From: Thysanoteuthis rhombus
Taxonomy: Eukaryota; Mollusca; Cephalopoda; Oegopsida; Thysanoteuthidae
Length of the DNA: 64,000 nt
Direction of reading: 5' to 3'
Assembly (NCBI GenBank): GCA_963457665.1
Contig: OY735237.1
Coordinates: 165,001-229,000 of the forward strand
The notes beneath the pieces were generated by a model. It had not been told where the DNA came from, made no database searches, and saw nothing but the letters and a program-made list of their open reading frames with translations. A program made the translations under genes and the position numbers. The first letter of the stretch is position 1; every line of letters begins with the position of its first letter. Below are positions 1-64,000 of the stretch, piece after piece.

Positions 1-179
1 TTTTGACTGGCAGACCGATGGAAATGGCCAATGTCTAAAATTCCTCGAACCTCTGACATTTGATTATTTCTTATCAAGTCTTTGAGGCTCCAGGGAACTG
101 GAACCATCAACTGATTAGAAATGCGACTTGTGTTCACGGGAAGGAATTGAATCAAACTGGAAGAAAGTGGTGCCATGGT

Positions 180-1690
180 TGTTAGGAACTCTTTTGTGCC
201 GATAGCAGCCGGTGCCACAAGAATTTACAACCAAAACACAATGCTATACATTTGGATGGAATGGAGAAGGGCAGAGCAATAAATGCGATAATGATAGATT
301 TGTGTTCATAGAATAAAAAAAGGAAAAAGACTCCGTGGGATGTAATGTGTGTCTTTATGATACATGTTACAAGAACCACTCCTTCGATTCTCCTGGCTGT
401 TTGTTTTGACCATTGTACGTGAAGAAGGAGGCATCGAAACGAAAATCCTAAGGCCCTAGCCCGGCCAAAGAAATAGACGATTTAGAGATGAGTCTCAGAA
501 TGATAAATGGAAAGATCAGGGATTACACTGAAGAACTAAATTCAGATCGTGGTTTAAAATGCAAGCAAGTATGCGAGAGCTACTAGGAAATGATGGAAAT
601 GCCAATCAGGAAACTATTGAGTTGTACGAAGATATGAGACACATGACGGCCAAACAGGTGGAAAGTCATTTGTTAGAAGAAAATGAGAAATTATCTAAAA
701 AGTTGGAAACCTGGTGCACCAATTTGCACCATTTGTTGAATGAATTCCATCAAGATGTGAACGTTGTTTTGTGGTTAGGGAATCCTAGCTTCACAAATCA
801 GTCGAAATCGTGAGAAGATATATATTGGGGAATACATTTCTCGATTGATGGCTGAAAACACTGAGAAGAATTGGAAAGCAAAACAATCGGCTCGGTTTCT
901 TTGACGGTTGCAAAGAATTCCATTGCCGACAAACAATTTTATCTGGTGTGATCGAATTCAGATATTCGATTCATGTTTGCAACAAGGGCAGTTACGTTTT
1001 TGTTTCTGATCACAAATAACAATCTGTTATTGAATTCACTGATCAGGGAGAATTGGTTAGTGAATCTCAATTATTTGACGCGTGTAAGGTAACCCAAGAC
1101 ATTATTGCTGTTGTGTGTGGTCGGGGAGAAAAAAGGATGATTGGGGTTGGGGGATACATCCTTTTACAAATGAAAAATTAATTTCAACAAATAAGGAATT
1201 TCTTTCTTAGTGTGAAATAAATGGATTTATTTTTGCATGTGATCATTTCTTTAATGCTGATTCCTTCACAAAGGAAGGTGAAAAAATAAAAACAATTACA
1301 ACTGGAGAATCGAGTGGTGGCTTTTGCCACGAATTTGTGCTGATCCCCTGCCAGGGAATTTTGGTGGGACAAAACTAGATTCTTCGGAAATATTCTGTTC
1401 TAATCCAAACGGGAAAAAACTTCTATCGGTAAAAATTGGAGAAAAAATAACGAATTTCTGTGTGGAAAGATTTGGTCATTTTTGATTTTATAACTATGAA
1501 AGATTTTTTTCTTTTTCTCCGAAACAAATTTTCAACAAATTCATTGAAAGATCTGAATGGCATTGTAGAATTTCTCGTTTTCAGAAATAAAATATTTGTT
1601 TGCTTTGAATTGGTGGAGAATATTTGATTCAAATTTCCAAAGATGTCCAACCAAAACTCAACGTGGAAGAATTGCATGGAATGGAAAAGG
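180..1690 (+). pseudogene. Decayed TRIM-like gene, upstream copy
   Basis: Not an intact gene, but coding traces appear in order on the plus strand. Bases 260-285 read roughly LDGMEKGRAINA, and 337-396 read GCNVCLYDTCYKNHSFDSPG, a Cys/His pattern like the second half of a TRIM B-box. Bases 480-540 read DDLEMSLRMINGKIRDYTEE and 559-813 hold an open frame with heptad-like Leu/Ile spacing (EENEKLSKKLETW), so a coiled coil. Bases 1210-1440 read GFIFACDHFFNADSFTKEGE and later a propeller-like stretch. Frames shift between blocks and stops interrupt them. TRIM proteins are usually RING, B-box, coiled coil and a C-terminal domain such as NHL; no RING is seen. The order of blocks is repeated in the next copy, which supports a real gene origin. 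The family call rests on pattern memory only. Confidence 0.42.
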
Positions 1691-2800
1691 CCGAAATATT
1701 AAACGTGAGGAAGACGGACATTGGCCACTTTGCACAAAAAACAAACAAAAAACTTGTACTGTGAGCAATGTATGCGTGTCTTTGTAACGCATGTTCCCCA
1801 GATCACTCGGCTGATTCCCCTGGATATTCATCTCGACTATTATCCGTGTGGGAGGGGTCTTCGAAACAAACATGTCTTCGAAACAAACATCGGGGAGCCC
1901 TACCCCGGTCTAAAAAAAGGGACGATCTCGGGATTGAAGGAAGATTAAGTGTGAAAGAAAAGATGAAGGAATACAGCACGGAGAAAGTGAAAAGCAAAAA
2001 GATTGATTCGGTCTCTTCGGAGTTGGAAGAATTTCATGTGAAACAAATAGAAAAAAAACGCCTTCAATAAAGAAAATAATAAAGGACGAATAATGGAATC
2101 TGTGGGGATTGAACTCGATCATTCATTCAATTCATGGAGGCAAAAGAGACGAACGATGCATTTTCAGGTGTGATTTGTTCAATCAAATAGATAGATGAAT
2201 ATGATGAAGGTGGGTAATTTGTTGGTAAATGTATTTTATCTGATGGAACGAAGGAATTTAACTCCATCGATCTGTGTTGCGTGTCGTTGGGTTAAGGAAC
2301 TTTTATTTTATTTTTAAAGAAATAAAGACCCTCCATTTTTACAGATAGGAAACATTATTGATACAAAAGGAGAATTTTATTCTTTGTGTTAAATAAATGA
2401 AACGATTTCCGCTTGGGGTGTATGGTTTCGAATTATTTCCTTCACAAAAGAAGGCAAAGAAACAAGAACAATTAAAATTGAGAGATCGGGGGCTGCTTGG
2501 TCCCTCATTCGTGTCGATCCCTTAACTGGGAATTCGTGGGGGACAAGATTTAATTTTTCTAAAATATTTTGTTTTGATCCAAACGGGGAAAAAACGTCCA
2601 TCGGTGGAAACAGAAAAAAGCATTTTTGACTTTTTTATGGATAATTTTGGTTGGCATTATTTCAATGATTATGAAGGAATTTTTCTTTTTCGGAAAAATA
2701 TCTGTCCAAATTTGAAAAAAGATCTGAATATGATCCCGCAATCTCTGTTTCAGGAAATAAGATATTAGTGTCTCAAAAATGTTGGAAAGACCTTAAGCAA
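1640..2800 (+). pseudogene. Decayed TRIM-like gene, downstream copy
   Basis: Second tandem copy of the preceding unit. Bases 1672-1700 read LHGMEKAEILN, matching LDGMEKGRAINA upstream. Around 1751-1830 two overlapping frames give LYCEQC and ACLCNACSPDHSADSPG, a B-box-like zinc pattern split by a 1-bp frameshift. Bases 1885-2070 read SSKQTSGSPTP, then EGRLSVKEKMKEYSTEKV and SSELEEFHVKQIEKKRLQ, a Lys/Glu-rich coiled coil that parallels 430-560. Bases 2440-2610 read SFTKEGKETRTIKI then CFDPNGEKTSIGG, matching SFTKEGEKIKTI and CSNPNGK in the first copy. Stops and shifts make it non-coding as a whole. It is likely a remnant of local gene duplication. Confidence 0.42.
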
Positions 2801-3340
2801 AATTTTCAGAATCGTCGACTGACGTAAAAAAATGATTTTTTATTTATTAAAAATGTCTGAATAAGATTTTGACCTTTCTACGATTATTTTCGTATTTCTT
2901 GAATGCTTTTGAATTTTATTGTTCTCATTCTACACTTTTACAATGTTTAATATATTGAAGAATTGATGAAAAAAAAGGTCCAGGAAAAAGGTCGATACTT
3001 TTTTATTATTTTATGACTATTTCTATTATCATTTTGCTGTTGTTTGCTTTGATTTCGGATTATGTAAGTCACCAACCGGTTCTCAGCCAGAAACCTAAAA
3101 TGGCAACTTTGTAAGTTATGACAGTTTGGGCTTTAGAAAGAAAAAAAGGAGGTGAGCTGGGCTCTTATATATACAGATGATATAACACCTCCTCAAACAT
3201 ACTTCTATATATACATAAAGTGATTCATGCTACGTGCACTACATACTTGCCCATTGAATTTTCTAATAATACACGCAGTGGAAGTAACAGCCATTTTCTG
3301 TATTTCATAAATGCTTGGATTTCCAAGAATGCCTATGAAC
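2801..3340. other. Spacer, nothing recognised
   Basis: AT-rich spacer with runs of A and T. I see no coding trace, RNA gene or clear repeat boundary. Confidence 0.5.
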
Positions 3341-3344
3341 TTGC

Positions 3345-3610
3345 ACCACAGGAGTCAGATGTGACACAAGGTCGTTGGTAATGTGGGATAGGAGAGAGGA
3401 CACATAAAAATTGCGCTAGTCCCCGCAACCAATGTTGCAAAGGTGTCAGGACAAGCCTGACCCTTCTCTCTCAGTACGATGGGACAGCACTAAGGCGAAC
3501 TGCTTTCCTGCGACAGGGTCAAGTAAATATGTGAAATCCTACGGCGAATCAAAAGGCTTCAATGCGCTTAGCAATGCCGAGCCTTAGTGTCCCTCAGTGT
3601 ACTCGGATTG
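3345..3610 (+). repeat. Dispersed repeat R3, copy 1
   Basis: A GC-richer block that recurs at 5680-5925 in the same orientation. Shared landmarks in order are a Gly/Cys-rich start near 'acttgcacc', then 'gtcaggacaagc', 'gatgggacagcac', 'ggcgaactgc', 'gtcaagtaaatat' and 'gcaatgccga'. It contrasts with its AT-rich surroundings, so it is probably a mobile-element fragment. The family is not recognised. Confidence 0.6.
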
Positions 3611-3699
3611 AACACACCCGTCGTACCTTTCTGGCCAATTGGGTGTGTAGGAGCAGCATCTATACTTTTTTGCCCTATCTACCTTACCCCCCACGAGAA

Positions 3700-3895
3700 A
3701 AAGATGTGACATAAGGTCGTTTTTAACGTTGAAAGTTTCTTGAATTCCTTGACAGCAATATTTTCATCTGGTTGGACAGTTAGGTTGATTACTGCCCAAC
3801 AAGTGACTTATTCCTTGATCAACCTTTTATATTTTATCACGACGTGCTACCAAAAGACGTTGATCACAAAACGATTTCTTTTGAATAACCAACCA
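3700..3895 (+). repeat. Dispersed repeat R1, partial copy
   Basis: Partial copy of a repeat seen also at 4115-4400, 11280-11632, 30030-30215 and 59030-59260. The diagnostic end here is 'gctaccaaaagacgttg' followed by 'gaataaccaaccagac'. It runs directly into the trinucleotide repeat at 3899. Confidence 0.5.
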
Positions 3896-3898
3896 GAC

Positions 3899-3944
3899 TT
3901 ATTATTATTATTAATATCATCATCATTATTATTATTATTATTAT

Positions 3945-4009
<65 letters not shown>

Positions 4010-4010
4010 A
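3899..4010. repeat. (TTA)n then (TAG)n microsatellite
   Basis: A TTA-type trinucleotide stretch to about 3945 grades into roughly 22 near-perfect TAG/GTA units. Open frames across it encode only poly-Val or poly-Thr and are not genes. Confidence 0.95.
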
Positions 4011-4068
4011 GAAGAAAAAGAACTGCTACCCACAACACTGGTTAAAATGCTGTTGTTCATGTGTTCTG

Positions 4069-4113
<45 letters not shown>
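4069..4113. repeat. (AC)n(AT)n microsatellite
   Basis: A short (AC)n run passes directly into about 17 perfect AT units. Confidence 0.95.
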
Positions 4114-4114
<1 letters not shown>

Positions 4115-4115
<1 letters not shown>

Positions 4116-4400
4116 TAACTAGGTATCCAGACTTTTCCCATCACTAACCGTTCTTAGTAGAAACTTGAAATATTGCTCACAATATGGGATTTCAGTGTCA
4201 ATTTTCATGTAAGTTTATGCTAAATTGGTCCCTTAGTTCGTGTCCATCCTTGTTTATTTTTTCGGAAAATTAGACATTTTAGTGTCCGGTAGAAGGTAAT
4301 AGAAGCAACGTATCTATTGATTCCTACTTTTTCTAATTCCTTAATATTCCAACATACTATCAAAAGACATCGGTCGCTGGGCTACTGAGAAAACCACCCT
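4115..4400 (+). repeat. Dispersed repeat R1, copy
   Basis: Contains the R1 landmarks 'tgtaagtttatgctaaa', 'ttggtcccttagtt', 'tagtgtccgg' and the terminal 'catactatcaaaagac'. Orientation matches the copies at 11280 and 30030. Confidence 0.55.
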
Positions 4401-4448
4401 TCCTCATATCTCATCTGTAGTGTATATGATTGTTATTGTTCTTGCTGG

Positions 4449-4612
4449 TAAGGTGCCCATCAGATAATCTGCCGATCAAGAGATTGGACCACAGAAGAAT
4501 GCCCATCAAGGGACCCCAGGAAAATACCAATCAGGAAATCTGCCCATCAAGAGATTGGACCCCGTAAAAATTGCCCAACGGGAAATCTGCCAATCACGAA
4601 TTTGCACAACTG
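4449..4612. repeat. Short tandem array, period about 71 bp
   Basis: 'gatcaagagattggacc' near 4471 recurs as 'catcaagagattggacc' about 71 bp later, and subunits built on 'tgcccatcaag' or 'taccaatcaggaaatc' fill the space between. The larger unit looks assembled from a roughly 23-bp module. Confidence 0.7.
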
Positions 4613-5345
4613 ACTCTTTTCTTTTGATTTTTAGTTAATGAACAAATATTTATATTGTTTTTTGGGGGTTTTTTTTGTTTTCACACACTGACCATCTTGA
4701 ATTCAACGAGGAAGGAAAAGTGTTTGTTTTTTGTTTGGTTTTTATCAAATCTTTTGATACAACTTAGAATTCAAATCAGGAGCACTGTGGTTGAGTGCGA
4801 AAAAAAAAGAAATGATTAAGTTAGAATTTTTTTTTAAGAACAATCTATTAAAAGCAATGATAATAAATTGTTTTCCTTCCTTGAATTCTCTTATTTCTTT
4901 GAATTCTTGATGAAAAAGAAAAGATTTTTGGAGGTTTTTTTCAGTCCATCTTTTGATTTAATTTAAAATAATTTCGTTTGATTTTACCCTTTTCTTGAAT
5001 TAAATTCTAATTATGTTAGCCTGGTAATTCCGTGTTTTCAGACTTTGGTCCTGGGCTGCTTGTGTGAAATCGTCCTTTCCGATCTTCAGTCTTTAGCTTC
5101 GCAACAATCAGTGGGTTACATTCTGATCTACATCCTTTTTGGTGCCAGGAGGGTATTGGTCCTTGAGTGAGAAACTCCTGCCAGTGCTTATTTAGTATTT
5201 TCATCCCTTACTGTTCAGCAGTAGCATCATTACTATTATTATTTAATGGCTTAGTAGGCACTGGCAGTTTTATAGGAATAGATCATTCTGGTGGATGGGG
5301 AATTTATCCGTAAATAAATACATATAGCTTAAATTCAGCCTCACT
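4613..5345. other. Spacer, nothing recognised
   Basis: AT-rich, with poly-T stretches. No coding trace or repeat identified. Confidence 0.5.
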
Positions 5346-5498
5346 GACCGTCCAGTTCCGTAGCTCAGAAGTAGGATATCGGCTTCCAGGTCCGAAGCTA
5401 AGGTTTCAATCCTGCCTCGTGGTACTGGAAGGGATAATGAAAAACCTATACCCACACTGAAGAGATGTAATACATCGAAACAGCTGTCTGTGGATGAC

Positions 5499-5503
<5 letters not shown>
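5346..5503 (+). mobile_element. tRNA-derived SINE
   Basis: The head carries an A-box-like 'tagctcagaagtagg' (5361-5375) and a B-box-like 'ggtttcaatcctg' (5402-5414), the internal RNA polymerase III promoter of tRNA-type SINEs. The body ends with 'catcgaaacagctgtctg' and then runs into (AT)n. The 'cgaaac..' motif near the end resembles the conserved central domains of several invertebrate SINE superfamilies. The exact family is unknown. Confidence 0.65.
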
Positions 5504-5558
<55 letters not shown>

Positions 5559-5564
5559 GGGGGG
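5504..5564. repeat. (AT)n followed by G8
   Basis: About 26 AT units, then eight G. It sits at the 3' end of the SINE, as is common for SINE tails that seed microsatellites. Confidence 0.95.
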
Positions 5565-5679
5565 TCAATACAAGAGGACACACAATAAACAGTACATAGT
5601 TGCCGAAAAGACAAAATATTTACATTGACAATGTTTTGCGAAGAATATGAGCAGTGCCTGTGAGAACTATTTTCTTATT

Positions 5680-5925
5680 TACTTGCACCCCCACAAAGGT
5701 AAGGATAGGGATGGAACTCCCATGAAAATTGTTCCAATCCCCACAACTAGCATCGAAGGCGTCAGGACAAGCTCGACCCATTCTTCTTTGCGCAATGGGA
5801 CAGCACCGCCCTGGGGCGAACTGCCCCCCCCCCGACTGGGCTGAGTAAATATTTGAGGTCCAAGGACGAATCCTTAGACCCCAATGCACTTCGCAATGCC
5901 GAATCTCAGTGTCCGTCATCCGGTC
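5680..5925 (+). repeat. Dispersed repeat R3, copy 2
   Basis: Second copy of the GC-rich block at 3345-3610, with the same landmarks in the same order. Overlapping open frames of 65-112 codons on both strands come from its GC richness and are not conserved with copy 1, which carries indels relative to it. Confidence 0.6.
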
Positions 5926-8334
5926 TGGAAAAAAACCCGCCAACCCAACTCGGTCCAATGACCGTCAATGTGCACATTCTACACCTTGGTCATATCCAGG
6001 GTACAACTACCTTGATCAGAGCCAAAAGGCCGGACATGGGGTTTGCTGGTGTCTTACCTATATATTATCCTTCGCGTCTCTACTAAACACCAAGCAGTGA
6101 AATTTATTTCTCAAACTGTTTAACTCTTTTGGCCTCCACTTGTATCTTCTGTTTAATCATTTCTTTGATTGTGGATAAATCTTTTGTTGTGGTTGTTTGT
6201 TTTTCTTTCCTCGTGGCTTTCTGTATTTATCAGTTCTAATGTTCACTTCTTTAGAGAGCTCATCAACGATGGATAACTCTGCCCTGGGGTAATCTATCTC
6301 TTTCTGAATCTTTTCTTTCCACTTCGGTTGTATATTCCTGTTTGTTTTTGTTTCTTCGTTTTATATTCGATGACATATGTTGCTGTATATGCAGTAGCGA
6401 AGATTATATTATTTAGAATAGTTTAATGAAAAGGAGTTGACGAAGTCACCGATTATTCGACACCATTGTCTGCTTATACAACTTTTTCAATGCAAGTGTT
6501 GAGAGGTGGGAGTAGCTACAGGAAAAAGACATTTCATCACAGACTCTCAAACGATTCTGTCCAACCCGATGGTCTTCAAGGGACAAAGCATTAACAATCT
6601 TCGGTTTAAATACAATGAAGTCATAAAAGCAACCAGGAATAATTTTGAAATTGAGTATTGCAGATGAATAGGTTGAAGCAATAGAACTTACAAGTAAACT
6701 TTAGTATCATAATAATGCGTGTTACATTTTCCGAGATGTTTTCCTTCATGACTCCTCTAACTTGACAACCCCAAACTGAGTCTACGGACATGCAAGATGC
6801 TGAGATCAAGTTAAGAAACGCAAACAAGTAAATGAAATGGCTACAAGAATCTTTTGGAGATATGAAAACTTCAATTATACAACTGGGTCAGAAACTGACT
6901 TCCTTGAGAAAAGCATCTGTCGCGTAAAAAAAATCACTTTAATGAACTAAGTCAAAACTACTAAAGAGCTGAAAACGATGAAAACTGCTTCAAAATGGAT
7001 TTTATCTTCTCGGTTGCATGAGCATTTTGAATCTTTAAGATGAGTAACTCGAAAATCCAAAGTCCTAAGCTCCAAAGTTTAGGACAATGTTGACAACAAT
7101 AAACTTAACAAAATATTAAAACTTCCAAGTGATCAATACAACGATGATTTGAAGGATTCTTTCCCACAAGAAATGACAAATTTGGCAACAGTAATGAAGC
7201 ATATGATTTTAAAAAACGGAATTAACAAACAGCTGGCCAAATCAGTCATTTGCGAAAATTCGACCTTATCTGATAGCTTCCCTGAAGTTTGTACAGCTTG
7301 TATTTGTTTGAAACTCAGTCCGATATGATTGCGGCAAACGTGAAATTCAATGTCACAAGAGTGACTCTCAAAAATGGGACAGCTAGTAAAATTGACTCCA
7401 ACCAGCGAATCGACTCGTTCACCCCTGAGAAAAGTCCAGAAAGAGAACTTTCCAAGTTGAAGATAGAAATTCAAAGCAACTTTATTCCAGAGTAATTTAC
7501 AAGACTGTAATTGGTAGACACTATATTGTCATCTAGCTTTAGTTGTAAAACTGTTTTATACTTGGTTTTGAATACAATTACAAGAACAAGCTTGAATGAA
7601 ACAGCATAAAACTTTCAAGTAAAAAAAACGTTTAAATCTTTTACTTTGAGGGGAGAGGCGCTAATTCAACAATTTGCATTGGGGCACAGTCAAACCTTGC
7701 ACTGCCCCTAAATATAGAGATAGAGTAAATGCAGAATCACTGAACCAGGGCCCTAGGAAATGCAGGAACAATAAGGATATTTCCGTATTTATTTACGATT
7801 TTTTTTACTTGCCAACTGCCAGATCACCCGCTAATTGCCAAAGTCAACAATCGAAAAGAAATTGCCAAAAAGTTGGAGACATTTTTGAGCTAGAACATGC
7901 GTCAATAACTTTTAAATAGGCCTCAATTGTATGTAGAAGCAATTGTTTTATCATCAATCTTATTACATGAAGTATTGTGATTTTTTTTATTCTAAACTAT
8001 TATTTACTTACGTCGTGATTTTAATTTCACAGTTGCTTTTTATGGCAACTTTATGCTGACGATTCGAGTAGAGGTGCGATGAAAAAAAGATACTGAAATT
8101 AAAAGTGAAGGTAAATAGAAGTATTAATAAATAATGATAGTGAACGAGTCTTTGTAAAAAAAAATTGTAATACCGAAGTATTCAATTATTTTCCAGTTTC
8201 AAGTTGCGTATAGAGTTTATATCTGTGCCCTCGGTGTGTGTGTTTAGTTCAAAGATTCAGCATGTTTGTTTTGGCAGATAGGGCAACGGTAGTATGACTA
8301 ATTGTTGGTTGGTCAAGATGTGGTAAGTTTTGTT
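5926..8334. other. Unresolved region with weak coding-like traces
   Basis: No intact gene. Between 6440 and 7480 short plus-strand stretches look coding-like, for example FKGQSINNLRFKYNEVIKAT near 6575 and FGDMKTSIIQLGQKLTSLRK near 6857, but the frame breaks often. They could be an old transposase or retroelement ORF. I cannot name it. The rest is AT-rich spacer. Confidence 0.3.
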
Positions 8335-8610
8335 GGCTTTGCTGACAAAAGTTTGTTGTCCACATGCACTCATAGCTTCGCTTCATAGTATTTAAAGCTT
8401 CTAGATGGTTTGCGGTGTTGTTTCCGCCTTTGCTAAACCAATGCTGTTGATGTGATTGACAATTTATGGTGCGATGATTCTTTCTAGCACTTAGCAAATA
8501 ATGCATAGCAACTAGACAGAATGGTGGGTTTCAGCAAGGCAACGTTGTCCTTTCTTGAGGATTGGTGGAATTACTGCAGTGTCGGATTTTGAGTATTTTC
8601 TTCGTGAATT
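8335..8610 (-). pseudogene. Non-LTR reverse-transcriptase fragment
   Basis: The minus strand reads, across small frameshifts, a run like AVIPPILKKGQRCLAETHHS, then VLERIIA and IVNHINSIGLAKAE. This matches the conserved start of the reverse-transcriptase domain in CR1/L2/jockey-type LINEs, where a KKG motif is followed by N-Y-R-P-hydrophobic and K-hydrophobic-hydrophobic-E-R-I. Asn-Tyr-Arg is changed to Thr-His-His and in-frame stops are present, so it is a dead fragment. No flanking target duplication was found. Confidence 0.5.
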
Positions 8611-9371
8611 TTAATTCAATTTGAATGTTTTCCAATTCATGGAGGCGAGAGAACGATTCATTGGTTAGCTGCCTCATGCTGACTCACTCTAAAGTTATCA
8701 GTCCAAGCATTATACGCAAAAATGAGATCAACTTCGCACAAATTTTAACAAAGAAAAGACTCAACGGATTTTACATCCTGGATATGTTTTGAATGGGAGA
8801 AAAAAAGTTTTAAAAGGGAAAATCCTGAAATTTAAATGGCCATCAACCGCCCGAATGAAAATGATCTTTCTCGGGATCCGGGCACTGTATTTGGATCAAG
8901 TCTGGTAGGTTAATGGTCTGTGTCTGAGGATGTGCAGTTTCGAGTTTGAAGTTGTTTGGGCAAACAATCACCAGAAGAAAAAAGACTAGTAATTGCATGA
9001 CTTCTGAACGTGACAGTGTAACTCAAGAATCAAACATCCCAATGAAATGTTCTGTGTGTACAAAGGGGGTTCATAGGCATGTCCGTAGGAGTTATATTTT
9101 TTGTAAATATCAATGGTAATCGTTTGGGGTCAGCATTTGCGCTCACACCAAGTCCTGTAGAATGTTGAGCAAAACATGGTAAAAAATGTAAATGAATTGA
9201 CCTGACATATCACTGAAATAAGAATTTCATCGGGTTTACAAAAGTGTATCAGGGACGTTTGCACCTGTTGTGTATGAAATGTCACAACCAAAAACCTGAA
9301 AATAGGTATTTAGCATTTTAGAAGGAACATGTCAGTACCTGTGTACTTCATAGTCGACTGTCTATGGATTG

Positions 9372-9373
<2 letters not shown>

Positions 9374-9416
<43 letters not shown>

Positions 9417-9508
9417 TTACAAAGAGAATTTCATCGGCTAACAGTGTTTCTTGTCAATTTTCAAATTTAAGTATGTGTATTTTAAAGCCCACTCTTCATA
9501 GATTTTCG

Positions 9509-9582
<74 letters not shown>

Positions 9583-9756
9583 TAAAAACATTTTCTCCAC
9601 ATTCCAATTGTGTATTTTGGGGTGTTGTATCAGCTGTGCATAAAAAGCTACAGAAAAAACCGTGAAGTATTCAGTATTCATTTTTCAGGGGAATTTCGAG
9701 TATATGTGTAACCCAGTCCACAGACGATACCATTCCGTTACCCGTTATTTGGCTGG

Positions 9757-9804
<48 letters not shown>
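9374..9804. repeat. Cluster of (AT)n and (GT)n microsatellites
   Basis: Three AT runs (9374-9414, 9511-9558, 9760-9804) with (GT)n at 9558-9582, separated by about 100-180 bp of unrelated sequence. Confidence 0.95.
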
Positions 9805-9805
<1 letters not shown>

Positions 9806-9814
9806 CGAAAAGTA

Positions 9815-10090
9815 AGGATTCAGTTCTGCATTATAGTTACATTACAAATAGACTGTCCCCTCTAAAACGTTTCAAGATGCTTTTTCTCATAACTTTTGAA
9901 GAATGATTTCAAGGAAATCTCCTCTCTGTTTTGACCCATTAAGAGTGTGTACCACCATTTTTAACCCCCTAAAGAATTATACATTAACATATAAAGTAAG
10001 AAACAAGGAATCTGGGCGGAAACTAGGTTCCACTTTGACATTATAGCTACATCGTAAATAGAACCTTTCTCAATCCCCCCACCCAAGGTC
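9815..10090 (+). repeat. Dispersed repeat R2, two copies in tandem
   Basis: The R2 core, about 'attatagttacattacaaa' preceded by 'gaaaagtaaggattc', appears at 9810-9870 and again at 10000-10060 with 'cattatagctacatcgtaaa'. Further copies lie at 18840, 33500, 37400, 58500 and 58760. Between cores are phrases like 'tttttaaccccctaaagaat' that also recur at the other sites. Confidence 0.6.
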
Positions 10091-10415
10091 ATTTGGTAGA
10101 CATGCTAAATTTGGTCGAGCTTCACCCCTGTTTAGGTACTTTTTGTATCGTGATAGACACGCAAACACTGCTCACTTAAATATTTAAGATATATCGTTGT
10201 GGGATACTTCATCACCAGCTCTTCAATGTATCTTGGCAGTTTGTATCTGTTGCGCAGAAAACGTTACAACTAAAATCTATTAGGGAATCAACTTCTGATA
10301 CAGTCGGTTACAAAAATAACTGGTCTTTCTACAAAGAGTGTAAGGAATTTTTGAGCAGAATTCTCTTTACACTTGATATGATCCAACGGTGCTGATTCCG
10401 ATTAGCACAAGGCGG

Positions 10416-10646
10416 TCAATTTGAACGTCTCTGAAGGATGATCCGCGTAACGTTGACAACACGGTAACATTGTAACACTTGCACCTTCACTCTCTCAAAC
10501 TCTAACAGCCATTCTTCTGCCAGCAAGGAACGTACACAAGGCAGCTGTAACCCCCCACCTCTTCTTTGAGCCTTGTCCATCAGTTCATCCATAGAGCTTC
10601 TAGACTGGGGTTGCTCCGGGTCCCCACATGGCATATCGTCGTTCAT
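10416..10646 (-). CDS. Small open reading frame of unknown function, possible exon
   Basis: A 76-codon minus-strand frame in a locally GC-richer island. It starts at an ATG with A at -3 and at +4, a fair animal initiation context. The peptide begins MNDDMPCGDPEQPQSRSSMD and continues with a Leu/Glu/Arg-rich amphipathic stretch including LLAEEWLLEFERVKVQVLQC. No domain is recognised and no signal peptide or membrane segment is seen. It may be a 5' coding exon, as the base composition differs from the surroundings, but I see no strong splice donor at its end. It could equally be a chance frame in a transposon remnant. Confidence 0.22.
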   Translation of the reverse strand: MNDDMPCGDPEQPQSRSSMDELMDKAQRRGGGLQLPCVRSLLAEEWLLEFERVKVQVLQCYRVVNVTRIILQRRSN

Positions 10647-10659
10647 TTTCTTGGAATGT

Positions 10660-11279
10660 TGCCGCCGATCGAATTGGCAATTGTGATCAGAAGAAAAAGT
10701 GATGCCCGATTGACCTCATCTTCGGGTCCATAGAGGTGATGTGAGGAAGAAGCAAAATACAAGACAACAAAAAGCGTGGTAGATTTATACTGGTTTATGC
10801 CATGAGACGACGTGACAAACAACAGGGGATCTGGATTTCATGATTTTAGTTCACTGTTAAGTCAATGTTTTTGGCTTATAAGACGACCCCATTTTTTAGG
10901 GTACTTCAAGCATCGTTTTATCTGCCCAAATATATGGTAATACACTGTTGAAAAAACATAAGAATATACTTCGAAAACCTGGCAATGTGGTGGTCTCAAG
11001 TATAAATTTGCTAAATATCCCCCAGATGTAGAAGGGGCGAAAGTATTTGGATAACATATTTTGAATATGTACTTTTAAACTCTAAAATAAACTCAAAACC
11101 AATTCTAAGCTTTACTTTACTTCAACCGAAGATACTGATGAAAGTGGTAGAAAATTGCCAATTTTCTTCAGCATTTGTATTCTAGTTTTCTTCTGCAGAC
11201 TGAAAGAAAGAATCACTGACTCAAATATATCAGAAACCATAAACCAAAACTGTTAACATCGATCTCTTTCAGTTTTGAA
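10660..11279. other. Spacer, nothing recognised
   Basis: AT-rich spacer. No coding or RNA signal identified. Confidence 0.45.
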
Positions 11280-11632
11280 GTTGGTCTGGCAGTCTATGTA
11301 TGTAAGTATGTTACCTATAGACTGCCCAGTAAAGGTAAAGGACTGAAAATTCAAACATTTACTCTTTATGTCTAGAAAAAACGATTTTTTTCTTTCAACC
11401 CCGACTAATGTTTTAGAGAGGGTCAGTTTTCAATCTAAGTTCTTACTAAAACGATACCCTAGTTTGTGTCCGCGTGTTAATAGACTTTTTCCAGTGCCCA
11501 TCAAAAGAAAAGTAATTTATTCACTGATTACCCCTTTTTCAATTTTTCTAATCGGTTAATCCTAACGCGGCATACTACCAAAAGATGTGGGTTGCGTGAC
11601 AGTTTCTATTGAGTGACCAACCAGACCTTTTT
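11280..11632 (+). repeat. Dispersed repeat R1, longest copy
   Basis: The most complete R1 copy. It contains 'gactgaaaattcaaac', 'tttactctttatgt', 'ttttcaatctaagttctt', 'tagtttgtgtccg', 'ggcatactaccaaaagatg' and 'gagtgaccaaccagacc'. The first half aligns with 59030-59200 and the second half with 30100-30215 and 3740-3895. The element is unidentified, at least 350 bp long and without clear inverted ends. Confidence 0.6.
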
Positions 11633-13953
11633 TTTCTATAAAATATATTTTAAAACTTATCTTCGAATGTTTTGTTTCAATGTTGACTTCTATTTGAACT
11701 TAAAAGACAATATTGCAGTTAGTCGGAACATTTATACATTTTGAAATTGTTTTAAACAGCAATCACTTTTGATCACTGCTTCTCAATATGAATTGTTCAG
11801 TTATTCCTTTAGCTTATTTCTCTGTTCATTGGGAATCGGTTGAAAAATTCCTTGATCTGAAATTTTCATATTCATATTTTTTTAAACTATCATCATCTCC
11901 ATGTTGTTTGTTATAAGTGTTTCAGCCATTGTACCCAACAGCCTGCTCCAGGTGTCATAAATGCTGAACGTTAAGACAAGACTCCTCTTCAAGGTGTTGG
12001 GGTAAAATGTTCTCATTCCACTACAGCTGGGTGGGAAGTTTCCCTCAAGTCATGGCGTTAGTGATGTTTCTTTTCGTAACCATTGTGGTGGGGGTTTAAA
12101 GGGTTGTTTAATCAAATGATTCAGCCGGAATGATTTTCGCTGCTTCCTCCCCATTATTTAAACATGTAAAATTCTTGAAGAATGGATATCGAAAACAGTC
12201 TCAGTCAGTCAGAATGATTTTTTGATTGTTTGCTCTTACTAAGAACAATCAATTTCATCTATTTTCATGTTTCTTATCATCTGAAAATATTTTTGATACC
12301 TGTTATAGAATGTCTTTCATTACAAGCACGTAGACATTTTTGAATGTCTATTTTGATATTTATAACTATACATTTTTGAATATAAGTTGATCCTGAGTAT
12401 AAGATGAGATCAAATTAGAGTGGAAAAGCCAAGTGAATTGGAGGATTTGAATATAACTTGAGCTGAACACTATAATCAAGGCATTCAACAATTTTGCCTT
12501 AGTGAGAAAAAAATGAATAAATAAACTCAAATGTAGGCTCCATATTTGCTTGAATATTTATTGATCACTGACTAAACATGTTATCTTCATTCAAAACGTA
12601 GAAAAATGAAAAACTAATAAATGAGCAGTTCACTCAAATCCATAGAAGTCTTGTTCATCTGATTCAGCAAACTGCTGTACTAGTTATTCTGTAATGACAT
12701 TGTCATGAGGATTATCTTATTTTGAGTAAACTGTTTTTCATGCTCAGTCAGCAGGTTCTTGCCAGGACATTGGTTGGAGCTGGGCAGGACCATTATAATC
12801 GCTCACTCCTTTCTTTATGACTGACTCGACTATATGTTGAGGTGTTAATTCTAGGCTACTTTTTAGGTGAAAACAAAAATTGAATTATATTCACAAATAT
12901 ATTGTAATGAAGTTAACAGTATCAACTCATATGGAAGAAGAAAAGTTATTGATATTTCTTTTACTTGGGGCTCGGTGAAATAGCAAAAGTAAACAAAAAC
13001 ATTGAAATTTATATAATTTCAAAATCTACAAAGGATATCTTTAGCTAAAAAAGTATTGAATTAAATCCTTTTTTTTACAATTTTTCAATACTTTATAGCC
13101 CAGCAAAATACAATAATGTCTGGAAATATTTCAAAAGCAATATAAGGAAAAATTATGCTCAATTTGTTGGTCATCCTCATGATGACCACATCACCATCAC
13201 AATGCCCCCCCCCCCGCCAAAAGATCAATCATCTATCTTCATTGAAGCACAATTTTCAAAGAGTGAAAAAATCTTCCACAACCCAATGAGAAAGATTGAT
13301 CAACAATGAATAATACATTAATAATTGAATCCAAAAAGCAATAATATCAATCTTATTAGTTGTCCTTTCACTGACCAAAATACCATCTCCATGCCAAAAA
13401 ACACATTACATTTTTTCTATTTTCTTACTTACCTTCATAGCAGCAATATCATCTAATACAACGATAACTTCTGCTGCCTAATGAGAAAGAGTAATCTACA
13501 ATCAACAATAAATAAAACAATGCAACTTACATCTATGTAATTCAAACTTCTAGGTCAACTTTTCATTAACTCTTACATATTCAGCATTTAATTACTTGTA
13601 TATAAAAGACATTTTATTCACAAGTGATGCTGAAAGCAGTTTTTGTCAGTAACCTATAGTGTTCATTTACGGATTCTTTACTCAATATTCTTTTGTAATC
13701 CATTCGTATTGCTTTGAAGTTATGCATGTTTGCAAGGTCAATGGTAGTAATCAATAGCTATCACTAAAAGAAAAAAACAAATTCTTCTTTTTAATCATCG
13801 TTCCACAAAAACAAAAGCACACAATGAGACAGAAGAGAGAACACAGTCTTTATTGCTCTGACTCAAACAACTAAATCAGAAAACTTAATTGCATAATTTC
13901 AGCCCCTTGAATAGAAGCTTAGGGTAGTCATTTCTAGAGTGAAGATTTCAGAC
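11633..13953. other. Spacer, nothing recognised
   Basis: AT-rich sequence with a C-rich homopolymer near 13205. No supported genes. Confidence 0.45.
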
Positions 13954-14094
13954 CAGGGGTTCCCAACCTGGGGTTCAAAAAGTTATCATTGGGGTGTGTT
14001 GTGAGCTGGTAAGAACACCTTTCAAAAACCTGGGGTCCATGGGAAAATTTGAGATAAAAGAGGTCTTTGGAATAGAAAATGTTGAAAACCACTG
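13954..14094. mobile_element. hAT-type MITE, 141 bp
   Basis: The left end 'caggggttcccaacc' and the complement of the right end 'cagtggttttcaac' are the imperfect terminal inverted repeats typical of hAT (Charlie-like) elements. The flanks are 'tttcagac' and 'ttctagac', an 8-bp target duplication with six matches, the length expected for hAT. There is no coding capacity. Confidence 0.75.
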
Positions 14095-15487
14095 TTCTAG
14101 ACTGAAAAAGAGAATCTGGGCAGACTGTTGTACACAACAGAAACATAAAAAAATACTTAACAATGGGAATTACATATAATAAAAATATGTTATCTGTTGT
14201 TAATGTAAATTCTTTTTATAAGCAGCCACATGAATGAATAGATAATTTGCCAGGACTATTGATCTATTTAGTAATTCATTCTGACTCAAATATCATTGAT
14301 AAGCAAGAATTCTTTGAAGTCAACATAGGTTTCTTCAGTTTTCAAGTGGTTCCGCATGGCTGATTCATGCCTTTCATAGTAACTTCATTCTGACTGTCAA
14401 ATAACAATATCATCTATAATCAGGATTTCTTGCAAGAATTCCTTAAAATATAGACAAAAATGCAAACTCTAGAGTTGACAAAATCAGAGAACATGGAATA
14501 TATTTCAAAACAAAGTTCGATTGAAATTTAAAATGTAAATTTTAAAAATGGAAACTAATTTTGATACAAAGAAAAAAAAGCAAAATATTTACATTTTGCA
14601 GTCAATTTATGGGTGATGAGCATTTATCTTCTCAAGTTTCCAACTGTTCAAAAGTTTCATATCCCCTTTCAAATGCCGGCCTTGTTTAATAATTTACAGT
14701 TTTCAATGACAACATACAGAATGGCTGAAAAATTATTTAAACAGAGCAGAAATTTTGATTGAATGACTTTTGGTTACTAGAGTGAAAAACTGGTACTTTA
14801 TGTAAGAGGAACTAAATAGAAAAGTTGCCAAACTAGCTAGTTGAATAATTTTCAACGAGATCGATATACATCTTGGAAATGATGCAATCATAGGCATCAA
14901 ACACATTTTGTGCTTATTTAAATACTTATGAGCAGTTCTTTTTAACTGAATGCTGATAGGTTTTTCAAAACAAAGAGCAGGGAATATTTTCTATTTCTAC
15001 GTCACACTATGTCATAGTAATCCATTTTTTTAAAATCAATACTCAATTTAATGTGAATTACTGGAGGAAGTAACTGTAGCAGAATCAGTATCATTACCAA
15101 CTAAAGTTCTCAAAGCTCATTCCGTTGGTCCCTGCACAAAACTAATACAATTCTAACCCCATTGGATAAAGGAGTAAAAATTCAAGATTTGATTTTTCAT
15201 TAGCTAAGCAAAATACCAAAGACTATTCATTTTAACATTCAGATTAAAAGAACTTCAAGTTAGCAATAGCTTGCATTGAAATGTCACAGGCAAACCTTTT
15301 CATATCCAGTTTTTAGATGAAAAAAATCTTTGAATATTGCAGAAGCATACATGGAAGGAAAGGTAACCAAGATAAAATATTTTATAACCTTTCATATTCT
15401 TTTCTTCCCATGGTAGTAAAATTTTCAAGAGCTGACCTTTTTTTTTCATTAGTATAGATATTTTTACATTCCTGAGATTATACAAGT
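14095..15487. other. Spacer with one short dispersed motif
   Basis: Mostly featureless. The segment 'caacataggtttcttcag' at about 14323 recurs at about 18608 and, inverted, near 21335, so it belongs to a further dispersed repeat of unknown extent. Confidence 0.4.
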
Positions 15488-15493
15488 TTTATT
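15488..15493 (-). terminator. Candidate poly(A) signal for zinc-finger locus A
   Basis: AATAAA on the minus strand, about 270 bp beyond the last decayed finger of locus A. Its position fits a 3' UTR, but such hexamers are common in AT-rich DNA. Confidence 0.35.
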
Positions 15494-15762
15494 CAATCAT
15501 TTTCTCCTGGGGCAAACCAGGAAGCCATCACATTTCCAATGTATGAGTGAAGCAATCCTATTCCAAATTCAGTCACTCTTATCTTCCCCTCACTCAATTG
15601 GGACTAATAGCCATCTTTAAATCTTTCTGAAAACTGTTGACATGATCCACATGTGCCAGAGGACAATGGGTACAGCGCAACATGAGCATGAGATTTTCAA
15701 AGTTTTCAAATTGACCTGCGAAAATCATATGCACACGATTATGGTTTCTCTACAGTATATGT

Positions 15763-16058
15763 CTAGGAGTGATAACTGAACTGTGTGAAAATGCTGAAAT
15801 ACACACTCAACACGAACACATTTCTCCCCAGTGTGTTTTGCATATGAGCATGTAAATTTGCACTACGTGAAAATGATAAATTAAACACTTCACATGAATA
15901 CATATTCCCTCCACGGTGAGTTTTTGAATTTGAATTGTCTGAAAATGCTGAGCTACACAACTCATACAGTTTATCACAAGTGTGTGTCTGCATGCTGGTT
16001 CTCAAAGTTGATCTGTGTAAATGCTGAACTACACACACAGCATAAAGTCGGTTTCTCT
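15763..16058 (-). pseudogene. Decayed 3' fingers of zinc-finger locus A
   Basis: About three to four further C2H2 units follow the stop of the intact frame, in shifted frames. Recognisable pieces are LCCVCSSAFTQI, then [16 protein letters not shown], then MYSCEVFNLSFSRSANLHAH. Zinc ligands are lost (second Cys to Phe, missing His) and the linkers are broken. The reading frame is lost at the junction by a 2-bp contraction of the ACACAC linker codons plus a G-to-A change that makes TAG. Confidence 0.8.
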
Positions 16059-17501
16059 CTAGTGTGTCTGCATGTGTCTTTTTAAAGTTGATATCTGCGT
16101 AAATGTTGAGCCACACACTTCACATAAATATGGTTTCTTTCCAGTGTGTGTCCGCATGTGTTTCTTAAAATCTGAATCCCTTGAAAATGCTGAACCACAC
16201 ACTTCACATGAATATGGTTTCTCGCCAGTGTGTATTCGCATGTGCATTTTCAAACTTGACACCTGGGTAAATGCTGAACCACATATTTCACATGAATATG
16301 GCTTCTCTCCAGTGTGTGTTCGCATGTGAATTTTCAAATATCCTCTCTGTGAAAATACTGAACCACACACTCCACATGAATATGGTTTCTCTCCAGTGTG
16401 TGTTCGCATATGAATTTTTAAATTTGAATTGTCTGAAAAGGCTGACCCACACACTTCACATGAATATGGTTTCTCCCCGGTATGAGTCCGCATATGCCTT
16501 TTCAAATCTGAACACTGTCTAAATGCAGAACCGCACACTTCACATGGATATGGTTTGTCTCTGGTGTGTGTTTGCAAATGACTTTTCAAAGATGCTCTCT
16601 GTTTAAATGCTGAGCCACATATTCCACATGGATAAGGTTTCTCATCACTGTGGGTCTGCATGTGACTTTTTAAATGCGATCTTGATGTGAATGCTGAATC
16701 ACATACTACACATGAATATGGTTTCTCCCCAGTATGTGTTCGAACGTGAGTTTTTAGATCTGAATCCCTTAAAAATGTTGAACCACATACTTCACATGAA
16801 TATGGTTTCTCTCCAGAGTGGGTCCGCATGTGTCTTTTTAAAAGTGATTTCTCTGTAAATGCCAAACGACAAACTTCACATGGATATGGTTTCTCACCAG
16901 TGTGTGTTCGCATGTGAATTTTTAAATATGAACTCCGTGAAAATGCTGATCTACATACTTCACATGAATACGGCTTTTCACCAGTGTGTGTTCGAATGTG
17001 AGTTTTTAAATCTGAATTCCTTGAAAAAGTTGAATCACATATTTCACATGAATATGGTTTTTCTCCAGTGTGAGTTCGCATGTGTCTCTTTAAAAGTGAC
17101 CTCTCTGTGAATGCTAAACCACATACTTCACAAGAATATGGTTTCTCTCCAGTGTGTGTTCGTTTGTGTATTCTCAAATATGAACTCCGTGAAAATGCTG
17201 AACCACACACTCCACATGGGTATGGTTTCTCGCCAGTGTGTGTTCGCACATGAGTTTTTAAATCTGAATTCCTCAAAAATGTTGAATCACATACTACACA
17301 TGAATATGATTTCTCTTCAGTGTGTGTCTGCATGTGTCCCTTTAAAACTGATTTTTCTGTAAACTCTGAACCACATACTTCGCATGAATATGGCTTTTCA
17401 CCTGTGCGCGTTTGCAAATGTGTCTCTAAATGGGAACTCTGTGAAAATTCCATTCCGCTACCCCCACTTGAATTGGCATTCTCTTCGATGTATGTGTCCA
17501 T
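16059..17501 (-). CDS. C2H2 zinc-finger protein, locus A, 16 fingers
   Basis: Predicted nuclear sequence-specific DNA-binding protein of 480 residues from the first ATG ([14 protein letters not shown]). The open frame extends up to 17618 but only to a GTG, so I use the ATG. A broken finger without its cysteines comes first, then 16 uninterrupted C2H2 fingers of exactly 28 residues (C-x2-C-x12-H-x3-H), most joined by TGEKP linkers with the signature [10 protein letters not shown]. Specificity residues (-1,2,3,6) repeat as E-S-[VL]-[GR], R-S-D-T, R-S-Y-I in fingers 1-3 and 4-6, then E-S-L-R, R-S-D-T in 7-8. This shows duplication of a three-finger, 252-bp block. No KRAB, BTB, SCAN or ZAD domain is visible. 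The array ends at a frameshift-made stop and more decayed fingers follow. A good 3' splice site lies upstream at 17893. The finger fold is certain; expression is not shown. Confidence 0.85.
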
Positions 17502-17908
17502 GAGTATCTTTTCATGAAAACTCCTCAAAACGGACACACTGACAATCGATATGATTTCACTGACACCCTGTACTTGAATGTGATGGACACAGTGAAAATT
17601 ACAATCCACTCCCTTCACTTAAAAAGGGGTTCATTGTTAGCATGTCTATTTTTTACGTGGACTCCTTTGAATGACTGTATTGACACTCGACACATGAATA
17701 TAGCTTCCTTTAGGTATCTTCTTTCAAATGGGTTATTAATATAAGTTCTCCAAAACACAGAGTTCATTTCATGAGAATGCGTTTTTCAAATGCACATACA
17801 ATGTATACATTATCTTGATCAACATAGTTTCTCAATAGAATATTCATATACAGCCATCAGAGTTCAATATTTTTCCACAACAGGTGAAATCTCTGAAAGA
17901 AGAGGAGG
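17502..17908 (-). pseudogene. Decayed 5' part of finger exon A with 3' splice site
   Basis: Reading minus-strand from 17908, 'CCTCCTCTTCTTTCAG' is a strong polypyrimidine tract plus AG (intron ends at 17893, exon begins 17892). The following 390 bp contain finger traces in mixed frames, for example AIFMCRVSIQSFKG (about 17700) and [10 protein letters not shown] (about 17590), with stops between. So the annotated ATG lies inside a formerly longer array. If the exon is used, translation would have to start internally, downstream of several stops. Confidence 0.6.
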
Positions 17909-20654
17909 TTTTATGAAAGATCATATACTTATCGGTTATTTGTAATTATATAGATATATGAACACAATTTAGGTTTAAATCAATTCCAGCAAATTATAAA
18001 TTTTGTTATAAATAGTATGGATATGAAATCAGTAAAAAAAATCATAAATCAAAAAAAAAACACGATTTTTACATATTGTGGGATGAAATAAGTATTTGGA
18101 CACTTACAACATATATATAAATGAAGATTAAACAACATTTAGCTAAGAAGAATCAATTAGCATTACTTGATTTTTCATTTATTTTCTATTGCCTCAAATC
18201 AAACAAATTTTTCAAATATTTTAAGATCATAGTTGTCAATGCTAATTCTATCCAACACCAATTAGCATTGTTTCATCATTATTTCATCTATAAGAATTTG
18301 TACAGGTATCAAAAATGGAGGTACAGACATGCAATCTGCAGAAAAGATTATTTTTCAAGCCATGATATTTCATGTTTTCTCTCATAAAAGTCACATCATA
18401 ATAAAAGGCAAAGATTAAAAAATACATAAAGAAATATTTTGCAAAACTATAGTGGGAACGTTTAGAATTTTTCTGGTGGGAATCCAATTTTCTTATTTCC
18501 AACATCATTTGCAGAATTTCAGCTAAGTTTTCTGATGGTCACTAGAAACCAATATTAAAAACAATGGGTCTATTTTCATAATTAGAAACTATTAACCAAA
18601 ATTGCCAACATAGGTTTCTTCAATTTTCAAGTGATTCCGGCTTCTCTGAAGGTTAGAGTGGTCATGTTACCACCATGACCTACAAAAAATTACTAGCAAA
18701 ATTTTTTTTGATTTTCAAAAAAATAGAAATTGAGACCCTTTTTCTTGAGAAGTGCCTTTGTTAGTAACATCTTATATATTAACTTCACAAGGGGTAAGCT
18801 CGATTATGTTAAATAAAGAGACTAAATTCTCCAAAGTGGTAGTTCCTATATGACAGATGGAAAGTAAAGGTCTATTTTAGCATCATAGTTACACTATAAA
18901 TAGCCTCCCCTCAGACCAAAAAACAACAAAATTAGAGAAAAATTGAAAAAAAAAAATTTATAGAAAAATTGAAAGCCTTATTGATTGAAATCACAAAAAA
19001 TTACAAAATAGAGATACATTCTACAAAAACAGCACTATTAGTTAATAATCTATTCTTGACCCAAACATTTTTTTAGAAGTGAACCAGGCGATCATTTTTT
19101 TTTTTCTTTCCAAAAGCTTTTTAAATCTTTCATTAAAAGGACCCATGCTGATTTCAGGATTTTGAACAATTGGCAGACTTGCTTCAGAAGATCATACACA
19201 TAAATTTCTTTTCTTTTCAAGAAAAATGATTTATTGGCATTCTTTCAGCGGAAAAATTATTTACGAATTTCCATTCATATCAACCTGTGTATTAGAAGAA
19301 AATATAAACAAATACTTGAATAATCAAAAGATTTTAAAAATCTATGTATAATAGTAGTTGAAGATCAGAATAACCTGTGGACTGAAACGTTTTACTAAAC
19401 ATGAACATATTTTAAATTTCACACATGCGCATATCTGAAAATATAACCATTAATTTCATTAGTTGATCAACCATAGCCACTAAAGATGGCAAAGCGTTCT
19501 ATCTCTGTTTATATGTACTTGTGTTTGTGTGTTCCAGTGCTCCTGACCATACTGTCTTATCTACAGACAGGAAAACTGGCATCAGTACTCCCCTAGATTC
19601 CTTCTAAAAATACTTTTAATTTTTTCAAAAGATTTTGGAGGCTTTATTTGGATGGATTTATTAATAACATCCAGATTCTCCAGAGTCTAAATATTTTTTA
19701 AACTCAATTTTGGATGTTTTACAATGGGAAACAAAAGTTACATCATTAATAGAATTTATTCGGACCATATTTATTCTTTGATTCAATTTTTCACATGAAA
19801 AATTTTGACTGATGGCGAGACATTTTTTAAAAGTCAAAAGTAACATTAATATAGAGATATACATAAATGAATGTTAAAAGGATAATGAGATTATCAGAAA
19901 AAATATCTTCTCTTAAAAAAACTTTTCAATTATCAAGTGATCCTGTCTCTAATATTTTTTGGATGTTTTTAATATGAGGACATCTTTTCATAAAAACACA
20001 GTCATTTTAAAAACAGAAGAAATTTTGCAAACGATTTTTATAGCTAACGGCATGGGGCTATTGGACTCAGCATTAGAGGGGACCTACTCTAGACAATTGT
20101 TCATTTTTTTTTTAATGATAAACTCAGGGGGAAAGGGAGTTATAGTTATAGAATAATATTGCATCCCCTGCCAAAAAATGAATCGCTGTCATAGTTGATA
20201 CATTTTGGTTACAATAATCCCACTATGTACCCTACCTCTCTGTGACCCACCTACCCAACTTGTTGTTCTAGACAGTGATCACAGAGGTTGACATGCAGCT
20301 GATTCGAGTGATCAATTTCAAACAGGAATGGGTGTAGGAGAGAAAAATCAGATCATATACTTGCACTCGCTCATTTTCTTAATCTCTCTCCCTACATCAT
20401 TCAAATAAGCTTACTGTAAATAAAAATAATAATAATAATAATAATAATGATAGAAAAATTTACAAGCATTATGTTTTCGCAATGAAGTTTGCAGGAAATT
20501 TATGAGGGTAAAGAATGCCTATGATTAATGTTAAAAAAGAAACAAGATACGCAAAAAAATTGAAAAAAAGACTTTATAAACAATGAAAGGGTAAAGGTGA
20601 GTCTCTGAATGACAGAAATGAAATGGCCAAGTCAAGGATTTGTGATGGTTACTA
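17909..20654. other. Probable intron of locus A, little recognised
   Basis: AT-rich spacer upstream of the finger exon A acceptor. It holds the R2 fragment at 18840, a 'caacataggtttcttcaa' dispersed motif at about 18608 and an (AAT)n run at 20423-20448. Open frames here look random. Confidence 0.45.
18840..18910 (+). repeat. Dispersed repeat R2 fragment
   Basis: Carries 'ggaaagtaaaggtc' followed by 'catcatagttacactataaa', the R2 core. Confidence 0.5.
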
Positions 20655-21213
20655 GGTTGGTGCAAAAATAATTGCATTTTTCATCTTAAACTTTGATGCT
20701 TATTTTTTTAGAATAGACTATTATTTAACAAGGTTTGTTGAATATACGATTTCAAAGCGTGAATCAAATTGAGCTCAACATTTTCTTTTCATCATTCATT
20801 TTGCTTTATTTTAGGCTGTCAAATCGAAAATGGAAAAAAATCAAATTTAAATTTTGGGGGATGAATCCAAAATGGAATGTACAGCAGAGGAAACTGCTTG
20901 CAATATCAACCAAGTATTTGGCCAGGGGACCCTTAAAGAGCATACAGCTCAACTTTGGTTCCAAATATTTCTAAACAGAGACTGGAGCCTTGAAGATGTG
21001 GATATCTTCCAATGATTGACAACATCCAATTAGGAATCATTATCAAGGAGGACCCAGGCAAAACAATTCCTATGATTGCAGAGGAGCTAAACGTTGATTA
21101 TTCTGACATTTGCACCAAATTGGAAAAGCAAAATGGCTTGATATGTCATGCAAATGATCCTGAATGAAAAAGAAAAAAAAAAAACGAAGAATGCAATTAT
21201 TTTTGCACCAACC
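20655..21213 (+). mobile_element. mariner (Tc1/mariner) deletion derivative
   Basis: Terminal inverted repeats 'ggttggtgcaaaaataattg' (left) and its complement at 21186-21213 are near identical over about 28 bp and match the mariner end type. The left flank is TA; the right flank is TG, a likely mutated TA duplication. Inside, the plus strand still reads a mariner helix-turn-helix N-terminus across a stop and a shift: NINQVFGQGTLKEHTAQLWF, then RDWSLEDVD, then IAEELNVDYSD. The catalytic D,D34D region is absent, so the 559-bp element cannot move by itself. Confidence 0.85.
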
Positions 21214-24200
21214 TGATAAAAGATATGCAAAATTGCTAAAAAATGTTCATCACTATGCTAGATATTCAAAGGTTTAGCCCTCTGACAATATGCTTGATCC
21301 ATACATAGATAGCCAGCAAAACCAATTTGTGACCTGAAGAAACCCATGTTGACAATTTAGGTGATAGTTTTGATTGATGGTTCTAATCATTGATTTACAT
21401 TCAAAGGTACCAAACATTGCTAGTATGAATTAATGAGTCTAATCTAATGAAAATCTACACGGCTATGACAGTATGTTCCAATTAGTTATTTCATTTCGTC
21501 TAAAAAAACACATTAAATGTAAGCTTCAAGTTTTTTTCAACAAAAATAAAAACAAAAAATACAGACTCCAACATCCACACAATTTTTGCTTCATGCAGAA
21601 GCAGAACTTTTATTTTTTTTTAAATTAATTCTTAGTTTTCTTACCATAAACAGAAAATGTAAAATAAATCAATTTACTTATTCACTCATGCAATATTTTT
21701 GCCATTTCAAAAAAAAAAGATACACTAAAACAAACAATTAGAAAATATCAAATTTCTCAAGCATCAACAATATTGTACTATAAGAGGCCAACTCTCGTCA
21801 GCTTGAACTCAGCTACTCAATTGTCTCTTAAGACCTGCAACTATGTTTTGCTCTGCATTCAGTTAGCTAATTCTACCATCACATGTACAGGAACTGTCAT
21901 AAACACACACATAAGGCGTACTTTTGAAACCTTACATTTTTCTGCAATTTCTATTTATCACCATATTTTCCAATACTGGAAATATGTCAGCAGAAGGGAG
22001 TTTTTTTCAACAGCTGTAAAAAAACAGACATAAGTTGTAAAGAACTTTTCAGTTTCCGATCTGATCAATATTAAGATTTTATAAAATTTCCACTAAGTAT
22101 CAAAATAGGAAATTTAGTGTATTGAGAAAAGATGTACATACATTTCTCATTAAGTTACAAAGATCCTTTCTTGATTAACCACAGACCAAGCAAAATAGAA
22201 TTAGAAAAGAACAGAATCAAATTCATTTTGACCAAAATGTTTGAGCATCTCTGCTCAGTACCACATGCTACCTTCCATGTAAATTGAAGAGCGTAGATCT
22301 CAGCAAGCACTGATTTGTATCTTCCTGAATATTTATACTGTAGATGTAAATTATCCTTGCCTTGAAGCTAATTTTTTTACATTCACATTCTAACATTTAT
22401 GTCAACTTTCAGTATGCTTTTTATTACACTAGATTTATCACTTTTGAAATAGTCTTAAAATATGTTTCATCATTTTTGTTATACAACTGACATGTATGTA
22501 TCTTCTTATTGACATTTCTCTTCTGTAATCGAATATGCATATTTCATTTTTTTTGCTTATATTTCTCTTTCGTGTATTGAACATTCATATTTAACTACAT
22601 CATTATCAAAACAGTATCTAAATATATACATGTTTACTATTCAAAAGACACTATGAACATTACGTTATTTCTATGGTCAGACGATCATTCAGTTTCTCTC
22701 CAAAACAACTCTTCATTACAATTGTGACCTATTCAATTTCTACAAAGAAATATTTCTCTGAGAAATTCATCTTCCACAGTTAGTAGAGAACATCACATAC
22801 ACTACATGTATATACCCAAACCATACATAAATCCAATGTATTGAACACTGATTACAAAAATATTTATGGGCAATTTGAAATAGGGGGACAACTTATTTCC
22901 ATTTGGTACAGAACTATTGCTGGCTCCGTAAATATCACCAGTAAAAACAGCATGGATTCCTTCAATGGAAGACAGCCAAAATTATTGAAAAGCCTTGACA
23001 TAGTTATTTAGGGCAATCTCTTTCAAAAGTATCTATGCTGTTGAAGTGATATTTGCTACAGGAGATACAATGAATTTCTTCTTTAGAAATGGGAACCGTT
23101 TATAATTATATTTTTTTCTCTTTTGAGGAAAGATTTCTTGTATAATTCAATGAATAGTATTCCTTTTTTTATGTCTATCGTATGCTTTCCCTCAGTAGAA
23201 CTTGGCTGGGTAGATTTTATTATTTTGGAGTTTTGAATCCAGGACAAAAGGACAACAGTCAAAATGTAAGCAGTGTAGTATGGACTACTGCAAATTGCAA
23301 TTATGATTGGTCAAAGACATCAGTCGAGAAGTCAAGACTGTAGTACAAATATTTCAACTGAATTTGTACAAAAAAATTTAATTCAGTATTTTTTTTTTAA
23401 TTTGAATGAATAAAGGTTTCACTATGATTTGATTTGATTTCATACCATATGTTGCAACAAGAATCGTACTTATATTTTTTTAAATGTATAGAAATAAGAT
23501 AAATCAAAAATTTCAAATGAAACCAGTAATATCTTGGGACAACTCTTTACAACTAAAATTAGAAATATCTGTCAATCTTTCAATGCTTTTACATAGCCCT
23601 TGAAAGTCATAACTAGTCTCTAAAGAGTTTTATCTCTAATTAAAAGGTATAATGTTGTTATCAGATTTCATGCCATGGATATATAGAGCAAAGTAAATAT
23701 CTATTCACAGAACCAATTTGCAGTTTCCACAACCAAGTTGCTACATAGATTGTCTGATTGAGCTGAAATTTGGTACTGGAGACTTTTAGACCAAAGTGCA
23801 ACTTTTGCTTCTACCAAACAATAAAGTGTCCTTACACTGGCTAAAGCTCCAACAGTTCTTGCTTAGAAAACTGATCCTCCACTACTTTAAATGCTGACAC
23901 TCTAAAACAGTCTTAACCGGCTTTAAATCTGATTAAACATTTAGATGATTAGATATAATAGAAAAAAATATTGCCTTTGAAATTCATTTTATGTCCTAGA
24001 AATAGAAATCATGTAAATCAGTTGATTCAGCCTCTTTCATATAAATGGAGCTGTTACTATATATTGTTACTATGTATTGTATATTATATATAGCTGTATT
24101 TGGTTAATTTAGTTCAGTGAATGAGACCTGATGAAAGTAGAGTGGGTGGTGAAGCAAACTAAAGATCTACTCCTAGATCCCATTTGACAAGGAAGTCTTC

Positions 24201-24299
24201 ACCAATCACAGTTTCTTTCCTACAGAGTTGTGGAAATTTGTTATTGGACACTTTTGGATCAAGGCGTAAGTAAAACACTACTTGCTCAGTTCCCGTTTG
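21214..24299. other. Spacer, nothing recognised
   Basis: About 3 kb of AT-rich sequence in the inferred intron of locus A. Several open frames of 60-86 codons have random composition and no domain. Confidence 0.45.
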
Positions 24300-24515
24300 C
24301 AGTATGTGAAATACACTTGAAAATGACAAGCCCCTGAAGTAGGGTCATTCACTTCACCAGCTATTTTACCCATAGCTCATGGGAGAAATGTTCTCATGCC
24401 TTCCCGAGGGGCATCAATGGAAAGTTAACACAAATTGACCCAGCTAGAAATTAAACTCTTTCCAAAGAGTCAATTACCAGAGCCATTAATGCCATGACCA
24501 CCTCACACCTCCAAT
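24300..24515 (-). mobile_element. Possible tRNA-derived SINE
   Basis: On the minus strand from about 24515, 'ggtcatggcattaatggctc' resembles an A box and 'agagtttaatttctagc' a B box about 45 bp further, followed by a non-tRNA body. Both boxes are divergent. Confidence 0.35.
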
Positions 24516-25065
24516 AAATCACAATAATAAAAGGACATGGGACAGATGATGTTACAGTTACCAGTACAAAAACCAGAATCAGAAAATCTGGTCTTTTATG
24601 ATTATGCAAGCTCCAAACTGCTGCAATACAGACAAAACAAGGTGGAGCCGAAGTTGGCTTTGAAAACCAACTCTAAGACGCCAAGATTAAAGGCTCAAGG
24701 GTCTTATGGACAAAGATAAGAAAAAATTTGACTGTATGAGATTGGCTCCAAAAAGCTAATTCTATGTTATTAATTCAAATGTAATTCTCAGTCCTAAGTA
24801 CAGTTGAAGCTTATTTTTAGCTACTGCAGAATAGTTGAAAAATAAACCTGTTTTAGCAAAACATACTGATTTATTTTCATTTTATAAAATAAATTGCATT
24901 CTAAATAGTTGAAATCCCCGGTTTTAGCAACAATTGCTGAAAACATGGTTCAACTGAATTCAATTAGCTATGTATTATAGGAGCGTACTTACTAAAATTA
25001 TACACAGATAATTGGTGAAATATTTCTACATATGGCAGCAAAATTACGAAGACAATTTCAGTAAG

Positions 25066-25150
25066 CACTTTGGTAATGTAGTGGTTAGTGCTCTGGCCTA
25101 CTGCCATGAAGATCTAGGTTCAAATTCCAGAGAGGATAATGCAGGTTTTT
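25066..25150 (+). mobile_element. tRNA-derived SINE head
   Basis: A-box 'aatgtagtggttagtgc' and B-box 'ggttcaaattcc' are spaced as in a tRNA gene, followed by 'agagaggataatgcagg' and a poly-T stretch. It is a tRNA-type SINE or tRNA pseudogene; arm pairing is imperfect. Confidence 0.6.
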
Positions 25151-27645
25151 TTTCTCTTTCTTTACTTTTTTTCATTTATATATGAACATAGAGCAAACTT
25201 GCCACTCATTGGAAAGTTTTAGCTATTTAATTTAACTTTTTCCTTTCCTGCATGGTATAAGAAGGTTCAGAGATTAGCACTATGAATGCTAACAGCACTA
25301 ATGATCTCATATGTCAGTAGAAAGTTACATAAATCTTTCTATCTGACCATTCTAAAAAGAGTCTGATGTTATGAGCAAATTGTTTCCTTCCTTCTAATAT
25401 TTTCAGCAGCGCATGTCTTCTCTTTTTTGAATAGATAGAAACGACAACCCTTCCTCATTGTACCATCTTTTGAAACAGCCTTTTATCAGCGTAATTCCTG
25501 GGTGATTATCTCGAGTTTTACACACATCAAACAGGCTCATATAGACGCATGACTTTGGAAAAAGTTGATTACCTGCTTTTTTGAGTGGCTCTCCTTTACT
25601 GTAATTTTTTTGCATCTATGATTTCTGAAATCTTGTCCTTAACCCATAATTCGAATCCTCTATCCTCCCCCACACAGATTACCCTGTTCCTACCTTCAAA
25701 CAGCTGAAGAGTCACAGCTGCACCTTGAACAACTAGGTTCTGAGTATCAAAATAGAAAGAGTTTGCCAAATTACAATCTATGAATATTCATAGTCTAAAT
25801 GCACCGAGTCATGGAGTTCATACAGCCATTGAGCAAATTTGATTTGGAGAAAGACTATGCTTTGGTCAATAAGAAAAGGAGATGCATTTCAAATATTGAT
25901 CAGAAAGTATGCACAGGTTCCAATAAGAATCTGAATTTCATCAGTAGTGAATGTTTTACAATACAAAGGAGTTTCGAGGTATCGTACTTGAGAATCCCTT
26001 ACCACAGAGCCGTGGTTAAGACCGGTTTTAACAAAATTTTGCAGCTGATTGGTTCTCTTTTCATTGAAGGTTATTGCTTGCTTACTGTTTATGCAAGCTG
26101 TGATACTACCACAACAAGGTGGAGCTGAAGTGTGGGCAGCTAGGAAATTTGAATTGATATAGGTTTTCATTTCATAATTGCGTTACTATCTAATGAACAT
26201 GTTTTATCATTCCTTTTAATAAAAAATTATTCTTTTGGAGAGCCTATATATGAATGACTTGATACAGTAAATGATTTGAGCTGACGGTCAAGTATCGAAT
26301 GTTTAAAAGATCATCAACTCAACTCATTATCTGAAATTAAACTAAAAAAATCTAAAGGTTTACAATATCCTCGCCATGAAAGATTAACCAATTCAGTATC
26401 TTGAAATAATTATTTACACCTGAATCAAAGACTGAAAACCAACAAAAAGACATTAAAACAATCCATATATCCATCCTTTGAATATTCAAGATTCTTGACA
26501 AACAACAAGATTTGTGTTGACCCATTATACCCCATTGCTGTAATATTTTGATAGAAGGCAATGTTAAAGAATGAAGAGAAGATCAACAGCTTCTGTGCAT
26601 CTTTTGAGGAGAGGAAAAAGTTACCATCAGATCAATAAATTGAAAAAAATATGAATGAATAAAAGCCAAAAAATACTTCTTTTTTTTTTCAGAAGACTGT
26701 TGTCTACCAAGTTTTCGAGTAAAGAAAGATTATCATTTTTTATCAAATAATTCAAAATTGATGTCAACACCATTTACTTTATCAAGTTATATGTGGGTTC
26801 TGAAAAGTATAATTTTCAATTAAAAGGGGAAATCAGACATCATATGCATCAGATATCAATGTAATAATGAAATTCAAACCATTATTCATTCAAATTTACC
26901 AAGAAAATGATTTCATGGTGGCAAAATCTGATGATAATCATACTTTTTGATTAAAACTTATACTTTTTAGGACTTCGTATGGTTCTGGGGGCCATGTAAA
27001 AGCCAAGATTAGTAGATATTACTTATTTTAGTTATAAAAAATATTACTTATTTCATTTAAAAGTACGACTTATTTTATTACTAAAATTGAAAAAAAATTG
27101 AACTATCATTTATTCCTACCGTAACATGGTACAAAATAAAAATTAAATCACAATAAAACCTCTATTCATTCTAATTGAAAATAAAGTAAATTACTCAATT
27201 AGTCCAAATTCAGTTAGAATATTCACACTGTAGTGTTAATATTCTCAACTGATGCTTTTTGACAAATCAACATAACTGTACATTGAAATAAAACTAACCA
27301 AACTGTAAAGAAGCTAATAGGAAAAAAAGGAATGGAAGACAATGAAATTTCTTCTTGAAGAAAAAAAGAGAAAAAGCAAGAAGATTTATATTTTAGTTTA
27401 TAAATTTATTTTTAAAAAATACAGTTCCTTTAATTACACTTTCTATTTAAATACATCTTTTCCTTCAAATTTATTCCTTTTGTTCTTATTTGATTTCTTC
27501 ATTCATTCACATGCTTGGCTGTTTGATTTGCTTATTTTTTATCTGTTGTTAATGATATCTAATAACAGTGCCCAATATTAACCAAAACAAATAGTTCTAT
27601 CTTTAGATTAATTTCATTATTCCCTTCTATATGTAATCATTCATA
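25151..27645. other. Spacer, nothing certain
   Basis: AT-rich. An open frame of 109 codons at 25799-26128 has no recognised domain. The phrase 'acaacaaggtggagctgaag' near 26108 resembles 'aaacaaggtggagccgaag' near 24635, hinting at another low-copy repeat. Confidence 0.4.
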
Positions 27646-28118
27646 GCGTTGAATTTCCAACCGTCAAATTTCATTGACTTGAAAGGTTGCTTTCCATGTG
27701 TCCTCGTTTAGCTTCATTTCTGAGGCAAGGGAGCTTTCTTATTCAAATTGAAAAAAAAAATTTCCAAATACATTCACTATAACAATATGCATTTCAAGAT
27801 TATAAAATATTTATTTAATTATTTATTTACATGATTTTAAAAACATTCGAGAATAACAATATGAAATGAATAACAAGATAAAATGTAACGTAAAAAATAT
27901 TTCTATAAATTTTACCATTCACATTGTTTTTATTCACAACTGCTTTAAAAATCTAAAAATGTTTTATAATCTTACAATTCATAATGTTATGGTTCGCATA
28001 TTTCATTAAAAAAAATTGAATACAAATTTCCCTATGACACCGGAACGATGCGTAAATGGGGACGAATGAAAAGCATCTTTTTCAAATCAATGAAATTTCA
28101 AGGTCGGGAATTCAACGT
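27646..28118. mobile_element. Inverted-repeat element, about 470 bp
   Basis: Left arm 27646-27745 ('gcgttgaatttccaaccg', 'aaatttcattgacttg') is matched by the complement of 28025-28118 ('acgttgaattcccgacc', 'aaatttcattgatttg') over roughly 90-95 bp with mismatches. The loop is about 280 bp and very AT-rich. No coding capacity, so MITE-like or foldback. No clear target duplication was seen. Confidence 0.6.
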
Positions 28119-28860
28119 TTACTAATAATAAACGGAAAATATATTAATTTTTATGCCAAACAAGAGAATTTTACGCGTATGATCTTCCGTAGCAAATACC
28201 ACCAAATGTTTTTAATAGCCGAATCTTTTTAAAAAAATAGGATTGAGGAAGTGAATCAGACCATATCGTGTGTTTTCGACAACTTGCCTTTATTAAAAAA
28301 ACGAATTCACACATTAACAAAATAAAATCAACAAAGCAAGTCTTGATGCTATTTAAAAAAACAGAAAAGATGAATGAAGATGCTTCAAATCATCGAAAAA
28401 GGTCTTCAAAAAAGAAACAACCAATTCAAGCAATTTTCAGATGAAATAAAATATTTTTAAATATTGACAGATTAATCATTTGTAGTTCATGAGAATCACC
28501 ATCCTGTTTAATTAATTTACAAAATGACTCTGTTTTCCTTAATTTCCTTTGTATTTACAAACGAAGAGAAAGTCGCAACAATTTTGATGAATCTTATAAA
28601 ATTATCCGGAATCATCTATATTTATTTAAAACTATCTAGATTGATATCTAATTTCTAGATTGATCGGTTTATCCAAAAACAACGAATAAAGATGATGTTA
28701 TATCCATTTTCATCATAAAACAAAGGAATTAAGGATACAAAATTGATGAATAAAGATCAAATATCATGAGAAACAGATGATAAAAGATATATTAAAATTT
28801 CCATGAAAATCTTTTTAATGTAAAATTCGTAAAACAAAGAAATTAATCGAACGTTACTTA
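28119..28860. other. Spacer, probably start of intron 1 of locus A
   Basis: AT-rich. The first 20-30 bp next to the donor ('cgttcgattaatttctttg' on the minus strand) are conserved with locus B near 56855; beyond this nothing is recognised. Confidence 0.4.
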
Positions 28861-28865
28861 CTTAC

Positions 28866-29000
28866 TTCGTTTGGTTTGTTTTCCTTCACGCAATATCAAT
28901 ATTTAAAAAAAAAGAAAGAAGCTCTAACAATTAAAATAAACTTCAACTTCAAAGATTTAATTTTCTTTAAAAAACAAGTTTCCCTTTTGGGGGTTTTATA
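28866..29000 (-). promoter_or_regulatory. Putative promoter and 5' exon of zinc-finger locus A
   Basis: On the minus strand a TATA box (TATAAAA, 28994-29000, inside 'cattttctttataaaaccc') is followed about 130 bp later by the donor CGAA|GTAAGTAAG (intron from 28865). The same arrangement, with matching sequence before, between and after, occurs at 56869-56980 upstream of locus B. Transcription would start about 25-30 bp past the TATA box, giving an untranslated exon of about 100 nt that could splice to the acceptor at 17893, an 11-kb intron. Function is inferred from the conserved TATA-exon-donor order and shared strand. Confidence 0.5.
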
Positions 29001-29214
29001 AAGAAAATGTCTCACTAAAGATGTCGGCTAGTAATTTAAAGATGAAGATATTTTCATAAGAGCGACAATTAAGGGGGATAATTCATAGAAAACAACGAAT
29101 CTGCATTTTTCATTTCTTGAAAACTCATATAGAGATCTTAATGCTGCTACTGCTCATCATCACCATCACCATAACCATGAATCTTTTACGTGTATTTCCC
29201 ATGTTTATTACAGC

Positions 29215-29760
29215 GAATCTCTATGAAATCCACAAGAGAAGAAGATATCAAGCGGAGAAAAAGCTTTCGGCAAAGCAAACTCAACCTTCATAAGCAAGAC
29301 AATCCCAATAATCCTCAAAAGAAGAGTATATAACCAATGCACCCTCCCGATAGTCACCTATGGAGCTGAAACATGGAACCTAAGAGTTAAACCCGCAAAC
29401 TGAGAAGCATGCAACGTGCACATGAGAGAATCATGCTCAACCTCACATGGAGAGATCACAAGACAGCACAATATATCAGAAAGAAAACAGGAGTCAGAGA
29501 CATCATAGAATCCATTAGAAAACTCAAATGGCAATGGGCTGGCCATGTTGCAAGAATGAAAGACAACTGATGGACATCACGACTCACAACATGGATCCCC
29601 AGGGATCATATATGAAACTGATCCCGATAGAATACAAGATGGAAAAATGAACTTGACAAATTCAGAAAATACTGGCTCTGCAATGCTCATGATAGAGAAA
29701 TGTGGCATATTTTGGGGAAGGTCTATGTCCAACAACAGACATTGAAAGACTGATGATGAT
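29215..29760 (+). mobile_element. RTE-type LINE, 3' end
   Basis: The plus strand encodes the C-terminal end of an RTE-clade reverse transcriptase with a few shifts and stops: QCTLPIVTYGAETWNLRV, then QRAHERIMLNLTWRDH, then IRKLKWQWAGHVARM and GKVYVQQQTLKD. The element ends in TGATGATGAT, typical of RTE tails. It is 5'-truncated, as LINE copies usually are. Confidence 0.8.
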
Positions 29761-30029
29761 ATTTATTCTCATTTTAACTGGATAGATATGCAAAAAGTCC
29801 ATGAACAAATGTACACATGGTGGTAATGCATGAATATTCACAAGATTCTATAGGTGAATTTATTGAGGCCCAATATAACTAATCCATTAAGATTATTAAT
29901 CATTCTTGATATGAGATTCATACCTTATTGAGGTCACACATCAAACCACACATCCATAAATATCCTTATCATGTCAGGAACTTCTTTTTTTCTTTGTTCT
30001 TCAAGCCCCCATCCCCCATCGTTAATTTG

Positions 30030-30215
30030 CAATGTAAGTTTATGTTAAACTGGTCCCTCAGTTTGTGTCAGGTAATATCCATGTTTGTTTGGGGGAAATT
30101 CTGAATTTTTTAGTGATCAAAACCCAACAAAAGTTTAATTGATCACTCCTGACATGGCATACTGCCAAAAGAAGTTGGTCACATGACAGTTCTATAGAGT
30201 GAGTGACCTGACTTG
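30030..30215 (+). repeat. Dispersed repeat R1, copy
   Basis: Carries 'gtaagtttatgttaaactgg', 'ccctcagtttgtgtc', 'ggcatactgccaaaagaag' and 'gagtgagtgacctgac', in the same order as at 11420-11632. Confidence 0.55.
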
Positions 30216-31839
30216 TTTATCTTTCATTTCTTCTCTTCAATAATGCACCACATTTTAAAAACTGAAAATCTACCAGAGCAAAAAAGGCACTACTAATTCT
30301 CAATTCCTCTCTTTGACAAGTGTTGAAATAATTTCAGTAACTTGGAAGGACAGCATGTCTTTATGGGATCAATTTATCAATTAATTAATTAATTCTATCA
30401 TAATCAATTTTTATTTTCTCTCTATGCTCATCTGTATTTAAATAGATGTTGAAATGAAACTGTTAAAATTGCGTTCAATACAAAATATTAAATCAGAAAG
30501 TGATATATTTTATAGAATTAAAACTGATGAAAATTGATTTTAATTATAAATATATCGTCCAATTTTATTTACAAAGAGATAAACAAAGGTCCCAGTTTGT
30601 AATATAAGTATCTTAGTGAAATAAAAATTTACTATTCATTTAAATTGTTGATATTTGTGCAAATATACAGAGAGATATATACATGGATATAAATTACATT
30701 TTTAATGAGTGATTATAGATGCTACAAGATTCAACTCCATCATATCAGTTGAAATAATGAACAGATTTTGATCAGCCAAAATTTATAGAAAATATTCAAG
30801 TTTGGTTATTTAAGAATTAATAGATGAGTTATCAAATAACCATCTCAAGCACCTATTACGTGCATATTATAGTTTAATAACTGAATCTATGTATTTATTA
30901 CATGCAGGACCTGTCCTTCCATTTGGCAAAACTAGACAGTCACTTAGAATGCAAAGGTCAAAGGGCTGAGCTCAAAATATATACAACCGGATCATGAGCA
31001 TCAACTGCTACTTATCCAGGGAGTGTGTGCGTGCAAAAAAACATATTTTAAGTCTTGCCAAGGGTGTACGATACCCTTGTACGAATTTCAAGCCTATCCT
31101 CAGACACCTGACCTGATTACAAATGATATATGAGAATAAATGATACCATAATATCTATACAACTGTATAGATCTTAATCTATTCTATTGTCCCTCAATGT
31201 ATCTCTAAATATAAATATATAGACTCCAAACAGTATATTATTAGGAAGTCTTGAATAATATATTTATGATTCTCTTGTTATTGGGTACATTTCTTATTTA
31301 TTTCATTATAGTAATATGGAAAACAGGTGGAATTTTCCTGCAGAAAGCCCCAAAAAGGGATCATAGATTTGAACTATATACCTATTGAATCATATTTTAT
31401 TTGAAAATCATCACCATCATGAATTCTTTGGTCATTTTTAATTCAAATATCTGAGGGGATTTCATAAAACATTTCAATTACCCATATTTTTTTCAAAATG
31501 TATATTTTTTTAATTGAAATGTGGAAATCATAAAATCAGACTTTATCTAAAATCTTAATTTTTCTCGATAAGTGTGGGTAGCCTAGGACCAAAAGGAACC
31601 TCTACTTGAAAAAAAATTTCAAAATCATATATTTTGAGAAATTTTGAAAACTTGTAAAAATGTCCTCTTGTATAACACAGTTTATCCCTCAATATAACAC
31701 AGTTCACAATATAAGGCAGGTATTTGGTGGACCTTGACTTTTTTTTACTTATACTTCACCCACTCATCCAGAAAACCATGATTAAAAACAGAATTTCTTT
31801 TTGAACCTGTAAGGCCCAATATTTCAGACTGAGTGTGAT

Positions 31840-31990
31840 TTTACTAGATGGTAAGCCCATTTAATGACAGAGGTGACATAAATCCCACCCTACCACCACT
31901 GACAAATATATTTGACTCAGGCTGGCAAATTAACTGCTTGAAAATGAAATTAAACAAAAACTTTTTACTAAGCAATGGACAAATTCTTCT
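31840..31990. mobile_element. Fragment shared with the hAT element at 59391
   Basis: 'taagcccatttaatgacag', 'aggtgacataaatccca' and 'aaatatatttgactcagg' parallel 'aagcccatttgacgagagg', 'tgacaaatccttac' and 'aatatatttgacctatag' at 59630-59700. It is probably the remains of a related hAT copy without its ends. Confidence 0.45.
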
Positions 31991-33174
31991 TATTAACACT
32001 TTCATTTCAACTCATTTTACAGTTATACACTGAATTGTGCTTTTCGTTTCCTTTGGATTAGATCACTAATGAGAGGGGAAACCAGGTCAGGTAGTTAGAG
32101 AAATAACTTATTGTTACATCAGGGAAGTATAGGAAATGAAATACTGCAAGGAAAAATGCAGATCTTCATATATAACATTGTGTGTGTGACCTAGGAAAAA
32201 CAAACAGACATAAAAGAATGAAGGCATTTGTTTATTTGATAAGAATTGTTCTTAATTTTTACAGAGTAGATGATATTTACCAACATTTATTGGCAGCCCT
32301 TGAATATCACCTATATTGACTCTACAGTTATTGGGGCTCAGTTTAATGCAGTTGGCTTTCTTCTATTCCTACACCTGTATTATAAAAACATGATCGTGGG
32401 TCCCATTAGTAAATGAAGAAATTTTGGTTGTCTTTGAGTCATAAGATAACAGATAGACAGTTTTAGTGAATTGTAGTAAGATTATGTCAGTTGCTGGTTT
32501 GTACAGCACAGTACATAGAACCTTACTAACTGCTGGTAGTCGAACCATGTTTCATTCAAGGACAGTGGAAAACTCATGGTTATGAGACAAAATTTCATTT
32601 GGTATTTTGTAGGCAAGATGTATATTTAATGTGTATATAAAATTTCTCTTTAGCTAATCACAATATGTCCAGGTAGAATTATTTCCTCTTGCTTTGAAAT
32701 CAACAGCCTTTCTTCACCCAAATATGAATATTTAAATGTTTATATAAAATCCCTTTATTTAATCACGGTATTTGTCTGTATACAGTAATTTCCTCTTAAT
32801 TTAAAATCAAAGTTTTTTAAGCATACAGTCAATAAAGGGAATGATAATAAAATTCAGATTACAACTTTTCTACACAGACACCCTCATAGGCATGACACCT
32901 TAAAATATTGATTACTAGCTTAAATACTCATCTACTTGGGTGAAATATTTAAAGAGTAGAAAAGTGACTAAAGATTTCTGCCATGCAAAATATCTTCCTT
33001 CTACTCAAAGCTGTGGGTAGAAATTTTGGAATCCAGGAGGATTGGTTTGTTTAGCAACCCCCTCCAACAATTGGTGAGAGTATCTATTATATAAATTCAG
33101 TAGAGATGTCGGAAGTGAACTATTATTTATGAAGCATAGAGAGAACCCCTACATATAACATTTTAAATCCCTTG

Positions 33175-33865
33175 AAATGTGGGGAAGGGGATAGGTTCCC
33201 TTTCATTTTGACCCCTCAAGATAGAGAGACACTCCAATTACTACTGACCCCTTAAAGGGAGAAAAAAGGCTACCACTTTTAGCCCTTTGAAGAGAGAAAA
33301 ATTTTCCTAGACTTTTCACCATTTAAAGGTGGAGAGAAAATCTTCACTTTTTACCCATTTCGGAAGGTAAAAAAAGCCTCCTATCAAGAAAAGTCTACAT
33401 CCATTTTTGATCATTGAAGGGTGGGTTGGGGGTCCCATCATTTAAGACCCCTTTGAAATATATATTTATAAACATATTAAGTAAGAAGGTATAAATATTA
33501 GACAAAAAGTAAGATTCCAAGTTGGCTTTATAGTTACATTGTAAATAGAAACCCCCACCTCTAAAACCCTTGAAAAATCTCATATGCAAATAGCTGTAGC
33601 ATTATCCTTGCTGGGTAACATATTTCAGGAGGAACCAAAAAAATACTAAAACTTTCAGGCATGTAAGAAAAAGTTTCCCTATACTTTTGACTCCTCATTG
33701 AAGAAAAGAGCTTCCATTCGCCTTCAACCACGCAAAAGAGAAAATAATGGTTAATTTACTTCTGACTCATTAAAGGTGAAAAAATGTTTGCTTTCAGTTT
33801 TGATCGCTGGGAGAAGGAGGGGAAAGTCTCCATTCACTTTTTCCCCTTCCAGGGGGGATCTTCTA
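33175..33865 (+). repeat. Repeat R2 block, left of the RTE insertion
   Basis: A long R2 copy. It has a degenerate internal repeat of about 50 bp built on 'ttttgaccccttaaaggg' followed by purine-rich 'agaaaaaag', and the core 'tttatagttacattgtaaa' at 33526. The same motifs resume at 36890-37465 beyond the RTE LINE, so the LINE sits inside or between R2 units. Confidence 0.55.
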
Positions 33866-36545
33866 TTAATCATCATCATCATCATTAGTCTTTTATCATT
33901 CGTCATAGGACATAAACCTTTTCATGGATTTGCCATACCTCTCCATCTTAGGAGTCATAGCGCCAATATTTTTTGAGCCTGTCCTGTTCATCTGGCCATC
34001 TCATATTCTGCCGGCTTCAGTTCTGCATTTGATCTCTGGGGTTCCAAGTTGTGAGTCATGCTGTCTGCCATTCTTACAACATGACCTGCCCATTGCCATT
34101 TGAGTTTCCTGATGGTTTCTATGATGTCTTGGGCTCCTGTTTTTTCCCTCAATATACTGTGCTATCTTGTGGTCTCTTCATATGATGTTGAGTATGATTC
34201 TCCCATGTGCACGTTGTATAGTTTTTCAGTTTACAGGTGAGTCTCTTGGTTAGGTTCCATGTTTCAGCTCCATACATGACTATCAGGATGATGCATTGGT
34301 TGGAAACCTTCTTTTTAGGACTAATGGGATCTTCTTCTTCTTGAAGATTGGGCTTGCTCCACCAAAGGCTTGCCATCAGTCCCAGTGTAGGTTTCAGATC
34401 ATCTTGAGGCAGGCTGTTAAGAATTTGGGTGAGCTGGTATCACCCTGTCTCAGCCCTTTTTGGAGCTGAAAGGATTTTGAGTCCCTACGCAGCCTAATGA
34501 AGGAGTGACTGTGACAGTATATATGTTGCAATAGTCTAACATATTGGGGATCCACACATTGTAGAGTGATAGCCTCAATGACCATGGAAATTTCTATCTT
34601 ATATTCTGCTGCTTTCTTTTTTAGCCGATTTTTCAAATAAAGATGGTTGAGTAGATCTTTTTAATGCCAGTTTGTTCTCATGGTTGGTTTTCATGTAGCA
34701 TTTTCCTAATCGGCTTGGTGATAAGTCTGATGAAAAGTTTGCAGATGTAGTTGAGTAGACTTATTGGTCTTTAGATGTTGAGGTCTTTCAGGTTATTGTT
34801 TTTATGTAACAGCATTATGATTGCTGTGTCCCAATCTTCTGGCACTTGACTTTGTTTTTAGTATAAGTTGAATAGTATGGCTAGTTTTCTATTGATGACC
34901 TTACCAGCTTTTTTGAGTAGATCGATGGTGATGTTATCTGGTTCGAGGGCATTTTGTTTTTTTTTGTTTGTTTATTTGATGGCTTGTTTCACTTCCAATG
35001 CCACAATTTCTGGGATGTCCTCGAACTAAATGCTTGTGTCCTGCACACCCTGTTTGTTGTTGTGTGTTCCTTGTTTGGAAGAGTACGATTTTTGGTAGAA
35101 TTCTTTGGTACATTTGATCTGGCCTCAGTCTGTTGTTAGGTCTCCATTTGCTTTGTGTACACCAATCATTTGTTTCTGTCCAGTATTGAGAGTTTTGTTG
35201 ATAGCTTTGCAGCCCCAACTTGTTTTGTCTATTATTCCATTAATTGTAATCGTGCATGTCCTTTTGTCTCTTCATTGTTTCTTTTGGATGATTTTATTCA
35301 CTTTTGTTGTTTCAATTTTCTCTCTTGTTCTTGTTGGTTGCTTGAGATTTCCGTGTTTTTCTTTGAGATTCTTTGTTTCATCCAAGATTTTACTAATGGT
35401 ATTTGTGTTCTTTGGTTTGAACATAGTGGTGACTGCAATTAAAGAGGTTATTATTTTATTGTTTAATTCATTGATGTTGGTGTTCTTCTCTTATAGTTCG
35501 GTTAGTTCATACATGTTTTACATCTTACTTTTCTGCAGTCGCTACTTATGTTGACTTGATTTAGGACATGGATATCTTTGACTGGGTCACTTTTCATGGT
35601 TGGGTCTTTACCACTTTACCAAGTCTATTTTCTATTATTTTCTTTGTGGAGGAAAGTGTTCAGGATTTTGAAACCATTTGTAGTTGCAAGTTGACAGGGT
35701 CTTCACCTCTCTTGTTTGTTATTTTATGTCCAAATTTGCCAATGCAACGCTCGTTTCCTTGTCTTGCCTATGCATTGTAGTTCCCTATAATGACATTGAA
35801 GTATTATCTGGTATCTTGGAGAAGAGATTTCAAGTCATCATAGAAGTTGTTTTCTTCCTCTCTAGTTACCTTCAAAGTGAGAGCGTGGACTTTGATGATA
35901 TTCAGTTTGTACCTTTTTGAGAATTGTACAGTAACACTGGCTATGCAGTCAGAGACAGTTTTGGAGCCAACTACATTGTCTTTGAGTTCTTTACTGATTG
36001 GAAAACTTACCCTAATTTGATTTGCTTTCTCTTTCCCATAGTTGTATAAAAGATGTTTGCTTTTCAGTGTGATAAGTTTTTCTCCGAGTCTTCTCATTTC
36101 ACTAATACCAATGTCACATTTGAGGTTCTTGATTTCATTTTTAAGTTCAGTTAGGTGCATGTCTGTTGAGAGTGTTGTAGGTGCTAATGTATGACGTTGT
36201 TTTCTTGGTGATGGCTTTGGGGTTGTGTTTGGGTCGTTGCTGCAAGTGATGTGACTGGGCCTTTTGGAAACAAGGACCCAGTGGGAACGCTTGTTTTCTC
36301 GGCATAGTGTTTAGGTAATCACTCTTGGAGCACATCAACCCCACCCAGAGCAAGTAATGTGGCTGGTGTAATTTTGATTTTGCAAACCATGGGAAGTGTT
36401 GGACCATACCTTGCCACACTGGCCCATGATGTGTTACCAGGGAGTCTAGTGAAATGATCAGAGTTAATGTCAATAAGAGAAGCCTGGGAGCTCCATCAGC
36501 TTTTAGCACCCATTGTATTTGTGTAGATATGGATGTATGCAGCAC
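33866..36545 (-). mobile_element. RTE-type LINE, nearly full length, decayed
   Basis: About 2.7 kb, minus strand. From 36160 inward comes an AP-type endonuclease: ISEMRRLGEKLITL, YKLNIIKVHALTL and EENNFYDDLKSLL (35804-36160), then a fragment like GNYNA and IGKFGHKITNKRGEDPVN at about 35700-35790. The reverse transcriptase follows at 34394-34636 (VDPQYVRLLQHIY, FQLQKGLRQGDTSSPKF, the conserved QG-hydrophobic-RQGD core) and a C-terminal part at 34149-34376 (VMYGAETWNLTKRLTCKL). It ends in (ATG)n at 33869-33886. The conserved Asp-Asp catalytic box is not intact in any single frame and several stops and shifts break the ORF. RTE elements copy and insert themselves by target-primed reverse transcription; this one is dead. 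Confidence 0.88.
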
Positions 36546-37465
36546 TGTAGGAGATTAAATAAGCTATGGAATATGTGGACAGTTTTTTTCTGTTTCTGTT
36601 TAGTGGTATAATAGCTACAATTTTTGGTCTCATCAACTTGCATATATTAAATTATTGATACAAGTGGTAAGTTGGCCAAGGTCAACACTATCATATTTAA
36701 TTTATTGGGGTAAATTTTTCTCTCCTATTTGTGAATGAATTATTACACTAGTCAAACAGGTTTAGATTTACAAGTAATTAAGCATTAATTTTTGATAGAT
36801 CATACTTTCCCCTTATTTTAAAGTTTAGAATTAGTTTGAGTCCATAGAGGTTACACTTGAAGAATAAATATTTCTCATTTATTTGGAGTATCAGCTTTTA
36901 GTCAGTTGAAGGGAGTTTCAATGTAGATAATTTAGGAAAAATATTTCTTGACTTAAATGGAGCATAAGTCTCCCTTCATTTTTGAGTCTTTAGACGGGGG
37001 AAAGTTTCCTTTCATTTTTGACATTTTAAAAGAGCAAAAACTGTACTTTTTGAAGATTCTTTTTCCAAAAGAATAACACCTCTATGTCTTTTGTGTATGT
37101 ATGGCAAATTTTGTTGGGTTGTGCCAATGTTTAGTTTTTTTTTAATAGCGAGACAATCAGATACTTTGTATATATAAGATATATATGCCACATATAATAA
37201 CAATATAAATAAAGAAAGAGACAGATACATGTGAGAGAAGAGATTGAAAGAACAAAAGATATACTGTCACTTTTTACCCTTTGCAGGGAGGAAAAAGTAC
37301 CCATTCACCCTTCATTCCTTAAGGGGATTAGTTTCCTTCTAATTCAAATCCATTAAAGAATTTATATATAAACATAAAATAAGAAAATAAGTATATAGAT
37401 GAAAAGTAAGTTACCACTTTGGTATTATAATCACATACTAAATATAAACCCTTGCTAAAAACCCT
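36546..37465 (+). repeat. Repeat R2 block, right of the RTE insertion
   Basis: After about 300 bp of unassigned DNA, R2 motifs resume from about 36890 ('ctcccttcatttttgag', 'gcagggaggaaaaag') and the core 'gaaaagtaagttaccac' / 'gtattataatcacatac' lies at 37400-37450. Confidence 0.5.
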
Positions 37466-40400
37466 AAAAATTTGTTTTTCTCCTAACTTTATAAAATATC
37501 ACTAAATTTATTTCATTTTTTTAAACTTCTCTCTGTGACTGATGTAGGCCATTTGACATCCAGCAAAACAAAACGCTCTAAATAAATTAGAAAAGAAACT
37601 CAATTCATTTAAATTTTCAAAAAAATGTAAAATTTTCAATTTGTACAAATTGAATCAAAATACTACATATTCTATTATAAAAACCTTTTTGCTCTAACTT
37701 TCCTTCCAGTGACTTTAGTTATATTAATTGGATGAAATATAGAACTGCATTGATCTGATATACAAATGAATGCATTTCTGTTATAAGTATAGAGACACGA
37801 CATAGCAATGTCAAAAGAGGGAAACATCAAACCTTAAGAGAAACAAACTTGTATTTGTTCATAAAATAGAAAGAATTGTGTTAAGGTGTAAATTTTTTTG
37901 TAGAAAGATTTAAAGTCTTTCAAATGATCATAGGAAGATATTTAGGTGCAAAATAATATATATGTAATATACTACAACATTTAGCTTTTTGCTCAAGGTG
38001 TAAATATGTGAAATAAATTTCTAAGTGTGTTTACCACATGAATGAGGGGTGAATTTATGCATGTCTATACAGTTGTATGTCAGAGTAGAAAGAGAATGCT
38101 GTGGTTGTTATGTGATTGGTTTTTTTGATTCCCATTGATCCAGCCAATTTTGTTCAATTATTGCAATTATTATGGTTATTTCTATTTATGCTAGATCATC
38201 TAGTAAATGGAAGAGAATAATTTTATTCTATTTTTTTTATTTCATTTGGCTATTATTTTTGGTAATTTGGATCACTACAATTATTAAAAATACAAACTAG
38301 GTTTATAATATTTCAGAAAAGTTTAGACAAACATTTCATACTGAAGGGATTCATGTATAACTTTGAGAACAGTTATTGAGATACCAGTTTGTTGGACAAT
38401 CGAACTATTTTTTCTTCATCTTTATTGTAGACACAATGTCTCGGCCAATTCATTTCTATTGCCCTCTTCTGGTGTAAAATGTAATATCCATAAGGAGAGA
38501 GAGTCTCTCCTATCTGCCTCTCCCTCTGATGGTTTCAGGCACCCCTTCCCCCATTTTTTGCCTTCTCTTGTGACTGCATTGAAGATGAAAAAAGGAAGAG
38601 TTTAGATTGCCTGGAAAAAAGTTGAAATAAAGAGAATAATATTGATCTGTACCATATATACTTGATGTTCAAATGATGATTATCTAGGCTCCAAGCATAA
38701 AGAGTGTGGAAAACTCTTCATCAGGAAATTTCACTTGTGCACTCAGCAGTTAATTGAGTATACTAAACTGTGTGATTAGACTAAACGTATGAATATCAGG
38801 GATAAGAGTCGTGCCCAGAAGTAAAGTAAAGTTGTAAATTACAAAATAGCCTTCAACTACGGATGATCATTTACTTTTTATATATATTGGTAAAAGATTA
38901 TATTTTCTAATTATTGATATCTGAGAAATGATAAATTACATAGTTTTAAAGTACTATAACTCGACTAAACAAAAAACCTTCCACCTCAGTTGTTTTTGCT
39001 GGGTATATCCACTCATTTTCTTTTTTTTTCTTTTTGATTAGCTTGAACTGACAGACTGCTCTTGAAATAAAATTTGCACTTTCAAGGAGCTTCTTACAAT
39101 TGAATCAATTTTTCATTTATTTATTCACCAAATATTTTGTACCCCAGAAGTCAAGCTAAGGTAAAATGAATTACCTCCCTTATCTGATAGGCATTTTTCC
39201 CAGCACAAAAATAGAATCCATTTGCCTCACCACCAGAGATAAATATGACATCATTTCAATCAAATGGTGACCAACAAATTATAGTATTTAATAATCAAAT
39301 AAACACAATAAAAAGATGATAAAGGTACAGACACAAATACAACATCAGATAGGATAAATCGAAAGAATCATTCCTCACCAAACTCGGCATAGTATGACAA
39401 AAGGCCACAAATGTAGAGCATTCAGTGAAGATTGAATTCACAACAGAAGTAAGGTGGTGTGATAGTAGCTTGCTACCCTTTGTTCCATCACCAGAGTTAT
39501 TTGCTTCCCTCAATTGTTTTTGTTTCAGTCAAAATGGGTTATTCTACAAAATTTGAGTTATTTTCAGTTTTTTTATTTACTCTAATTTTGGATGAAGTAT
39601 TGTAACGCAGTAATTTTATTATTAATTCTGACAAGTTCTCATCTCCTTTCAATGAAAAGCAATTAAAAATCAAGATGAAGGTAAAAACTCTTCAAGATTA
39701 CAAATAAAAAAAAGTTATTTGGTTTAATAACAAAATTCAAAATGGCAACTCAAAGAATTTCATTGATTACCCCAAAAGATACTTTGGAGTGGGTGTCAGA
39801 ATGGAACCAATTCATTCACTCATTTCTGGTTAAAAAAAAAGGGAGCTATGCATACACAAATGACCTCCCTTAAATCATTTTCTTTCTGCTTAAAAAGAAA
39901 CATAAAAATGAATTATGGTTTTTCAGAGAAGAATTATAAAGATATATTTTGATATTTCGTAATATTTTCATTCTTTAAATCAGATGAAAGGTAGGCAAAC
40001 TCCTATGGAATACTTGATATATACCTAATTCCATGTAAATGCAGTAGCAGTGGATTTAATGAAATTGTGAAGATATTGTCTAAATAAATTCATAAAATGA
40101 GTTGGGTCAAATCATGAAATCTAAGCAACATCAAAAAGTGAAAGTATTAAGTTTTGTCCAGATATTTTGGTTGTTCTCTCATCCTGAAATAAAAATCTTC
40201 TTTTGGAGATGCCAGTATTTATCAAATTGAATAGAAGAATAACTTTTATGAAGTTCAAATTCATTTTATGCTAGAATTCAATTTTCAAAAAACATTATAC
40301 TTCGAGAATTTCCATCCTTTATGAGAAAAAAATGAATCTTGAGGAAATTTAGATCCACATATATCGTAAAAATATTATTAATAACAAAAATAGCTTCATA

Positions 40401-41748
40401 AGCAAATTTTATTTGTTAAATATGATAAAATGCCTTTTTGAATCAGAGTATTTATTCATACGTTATTTCATCGGGTAAACACAGGATAAGAATAAAGGTT
40501 AAGGACAATGTGAGTCTTTATGATTTTAAAAATTGAATTGTATCAAGCGTAAAGCTCCAGGCATATTCAGAGTGTTTTTAATCTCTATGGTGTATGTGAG
40601 CATTTGTCTTCTCAAACCAGATTTCTTTGACAAATATTATTTTTTAGAATCTAAGCTTCACAAATCGCTGTGTTGGCTTTTTGATTATTGACTTTATAAT
40701 TTATATAATAACTGAACGGAAGTATATTTTGATTTTTATAAATTTGTATAAAACCTGTGTTTATATTACCTTTGAATGATAAGAAAAATATACATATAAT
40801 AGCCCTATTCAGTCAGTAACACTTAAAAGGAAGTGACGGAGTAGCAATAAAATCAGCGGATATTCATGAGAAAAATTGAAAGTTCATCTACATATGTACT
40901 AGTTGAAATGCAATAGTGAATTTTGTTTTATACAGAATTTTCTTTATTTAGAATTTGCCGTCATTAATATGAATGTATTGATTCATTTGCAAAGTCTTGA
41001 TCATGATATAAACGGTTAAACAGCTACTTAATTATTTTGCTGTCTTTAATTTTCATGCAAAATAACTTTTCTTCAATCAGTTCAGTATATTGTCATTTAT
41101 GGACACTCAGAAAAATGCATAAAAACATCTTATTTTTACTTGATATACAGTAAGTGGTGTATATAACATAGTAAAGAAAGATCATTGTCCATCTCAAATA
41201 AAAACTCAAGAGCCATATCAAATAAGCTGCTTCATCAAAACCAATAAATTTCTAATTTAATCATCTCAATAATTAAGTTGCAATGTTTATACATACATGG
41301 ATTAGTTTCATATGGGTAAATCTCCCTACCCCCTCAGTAAACACCCCAACTTTCTCTTCTCTCCACTCCCTTCTTATCATTAAACTACCTTTCTTTTCTA
41401 CCCTTGTTAAAGTACTCTCTTCCCACCCTCTTATTGAACTAACTTTCAATCCTCCCCTCTCTCCCCATCCTTTTATCAAACTAATTTTCCTTTGTCCACC
41501 GATCCCTTTTCACCCCCTCAGTTAATCATTTTTTCCCCTCTCTTTTCCTACCCTTATATTAAACCATCTAATTCCAGTTTAAAGTAATAAAATTATATTT
41601 TTGATAAAATAAGTAGCATTTGTTTTTCTCAATCTATAGAAAAAACACAATACATTTCCATAAAAATTACTCTGGTTCGCTAAAATGAATCTTAACTCAG
41701 ATTCTTTAATTGTTGAAGACAAATTGCATTGGACACAGGTTCACATAT
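37466..41748. other. Spacer, nothing certain
   Basis: About 4.3 kb of AT-rich sequence. A pyrimidine-rich island at 41320-41580 gives open frames that look like low complexity. The one coding-like item is listed separately at 38688. Confidence 0.4.
38688..38766 (+). pseudogene. Possible single C2H2 finger relic
   Basis: The frame reads KHKECGKLFIRKFHLCTQQL then IEYTK. The ECGK-x-F core, the spacing to a Leu and the end resembling Q-x-I-H-T recall a C2H2 finger and linker, but the first Cys and both His ligands are missing or displaced. Chance similarity is possible. Confidence 0.25.
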
Positions 41749-41828
41749 GACAACTAAAGTTGAGCAATGTTGATCCAGGTCAATACCTGGATGAGTGACC
41801 ATCTAGGAATACAAAGTGCCGTTAGCAG
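41749..41828 (+). pseudogene. 5S rRNA-derived fragment
   Basis: The segment 'aaagttgagcaatgttgatc', 'aatacctggatgagtgacc' and 'taggaatacaaagtgccgt' follows the 3' two-thirds of animal 5S rRNA, including the internal promoter region (GGATGGGTGACC type) and the G-G-A-A-T-A-C loop E side. The 5' third is missing and there are several substitutions. It is either a 5S pseudogene or the head of a 5S-derived (SINE3-type) SINE. The sequence to about 41910 has no match I can name. Confidence 0.75.
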
Positions 41829-41924
41829 CTGGGATCAAGTTGGGACCCTCCCATGGTGATCCCATAAAACCTCTAAAGGAGGAGACCTATCGATACACTA
41901 CAGACCAATCAGTACAATATCATG

Positions 41925-42030
41925 CATATGGTTTCTCTCCAGTATGTGTTCTTGTATCACATCAAATGAAAAACCACAAACTTAACTAGGATATGGTTTC
42001 TCTCCTCTGTGTGTGCGCATATGGATATTC
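41925..42030 (-). pseudogene. Isolated C2H2 finger relic
   Basis: The minus strand reads MRTHRGEKPYPS, a stop, VCGFSFDVIQ and then, after a shift, a second linker-like 'acatactggagagaaaccat'. This is about one and a half fingers with the same linker codons as loci A-C, with the Cys lost and a stop present. It marks a fourth, nearly erased zinc-finger locus or a dispersed piece of one. Confidence 0.7.
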
Positions 42031-42616
42031 ATTTTTGGTACAACATGTCATAAGAATGTCTTCTGAGCAATGTACATAGATAAATGTGAAGCCATTCTTA
42101 TGAAAAGGAATAATGTGGGTCACAAGTAATAAAATAAAATATTTTGTGTTTGTTTAAACATAAACTTTGAAGGACTTATACGGGCTGTATCAAGAGCTGT
42201 GCCTTGTATCCATAACAGGGAGAGGGTTATTTCATTAGTCAAGATGCCAGTCTGTGACTTATTCACTTAGTTGTTGTTGTTGGCCTCCCCGTGCTCTGTT
42301 CATTCTTCCCACCAGTCATCTCTACACTTCTCATTTCTCTAGATACCTACGTTGATGGCAAGCCTCCATCCATTGCAAACACCTTCCAATGAGCAAGGAA
42401 TACAAGTTTGGTAATCAAACTCAGGCCAGGATGTTCCGAAAGAGGCATACTTCTTTCCAGAGATATCTAAAATCCTTTTCAGCGTAGCAGAAAATTTCTA
42501 CATTCCAAGTAGGGGTAGAGGGTTCATGCCTTGATACCATATAGCTGTGCACCGAGTACATATGCCCAATTCAATTAGCAAAACTATTTAAAAAAATTTT
42601 TAAAATGTGTATTGAC
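42031..42616. other. Spacer, nothing recognised
   Basis: No supported feature. A weak B-box-like 'gagtttgattacc' on the minus strand near 42415 is not enough for a SINE call. Confidence 0.4.
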
Positions 42617-42830
42617 TATTTTGGAGTTAATGTCCTTCTCTAATACAAAATGAAGTCAGAGTGACTAACCTGGATGTAAATATAGATGTGCATTTAAGCT
42701 GACATATAGTTGGCTGTTTTGACGAGTCAACAGATTATTGCTGTAGGAGTATTTATGAGTAAGGTAATCCTGAGTGCTAGAGAGAGCATCTAACACTGGT
42801 AGCTGATGGGTAGTTGGTAGTATCTAGTAC
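42617..42830 (+). repeat. Direct repeat, left copy
   Basis: 'agctgacatatagttggctg', 'gagtatttatgagtaagg', 'taatcctgag' and 'agagagca' recur in order at 45457-45640. The two copies, 2.84 kb apart, bracket the decayed coiled-coil gene. This could be a segmental duplication or highly diverged LTR-like ends. Confidence 0.6.
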
Positions 42831-42879
42831 AAAGTTTTACTTTGCACTAGATTTGTGAAGATTGTTACCTGGTGTTAAA

Positions 42880-45140
42880 AATGGCAGTCAAAAACGTGCT
42901 AATGTTATTACTGGGGAATCACAAGGATTGACAATAGGGGATAGCCATATGGGGGTTGATAACAAATATTGATAAAGATAAAGTGGGACTGACAGTATTT
43001 TTACCTACATGGGCATCGCAAAGAAAGTGATTTCAAAGATAGAGCTTAAAGATTTAAATGTAAATGGTGGGTTGTCAAACTTATATGCAACGTTTGACAA
43101 GTTGTGAAAAAAATGATGATGAAAATGCAAAGGAAGTGGCAAGAATGAATGATACTAAGGTAGTTGTTGGAAATTGTTGCTATTAGATCACACCAAGTAG
43201 AAGAAAAAGAAAACCAAAGGAGAAGCTGTGAATATTGGATATGTATAAGAAATAATGAAAGAGAAACAAAAGAGTAAAAATTTTGAAAATTCTGAAGAAT
43301 AGGAATTTCAAACCAACGACACAAAAATTGAGCAATTAACTGTACATTAGAATCAGCTAATTGAAATGAAGAAAGATAAGGAAATCGCTGACCACAAAAA
43401 TAGATGCTGAAAATTAGAAAAAGAATTTAATGATCTTCAAAGAGAATATTCTCCATTGAATAATAAATACTCTACCCTTTGTGAAAAATACCAAGCGAGC
43501 AGAAAGGTTTATGAAGGCAACACAACAGCATCTAGAGGAGAAACCAAACATTTTGCATTTAGAAATAAAAACTCACGTCAGATAAAAGTATGTTGCTTGG
43601 GTACATAGGTGAAGTAAAGAAAGTTTTAATGGATAAAATACATAATAGTCAAAAGCAGTGCATTTCTGAACACTGGGTTGAGTATAGTTAGAAAAAGAAA
43701 TTAAAAACCCATACAAAAACTTTGGAAAGGGAATATTCAGGAGATTCTATAGAAGATAAAAATGAACTGAAACAGGACAATGTTATTCTAAAAGAAGAAA
43801 CGGAAGGATATTGACGATCAACAAGATTCAGTCTTGCAATGGATAGCACGGATTTCAGAAGCTGCAAAATGGGTAAGTCAAGAGCATTTCAAATAAAAAA
43901 TGAGCAAAGTTTTCATAGGAGACAAACTCTTTGAATGGGAATTTGAGCTGAAAAAAAAACTCAATGGAAGAATTAAAGGAAGCCAAAGAATTCAAAAGTT
44001 GGCACAAGATAAAAATAACAAAAGCAGCAAGAAAGGTGTTGGTAAATGTGAAAATGTTGAACAGCATGTGAGATTTAGCTTGTCGAGAATCAACAGAAGT
44101 GGAGATGAGGAAAACAACTCTGACAACATGTCACATTTTCCTGAAAATATACAGAGATAAATAAGTACTAAGTTTGCAAAACCCGTTTAATTCAAAACGT
44201 GACTGTTGCAAATATGCCAATTTTGATCACATGATCTCATAACTGGTAGCATTCTGGTTGCTGTCAGAAACGCCACTGTGTGAGTCATTTGGCATGCAAG
44301 ATGTATTATAAGTCAGCTGTTACAAGTTTCACAAAATTTATTATGTAGCATGTTACTTTTCTGTGGGAAAACACTGTTACAGGTGCAAATCAGCTTGGTC
44401 ATAGAGCTTGTCACTTTGACAGAGATAGAAAATGAAGCTTGCCACAACTGAAAAAACCATGGGAATAATCAGTCAGTTTGCTATTCAACGGAGACTAGAG
44501 ACTTTTACCAGAATAGGAAACCCAGCTATACTGCGAAGGCAAGTTCTTGATTGCAACATTGTGAACTGAAAGAAAATGAAAGGCTGTTGGACTGACTTAT
44601 GAATGGGAATAAATAGTAAATGGGATGAAAGAAAAGGTTGTTTGAAGACAGTAAAGAAGAAAAGTTGTTTCAAAACAGAAAGCAAAAAGGGCCTTCAAAA
44701 TGAGTCTTGGAAAAAATAGGCACAATAAGTCTTGTGGAGGATGATAGAAAAATACTATTGTATAAAGAGTGTTATGTCCTTCCATTTTCAACATTTCTGT
44801 CTGGAGAGTACACATTTGTATTTGGGGAACCAATCGAGTAGCCAGAAGTATGTTTAATGATATCTTTGAGGGTTACCTTTTCCAGTACTGACATTACCAA
44901 GTGTGCATCTCTTTCTAGAGAGAGCATGAAGTATGTATACTCAAAAACAATCAAGGTTGTCAGTATCCATATCAACCATCTTACACAGATGGTGTGGATA
45001 GTTGAGCAGCAGCAAGCAGGCATCTGTCTTTGTCTGGTATCCAATGTTGAGATTTTGTTTCTATCCTTAAAGACAGAGATAATAATTGATTTAGAGAAAT
45101 ACTGTCTGTGTAACAAATATGGATTGCAAGTGCTTTGAAC
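42880..45140 (+). pseudogene. Decayed coiled-coil gene or retrocopy, unidentified
   Basis: Coding traces run in one direction across many shifts. 43330-43620 reads KLEKEFNDLQREYSPLNNKY, then LCEKYQAS and HLEEKPNILHLEIKTHV, a coiled coil. 43855-44160 is an 86-codon frame (FEWEFELKKKLNG; LSRINRSGDEENNS). 44190-44420 is Cys/His-rich (CESFGMQ, SCYKFHKIYYVACYF, GKHCYRCKSA) and may be a ruined zinc domain. 44857-45138 is a 93-codon frame (FSSTDITKCASLS, SIHINHLTQMVWIVEQQQAG) that looks like a beta-propeller segment. This order would suit a cytoskeletal kinase or exchange factor with a C1 domain and propeller, but that is speculation. No introns are evident, so a retrocopy is possible. Confidence 0.4.
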
Positions 45141-45456
45141 AATTTCAATAAATGTCTCTAACAAGTGTTGGAGTTTAAAGGGACAAAAATTCTGTTTTCA
45201 CAAATTAAGTTTATAGAATTGTTTACTAACTTCATTAATATGTTCAAGAGGAATTCACTAAAAATGACTTTGTCTCTTTCATAACTTCAAAAATAATTTG
45301 AAACACTTTTTACTAGTCATGGTTTATTTCTAACCTTTTAGTTTTTTGGGAGGGGGTTGGAAAGATGCAAATTGAGCTCAGTAATTTTTCATGGAAGGGT
45401 AACATTTATTCAGCATTTCAAAATTGGGAAAAGAAGGAGAAAGTGTTAAGTGTTTT

Positions 45457-45640
45457 AAAGTTAATGCCTTTTTTTCATATATAATGATGACAGAGCAATT
45501 GCATACATACATTTATGTCAGCATATAGCTGGCTGTTTTGTTAGCTTGTAGTTCATTGCCCAATGAGGAGTTTATGAATGAGGTAATCCTGAACAGTAGG
45601 GAGAGCAACTGGCATGGGGATTTATCTAGAATAATGTACA
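45457..45640 (+). repeat. Direct repeat, right copy
   Basis: Partner of 42617-42830: 'gtcagcatatagctggctg', 'gagtttatgaatgagg', 'taatcctgaacagtaggg'. It is not followed by any copy of the coiled-coil gene. Confidence 0.6.
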
Positions 45641-45802
45641 TTTTCTTCAATAACAGCTACAACAGTAGCTTCAAATGTAATCAAAAACAAAAAATAAAAT
45701 CAATTAAAACTTTTTTTGTCATTTTTCATCTATTGTTCCAAAACTTAACACATTTTATGAGATCTTGAGATAATTTCAACAATAAAAATACTTTGATTTA
45801 CT

Positions 45803-45812
45803 TTTATTTATT
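45803..45812 (-). terminator. Candidate poly(A) signals for zinc-finger locus B
   Basis: Two overlapping AATAAA hexamers on the minus strand, about 300 bp past the intact frame of locus B, in the place expected for a 3' UTR. Confidence 0.4.
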
Positions 45813-45989
45813 TTTTGATGAATTTCCATTTCCTTTTGCTCTTATGCAAACCTGCTCAACTCTGGAATGAAGAAGTGGTAATGTCTGGTACATTAACTTT
45901 CAACCCATACCACTTCATTTTGAAGATCTGCATAATTGCTAAGAAATAGACTTTTCATGTTGACATATTGTTTACGAATATGCAACAGG

Positions 45990-46116
45990 GGTGAAAATAC
46001 TTAATACACTTAAGAAGAAGAAAGATTCCCCTCAGTGTTTTTCATGTAACTTTCAAGCTTCTCCAGGGTGTGTTTGAATGAGTCTAATCAAATTTGAACT
46101 CTGTGAAAATGCTGAT
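45990..46116 (-). pseudogene. Broken last finger of locus B
   Basis: After the stop, another frame reads [20 protein letters not shown] and then decays. A 1-bp insertion in the codon for the first Cys (TCCTGTCAA type to TCCTCATCAA) shifts the frame and produces SSSSM-stop. Confidence 0.75.
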
Positions 46117-47910
46117 CTACATACTTGATGAGGATTTCTCTTCTGTGTGTGTTCGCATGTGGCTCTTCAAATTTGAATTATTTAAAAATGTAGATCCACA
46201 TACTTCACAAGAGAAAGGCTTTACTCTAGAGTGTGTTTGCATGTGTTTATTCAAATGTGACTTATTTAAAAATGCTGATCCACACACTTGACAGAAGAGT
46301 TTCTCTCCAGTGTGCGTTCGCATGTGGCTCTTCAAATTCGAATTATTTGAAAATGCTGATTTACACACTTTACAAGAGAATGGTTTTTCTCCAGTGTGGG
46401 TTCGCATGTGGCTCTTCAGATTTGAATTACTTGAAAATGCTGATCCACACACTTCACAAGAGAACGGTTTCTCTCCAGTGTGTGTTCGCATGTGATTCTT
46501 CAAAGTTGAATTTTTCGAAAATGTGGATCCACATACTTTACAACAGAAAGGCTTCTCACCAGTGTGTGTTTGAATGTGTCTCTTCAAATTTGAATTACTT
46601 GAAAATGCTGATCCACACACTTGACATGAAAAAGATTTCTCGCCAGTGTGTGTTAGCATGTGTCGCTGCAGAACTGAACTCTGTGAAAATGTGGATCCAC
46701 ATACTTGACAAGAGAAGGGTTTTTCTCCAGTGTGTGTACGCATGTGGCTCTTCAAATTTGAATTACTGGAAAATGCTGATCCACACACTTGACAGAATAT
46801 TTTTTCTCCAGTGTGGGTTCGCATGTGGCTTTTCAAAGTTGAATTACTTGAAAATGCTGATCCACACACTCGACAAGAAAATGGTTTCTCTCCAGTGTGT
46901 GTTCGCATGTGGCTCTTCAGATTTGAATTACTTGAAAATGCTGATCCACACACTTCACAAGAGAACGGTTTCTCACCAGTGTGTGTTCGCATGTGGCTCT
47001 TTAAATTTGAACTATTCAAAAATGCGGAACCACATAGTTCACAAGAGAAAGGCTTTTCGCCAGTGTGTGTTCGCATGTGTCTCTTCAAATGCGAATTATT
47101 TGAGAATGCTGATCCACATACTTGGCAGCAGAAAGGTTTCTCTCCAGTGTGGGTTCGCATATGGCTCTTCAAATTTGAATTATTTGAAAATGCTGATCCA
47201 CACACTTGACAAAACAGTTTTTCTCCAGTATGTTTTCGCATGTGTTCCGTCAAATTTGAACTCTGTGAAAATGCTGATCCACACACTTGACAAGAAAATG
47301 GTTTCTCTCCAGTGTGTGTTCGCATATGGCTTTTCAGATTTGAATTATTTGAAAATTCTGATCCACACACTTGACATGAAAAAGATTTCTTTCCAGTGTG
47401 TTTTCGCATGTGTTCCATCAAATTTGAACTCTGTGAAAATATGGATCCACATAGTTTACGAGAGAAAGGTTTTTCTCTAGTGTGTGTTTGCATGTGTTTC
47501 TTCAAATGTGAATTATTTGAAAATAATGATCCACACACTTGACAAGAGAAAGGTTTTTCTCCGGTGTGCATTTGCATGTGATTCTTCAAAGTTGAATTAT
47601 TTGAAAATTCTGATCCACACACTTGACAAGAAGATTTCTCTCCAGTGTGTGTTCGAATGTGTTTCTGCAAATTTGAACTCTGTGTAAATGCTAATCCACA
47701 AACTTGACAAGAAAAAGGTTTTTCCCCAGTGTGTGTTCGCATGTGTCTATTCAAAGCTGAATTTTTTGAAAATGCTGATCCACATATTTGACAGGAGAAA
47801 GGTTTCTCTCCAGTATGTGTCCGCTGGTGAGTCTTCAGATTTGAATTCATTGAAAACGCCAACCCACACACTTCACAAGAGTGAAGTTTCTTTCCAGTGT
47901 GTGTTTGCAT
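46117..47910 (-). CDS. C2H2 zinc-finger protein, locus B, 21 fingers
   Basis: Predicted 597-residue nuclear DNA-binding protein made almost only of C2H2 fingers, signature [20 protein letters not shown]. 21 fingers can be counted; finger 6 has lost its first Cys (FSRKLC). Fingers 4, 9, 14 and 20 each lack one residue between linker and first Cys (KSSC, KLFC, KIFC, KLFC), a shared deletion that marks copied blocks about five fingers long. Fingers 6-7 and 8-9 are a clear two-finger duplication. 13 fingers have Asn at helix position +3 and eight carry the identical helix end [10 protein letters not shown], so the array is unusually homogeneous. The start Met lies in a finger linker (MQTHTGKK); upstream sequence holds decayed fingers, so the true N-terminus is uncertain. 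No other domain is seen. Inferred splice acceptor 48344 and promoter near 56.9 kb. Confidence 0.85.
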
Positions 47911-48361
47911 GTTTTTCTTTCAATCGAGAATTTCCAAACAGTTTGATCCATACATTTTGCTCAAAAATGTTTCCCTTCAATGTGCAGCTGCAAGTATATC
48001 TTCAAATGTGAATTCAATGTAGAAGCTGATCTATAAACCATGTGAAAATAAGGCTCGTCTCATTTACATGTGATTTTTAAAATCTTTAATGTGAAAGTGC
48101 TGTTCTACACAGTTGACATGAGTTGGTTTTCTTTCCAGTGTCTTATGGTATTTTTATTCTTGAAATTGAAGCAAGTGAAAATGATCTGCACACTTCACAA
48201 GAGTAAAATTTCTATCCAGTATTTGAGTATGCAAATAGAACTGCAACTACCAAGAATACGTCTGAATACTTGTTTCTTCATTCTCACCTTCCGAATCTAA
48301 CCCATGATTACACTTTATGGACATCAATTTTTCATTGCAATATCTGCAAGTAAAGAAAAGG
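47911..48361 (-). pseudogene. Decayed 5' part of finger exon B with 3' splice site
   Basis: The minus strand has the acceptor CCTTTTCTTTACTTGCAG (intron end 48344). The exon then starts ATATTGCAATG. About 400 bp with finger traces follow in mixed frames: KFYSCEVC (about 48205), KKTNSCQLCRTALSH (about 48110) and others, interrupted by stops. The pattern is the same as in loci A and C. Confidence 0.6.
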
Positions 48362-48889
48362 TCTTATTAAAGAAAATGCTAGACTTATGCATTATTTACA
48401 GCAATAATATTGTAACAACCCAGTTTCAGTTCCTAGGAAGTTAACATCTCTTACATTTCATGTTCAGTTAATAAATAAAAAGGATTTTCTACTTTTATTG
48501 AAACAAAGAATAATTGAATTGAATATAATTTACAGACTTGCATTTTTACTTTTCTATCAGCCTTCCTGATCAGGAACAAGACATTTCATCACTCATCAAA
48601 AAATAATGGGAACAATTATCAACATTTGAATATTCAATCAACAAATGTAATCGCATCATTTATAATCTTGAAAACAAAGAATGAAAGGTACAAATAACTT
48701 TTCATCTAGTCACATTTCAAAAAGTCAAACAAATTCATGAAAAATGAATTCATTGAGTCAAATTCGAATAAGATTTTGATTTTTTAATGAGAATATAAGT
48801 AAAGAGAAATTTGATATTTGCTGGAAAAAACAAGTAGAACATTGGAAAACTAGAAAAGTACAAAATATAAGTCTGTTGAAAAAAAGAAT
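48362..48889. other. Probable intron of locus B, nothing recognised
   Basis: AT-rich spacer. Confidence 0.4.
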
Positions 48890-49395
48890 ATTATGTTTTT
48901 TTCACAATGAAACTATCTTCAGTGTATGGGAAGATGTATGAGGCAAGTGTTGAGAGACAATTCTTTTAAAAAAATGAGTAGAAAACAATGTGTATTGTTA
49001 CAAACAACCAATTAGAAGAAAGAAAAAAAATCTCGTTTTGCAGCAGATACCTTTGCTTCAAATTCTTAGAGTGGACGAGGAGAATTCTTTTGTTTGAACA
49101 ATAAAAACGAAAGTAAAATACCCTTTTTTCTTCTTTGCAGCTTTAACTCATTACATAACAGTAAATAGAGAGATGTAAAATAAAATTTATCAATTTGAGG
49201 GGGTAAAAGATCCAAGAGATATATGTATTGAGGAGAGTTTTTTTTTTTTAAAAGCAAAGTAGGAAACAGCTGTTGCACTGTTACATGTGATCAATTGGAC
49301 GAAAGGAAAAAAAAATCCCATTCCATAGCAGATAGCTTTGCTTCAAGTTTTGGAGTAGAAGGGGGAAGAATTCTTTTGTTTGAATATTAAACGAG
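48890..49395. repeat. Tandem duplication, period about 287 bp
   Basis: 'agcagatacctttgcttcaa' and 'gaattcttttgtttgaac' near 49041-49100 recur as 'agcagatagctttgcttcaa' and 'gaattcttttgtttgaat' near 49327-49386. Preceding sequence ('caattagaagaaag' versus 'caattggacgaaagg') also aligns. Confidence 0.75.
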
Positions 49396-49481
49396 TCTGA
49401 CACTCAAACTGAGCAAGTTCACCATTTTGCTATGCCTGAGATTTTTTCATAAATTGAATAAATAATTATGAGACATATATA

Positions 49482-50890
49482 GTGTGAGCTGATTAGTAAC
49501 CATGGAGGAACTTTTTATTAGAAACATGAAGCAAAGTTTTTATGAATCTTCAAAAGAAGCACTTTCCAAAAAAATATGTCACCTTCCAGGATGGTGTCCA
49601 AGATGGCAGCCAAATATTTATAATGCCCATTACTTGTTCATTATTCACTCGAAACAATTTGTTCTTTTGTAGTATCAAGTGAGCTTAATTACTTCAATTT
49701 TCTACCACAGTCTAACCACTGAAAAGGTATAACATTAAAGATAGCATTCAAATTGGCTTAATGTGAAAAAAGCTAACCCCCCCCCCCGAAGATCACAATA
49801 GAAGGTTTCCCAGCTGTTCTTGTAGCATCAGGAATACTTAATGACATACTAAAAGACTGCCACAGCCTCCCTACTAGGAAGGTATAATTTTCAAGATGGC
49901 ATACTTCATGATGTATAGATGTTTTTATATACTACACAATATATTGAAAAATTCTTTGACCCTCCCTTAAGTTTATTCACTCTTTTATTTGCAGCCCTAA
50001 TCTCCATAAAATTGCATTGAAATCCATCAAAAACTTCTGGAGATATTATGTAGACAGACATGATTGAATACAGAAGTGTATGACGAAAAAAAAAGAAAAA
50101 AACTATCGATCAAACACAAATTCCTAGATTTGCATCCAAATTTAATCATTCTTTCTTTACAACATGGCTTACCTTTCCACAATATTTCATTGACATTCAT
50201 GGCGAACTTTTGGAGGTATACAGAAAATATATGAAAAAACTGCAAAAATACATGTCAAAAACAAACTCCTGGATCTGCCTCCAAAATTTACATCCTCTTT
50301 GATATGAGCCTTATCCTTCCATGAAATTCTTTCATAATGAATTGAGAACTTCTAGAGATATCGCTTTGAGAAACAGAAAAGAATACAGAAATTTATAGAA
50401 AAATTTCAAGAATCTCTCTCAATTGAAAATAAATGTCTATATCCACCACAAAATTTAATCACGTCTTCCTTACAATATAGTCTACTCCTCCATGAAATTC
50501 CATGGAAATTCATTGAGAGCTTTAGGGGATATAGTGTATACAGATGGGAGCAAATACAAAAGAAAGAGTATTAAAAACAGAAAAACATCTCTCAATTATT
50601 GAAAGTTATACCTTTCCAGTGAACAGATTGTATTAGAATTTTGATGCTATTGAGCACATTTGCAACAAAAAATCATTGAAAAAACTTGTATAAAGTGAAT
50701 AATGAACAGGTAATAGGCATTATAAGTATTTAGCAGCTATTTTGAAAATTATACACAGTGGGTCATTGAAAAAATTGGCTGGATATCTTTTTTCAAGTAC
50801 TTATATTGAGGATTCATAAAAACCTCACTTCATACTTCTGATAAAAAAGTTTCCCATGAGATCCCAGAGGTGCTACATTTCAGCCCACAC
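49482..50890. mobile_element. Long-inverted-repeat (foldback) element, 1.4 kb
   Basis: The left arm 49482-49758 matches the complement of the right arm 50603-50890 over about 280 bp. Matching pairs from the ends inward are 'gtgtgagctga' / 'gtgtgggctga', 'gtttttatgaatc' / 'gtttttatgaatc', 'tataatgcccattac' / 'tataatgcctattac', 'tgttcattattcact' in both, and 'ggtataac' in both. Outside both ends lies TA, so TA-GTGTG...CACAC-TA looks like a TA target duplication, as in Tc1/mariner-like or Kolobok-like groups. The core has tandem repeats and no transposase frame, so it is non-autonomous. It lies in the inferred intron of locus B. Confidence 0.82.
49960..50600. repeat. Tandem repeats inside the foldback element
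   Basis: About four diverged units of roughly 165-185 bp. Each contains a version of 'ccatgaaattccatggaaat', 'tcattgagaac', 'ttctggagatat' and 'agacagacatg...gaatacaga', separated by A-rich stretches. Confidence 0.75.
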
Positions 50891-52146
50891 TAAATGAAGA
50901 GAAATACATAAAATTGTTTGAAATACAAATTTAATTCATTTTCAACACCAATTTACAAATTGGAGGTAAATGAAAGTGAAATGCCCTTTTTTGTGACTTT
51001 AGTTCTTCACAAGGGTAAACAAATAACTTCAAATTGGAATTTGTAACTATGCAAGGGTAAAAAAAAATCTAGTATAGCTTAGTTGATGGAAGTATCATAA
51101 AGTCTAAAATGTACTTTGTTGGGAAATTTGTGCCGTCAACAAAGACAATCTTTGTTGCCACTCATATATTTCTGTCCTTTTTTCTTACCTCCTATTATTT
51201 CATATTTACTGGCCTTATTTGAAATCAAACTCAGTTGTGGCTCTCTTTCATTTAGATAGTACTGGTGGTATTGGCACCACTTGCCAGAAGTTGAAATTTT
51301 TCAGATTTTATTGGTTGTTTGAAGACATTGAGCATGTACAGAAGGGATTAGCATATATTGCTATGTTAAGTCTATGCAGTCAGAATTTTCAGACTGAGAG
51401 TTGCAGTTAAACGTATCTATATGTATCATTGTCAGTTCAACCAGTCAGAAAACTAGTGAACAGTATGATCTCAACTTGTTCTGTCCTCCTATGTTAACAT
51501 TGGGAAGCTTTTGTTTTCCCACACACTGATGATGACGACAAGAACTTGACTAGACAAGGAAGTTACCTAATGCCTTTTAGAGCCAGTTAACAATCAGAAT
51601 TTAGTCACCTGGTGAGGAGCATCTGGCTATTGACTCAAGTATCACGATAGTTGGTAATTATCAACAATACATCCATTCCTGTAAAGGAGATAGTCTAGTG
51701 TATAAATGAAATGCATCAAAATGAAATTCAACCAATTAATCTAAGGGCAATATAGGTTTTTCCATGACGGTGATAAATGAGTTCATGTCCAATTAAGACA
51801 ATAATTGGTCAATGAGACACACTGCTCAAATTGTCACTTACTTTCCCAGGTATATATTTTTTGATCGATTTGCAAGCATATATTTCTAAATTCCAAGGAT
51901 TGAATTCCTCTTCATTTTAAAAATGTTTGTATTGAGTTGTTTTTCCATGATTCTGCATTGGCATTAAGCTATATTTCAACCATTGAAGGAAAATAACTCA
52001 TATCTATGGCGATTTTATCAATTCAAAAAAGTTTTTTTTGCAAGATAATCAAGAATTATCTGATTGAGGGAAGCCTAGAAGAATAAGGTTCTAAATAAAT
52101 ATTTTACATTCAAACATTTATTTCTATTTGAAAATATGACAAGTGA
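50891..52146. other. Probable intron of locus B, nothing recognised
   Basis: Spacer. An open frame at 51219-51410 has no domain. Confidence 0.4.
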
Positions 52147-52230
52147 GAGGGTCCCCAAACTTTTTAGACAATCAACCCCTTCATGGAATCCTTGATCCCT
52201 ACTCCACCCTCAGGCATGTACAATGCATAA
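52147..52230 (+). mobile_element. Possible hAT element tip
   Basis: 'agggtccccaaactttttag' followed by 'accccttcatggaatcc' resembles the left end of hAT elements. No matching right end was found. Confidence 0.35.
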
Positions 52231-52959
52231 ATGAATGATTGGATCAATTGTAGTACACAGTGAACTGTATGTTCATTTACATTTTTCTTGTTTTAGGTAG
52301 TGAAGCCTTAGAGATGGCAATTCTTTGCTGTTGTATCATCTCTGCCCACAACAATAATATTCCTGAGGGAACATTTTCTTTTCTCAAATAAACTTATAAT
52401 CATTAGAAAATGGTCTCACTTTTTGCATCACCTTTGATAAACAAACAAAAACTAATAACCAATCCACATTACGCTTGGGCAATAATACCTCAAATAGGCC
52501 ATGAAAATATCAGAACAACCAAAAGTTGCTTCATAGAATTGAATGGAAAATTCACAATGTTGAAGCACAGAGGCCAAATTTTTCTCCACAACAGCCATTT
52601 CTAATTTCTCCTTTTAATGCCTTAAAAAAAATGAATAGGTCAGTTTTTCTTGAAAGAGTGAATCCTTTCAGAGGAAGACTTTCATTTTTCGGAGGTTCCA
52701 TGGCATCATTACTAAAAGAATTTCATTAAACAAGTACACAGGCATTGCTCCATTAATAGAGGAAGGAATGAATCTAAAAAAAAGATAAATCAAAACGACT
52801 TAAAACTGTCAGCAGTTTTCAAAACAGAATTGCCTAATTCCAGATGAATTTTTGATGATGATGATAAAAAGAAAGAATAGTTTTAAAAATTGATAATAGA
52901 AGACAAAAAATTAAAAATTGATGATAGAAGATAAAATTAAAAATCAATGCTGATTCTAA
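52231..52959. other. Probable intron of locus B, nothing recognised
   Basis: AT-rich with short direct repeats near 52880-52950 ('aattgatgatagaagacaaa' type). No gene. Confidence 0.4.
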
Positions 52960-53335
52960 AACCAGTGCTAAAACATTCAAAATTCCAATGCCTGAGCACT
53001 GAAAAAATGCCGAATTCCAATGCCTGGGCGCAGTTAGATGTTGAATTCAACTGTCTGAACACTGGAGATGCTATATTCATGAAGCCTATGCATTGGAAAA
53101 TTCTGTAATTTGAAGCCCAAGCACTAAATTCCAATACCTTGGCATTGAAGATTGCTAAATTTTCTTGCACAGAAAGATGTTCAATTCAAATGTACAGGCA
53201 CTAGAAGATTCCAATGCCTCAGTGCTGAAGAATGCTAAATTACAATGTCTGGGTATAAAAAGATGCTAAATTCTGGCATCTGGACACTAAAAGATGCTTA
53301 ATTCCAATGTCTATGTAATAGAAGAGCTAAGGGCC
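52960..53335. repeat. Degenerate minisatellite, unit about 30-33 bp, block 1
   Basis: About ten to twelve diverged units following 'attccaatgcctgggcactg' plus 'aaagatgctaa'. Clear units start near 52980, 53015, 53070, 53130, 53205, 53235, 53270 and 53300. Units of the same family appear at 55570-56620. Confidence 0.75.
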
Positions 53336-54189
53336 ACCAAAGGAGCACCAAAGCAGCCCAGCAATTGGAAAAAAAAAATCATGATTTATAATTACAATAA
53401 GCATCTTTAGACAACTATAAGCAAGGTTATACAAGATATACATGATTTCTCCAAGTATTAAAAGGAATTTTGGTGCTCCATCCTTCCCATCACTTCACTC
53501 TCAGTCTGTTATGGAACCAACAACCTTTCTTGCCTTGTCTTTTGATCATGAAACTATCGGTGGAAAAGGTCACTTGGTAATCAATTGATATCATTACTTA
53601 TCCCTGTGAAATAAAAACGACTTCTGTTGCCAATATCTGTAAGGTTCTAAACTTTTAAACCTTTGAAGGTCTGATCCAGGTGGGGGTAGGGATCTGTGTG
53701 GCCAAACCCAATCAGATGTCAATGTACGTATCCAATATACATATCCAATATACTAAGAATTGTTGGCATTGTTACATGCATATAAAATTTATACATTGCT
53801 TTTTTTTCAATATGAGTCCTCCTTGGTCTATTATCACTTTTGTTATGAAACTGACAACCTCCCTTATTATCTTGTATTATGTTTGAATCTTCAATTTCGA
53901 ATTTGGTGAATTTCTGAATTTCACAATGCACTGTTATACCTATTCAATGCTAAATTTGTTTCATCATAGTAAAGGGAATTGATCAAAGTGCAAGATTTGG
54001 TTGATGGGTATGAATTTAACAATACATATGCAAAAGCATAGAAGTGCACAATATATAATTAAAGAACTGTTTTTCATAGAAAAGAGAGATAATGATTTTT
54101 TTCAGTGATCGAAGTGGGGCACAGAGCAAAAAAAAGCGGAACCACTGGTTGAGACAAATTGGCTTGAAGATTTAGACATTCTGGGTTTA
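53336..54189. other. Probable intron of locus B, nothing recognised
   Basis: AT-rich. No supported feature. Confidence 0.4.
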
Positions 54190-54690
54190 GGCAACCATAA
54201 AAAAAACAGGACCCGCGAATTGACATATAAAACGCATGCTCAGCTGGAGGGAACTGCATGGACGGCTAAAGAGAACATGACTGAAGGACAACAGGAGTTG
54301 ATATTACTAGAGGAAAATAAGAAAAGATGGAGAGATGTCCTCAAACGCAGAATAGCCATTACTGTCTCTCTCTTGCCTCAGGAAATTTGTCTTCTAGGGG
54401 TTCTTTTTGGTGTCCCTATGAGTCAGACAATAGGAACTGGGAAATTGAAAATTAGAAATGCTGTTCATCCCTCCCCAGGGGATTTTGCAAAACTGATAAA
54501 GGCAAACTGCAGCCTTAAATGGCCGTTGGCTTGATGTTGATTTGATGGTATGCACTTTGAATATCCTTTATGCTGGAAAACACAATATTCAGCAATCTCA
54601 CCAATCATGGAAATGGATATGCATTCAGCAAAGTGAAATGGTTTATAATTAGTGAATCGTCCATAACTCACCTTTTCTTCTGATTTTCAG
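54190..54690 (+). pseudogene. hAT transposase fragment, DUF4371-type
   Basis: The open frame at 54220-54534 reads KTHAQLEGTAWTAKENM, then LEENKKRWRDVLKRRIAI and LLPQEICLLG. This resembles the region of TTF/DUF4371-type hAT-related proteins in which a conserved R/H-W-x-x-V-L-x-R-hydrophobic helix is followed by a Q-N-L-A-hydrophobic-R-G motif. After a stop, a second frame near 54645 reads FSKVKWFIISESS, like the I-K-x-A-K-Y-F-S-I-I-x-D start of the catalytic core. It is truncated at both ends with no terminal repeats seen, so a dead fragment. Confidence 0.5.
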
Positions 54691-55442
54691 AGGCTATCAT
54701 CAGCACCTGAAAGATTCACTAGGTTCAATAATCCTTTACTTTGGCATTTATAGATATTTCGGAATTTATAAATTTCTCATGTGAATACAGTCTTGAATTC
54801 ACTGCCACTAGTTAACGGTCCGATGTCAAGTTATTAAAGAGGGGAAGGGGCTTAACTCTGATCAATGTTGCCAGATATGTTTGATTTCGGACATCATGTC
54901 TATTTTTCCTCTGCAAGGCTGATTATTTTTTTTTTAAATTGGAAATCTAAATTGTCTCATTCAAGGCTTCACAAACATTTTGATTTTTCAAAAATTTTGT
55001 CTTAATTTTCGAAACATTGTCTTAAATCTGGAAAAAAGAAATCTATCTTGTTTTTTCAAAGAATGTATTGAAAATCACCCGTCTACTCTGTTATATTTAA
55101 CAAGTTTTGTACATTGTATCGTTGCTATAAAAAATGTTCTAATTATTGTGTTAATATCTGAACAATATGTTGTATGATTGTTTTTTTAACAAAAGTTGGT
55201 AAGCAATTTTAGAAAAATGAAGTGAAAAAAATCTATCCATTTTTCATTATTTATTTTCATTTTTGTGTATAATTATACTTTTTAAACCAAAGATAACGAG
55301 AATTAAAAATAAAATGGCAACTTATAGCCATTCTGTCAGATTTAGTTCGATTTTGAGAAAACTAATCTGACAACCCTAACTCTAATTGACAAAGACATAA
55401 ATCACTGTCAATGCACCGAAATATTCTTAATTGTACCAATCA

Positions 55443-55444
<2 letters not shown>
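54691..55444. other. Probable intron of locus B, nothing recognised
   Basis: AT-rich spacer. Confidence 0.4.

Positions 55445-55477
<33 letters not shown>
55445..55477. repeat. (AT)n microsatellite
   Basis: About 16 perfect AT units. Confidence 0.95.
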
Positions 55478-55481
<4 letters not shown>

Positions 55482-55569
55482 TTCTTATTTCAACATTAAA
55501 ATTTAAACGTCTAGACACAAAACGAGGCTAAATATCAAACAGCTCATTATAAAACATATTTTAGTCGTC

Positions 55570-56402
55570 GAATATTAAAATTCAAAATATTCATTTGCCC
55601 GAGTATTCTATTTTCAAATGAACTCTGAAAACGTCTGTAAAAAATGAAGCTGACCAGGTGTTGGATATCTCTTCATTTAAACTCCCAGCCACTGAAAAAT
55701 GAATAATTATATTAAATTCCAATACTTCTTCACATAAATATGACTTTTCAACATTGAAAGCTTCCAGAGGCCACTATACGTATCCGGTCAGTTTAACATA
55801 AGTAAATTTCTCATGTACTATCAATGAAAGAGAGAATCAATTATCGGGTCGTTTTTAAATATATTTTAGTAGTGGAATATTGAAATTTAAAATACTCACC
55901 TGAGCATCAGAAGATTTAAAATTTCTACATCTATTTGAAAAAACAAACTTTAAAACACAACTAGGAACTGAAGAGTACTTCATTCCAATGCCCTTGCACA
56001 GTAAGGTCCTAAATTTTACCATTCATATACATGAATATGTTAGATTTCGACATTTGAACAGGGAAATGTTATATTTCAACATCAGATGGCCCGGACATGC
56101 AGAATGATACAAAGCAACGTCTGGGCACTAAAAGGTACTAAATTTACACGTCTGGGCACTAAAAGTAACTAAATATCAATGTCTGCTCATTTCTAAAATA
56201 GATCCGTGGTCAAATATTGAAATTGAAAATATTCATTCGTCCGGGCGCTGATGATAAATTCTTACATCAAACAAACTGTGAAAAAACAAGTCAAAATCAG
56301 GTTGTCCAGGAACTGGAATATTCTTTATTCCAATGTCTGGGTACAGAAAGCTACATAATTGAAAAGTCAGGAGGTTGATAGATGCTAAATTTTAACATTC
56401 AG

Positions 56403-56444
<42 letters not shown>

Positions 56445-56620
56445 GTTGACTTCCGATATTGGACCACGAAAATACGTTTAATGTCAACATCAAAAGATGT
56501 GATGATGATGATTATAGGCTGCTCAGGGACTGGAAATACTGAATTCAAACATCTGAGCACGTTTGAAATTAAAATCTATAAGTGCCCGGACGTCGGAATT
56601 TTGAATATTTTTAGGCTCAG
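55570..56620. repeat. Degenerate minisatellite, block 2
   Basis: Scattered and clustered units of the family seen at 52960: 'attccaatgcccttgcacag' (55982), 'cgtctgggcactaaaaggt' (56120), 'cgtctgggcactaaaagta' (56149), 'ttccaatgtctgggtacag' (56328) and others, with larger units containing 'aaaatattcattcg'. It lies 0.3-1.3 kb inside the inferred intron 1 of locus B. Confidence 0.6.
56402..56444. repeat. (CA)n(AT)n microsatellite
   Basis: About 14 CA units followed by seven AT units. Confidence 0.95.
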
Positions 56621-56869
56621 ACCGGCTCTTGTGAGACCCGCATAACAACGGGGCAGGTCAGGGCTGCTTATGGCACCCAAAATTGATTGTGAAGTTTTGA
56701 AGGTTGGTGATTGGTAATAGATAAATTATTATTAAAGATATTGATAAAGAATCAAAATATGGTGAGAAAAAGAATTATCGATAATTGATGTTAATAGATA
56801 AAATATGATCAAAAATTTCTCCTGCTAATTAATAATTCAAAACAAAGAAATTAATCGAACAATACTTAC

Positions 56870-56985
56870 TTATTTTGACTGTTGGTTTATCTTCATTCAA
56901 TATCGACTTCAGAAAAAAAGATGGAAACTCTATCATAAAGAAAAACAAATTTCACTTTCTGGGGTTTTATAAGAAAATGTCGTCT
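56870..56985 (-). promoter_or_regulatory. Putative promoter and 5' exon of zinc-finger locus B
   Basis: On the minus strand TATAAAA (56965-56971, in 'cattttcttataaaacccc') precedes the donor AATAA|GTAAGTATT (intron from 56869) by about 95 bp. 'gacattttctt', 'ataaaacccc', 'tagag', 'tattg..tgaag' and, past the donor, 'gttcgattaatttctttg' match locus A at 28850-29010. Splicing to 48344 would remove 8.5 kb. The short exon has no long frame and would be 5' UTR. Confidence 0.5.
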
Positions 56986-57544
56986 GGGCTTGCAAATTCA
57001 AAGAGGAAAACAGGTTGGTCGACAATTTAGCGATTTTAATGCAAAATGTAGTATTTTTCTATATATTCTTTTTTTCATGTGTGAACATTCTAATTACCAA
57101 CACACAACTATTCTGATAGGCAATGGATTTTTGTGCCGTAGGGACAGATCAGACTCATCACCGTTTTGACATCCGCACTCAATAAATATCTTGAGTTGAA
57201 TTTTTTTTTTAAAGTTTAACTTTGTTAATCACAGAAAAATTGTAGAAATAAATTCAAGAAAAAAAAACTTCCGTTTTATTCAACTGTATTCTTGGGATCT
57301 TCTTGTCAATTAATTTAACAATCAAATATCGACTGCCATTCACTCCGAGTAACACACGCATAAATTTTTGTCTCAAGCACGTAAGTAGATTCAAATCCAT
57401 TTTATTATTTTTCCCTTCTACGAATTTTTGTCCATTTTTCTTCAATATTTTCTACGACATTCAAAATACTAAAAATGTACCTAGTAAAGTATTTCTTCGA
57501 ACGTAAGGCTGGGTAAATAATAAAAAAAATCTGATGAGACTAAT
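56986..57544. other. Upstream flank of locus B, nothing recognised
   Basis: AT-rich. No clear elements. Confidence 0.4.
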
Positions 57545-58060
57545 TAAATCATAATGATGTAGCGATGAAAATGACTTGGCTCTTAAGTGGGTGATCGGTT
57601 TACAATCAACATACGATCTAAAACTGGACCCTGACTTTGTGTCCAGTAATTGATAGGAAAACCCGATCTGGTTGATTAAAAGCCGCGATGAGATGAATAA
57701 TGTTGCGATGGAAATGACTTTGCTTTCAAGTGATGATCGGTTTACAATGTACATAATGTAGCGATCAGAGTGAATTGTCTCCAAAAAAGATAATCGGTTT
57801 ACAAAATTTACTTATGTAAAACTGTAAAATATAAGACTTGAATAAATGCCGAGTGGAGATATATAACGGAGCGAGTGGGGTGAATTGGTTTTAAAATTGG
57901 TGATTCATTTACAATACATGTTTAATGTAAAACTGGACCCTGACATAATAAATGGTAAATGATAGAAAGGTATGATCAGACTAATCAAATGCTGAGTTGA
58001 GATACATGATATATTGATCGGAGTGAATTGTCACTCAGATTTTGTGTCTGGTAAATCCAG
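57545..58060. repeat. Tandem repeat array, unit about 150-170 bp
   Basis: Repeated phrases in register: 'atgtagcgatgaaaatgac', 'gtgatcggtttacaat', 'aaaactggaccctgac', 'tgtgtccagtaattgatag', 'gatctggttgattaaa', 'gccgcgatgagat'. They recur near 57705, 57765, 57860, 57935 and 58010 with partial units. It lies 0.6-1.1 kb upstream of the putative promoter of locus B. Confidence 0.75.
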
Positions 58061-58133
58061 TAGCACAAAATTTTTCTGAAAGCATATGAATTATTATTTT
58101 GGTTATTATTTAAACTGATTGTTATTTTATTAT

Positions 58134-58400
58134 TGTCTCACACATAGCGTAGTGGTTACGGAATCAGATAAAATTACTGCAGGTAATCTGATGGTTCTAG
58201 GTTCAATCCCAGTGAGACAATAATAATACTACTAATGCTAAGAGGGAAGTGCGATCAATATACCCCTGTCGGTTAAATAAAGGATTCGGTTTGTTACTTC
58301 CCCACATCTACCAGATGATACCTGATGAAGGCTGTAGAGTACAACGGCCGAAACATTGTATGATGAGGATAGTCTGAATAATGATAGAAATAATAATAAT
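58134..58400 (+). mobile_element. tRNA-derived SINE with conserved central domain
   Basis: The tRNA-like head is well kept: acceptor-stem halves 'tgtctcac' (58134-58141) and 'gtgagaca' (58212-58219) pair perfectly, the A box is 'tagcgtagtggttac' and the B box is 'ggttcaatccc'. The body carries 'cctgatgaaggctgtagag' and 'acaacggccgaaaca' (58321-58355), a motif of the kind conserved in the central domain of broad SINE superfamilies. The tail is (AAT)n. The full order of head, body, domain and tail is present, so this could be a recent copy. Confidence 0.85.
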
Positions 58401-58499
58401 ACTTCATCTCAAAAATTCAGAGATATGCTGATTGTTCGTTCATAGAAATAAAAAGGAATAAGGGAGGTTACAGTGTATTTTGATGCCCCCACTTCTATA

Positions 58500-58812
58500 C
58501 AATAGTTGGAAAGTAATGGTCCAGGTTAGCATTTACAGTTGAACTGTAAATGGAACCCCCTTACTGGAACCTTAAATCGATTTTTTTTTTTAATGAACAA
58601 ATTCATAAAAGTTTTTTTCTTCTGATTGGGTTAACTGAAGTGACTCTTAACTATGTACTATTTTGTTTGAGTAACTTTCGATGTTTTTATGAGTGTAATG
58701 TGATAAACCCTATAGAGAAAGTAATTGGAAGAAAAGAAGATAATTCACGTAAGTTAAAATGTTGAAAAGTTAGTGCCCACTTTAGCATTATAATTACATC
58801 ATGAATTTTTTT
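58500..58812 (+). repeat. Dispersed repeat R2, two short copies
   Basis: Cores 'gaaagtaatggtccaggtt' (58509) and 'tttagcattataattacatc' (58781). The 71-codon frame between them (58550-58765) has no domain. Confidence 0.45.
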
Positions 58813-59029
58813 TTATGCACTCTTAAAACATATTGCAATAAACCCCAAATAAAACTCCTATTGGCAGACTGGTAGCTGAGGGGCTAACAACCAGGCCCTA
58901 AAATAAGGTTTCCATCAATAATGTGGTAGCTGACAGGGAGGTCAGCTTTTTGAAAATCCCCTCTGAGATCTTGAATCAGACTCCCGAAATAATTTTTTTG
59001 ACTTGTTTTTCTTCCTGCAGTATGTAAGT
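58813..59029. other. Spacer; possible tRNA-like trace
   Basis: 'tagctgaggggctaaca' near 58873 resembles an A box but no convincing B box follows. Confidence 0.3.
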
Positions 59030-59260
59030 AACTTAATCAATCTGGATGGCTATCTATGTATTCCAAATACAGTGCTCATAAATAGATCTAGAGACTGAAA
59101 ATTCAAACGTTTACTCCTTATGTGTGGAAAAATCAGATTTTTTTTAAGAATCTGCCCCCATGATGAGTTTTTAGTTGGGGGTTCAATTTTCAATGTAAGT
59201 TTTTGCAAAATTGGTCCCTTAATTTGTGTCTGGCAGCACTTATGCTTGTTTTTGAAAAGG
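59030..59260 (+). repeat. Dispersed repeat R1, copy
   Basis: 'gactgaaaattcaaacgttt', 'actccttatgtgtgg', 'caattttcaatgtaagtt' and 'ttggtcccttaatttgtg' align with 11340-11470 and 4190-4240. Confidence 0.6.
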
Positions 59261-59390
59261 AAGCATATGAAAAATGACACATCATAATTTCTCCTCAAAA
59301 AAGAATTTTGCTTTTGTAACTCGATATACACATCAATCAATTTCTGTTCTTGTTATTTGGCTATTAGTGCTTTGATTAGAGGGTCTAGAG

Positions 59391-61066
59391 CATTGATTCT
59401 CAAACGTTTCGACTCAGGAGCACACTAAAGAACAGGTGAAATACCACAAGGCACACTTGGCATGGAAAGTTGAAAAAAACTACTTTTTAAAAGTTCAAAT
59501 ATGAGAGAAAATTCAAAAACTGCTACATACTGTATTAAATCATGTATATCATAAGAAATTTTGTGCTAAAATCGGGGGTTGTGCCTTTTGCGAATGTATG
59601 CTGAAGCATTCTTTACATGTTACTAAAATCAAGCCCATTTGACGAGAGGTGACAAATCCTTACTCCACTTCCACTGAAATATATTTGACCTATAGAGCAA
59701 AACATCTGTTAGGACTAAATGAATTGGACAAAAACATTTCAGTGATCAATGTATGAATTTTTAAAATTGTTTTGTACTCTCCCCCTCAGGAACCCAGGCA
59801 CATGTGCTGAGCTGAAGGCTGAAATGAATAACCATAGTTCATAAGAACCACAATATTTCTTTAATGCGACACAGATATCCAAAGCATAACTAAAATGATT
59901 TGACTTATTGTAGTGGCATGCAGCGAGGGGAACAATTTACGTTTTGATCTCCATCAATGAAACAAATGAATCCCAATATCTGTGTGTTCTGGGTAATAAC
60001 TGTTGATTCATCAACCTGAATTACAGCAAATATTTTCCTCTGTATCAAAAGACATATCCAAAATATGAACTATATCACTTTACAGCGAGATTTTACTCAT
60101 CTCTTTTTTTTTTACTTCATCTTCTAGCATTATCTTATCTATCTTTCTGCACACAGGTAAAATAATATATGTCTCTGTTTTCAGTATCATCATTTCCAGT
60201 ATTCCATGAGAAGCAATTAAGGCCTTTTCAAAGACTGTTAAATTTTTTTCGCTTTGTCTGTTGCTTTAACGATCTCTTGAAAAAGCTTTCAGGTTTTCCT
60301 CGAAGATGGGATAATTTAGTTTTGGAACATTTGCTCAACTTGCTATGAAGCATAGATTCATTCATCAATATATATCCACCTGTAAAACGCAATAGCAACA
60401 GTGGATCTTCATTTCCAGTCTAAATACAACCACAGCATAGATAACTTTCAGTGTATTGGTGATTAGGCCAATTCTTAACATTATCAGTAGGAGACTTTGT
60501 TGCACTTGAATCTGCTTCAGTTTCGGAATGACATTAATCAATGGTATGTTTCTTAGAAATTCATCCATTTCATATTGATTAAATAAATGATTAGTTTTAA
60601 TGTTTAAACAGTGGCAATCAACTGTATTCCCTATCTGTGATTTTGCTTTCCATTATGTGCATCTGTAGTGGCTGTTTTTAATTGTAATTTTTTGTTCTCC
60701 CGATCTGAAGATTGACGCTATTTGTTGACAGCCTGAAGTGTAACCTTGGGCCAATGCAGATGTGCCAAATGTATTTTTAGATAAAGTTTACCAAAATTCA
60801 TAAAAAAGTAAATCAAAAGCCTTAAATAGCCTTTTTAGCAGACTTCAATGAAGAAAAAAATATGAAACAATGAATTGCCCAAAATTGGGTACTTTTTGCT
60901 GCCATGCATCTTTTTTGTTCGTACGGTAAAGTATGGATGTATGATTTGTGACTTTTGGATAGGAGAATTGCATATTTAACACATTGTTATGTACGTATAT
61001 TTTTTATACTTCTTGGTTGCCATAGTGCACAATAGTGTGCCAGGCACACTGTTCAAAAACCACTTG
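59391..61066 (-). mobile_element. hAT transposon with ZBED5-like transposase remains
   Basis: Imperfect terminal repeats 'cattgattctcaaacg' (left) and the complement of the right end 'caagtggttttt' plus 'gaacagtgtgcc'; both sides then contain 'gcacact'. Flanks share TCTAGA (8-bp target duplication, partly decayed). Inside, the minus strand reads transposase pieces across shifts between 60360 and 59900: ESMLHSKLSKCSKTKLSHLR, then KPESFFKRSLKQQTKRKKFN, then the segment ending AVIQVDESTVIT-like and FICFIDGDQN. This is the N-terminal half of a ZBED5/GTF2IRD2-like hAT transposase, up to the first catalytic Asp. The C-terminal dimerisation domain is missing, so it cannot mobilise itself. Confidence 0.75.
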
Positions 61067-61395
61067 TCTAGAAAGGGCACATCCCCACTATTCCCGAGCC
61101 AAAAACATATGCCAAGACTTTCTGTAATCTTTTAGCCTTATTTCCCCCTTCAACTGCCTATTTTCCCAACACTGGAGAAACTCTCCTAGGTAGGAACCAC
61201 AAGCCTAGATTCTATGACTGGATACTCATGCCCTCACTAAGAAATATGATATCCAATTTACTGGGCACACCAACTGCAAATATGAAATGGATTAGGCAAA
61301 AACATGTCAATAGTCAATGAACATTTAAGCTTTTCCCTTGTGTGCCCAGAAAGAGAATATCTGAAGGTGGAGAGGTGGATCATAGGATATAAAGG
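61067..61395. other. Spacer, nothing recognised
   Basis: No supported feature. Confidence 0.4.
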
Positions 61396-61578
61396 CGTTC
61401 ATTGAACTGAAAACTAATTTTCATAATTTCAAATAATGTGGGTATCCAACAATTTTCTTTAATAATCATTTTTATATTCACAGATATATTGTAATTCATT
61501 GAACTGAAAGCTAATTTTCATAGTTTCAAATAATGTGGATAACCAGCAATTGCTTAAATAATTTTTTTTTATTTACAG
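61396..61578 (+). other. Duplicated 3' splice site region of locus C
   Basis: A unit of about 100 bp is present twice in tandem: 'ttcattgaactgaaaacta', 'tttcaaataatgtgg', a T-rich tract, then an acceptor. The first acceptor is 'ttttatattcacag' (ends 61483), the second 'ttttttatttacag' (ends 61578). The sequence after the first, ATATATTG, resembles the exon start of locus B, ATATTGC. The duplication may give alternative acceptors 95 bp apart. Confidence 0.55.
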
Positions 61579-62581
61579 AAATCAACTGAAGTGGAAACCA
61601 ATTAAATTCATTAGATGGTATGTAAATATTATGTAAAGAAACAGAAATCTCTTTGAGAACACATTGGTAAGAAGGCTGATATTGCTGAGTTTGTGGAACA
61701 TATTTCAAAGAACATAGCTCCCCGAACATTCTATGGAAAGAAACAGAATTCCTATGAATTATTGGAATCACAACTAAATAAATGCATTACACAATGAAAC
61801 ATAAGGTTTTTCTGAACTTCGGGAAACAAATTTGGGAGATCATGTCAGAGGGCAGCAATTTTTCTTTTCAAGTGTATAGGTCTACAATTTGATGCAGTTC
61901 AAAATTAAGATGAGCAATATTAATATTCTTGTATGGCAAATCTGTAATCAGAGAAAGTATATACTTGTGGATCCGGTGTTTAACTGTCTACATGGAATCT
62001 AATTTTGAAAGTATACATGTTGAAACACACTAGGGAGAAACAGTATTGTTGTGAAATATGCTGATTGAAATTTTGAAATTATTTCTCAAAGGCATTTTCT
62101 AATACACACTGTTGAGAAGGTATATCACAAAGAGTGAATCATCAAAAATTGACTTTCACGAACATGAACACACATTTGGAAGAAACTATATTTCAGTGCA
62201 ATGATTTAAAATGTCCCTTGAACATTCACGTATGAGGAAAAGCATGTTTTATAAAGTGAATATTTCCAGAGAATTCAGATTCAAAAAGTTATGTGAACAC
62301 ATTGGGAGAACCATGTACAAGGAATCAGGATCAGGATTCTCACAAATATGATTAAGCCTACAGTTCATGAATAAGGCATTATGTTGTGAAGTGTGTAGGT
62401 AGAAATTTTCAATTTATCTTCAAAATAAGGAAAGCAATCACACACTGTGAATGAACTATTTATAAAATGAGGATTGACATTTTTCACCAAGTTCTTAACT
62501 AGAAATACCCTTGTTATACACACTAGAAAAAGAATCATATTGTGAAGTGTACATTTCAACATTTTTTAATAATTTCTGAAA
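61579..62581 (+). pseudogene. Decayed 5' part of finger exon C
   Basis: From about 62020, finger and linker traces appear in mixed frames: 'acacactagggagaaacag' with YCCEIC-like codons (62030-62065), 'gaacacattgggagaaccat' (62297) and 'tattgtgaagtgtacat' (62538). Ligands are lost and stops are common (TAA at 62570 lies in the frame just before the intact array). The first 440 bp have no recognisable coding content. Confidence 0.6.
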
Positions 62582-63478
62582 ATGCAGATACACAGTGGAG
62601 AAAAACCATATTCTTGTGATGTGTGCTGTTTGGCATTTTCACAGGGTTCTAATTTAAAAAGACACATGCGAACACACACTGGAGAGAAACCATTCTCCTG
62701 TGAAGAGTGCAGTTCAGCATTTTCTCGGAGGTCATCTTTAAAACAACATATGAGAACACACACTGGAGAGAAACCATATTCTTGTGAAATGTGTAGTTCG
62801 TCATTTTCTGATAATTCAAAGTTAAAAGTACACATGCGATCACACACTGGAGAAAGGCCATATTCTTGTGAGGTGTGTACATCAGCATTTTCACAGAGAA
62901 CAGATTTGAAGAAGCACCTGCGAACACACACTGGAGAGAAACCATATTCTTGTGAAGTATGTGGTACAGCATTTTCACAGAGTTCTGATTTAAAAAGACA
63001 CCTGCGAATACACACTGGAGAGAAACCATATGCTTGTGAGGAGTGTGGGTTGGGATTTTCACGGAGATCAAATTTAAAGAAGCATCTGCGAACACACACT
63101 GGAGAGAGACCATATCCTTGTGATGAGTGTGGGACAGCATTCTCACAGAGATCAGATTTAAAAGTACACATGCGAATACACACTGGAGAGAAACCTTATT
63201 CTTGTGAAGTATGTGGTACAGCATTTTCTCAGAGATCAGATTTAAAAGTACACATGAGAACACACACTGGAGAGAAACCATATTGTTGTGAAGTGTGTGG
63301 GTCGAAATTTTCTCAGAGTTCAAATTTAAAAAGGCACCTGCTAACACACACTGGAGAGAAACCATATTCTTGTGATGTGTGTGGGTTGGCATTTTCTGAT
63401 AGTTCATATTTTAAAAGACACATGGGAACGCACGCTGGAGAGAACCCGTATAGTTGTGGAGTTGGAGGTCACTCATGA
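62582..63478 (+). CDS. C2H2 zinc-finger protein, locus C, 10 fingers
   Basis: Predicted 298-residue nuclear DNA-binding protein. Ten intact 28-residue C2H2 fingers (residues 10-284) carry TGEKP or TGERP linkers, for example [20 protein letters not shown]. An eleventh finger breaks off as [13 protein letters not shown] after the second Cys became Gly. Fingers 7 and 8 have the same specificity residues (Q,S,D,V) and nearly the same DNA, a recent 84-bp duplication. Helix residues (-1,2,3,6) are otherwise varied (Q/S/N/R, R/S/S/Q, D/S/K/V, Q/T/D/K, Q/S/D/R, R/S/N/K, Q/S/N/R, D/S/Y/R), unlike locus B, so a defined target is plausible. The start Met (MQIHSGEKP) lies in a linker of a broken finger, so the real N-terminus is uncertain. 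It is on the opposite strand to A and B and shares their codon-level linker sequence. Confidence 0.83.
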
Positions 63479-64000
63479 CAAGAAGTTCACAACATCAGGG
63501 TTTTCTAAGATTTCACTTAAAAATAACACATTTAAACAAACAATGACAGGGTGGGGGTCAGCATTTTTGTTGACTTTATCTTGTTTTATAATTTTCATGC
63601 AAGTTGGCAGAAAAATAGATCCAAAAATGGACATTGTATATTTTTGACTGACTTCCCATTTAAAAATACACTTTTTCCTTGTGCACCCTAAGAAAAAAAT
63701 TATCTCATCGGATAGTTTTGTAGTTTTATAATGTGATTCATGCCAGCATGAAATAAAATGATATATATTTTAAAGAAATGTATGTATACCTATTTTTGTG
63801 GGTTTGCAAGGGTACTAAACATTTTCTCTATGCTATTTTTATATTCTTGAGAAAGTTTCATCTTGAGAACATGTGCAAGTAGATTGTGGAAAATCTTTTG
63901 CATTTGAATTTTCCACACCTGACTTTCAGAAAGTATACTAAATACTTGATAATTAATTGCCCAAGTGTTTTTTGCGTGGATTTGCATGTTTGTCTACTTG
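63479..64000 (+). other. Probable 3' UTR of locus C and flank
   Basis: About 50 bp after the stop still resemble a decayed finger ('tcactcatgacaagaagttc'); the rest is AT-rich. A candidate AATAAA signal is at 63752-63757. Confidence 0.45.

Follow-up and report, generated by a model that had tools for sequence, protein, structure and literature searches.

A large lineage-specific duplication of C2H2 zinc-finger genes, with expression in the nervous system, has been described in squid and octopus by Holzinger et al. 2025 (PMC12513265). In that account tandem duplicates may share regulatory elements, and the placing of paralogs in different co-expression modules led to the inference of a regulatory switch. 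Its main text uses none of the terms promoter, exon, intron or UTR, whereas here a conserved 5′ module of such genes, in what is most likely a squid, is described at the level of sequence. The squid arrays reported below resemble the coleoid expansion in having long tandem fingers, TGEKP-type linkers and a very high, clustered copy number.

A second comparison is offered by the zebrafish 'sharp peak' zinc-finger genes, in which many finger genes are described as having a shared TATA-bearing promoter architecture (PMC10547256), and coordinated expression of zebrafish zinc-finger genes has also been reported (PMC5690287). These are fish genes of a different finger family that are switched on at zygotic genome activation, and the likeness is one of description. 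What the zebrafish promoters share is their TATA architecture, whereas the squid module is best conserved at the donor of its first exon.

Other multigene families combine non-coding 5′ exons with a single coding exon, or have a promoter element in common. In the olfactory receptors, and in the clustered protocadherins, which have a conserved sequence element, a repeated promoter/first-exon unit stands before each long coding exon. The squid family is like these in layout only, as both the proteins and the elements are different.

The host was considered through its haemocyanin, for which 52 matches to the molluscan haemocyanin domain were found. For one haemocyanin unit the scores against two units of PDB 6r83 were 709 and 665 bits, and no unit in the two further chains listed scored above 466 bits. 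We take 6r83 to be Todarodes haemocyanin and the second high-scoring unit to be a squid-type duplicate. The entry 6R83 is named in a paper on squid haemocyanin. The haemocyanin points to what is most likely a decapodiform squid, and so to a coleoid cephalopod.

Zinc-finger loci of the window

The window, by which we mean the whole stretch of 64,000 nucleotides that was analysed, contains three finger arrays, all of which are long tandem C2H2 arrays with matches to Pfam zf-C2H2 and zf-H2C2_2; Pfam gave no match on four non-finger frames of the window, and Rfam gave none on the window. We refer to the two loci on the minus strand as A and B and to the third, on the plus strand, as C. Their features are as follows.

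Locus A
28731..29096, minus strand: module A (upstream block, TATA-like site, exon 1, donor and proximal intron), from a blastn pile-up of 11 units, with up to 10/10 others; profile match at 29011-28824, E 4e-45 (54-copy profile)
28990..29001, minus strand: TATA-like site TTATAAAACCCC, matching the family majority consensus
28862..28970, minus strand: predicted non-coding exon 1, the 3′ end taken from the donor and the 5′ end placed about 30 nt after the TATA-like site
28856..28861, minus strand: donor GTAAGT at the family position (columns 194-199 of alignment A1)
28831..28852, minus strand: proximal intron block GTTCGATTAATTTCTTTGTTTT, identical in B, within the donor-centred conservation peak
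17893..28861, minus strand: predicted intron 1 of 10,969 nt, its interior without similarity common to several members
16059..17892, minus strand: finger exon with conserved acceptor and leader (leader profile match 18029-17747, E 5e-24), then the finger frame (first in-frame ATG 17501, stop 16059; 17 finger matches, one past the stop)

Locus B
56720..56962, minus strand: module B, delimited by its conservation among gene units; profile match 56980-56822, E 4.9e-24, with weaker upstream similarity continuing to about 57025
56961..56972, minus strand: TATA-like site TTATAAAACCCC
56870..56940, minus strand: predicted non-coding exon 1, its start being approximate by inference
56864..56869, minus strand: donor GTAAGT
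56839..56860, minus strand: proximal intron block, the same 22 nt as in A
48344..56869, minus strand: predicted intron 1 of 8,526 nt
46117..48343, minus strand: finger exon with conserved acceptor, non-coding leader with decayed fingers (leader profile match 48481-48241, E 6e-55) and finger frame (first ATG 47910, stop 46117; 20 finger matches)

Locus C
61395..61597, plus strand: tandemly duplicated acceptor/leader of a third finger locus (leader profile E 3.6e-5 and 1.3e-4)
62573..63478, plus strand: finger frame with 10 finger matches, head-to-head with B

An earlier note on this DNA had proposed that two minus-strand segments match each other, each being the only such segment upstream of its finger exon, and both statements are borne out. 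Local alignment of 28961-28692 with 56970-56707 scored 85; when 754 random pairs of 1-kb pieces of the window were compared, one non-finger pair reached the same value and the next non-finger pair scored 77, and in a gapped alignment of 29012-28801 with 56984-56811 there were 136 identities in 161 ungapped columns. Of the shared motifs, TTATAAAACCCC is exact in both loci, although as a 12-mer with up to two mismatches it occurs in the window at chance level (9 matches against 8.5 expected). The longer GTTCGATTAATTTCTTTG, exact at 28835-28852 and 56843-56860, has 3 matches in the window with up to three mismatches, a number reached in 0/100 shuffles. No third copy of the module was found in the window, the next nhmmer matches having E 0.37 when the profile was built from two copies and E 0.4 when it was built from 54; for locus C, no plus-strand match was better than E 0.4 with the latter, and no module for it was found in the window.

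The acceptors that had been proposed at the finger exons also hold, the exon starts at 17892 and 48343 fitting the conserved acceptor of the family. The donors needed one correction: GTAAGT is present in both loci and the junction given for B stands, while the donor of A lies at 28861 and not at 28865. Locus A has two overlapping GTAAG donors, and B and the rest of the family share the one at 28861 (exon end 28862), so that the predicted junctions are 28862^17892 for A and 56870^48343 for B.

The module across the genome

The module is some 300-400 bp long. It takes in an upstream block and a TATA-like site, then the first exon, which is non-coding, and the GTRAGT donor together with roughly 100 nt of the intron. 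At least 54 copies occur in the 2.73 Gb genome, the known ones on ten contigs. Contig C12 holds 29 of the 54, and 28 lie within the zinc-finger cluster at C12:1.17-1.68 Mb. A 33-nt core pattern of the module had 21 matches genome-wide and its reversed control 0.

This genome-wide search, which the earlier note had suggested, places the module before same-strand C2H2 finger arrays in 19 of the 20 copies that were fully examined, namely those of the 54 with enough downstream DNA read (2/2 in the window, 9/10 in a tile of C12 and 8/8 in other places). The exception, at C12 position 1176740 on the plus strand, has no finger array ahead of the next module. In the C12 tile, a count of 9 was reached in 1/20,000 random placements and in 2/1024 strand flips, with a 9-kb limit that was picked after the map was seen. 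Eight further loci (L001-L008), outside the 20 and too short to tell, comprise 1.5 kb each side of the module match; no finger array was found within that span, and one of them (L004) has a single finger-like match on the opposite strand.

The finger exon acceptor is likewise conserved across the family, a 32-mer of it having 39 genome matches against 0 for the control. A known same-strand module lies within 12 kb upstream of 13 of these, and 26 have no known module in that range. Because of these 26 and of locus C, the module either marks a subset of the genes or is too diverged elsewhere to be recognised. A first pattern that required GTAAGT 60-90 nt after TTATAAAACCCC was a poor choice: it gave 1 and 5 matches against 21 and 26 for the control, and its gap limit misses B by one base.

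The genome matches also rule out a simple tandem pair, as A and B are not each other's nearest relatives. The best match of A is at C12:1305208 (79%), with B absent among the 40 matches listed for A, and the best match of B besides itself is at C30:14432970 (75%), A being fifth among the listed matches of B, counting B's own copy. By sequence comparison, A and B belong to a family found on at least ten contigs, within which they are only distantly related and form no private pair.

Conservation of the module and its possible causes

When 11 gene units were compared in a blastn pile-up, only two islands, the module and the finger exon, were common to all comparisons, and no stretch of the intron between them was common to more than 4/10 other units. 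Since there are two islands only, together with a conserved acceptor, we read these as genes of two exons whose first intron measures some 2-11 kb.

Exon 1 carries 0-4 ATGs per copy, and its length modulo 3 falls into the three residues 21, 13 and 10 times among 44 copies, as suits a first exon that is non-coding. Upstream of the finger frame there are eleven ATGs in A and twelve in B, a point against the gene model proposed below. No leader reading frame shared among units was found, and as the ATG frames differ from unit to unit, we reject the idea that the leader is coding or holds a conserved uORF.

Within the module, mean pairwise identity is highest around the donor, at 0.77-0.78, and drops to 0.44-0.48 at the edges; the best-kept part covers the final 60 nt of exon 1 and 36 nt beginning with the donor. 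The GTRAGT donor is kept in 41/44 copies and allows either A or G at +3, as genuine 5′ splice sites do. Of the parts named above, the TATA site is the least stable, with an exact TATAAA in 15/44 copies and a majority consensus of TTATAAAA, and similarity runs upstream of it for some 85-110 nt more, including ATTATCTCCCTT, before fading. The donor-centred peak, the low number of exact TATAAA copies and the further similarity upstream favour a reading in which the block is kept mainly as RNA-level context of the 5′ splice site, for regulated first-intron splicing, with the true promoter further upstream and the TATA match incidental. This we consider unlikely: the family consensus still reads TTATAAAACCCC, the similarity above the TATA site is gone within about 110 nt, as for a core promoter, and RNAalifold on the 44 copies gave no consensus structure (0 pairs), which also rules out a donor hairpin with GAAATAAG pairing with CTTAATTTC across the donor.

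Less probable still is a reading in which the copies have no function and have simply been passed on by duplication, with no selection on the module. Many fingers are indeed decayed, relic arrays and short upstream reading frames are common too, and one module on C12 is without an array of its own, but the module retains a mean pairwise identity of 0.68-0.78 where intron and flanks are mostly unalignable, the donor is preserved as described, and finger frames of 480 and 597 aa are still open. That the module derives from a transposable element, such as an LTR or SINE of which a fragment lies upstream of finger exons by chance, is very improbable, for although the module is multicopy, AT-rich and spread over ten contigs, with the downstream array fully examined in only 20/54 copies, it directly precedes same-strand finger arrays in nearly all of these within a two-island homology, its core has few matches for so large a genome, and the most alike copies (a trio on C47 and a pair on C42) match past the module edges, along almost the whole 419-451 bp that were compared, so that neither the fixed ends nor the host-independent scatter of a dispersed element is seen.

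A proposed gene model

We therefore return to the reading of the two segments as 5′ ends of members of a large C2H2 family, which are very probably two-exon genes with a common promoter-proximal module. In the proposed model this module would carry a TATA-like site and, after it, a first exon that is non-coding and ends in GTRAGT. That exon would be spliced over the long intron to the conserved acceptor, which would open one long exon; in it a non-coding leader, consisting in part of decayed fingers, would precede the finger array. The genes would have been duplicated within and between clusters, after which intron and flanks diverged beyond alignment or were replaced, with module and finger exon being kept. 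Copy number, position, strand, the homology of the two islands and the conservation of donor and acceptor are seen directly in the sequence; from them we infer that transcription would start at the module, that the junctions would be used and that the module may exert common control.

The suggestion that the segments are promoters and 5′ UTR exons of a duplicated family is thus supported by the placement of the module before arrays and by the specificity of its core, with the amendments that the family extends well beyond A and B and that an exact TATAAA is a minority feature. That non-coding DNA was copied along with the finger exons is supported by the position of the two islands and not by agreement of their trees: distances in the module and in the finger-exon leader were uncorrelated (Mantel r 0.003, 2373/5000 permutations as high) in 16 of 18 units, C39b and u1337 being left out as their leader was not captured in the alignment. 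Such uncorrelated distances fit a star-like radiation, but also a reshuffling of the two ends.

With many copies starting with the same module, the genes may share one switch. Tentatively, it is possible that the donor-centred block is a control element under purifying selection that joins dozens of zinc-finger genes in one co-regulated battery, through first-intron splicing or through a factor that binds immediately after the point where transcription starts, with differences between paralogs coming from distal DNA. Cephalopod C2H2 genes are hugely expanded, and a module that can be recognised in sequence offers a way to annotate their true gene starts, to sort finger genes into module-bearing and module-less subfamilies, and to put to a direct test whether genes with the same promoter-proximal unit are also expressed alike. 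These paralogs have also kept a stretch of non-coding DNA although the greater part of their intron can no longer be aligned.

Viral contigs gave 0 matches for a 22-mer and 0 for array B. A genome search with array B returned 7845 first-look candidates, of which 73 were scored, and the matches listed are crowded on C12, C17, C33 and C47.

Shared putative start region of the two window genes

The earlier note had claimed that two minus-strand zinc-finger genes of the window, A and B, share a start module upstream of their finger exons, and the likeness of the two segments is real. The module is a block of about 300-400 bp holding an upstream block, a TATA-like site, exon 1, a GTRAGT donor and about 100 nt of intron. 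Features of the window are as follows.

29012-28801 (minus): aligned segment of module A
56984-56811 (minus): aligned segment of module B
28862^17892 (minus): predicted junction of A
56870^48343 (minus): predicted junction of B
from 17501 (minus): finger frame A, 480 aa
from 47910 (minus): finger frame B, 597 aa
61395-61597 (plus): acceptor region of a third finger locus, C
62573-63478 (plus): fingers of locus C
61386-61482 and 61483-61579: 97-nt tandem duplication that copies the locus C acceptor
29261-29760 and 33878-34371: two 500-nt repeats in inverted orientation (74% alike), separated by 4.1 kb; the pair starts some 260 nt upstream of the TATA-like site in A
31838-31988 and 59617-59762: segments similar over 155 nt (69%), one upstream of each module and in matching orientation; no other full copy was seen in the window
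41857-42095 (minus): finger-array relic between the two genes, downstream of B and upstream of the A module

In a gapped alignment of these two module segments 136 of 161 ungapped columns are identical, and a local alignment pairs 28961-28692 with 56970-56707. Both carry an exact copy of the 18-mer GTTCGATTAATTTCTTTG, for which three matches at up to three mismatches were reached in none of 100 shuffles; the TATA-like TTATAAAACCCC by itself is not rare at two mismatches. The donor region of A has two overlapping GTAAG sites, of which the one at 28861 is common to B and the family, so that the junction formerly proposed for A (28866^17892) is moved to 28862^17892, while that of B stands as predicted.

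Profile searches of the window found no module copy besides A and B, and none for locus C, the leader of which is of the family type. Both copies in its tandem duplication match the leader profile, giving two candidate acceptors.

Module copies and finger arrays across the genome

The window corresponds to G000:C42:165001-229000 in a 2.73 Gb assembly (514 contigs). A search of this assembly returned at least 40 matches with module A as the query and 21 with module B, two of these being pieces of one copy; a 33-nt core pattern had 21 genome matches and its reversed control none. An nhmmer E of 1e-10 was passed by 54 fetched copies, copy counts being lower bounds, with 29 on contig C12 (28 within 1.17-1.68 Mb) and the remainder over nine other contigs.

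This genome search had been set as a test of the module's link to fingers, and of 20 fully examined copies, including those of the window, 19 have a same-strand finger array downstream. Within C12:1150001-1350000, tiled for a module and finger map, nine of ten modules lead into such an array, whereas what follows the tenth is another module; nine was reached in 1 of 20,000 draws with random placement and strands, and in 2 of 1024 strand flips at fixed places, the 9-kb limit in the placement tests having been chosen with the map already seen. Downstream DNA was also fetched for eight copies outside the tile (C10, C40, two on C39, C47, C19, C14 and C30), and all eight have same-strand arrays with 3 to 17 finger matches each. 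The 34 other known copies lie outside this count; for ten of them an acceptor or finger match lies downstream on the same strand, as positives only, drawn from lists made for other ends (the finger-array list was entered with 11 places near modules).

With leader and module profiles built partly from the same C12 genes, nine of the ten tile arrays with at least five fingers have both, and the tenth (1162203) has neither. Three extra leader matches in the tile (near 1226, 1230 and 1287 kb) belong to arrays of 1-3 fingers that have no module of their own. On C17, about 49-61 Mb, many finger-array matches occur and none of the 54 known module copies; these arrays possibly use another start module, or one diverged past detection.

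At the start of the finger exon lies a conserved acceptor, with consensus TTCTTTATTCACAG before the boundary and ATATTGCAATGGAAAATTGATGG after it, and a 32-nt acceptor pattern has 39 genome matches (control 0). No known module lies within 12 kb upstream in 26 of the 39; as controls over the same distance, five of the 39 have a same-strand module downstream and two have an opposite-strand one.

Conservation and proposed role of the module

When 11 units (A, B and nine C12 genes) were piled up with blastn, two islands recurred in every comparison: the finger exon, and the module from about -100 to +290 relative to its 5' edge. Some introns and flanks have stretches common to four of the ten other units, and one 3' flank a stretch common to seven. 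The predicted intron 1 measures 3,054 to 10,969 nt in ten of the units; in the eleventh, C12:1245806, the acceptor is about 1.8 kb from the module. Module and leader distances show no correlation across 16 units (Mantel r 0.003).

In an alignment of 44 copies, from which two partial hits were excluded, the donor is GTRAGT in 41 (33 GTAAGT, 8 GTGAGT) and an exact TATAAA is present in 15. With both hits included (46 rows), mean pairwise identity rises from 0.44 and 0.58 upstream of the TATA region to 0.68 over that region and the initial part of exon 1, reaches 0.77 over the exon's final 60 nt and 0.78 for 36 nt starting at the donor, and falls to 0.64 up to +100 and then 0.48; we judge the outer values to be about what an aligner yields for unrelated AT-rich DNA. 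No RNA structure was found in the module copies.

Exon 1 looks non-coding, since its copies hold 0-4 ATGs and its lengths are spread over all three residues modulo 3. In exon 2, the leader contains numerous short ATG frames that differ between units, together with decayed fingers (47920-48343 and family). These decayed fingers seem to occupy similar positions in several of the units, and the decay at the 5' end may therefore predate the spread of the family.

Most likely each gene has the module as its promoter-proximal part: transcription would start after the TATA-like site, and exon 1, itself untranslated, would be joined through the donor to the finger exon. Duplication of the genes would have carried the module along, and it would then have been retained while intron DNA turned over. 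The most alike copies (a trio on C47 and a pair on C42, the window's contig) match across almost the whole 419-451 bp compared, whereas more distant pairs match chiefly in the core, which suggests selection on the module and not that it was copied by itself. Gene conversion may have played a part.

A common promoter architecture is already known for zebrafish finger genes, from PMC10547256 and PMC5690287. No description of such a module was found in the cephalopod literature searched, including passages of PMC12513265 and PMC13218726, a search with subscription journals mostly outside it and no claim of absence from the literature at large.

Haemocyanin units in the same assembly

The molluscan haemocyanin domain has 52 matches in the genome. 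For one functional unit, the scores against two units of PDB 6r83, an entry that appears in a paper on squid haemocyanin, are 709 and 665 bits, and no unit of the other two chains printed gives it more than 466 bits. On these grounds the genome is most likely that of a decapodiform squid. At G000:C25:56607734-56625492, on another contig, nine units with even spacing of about 2.2 kb and equal scores each have a 464-aa frame, and represent either recent tandem expansion within a haemocyanin gene or an artefact of the assembly.
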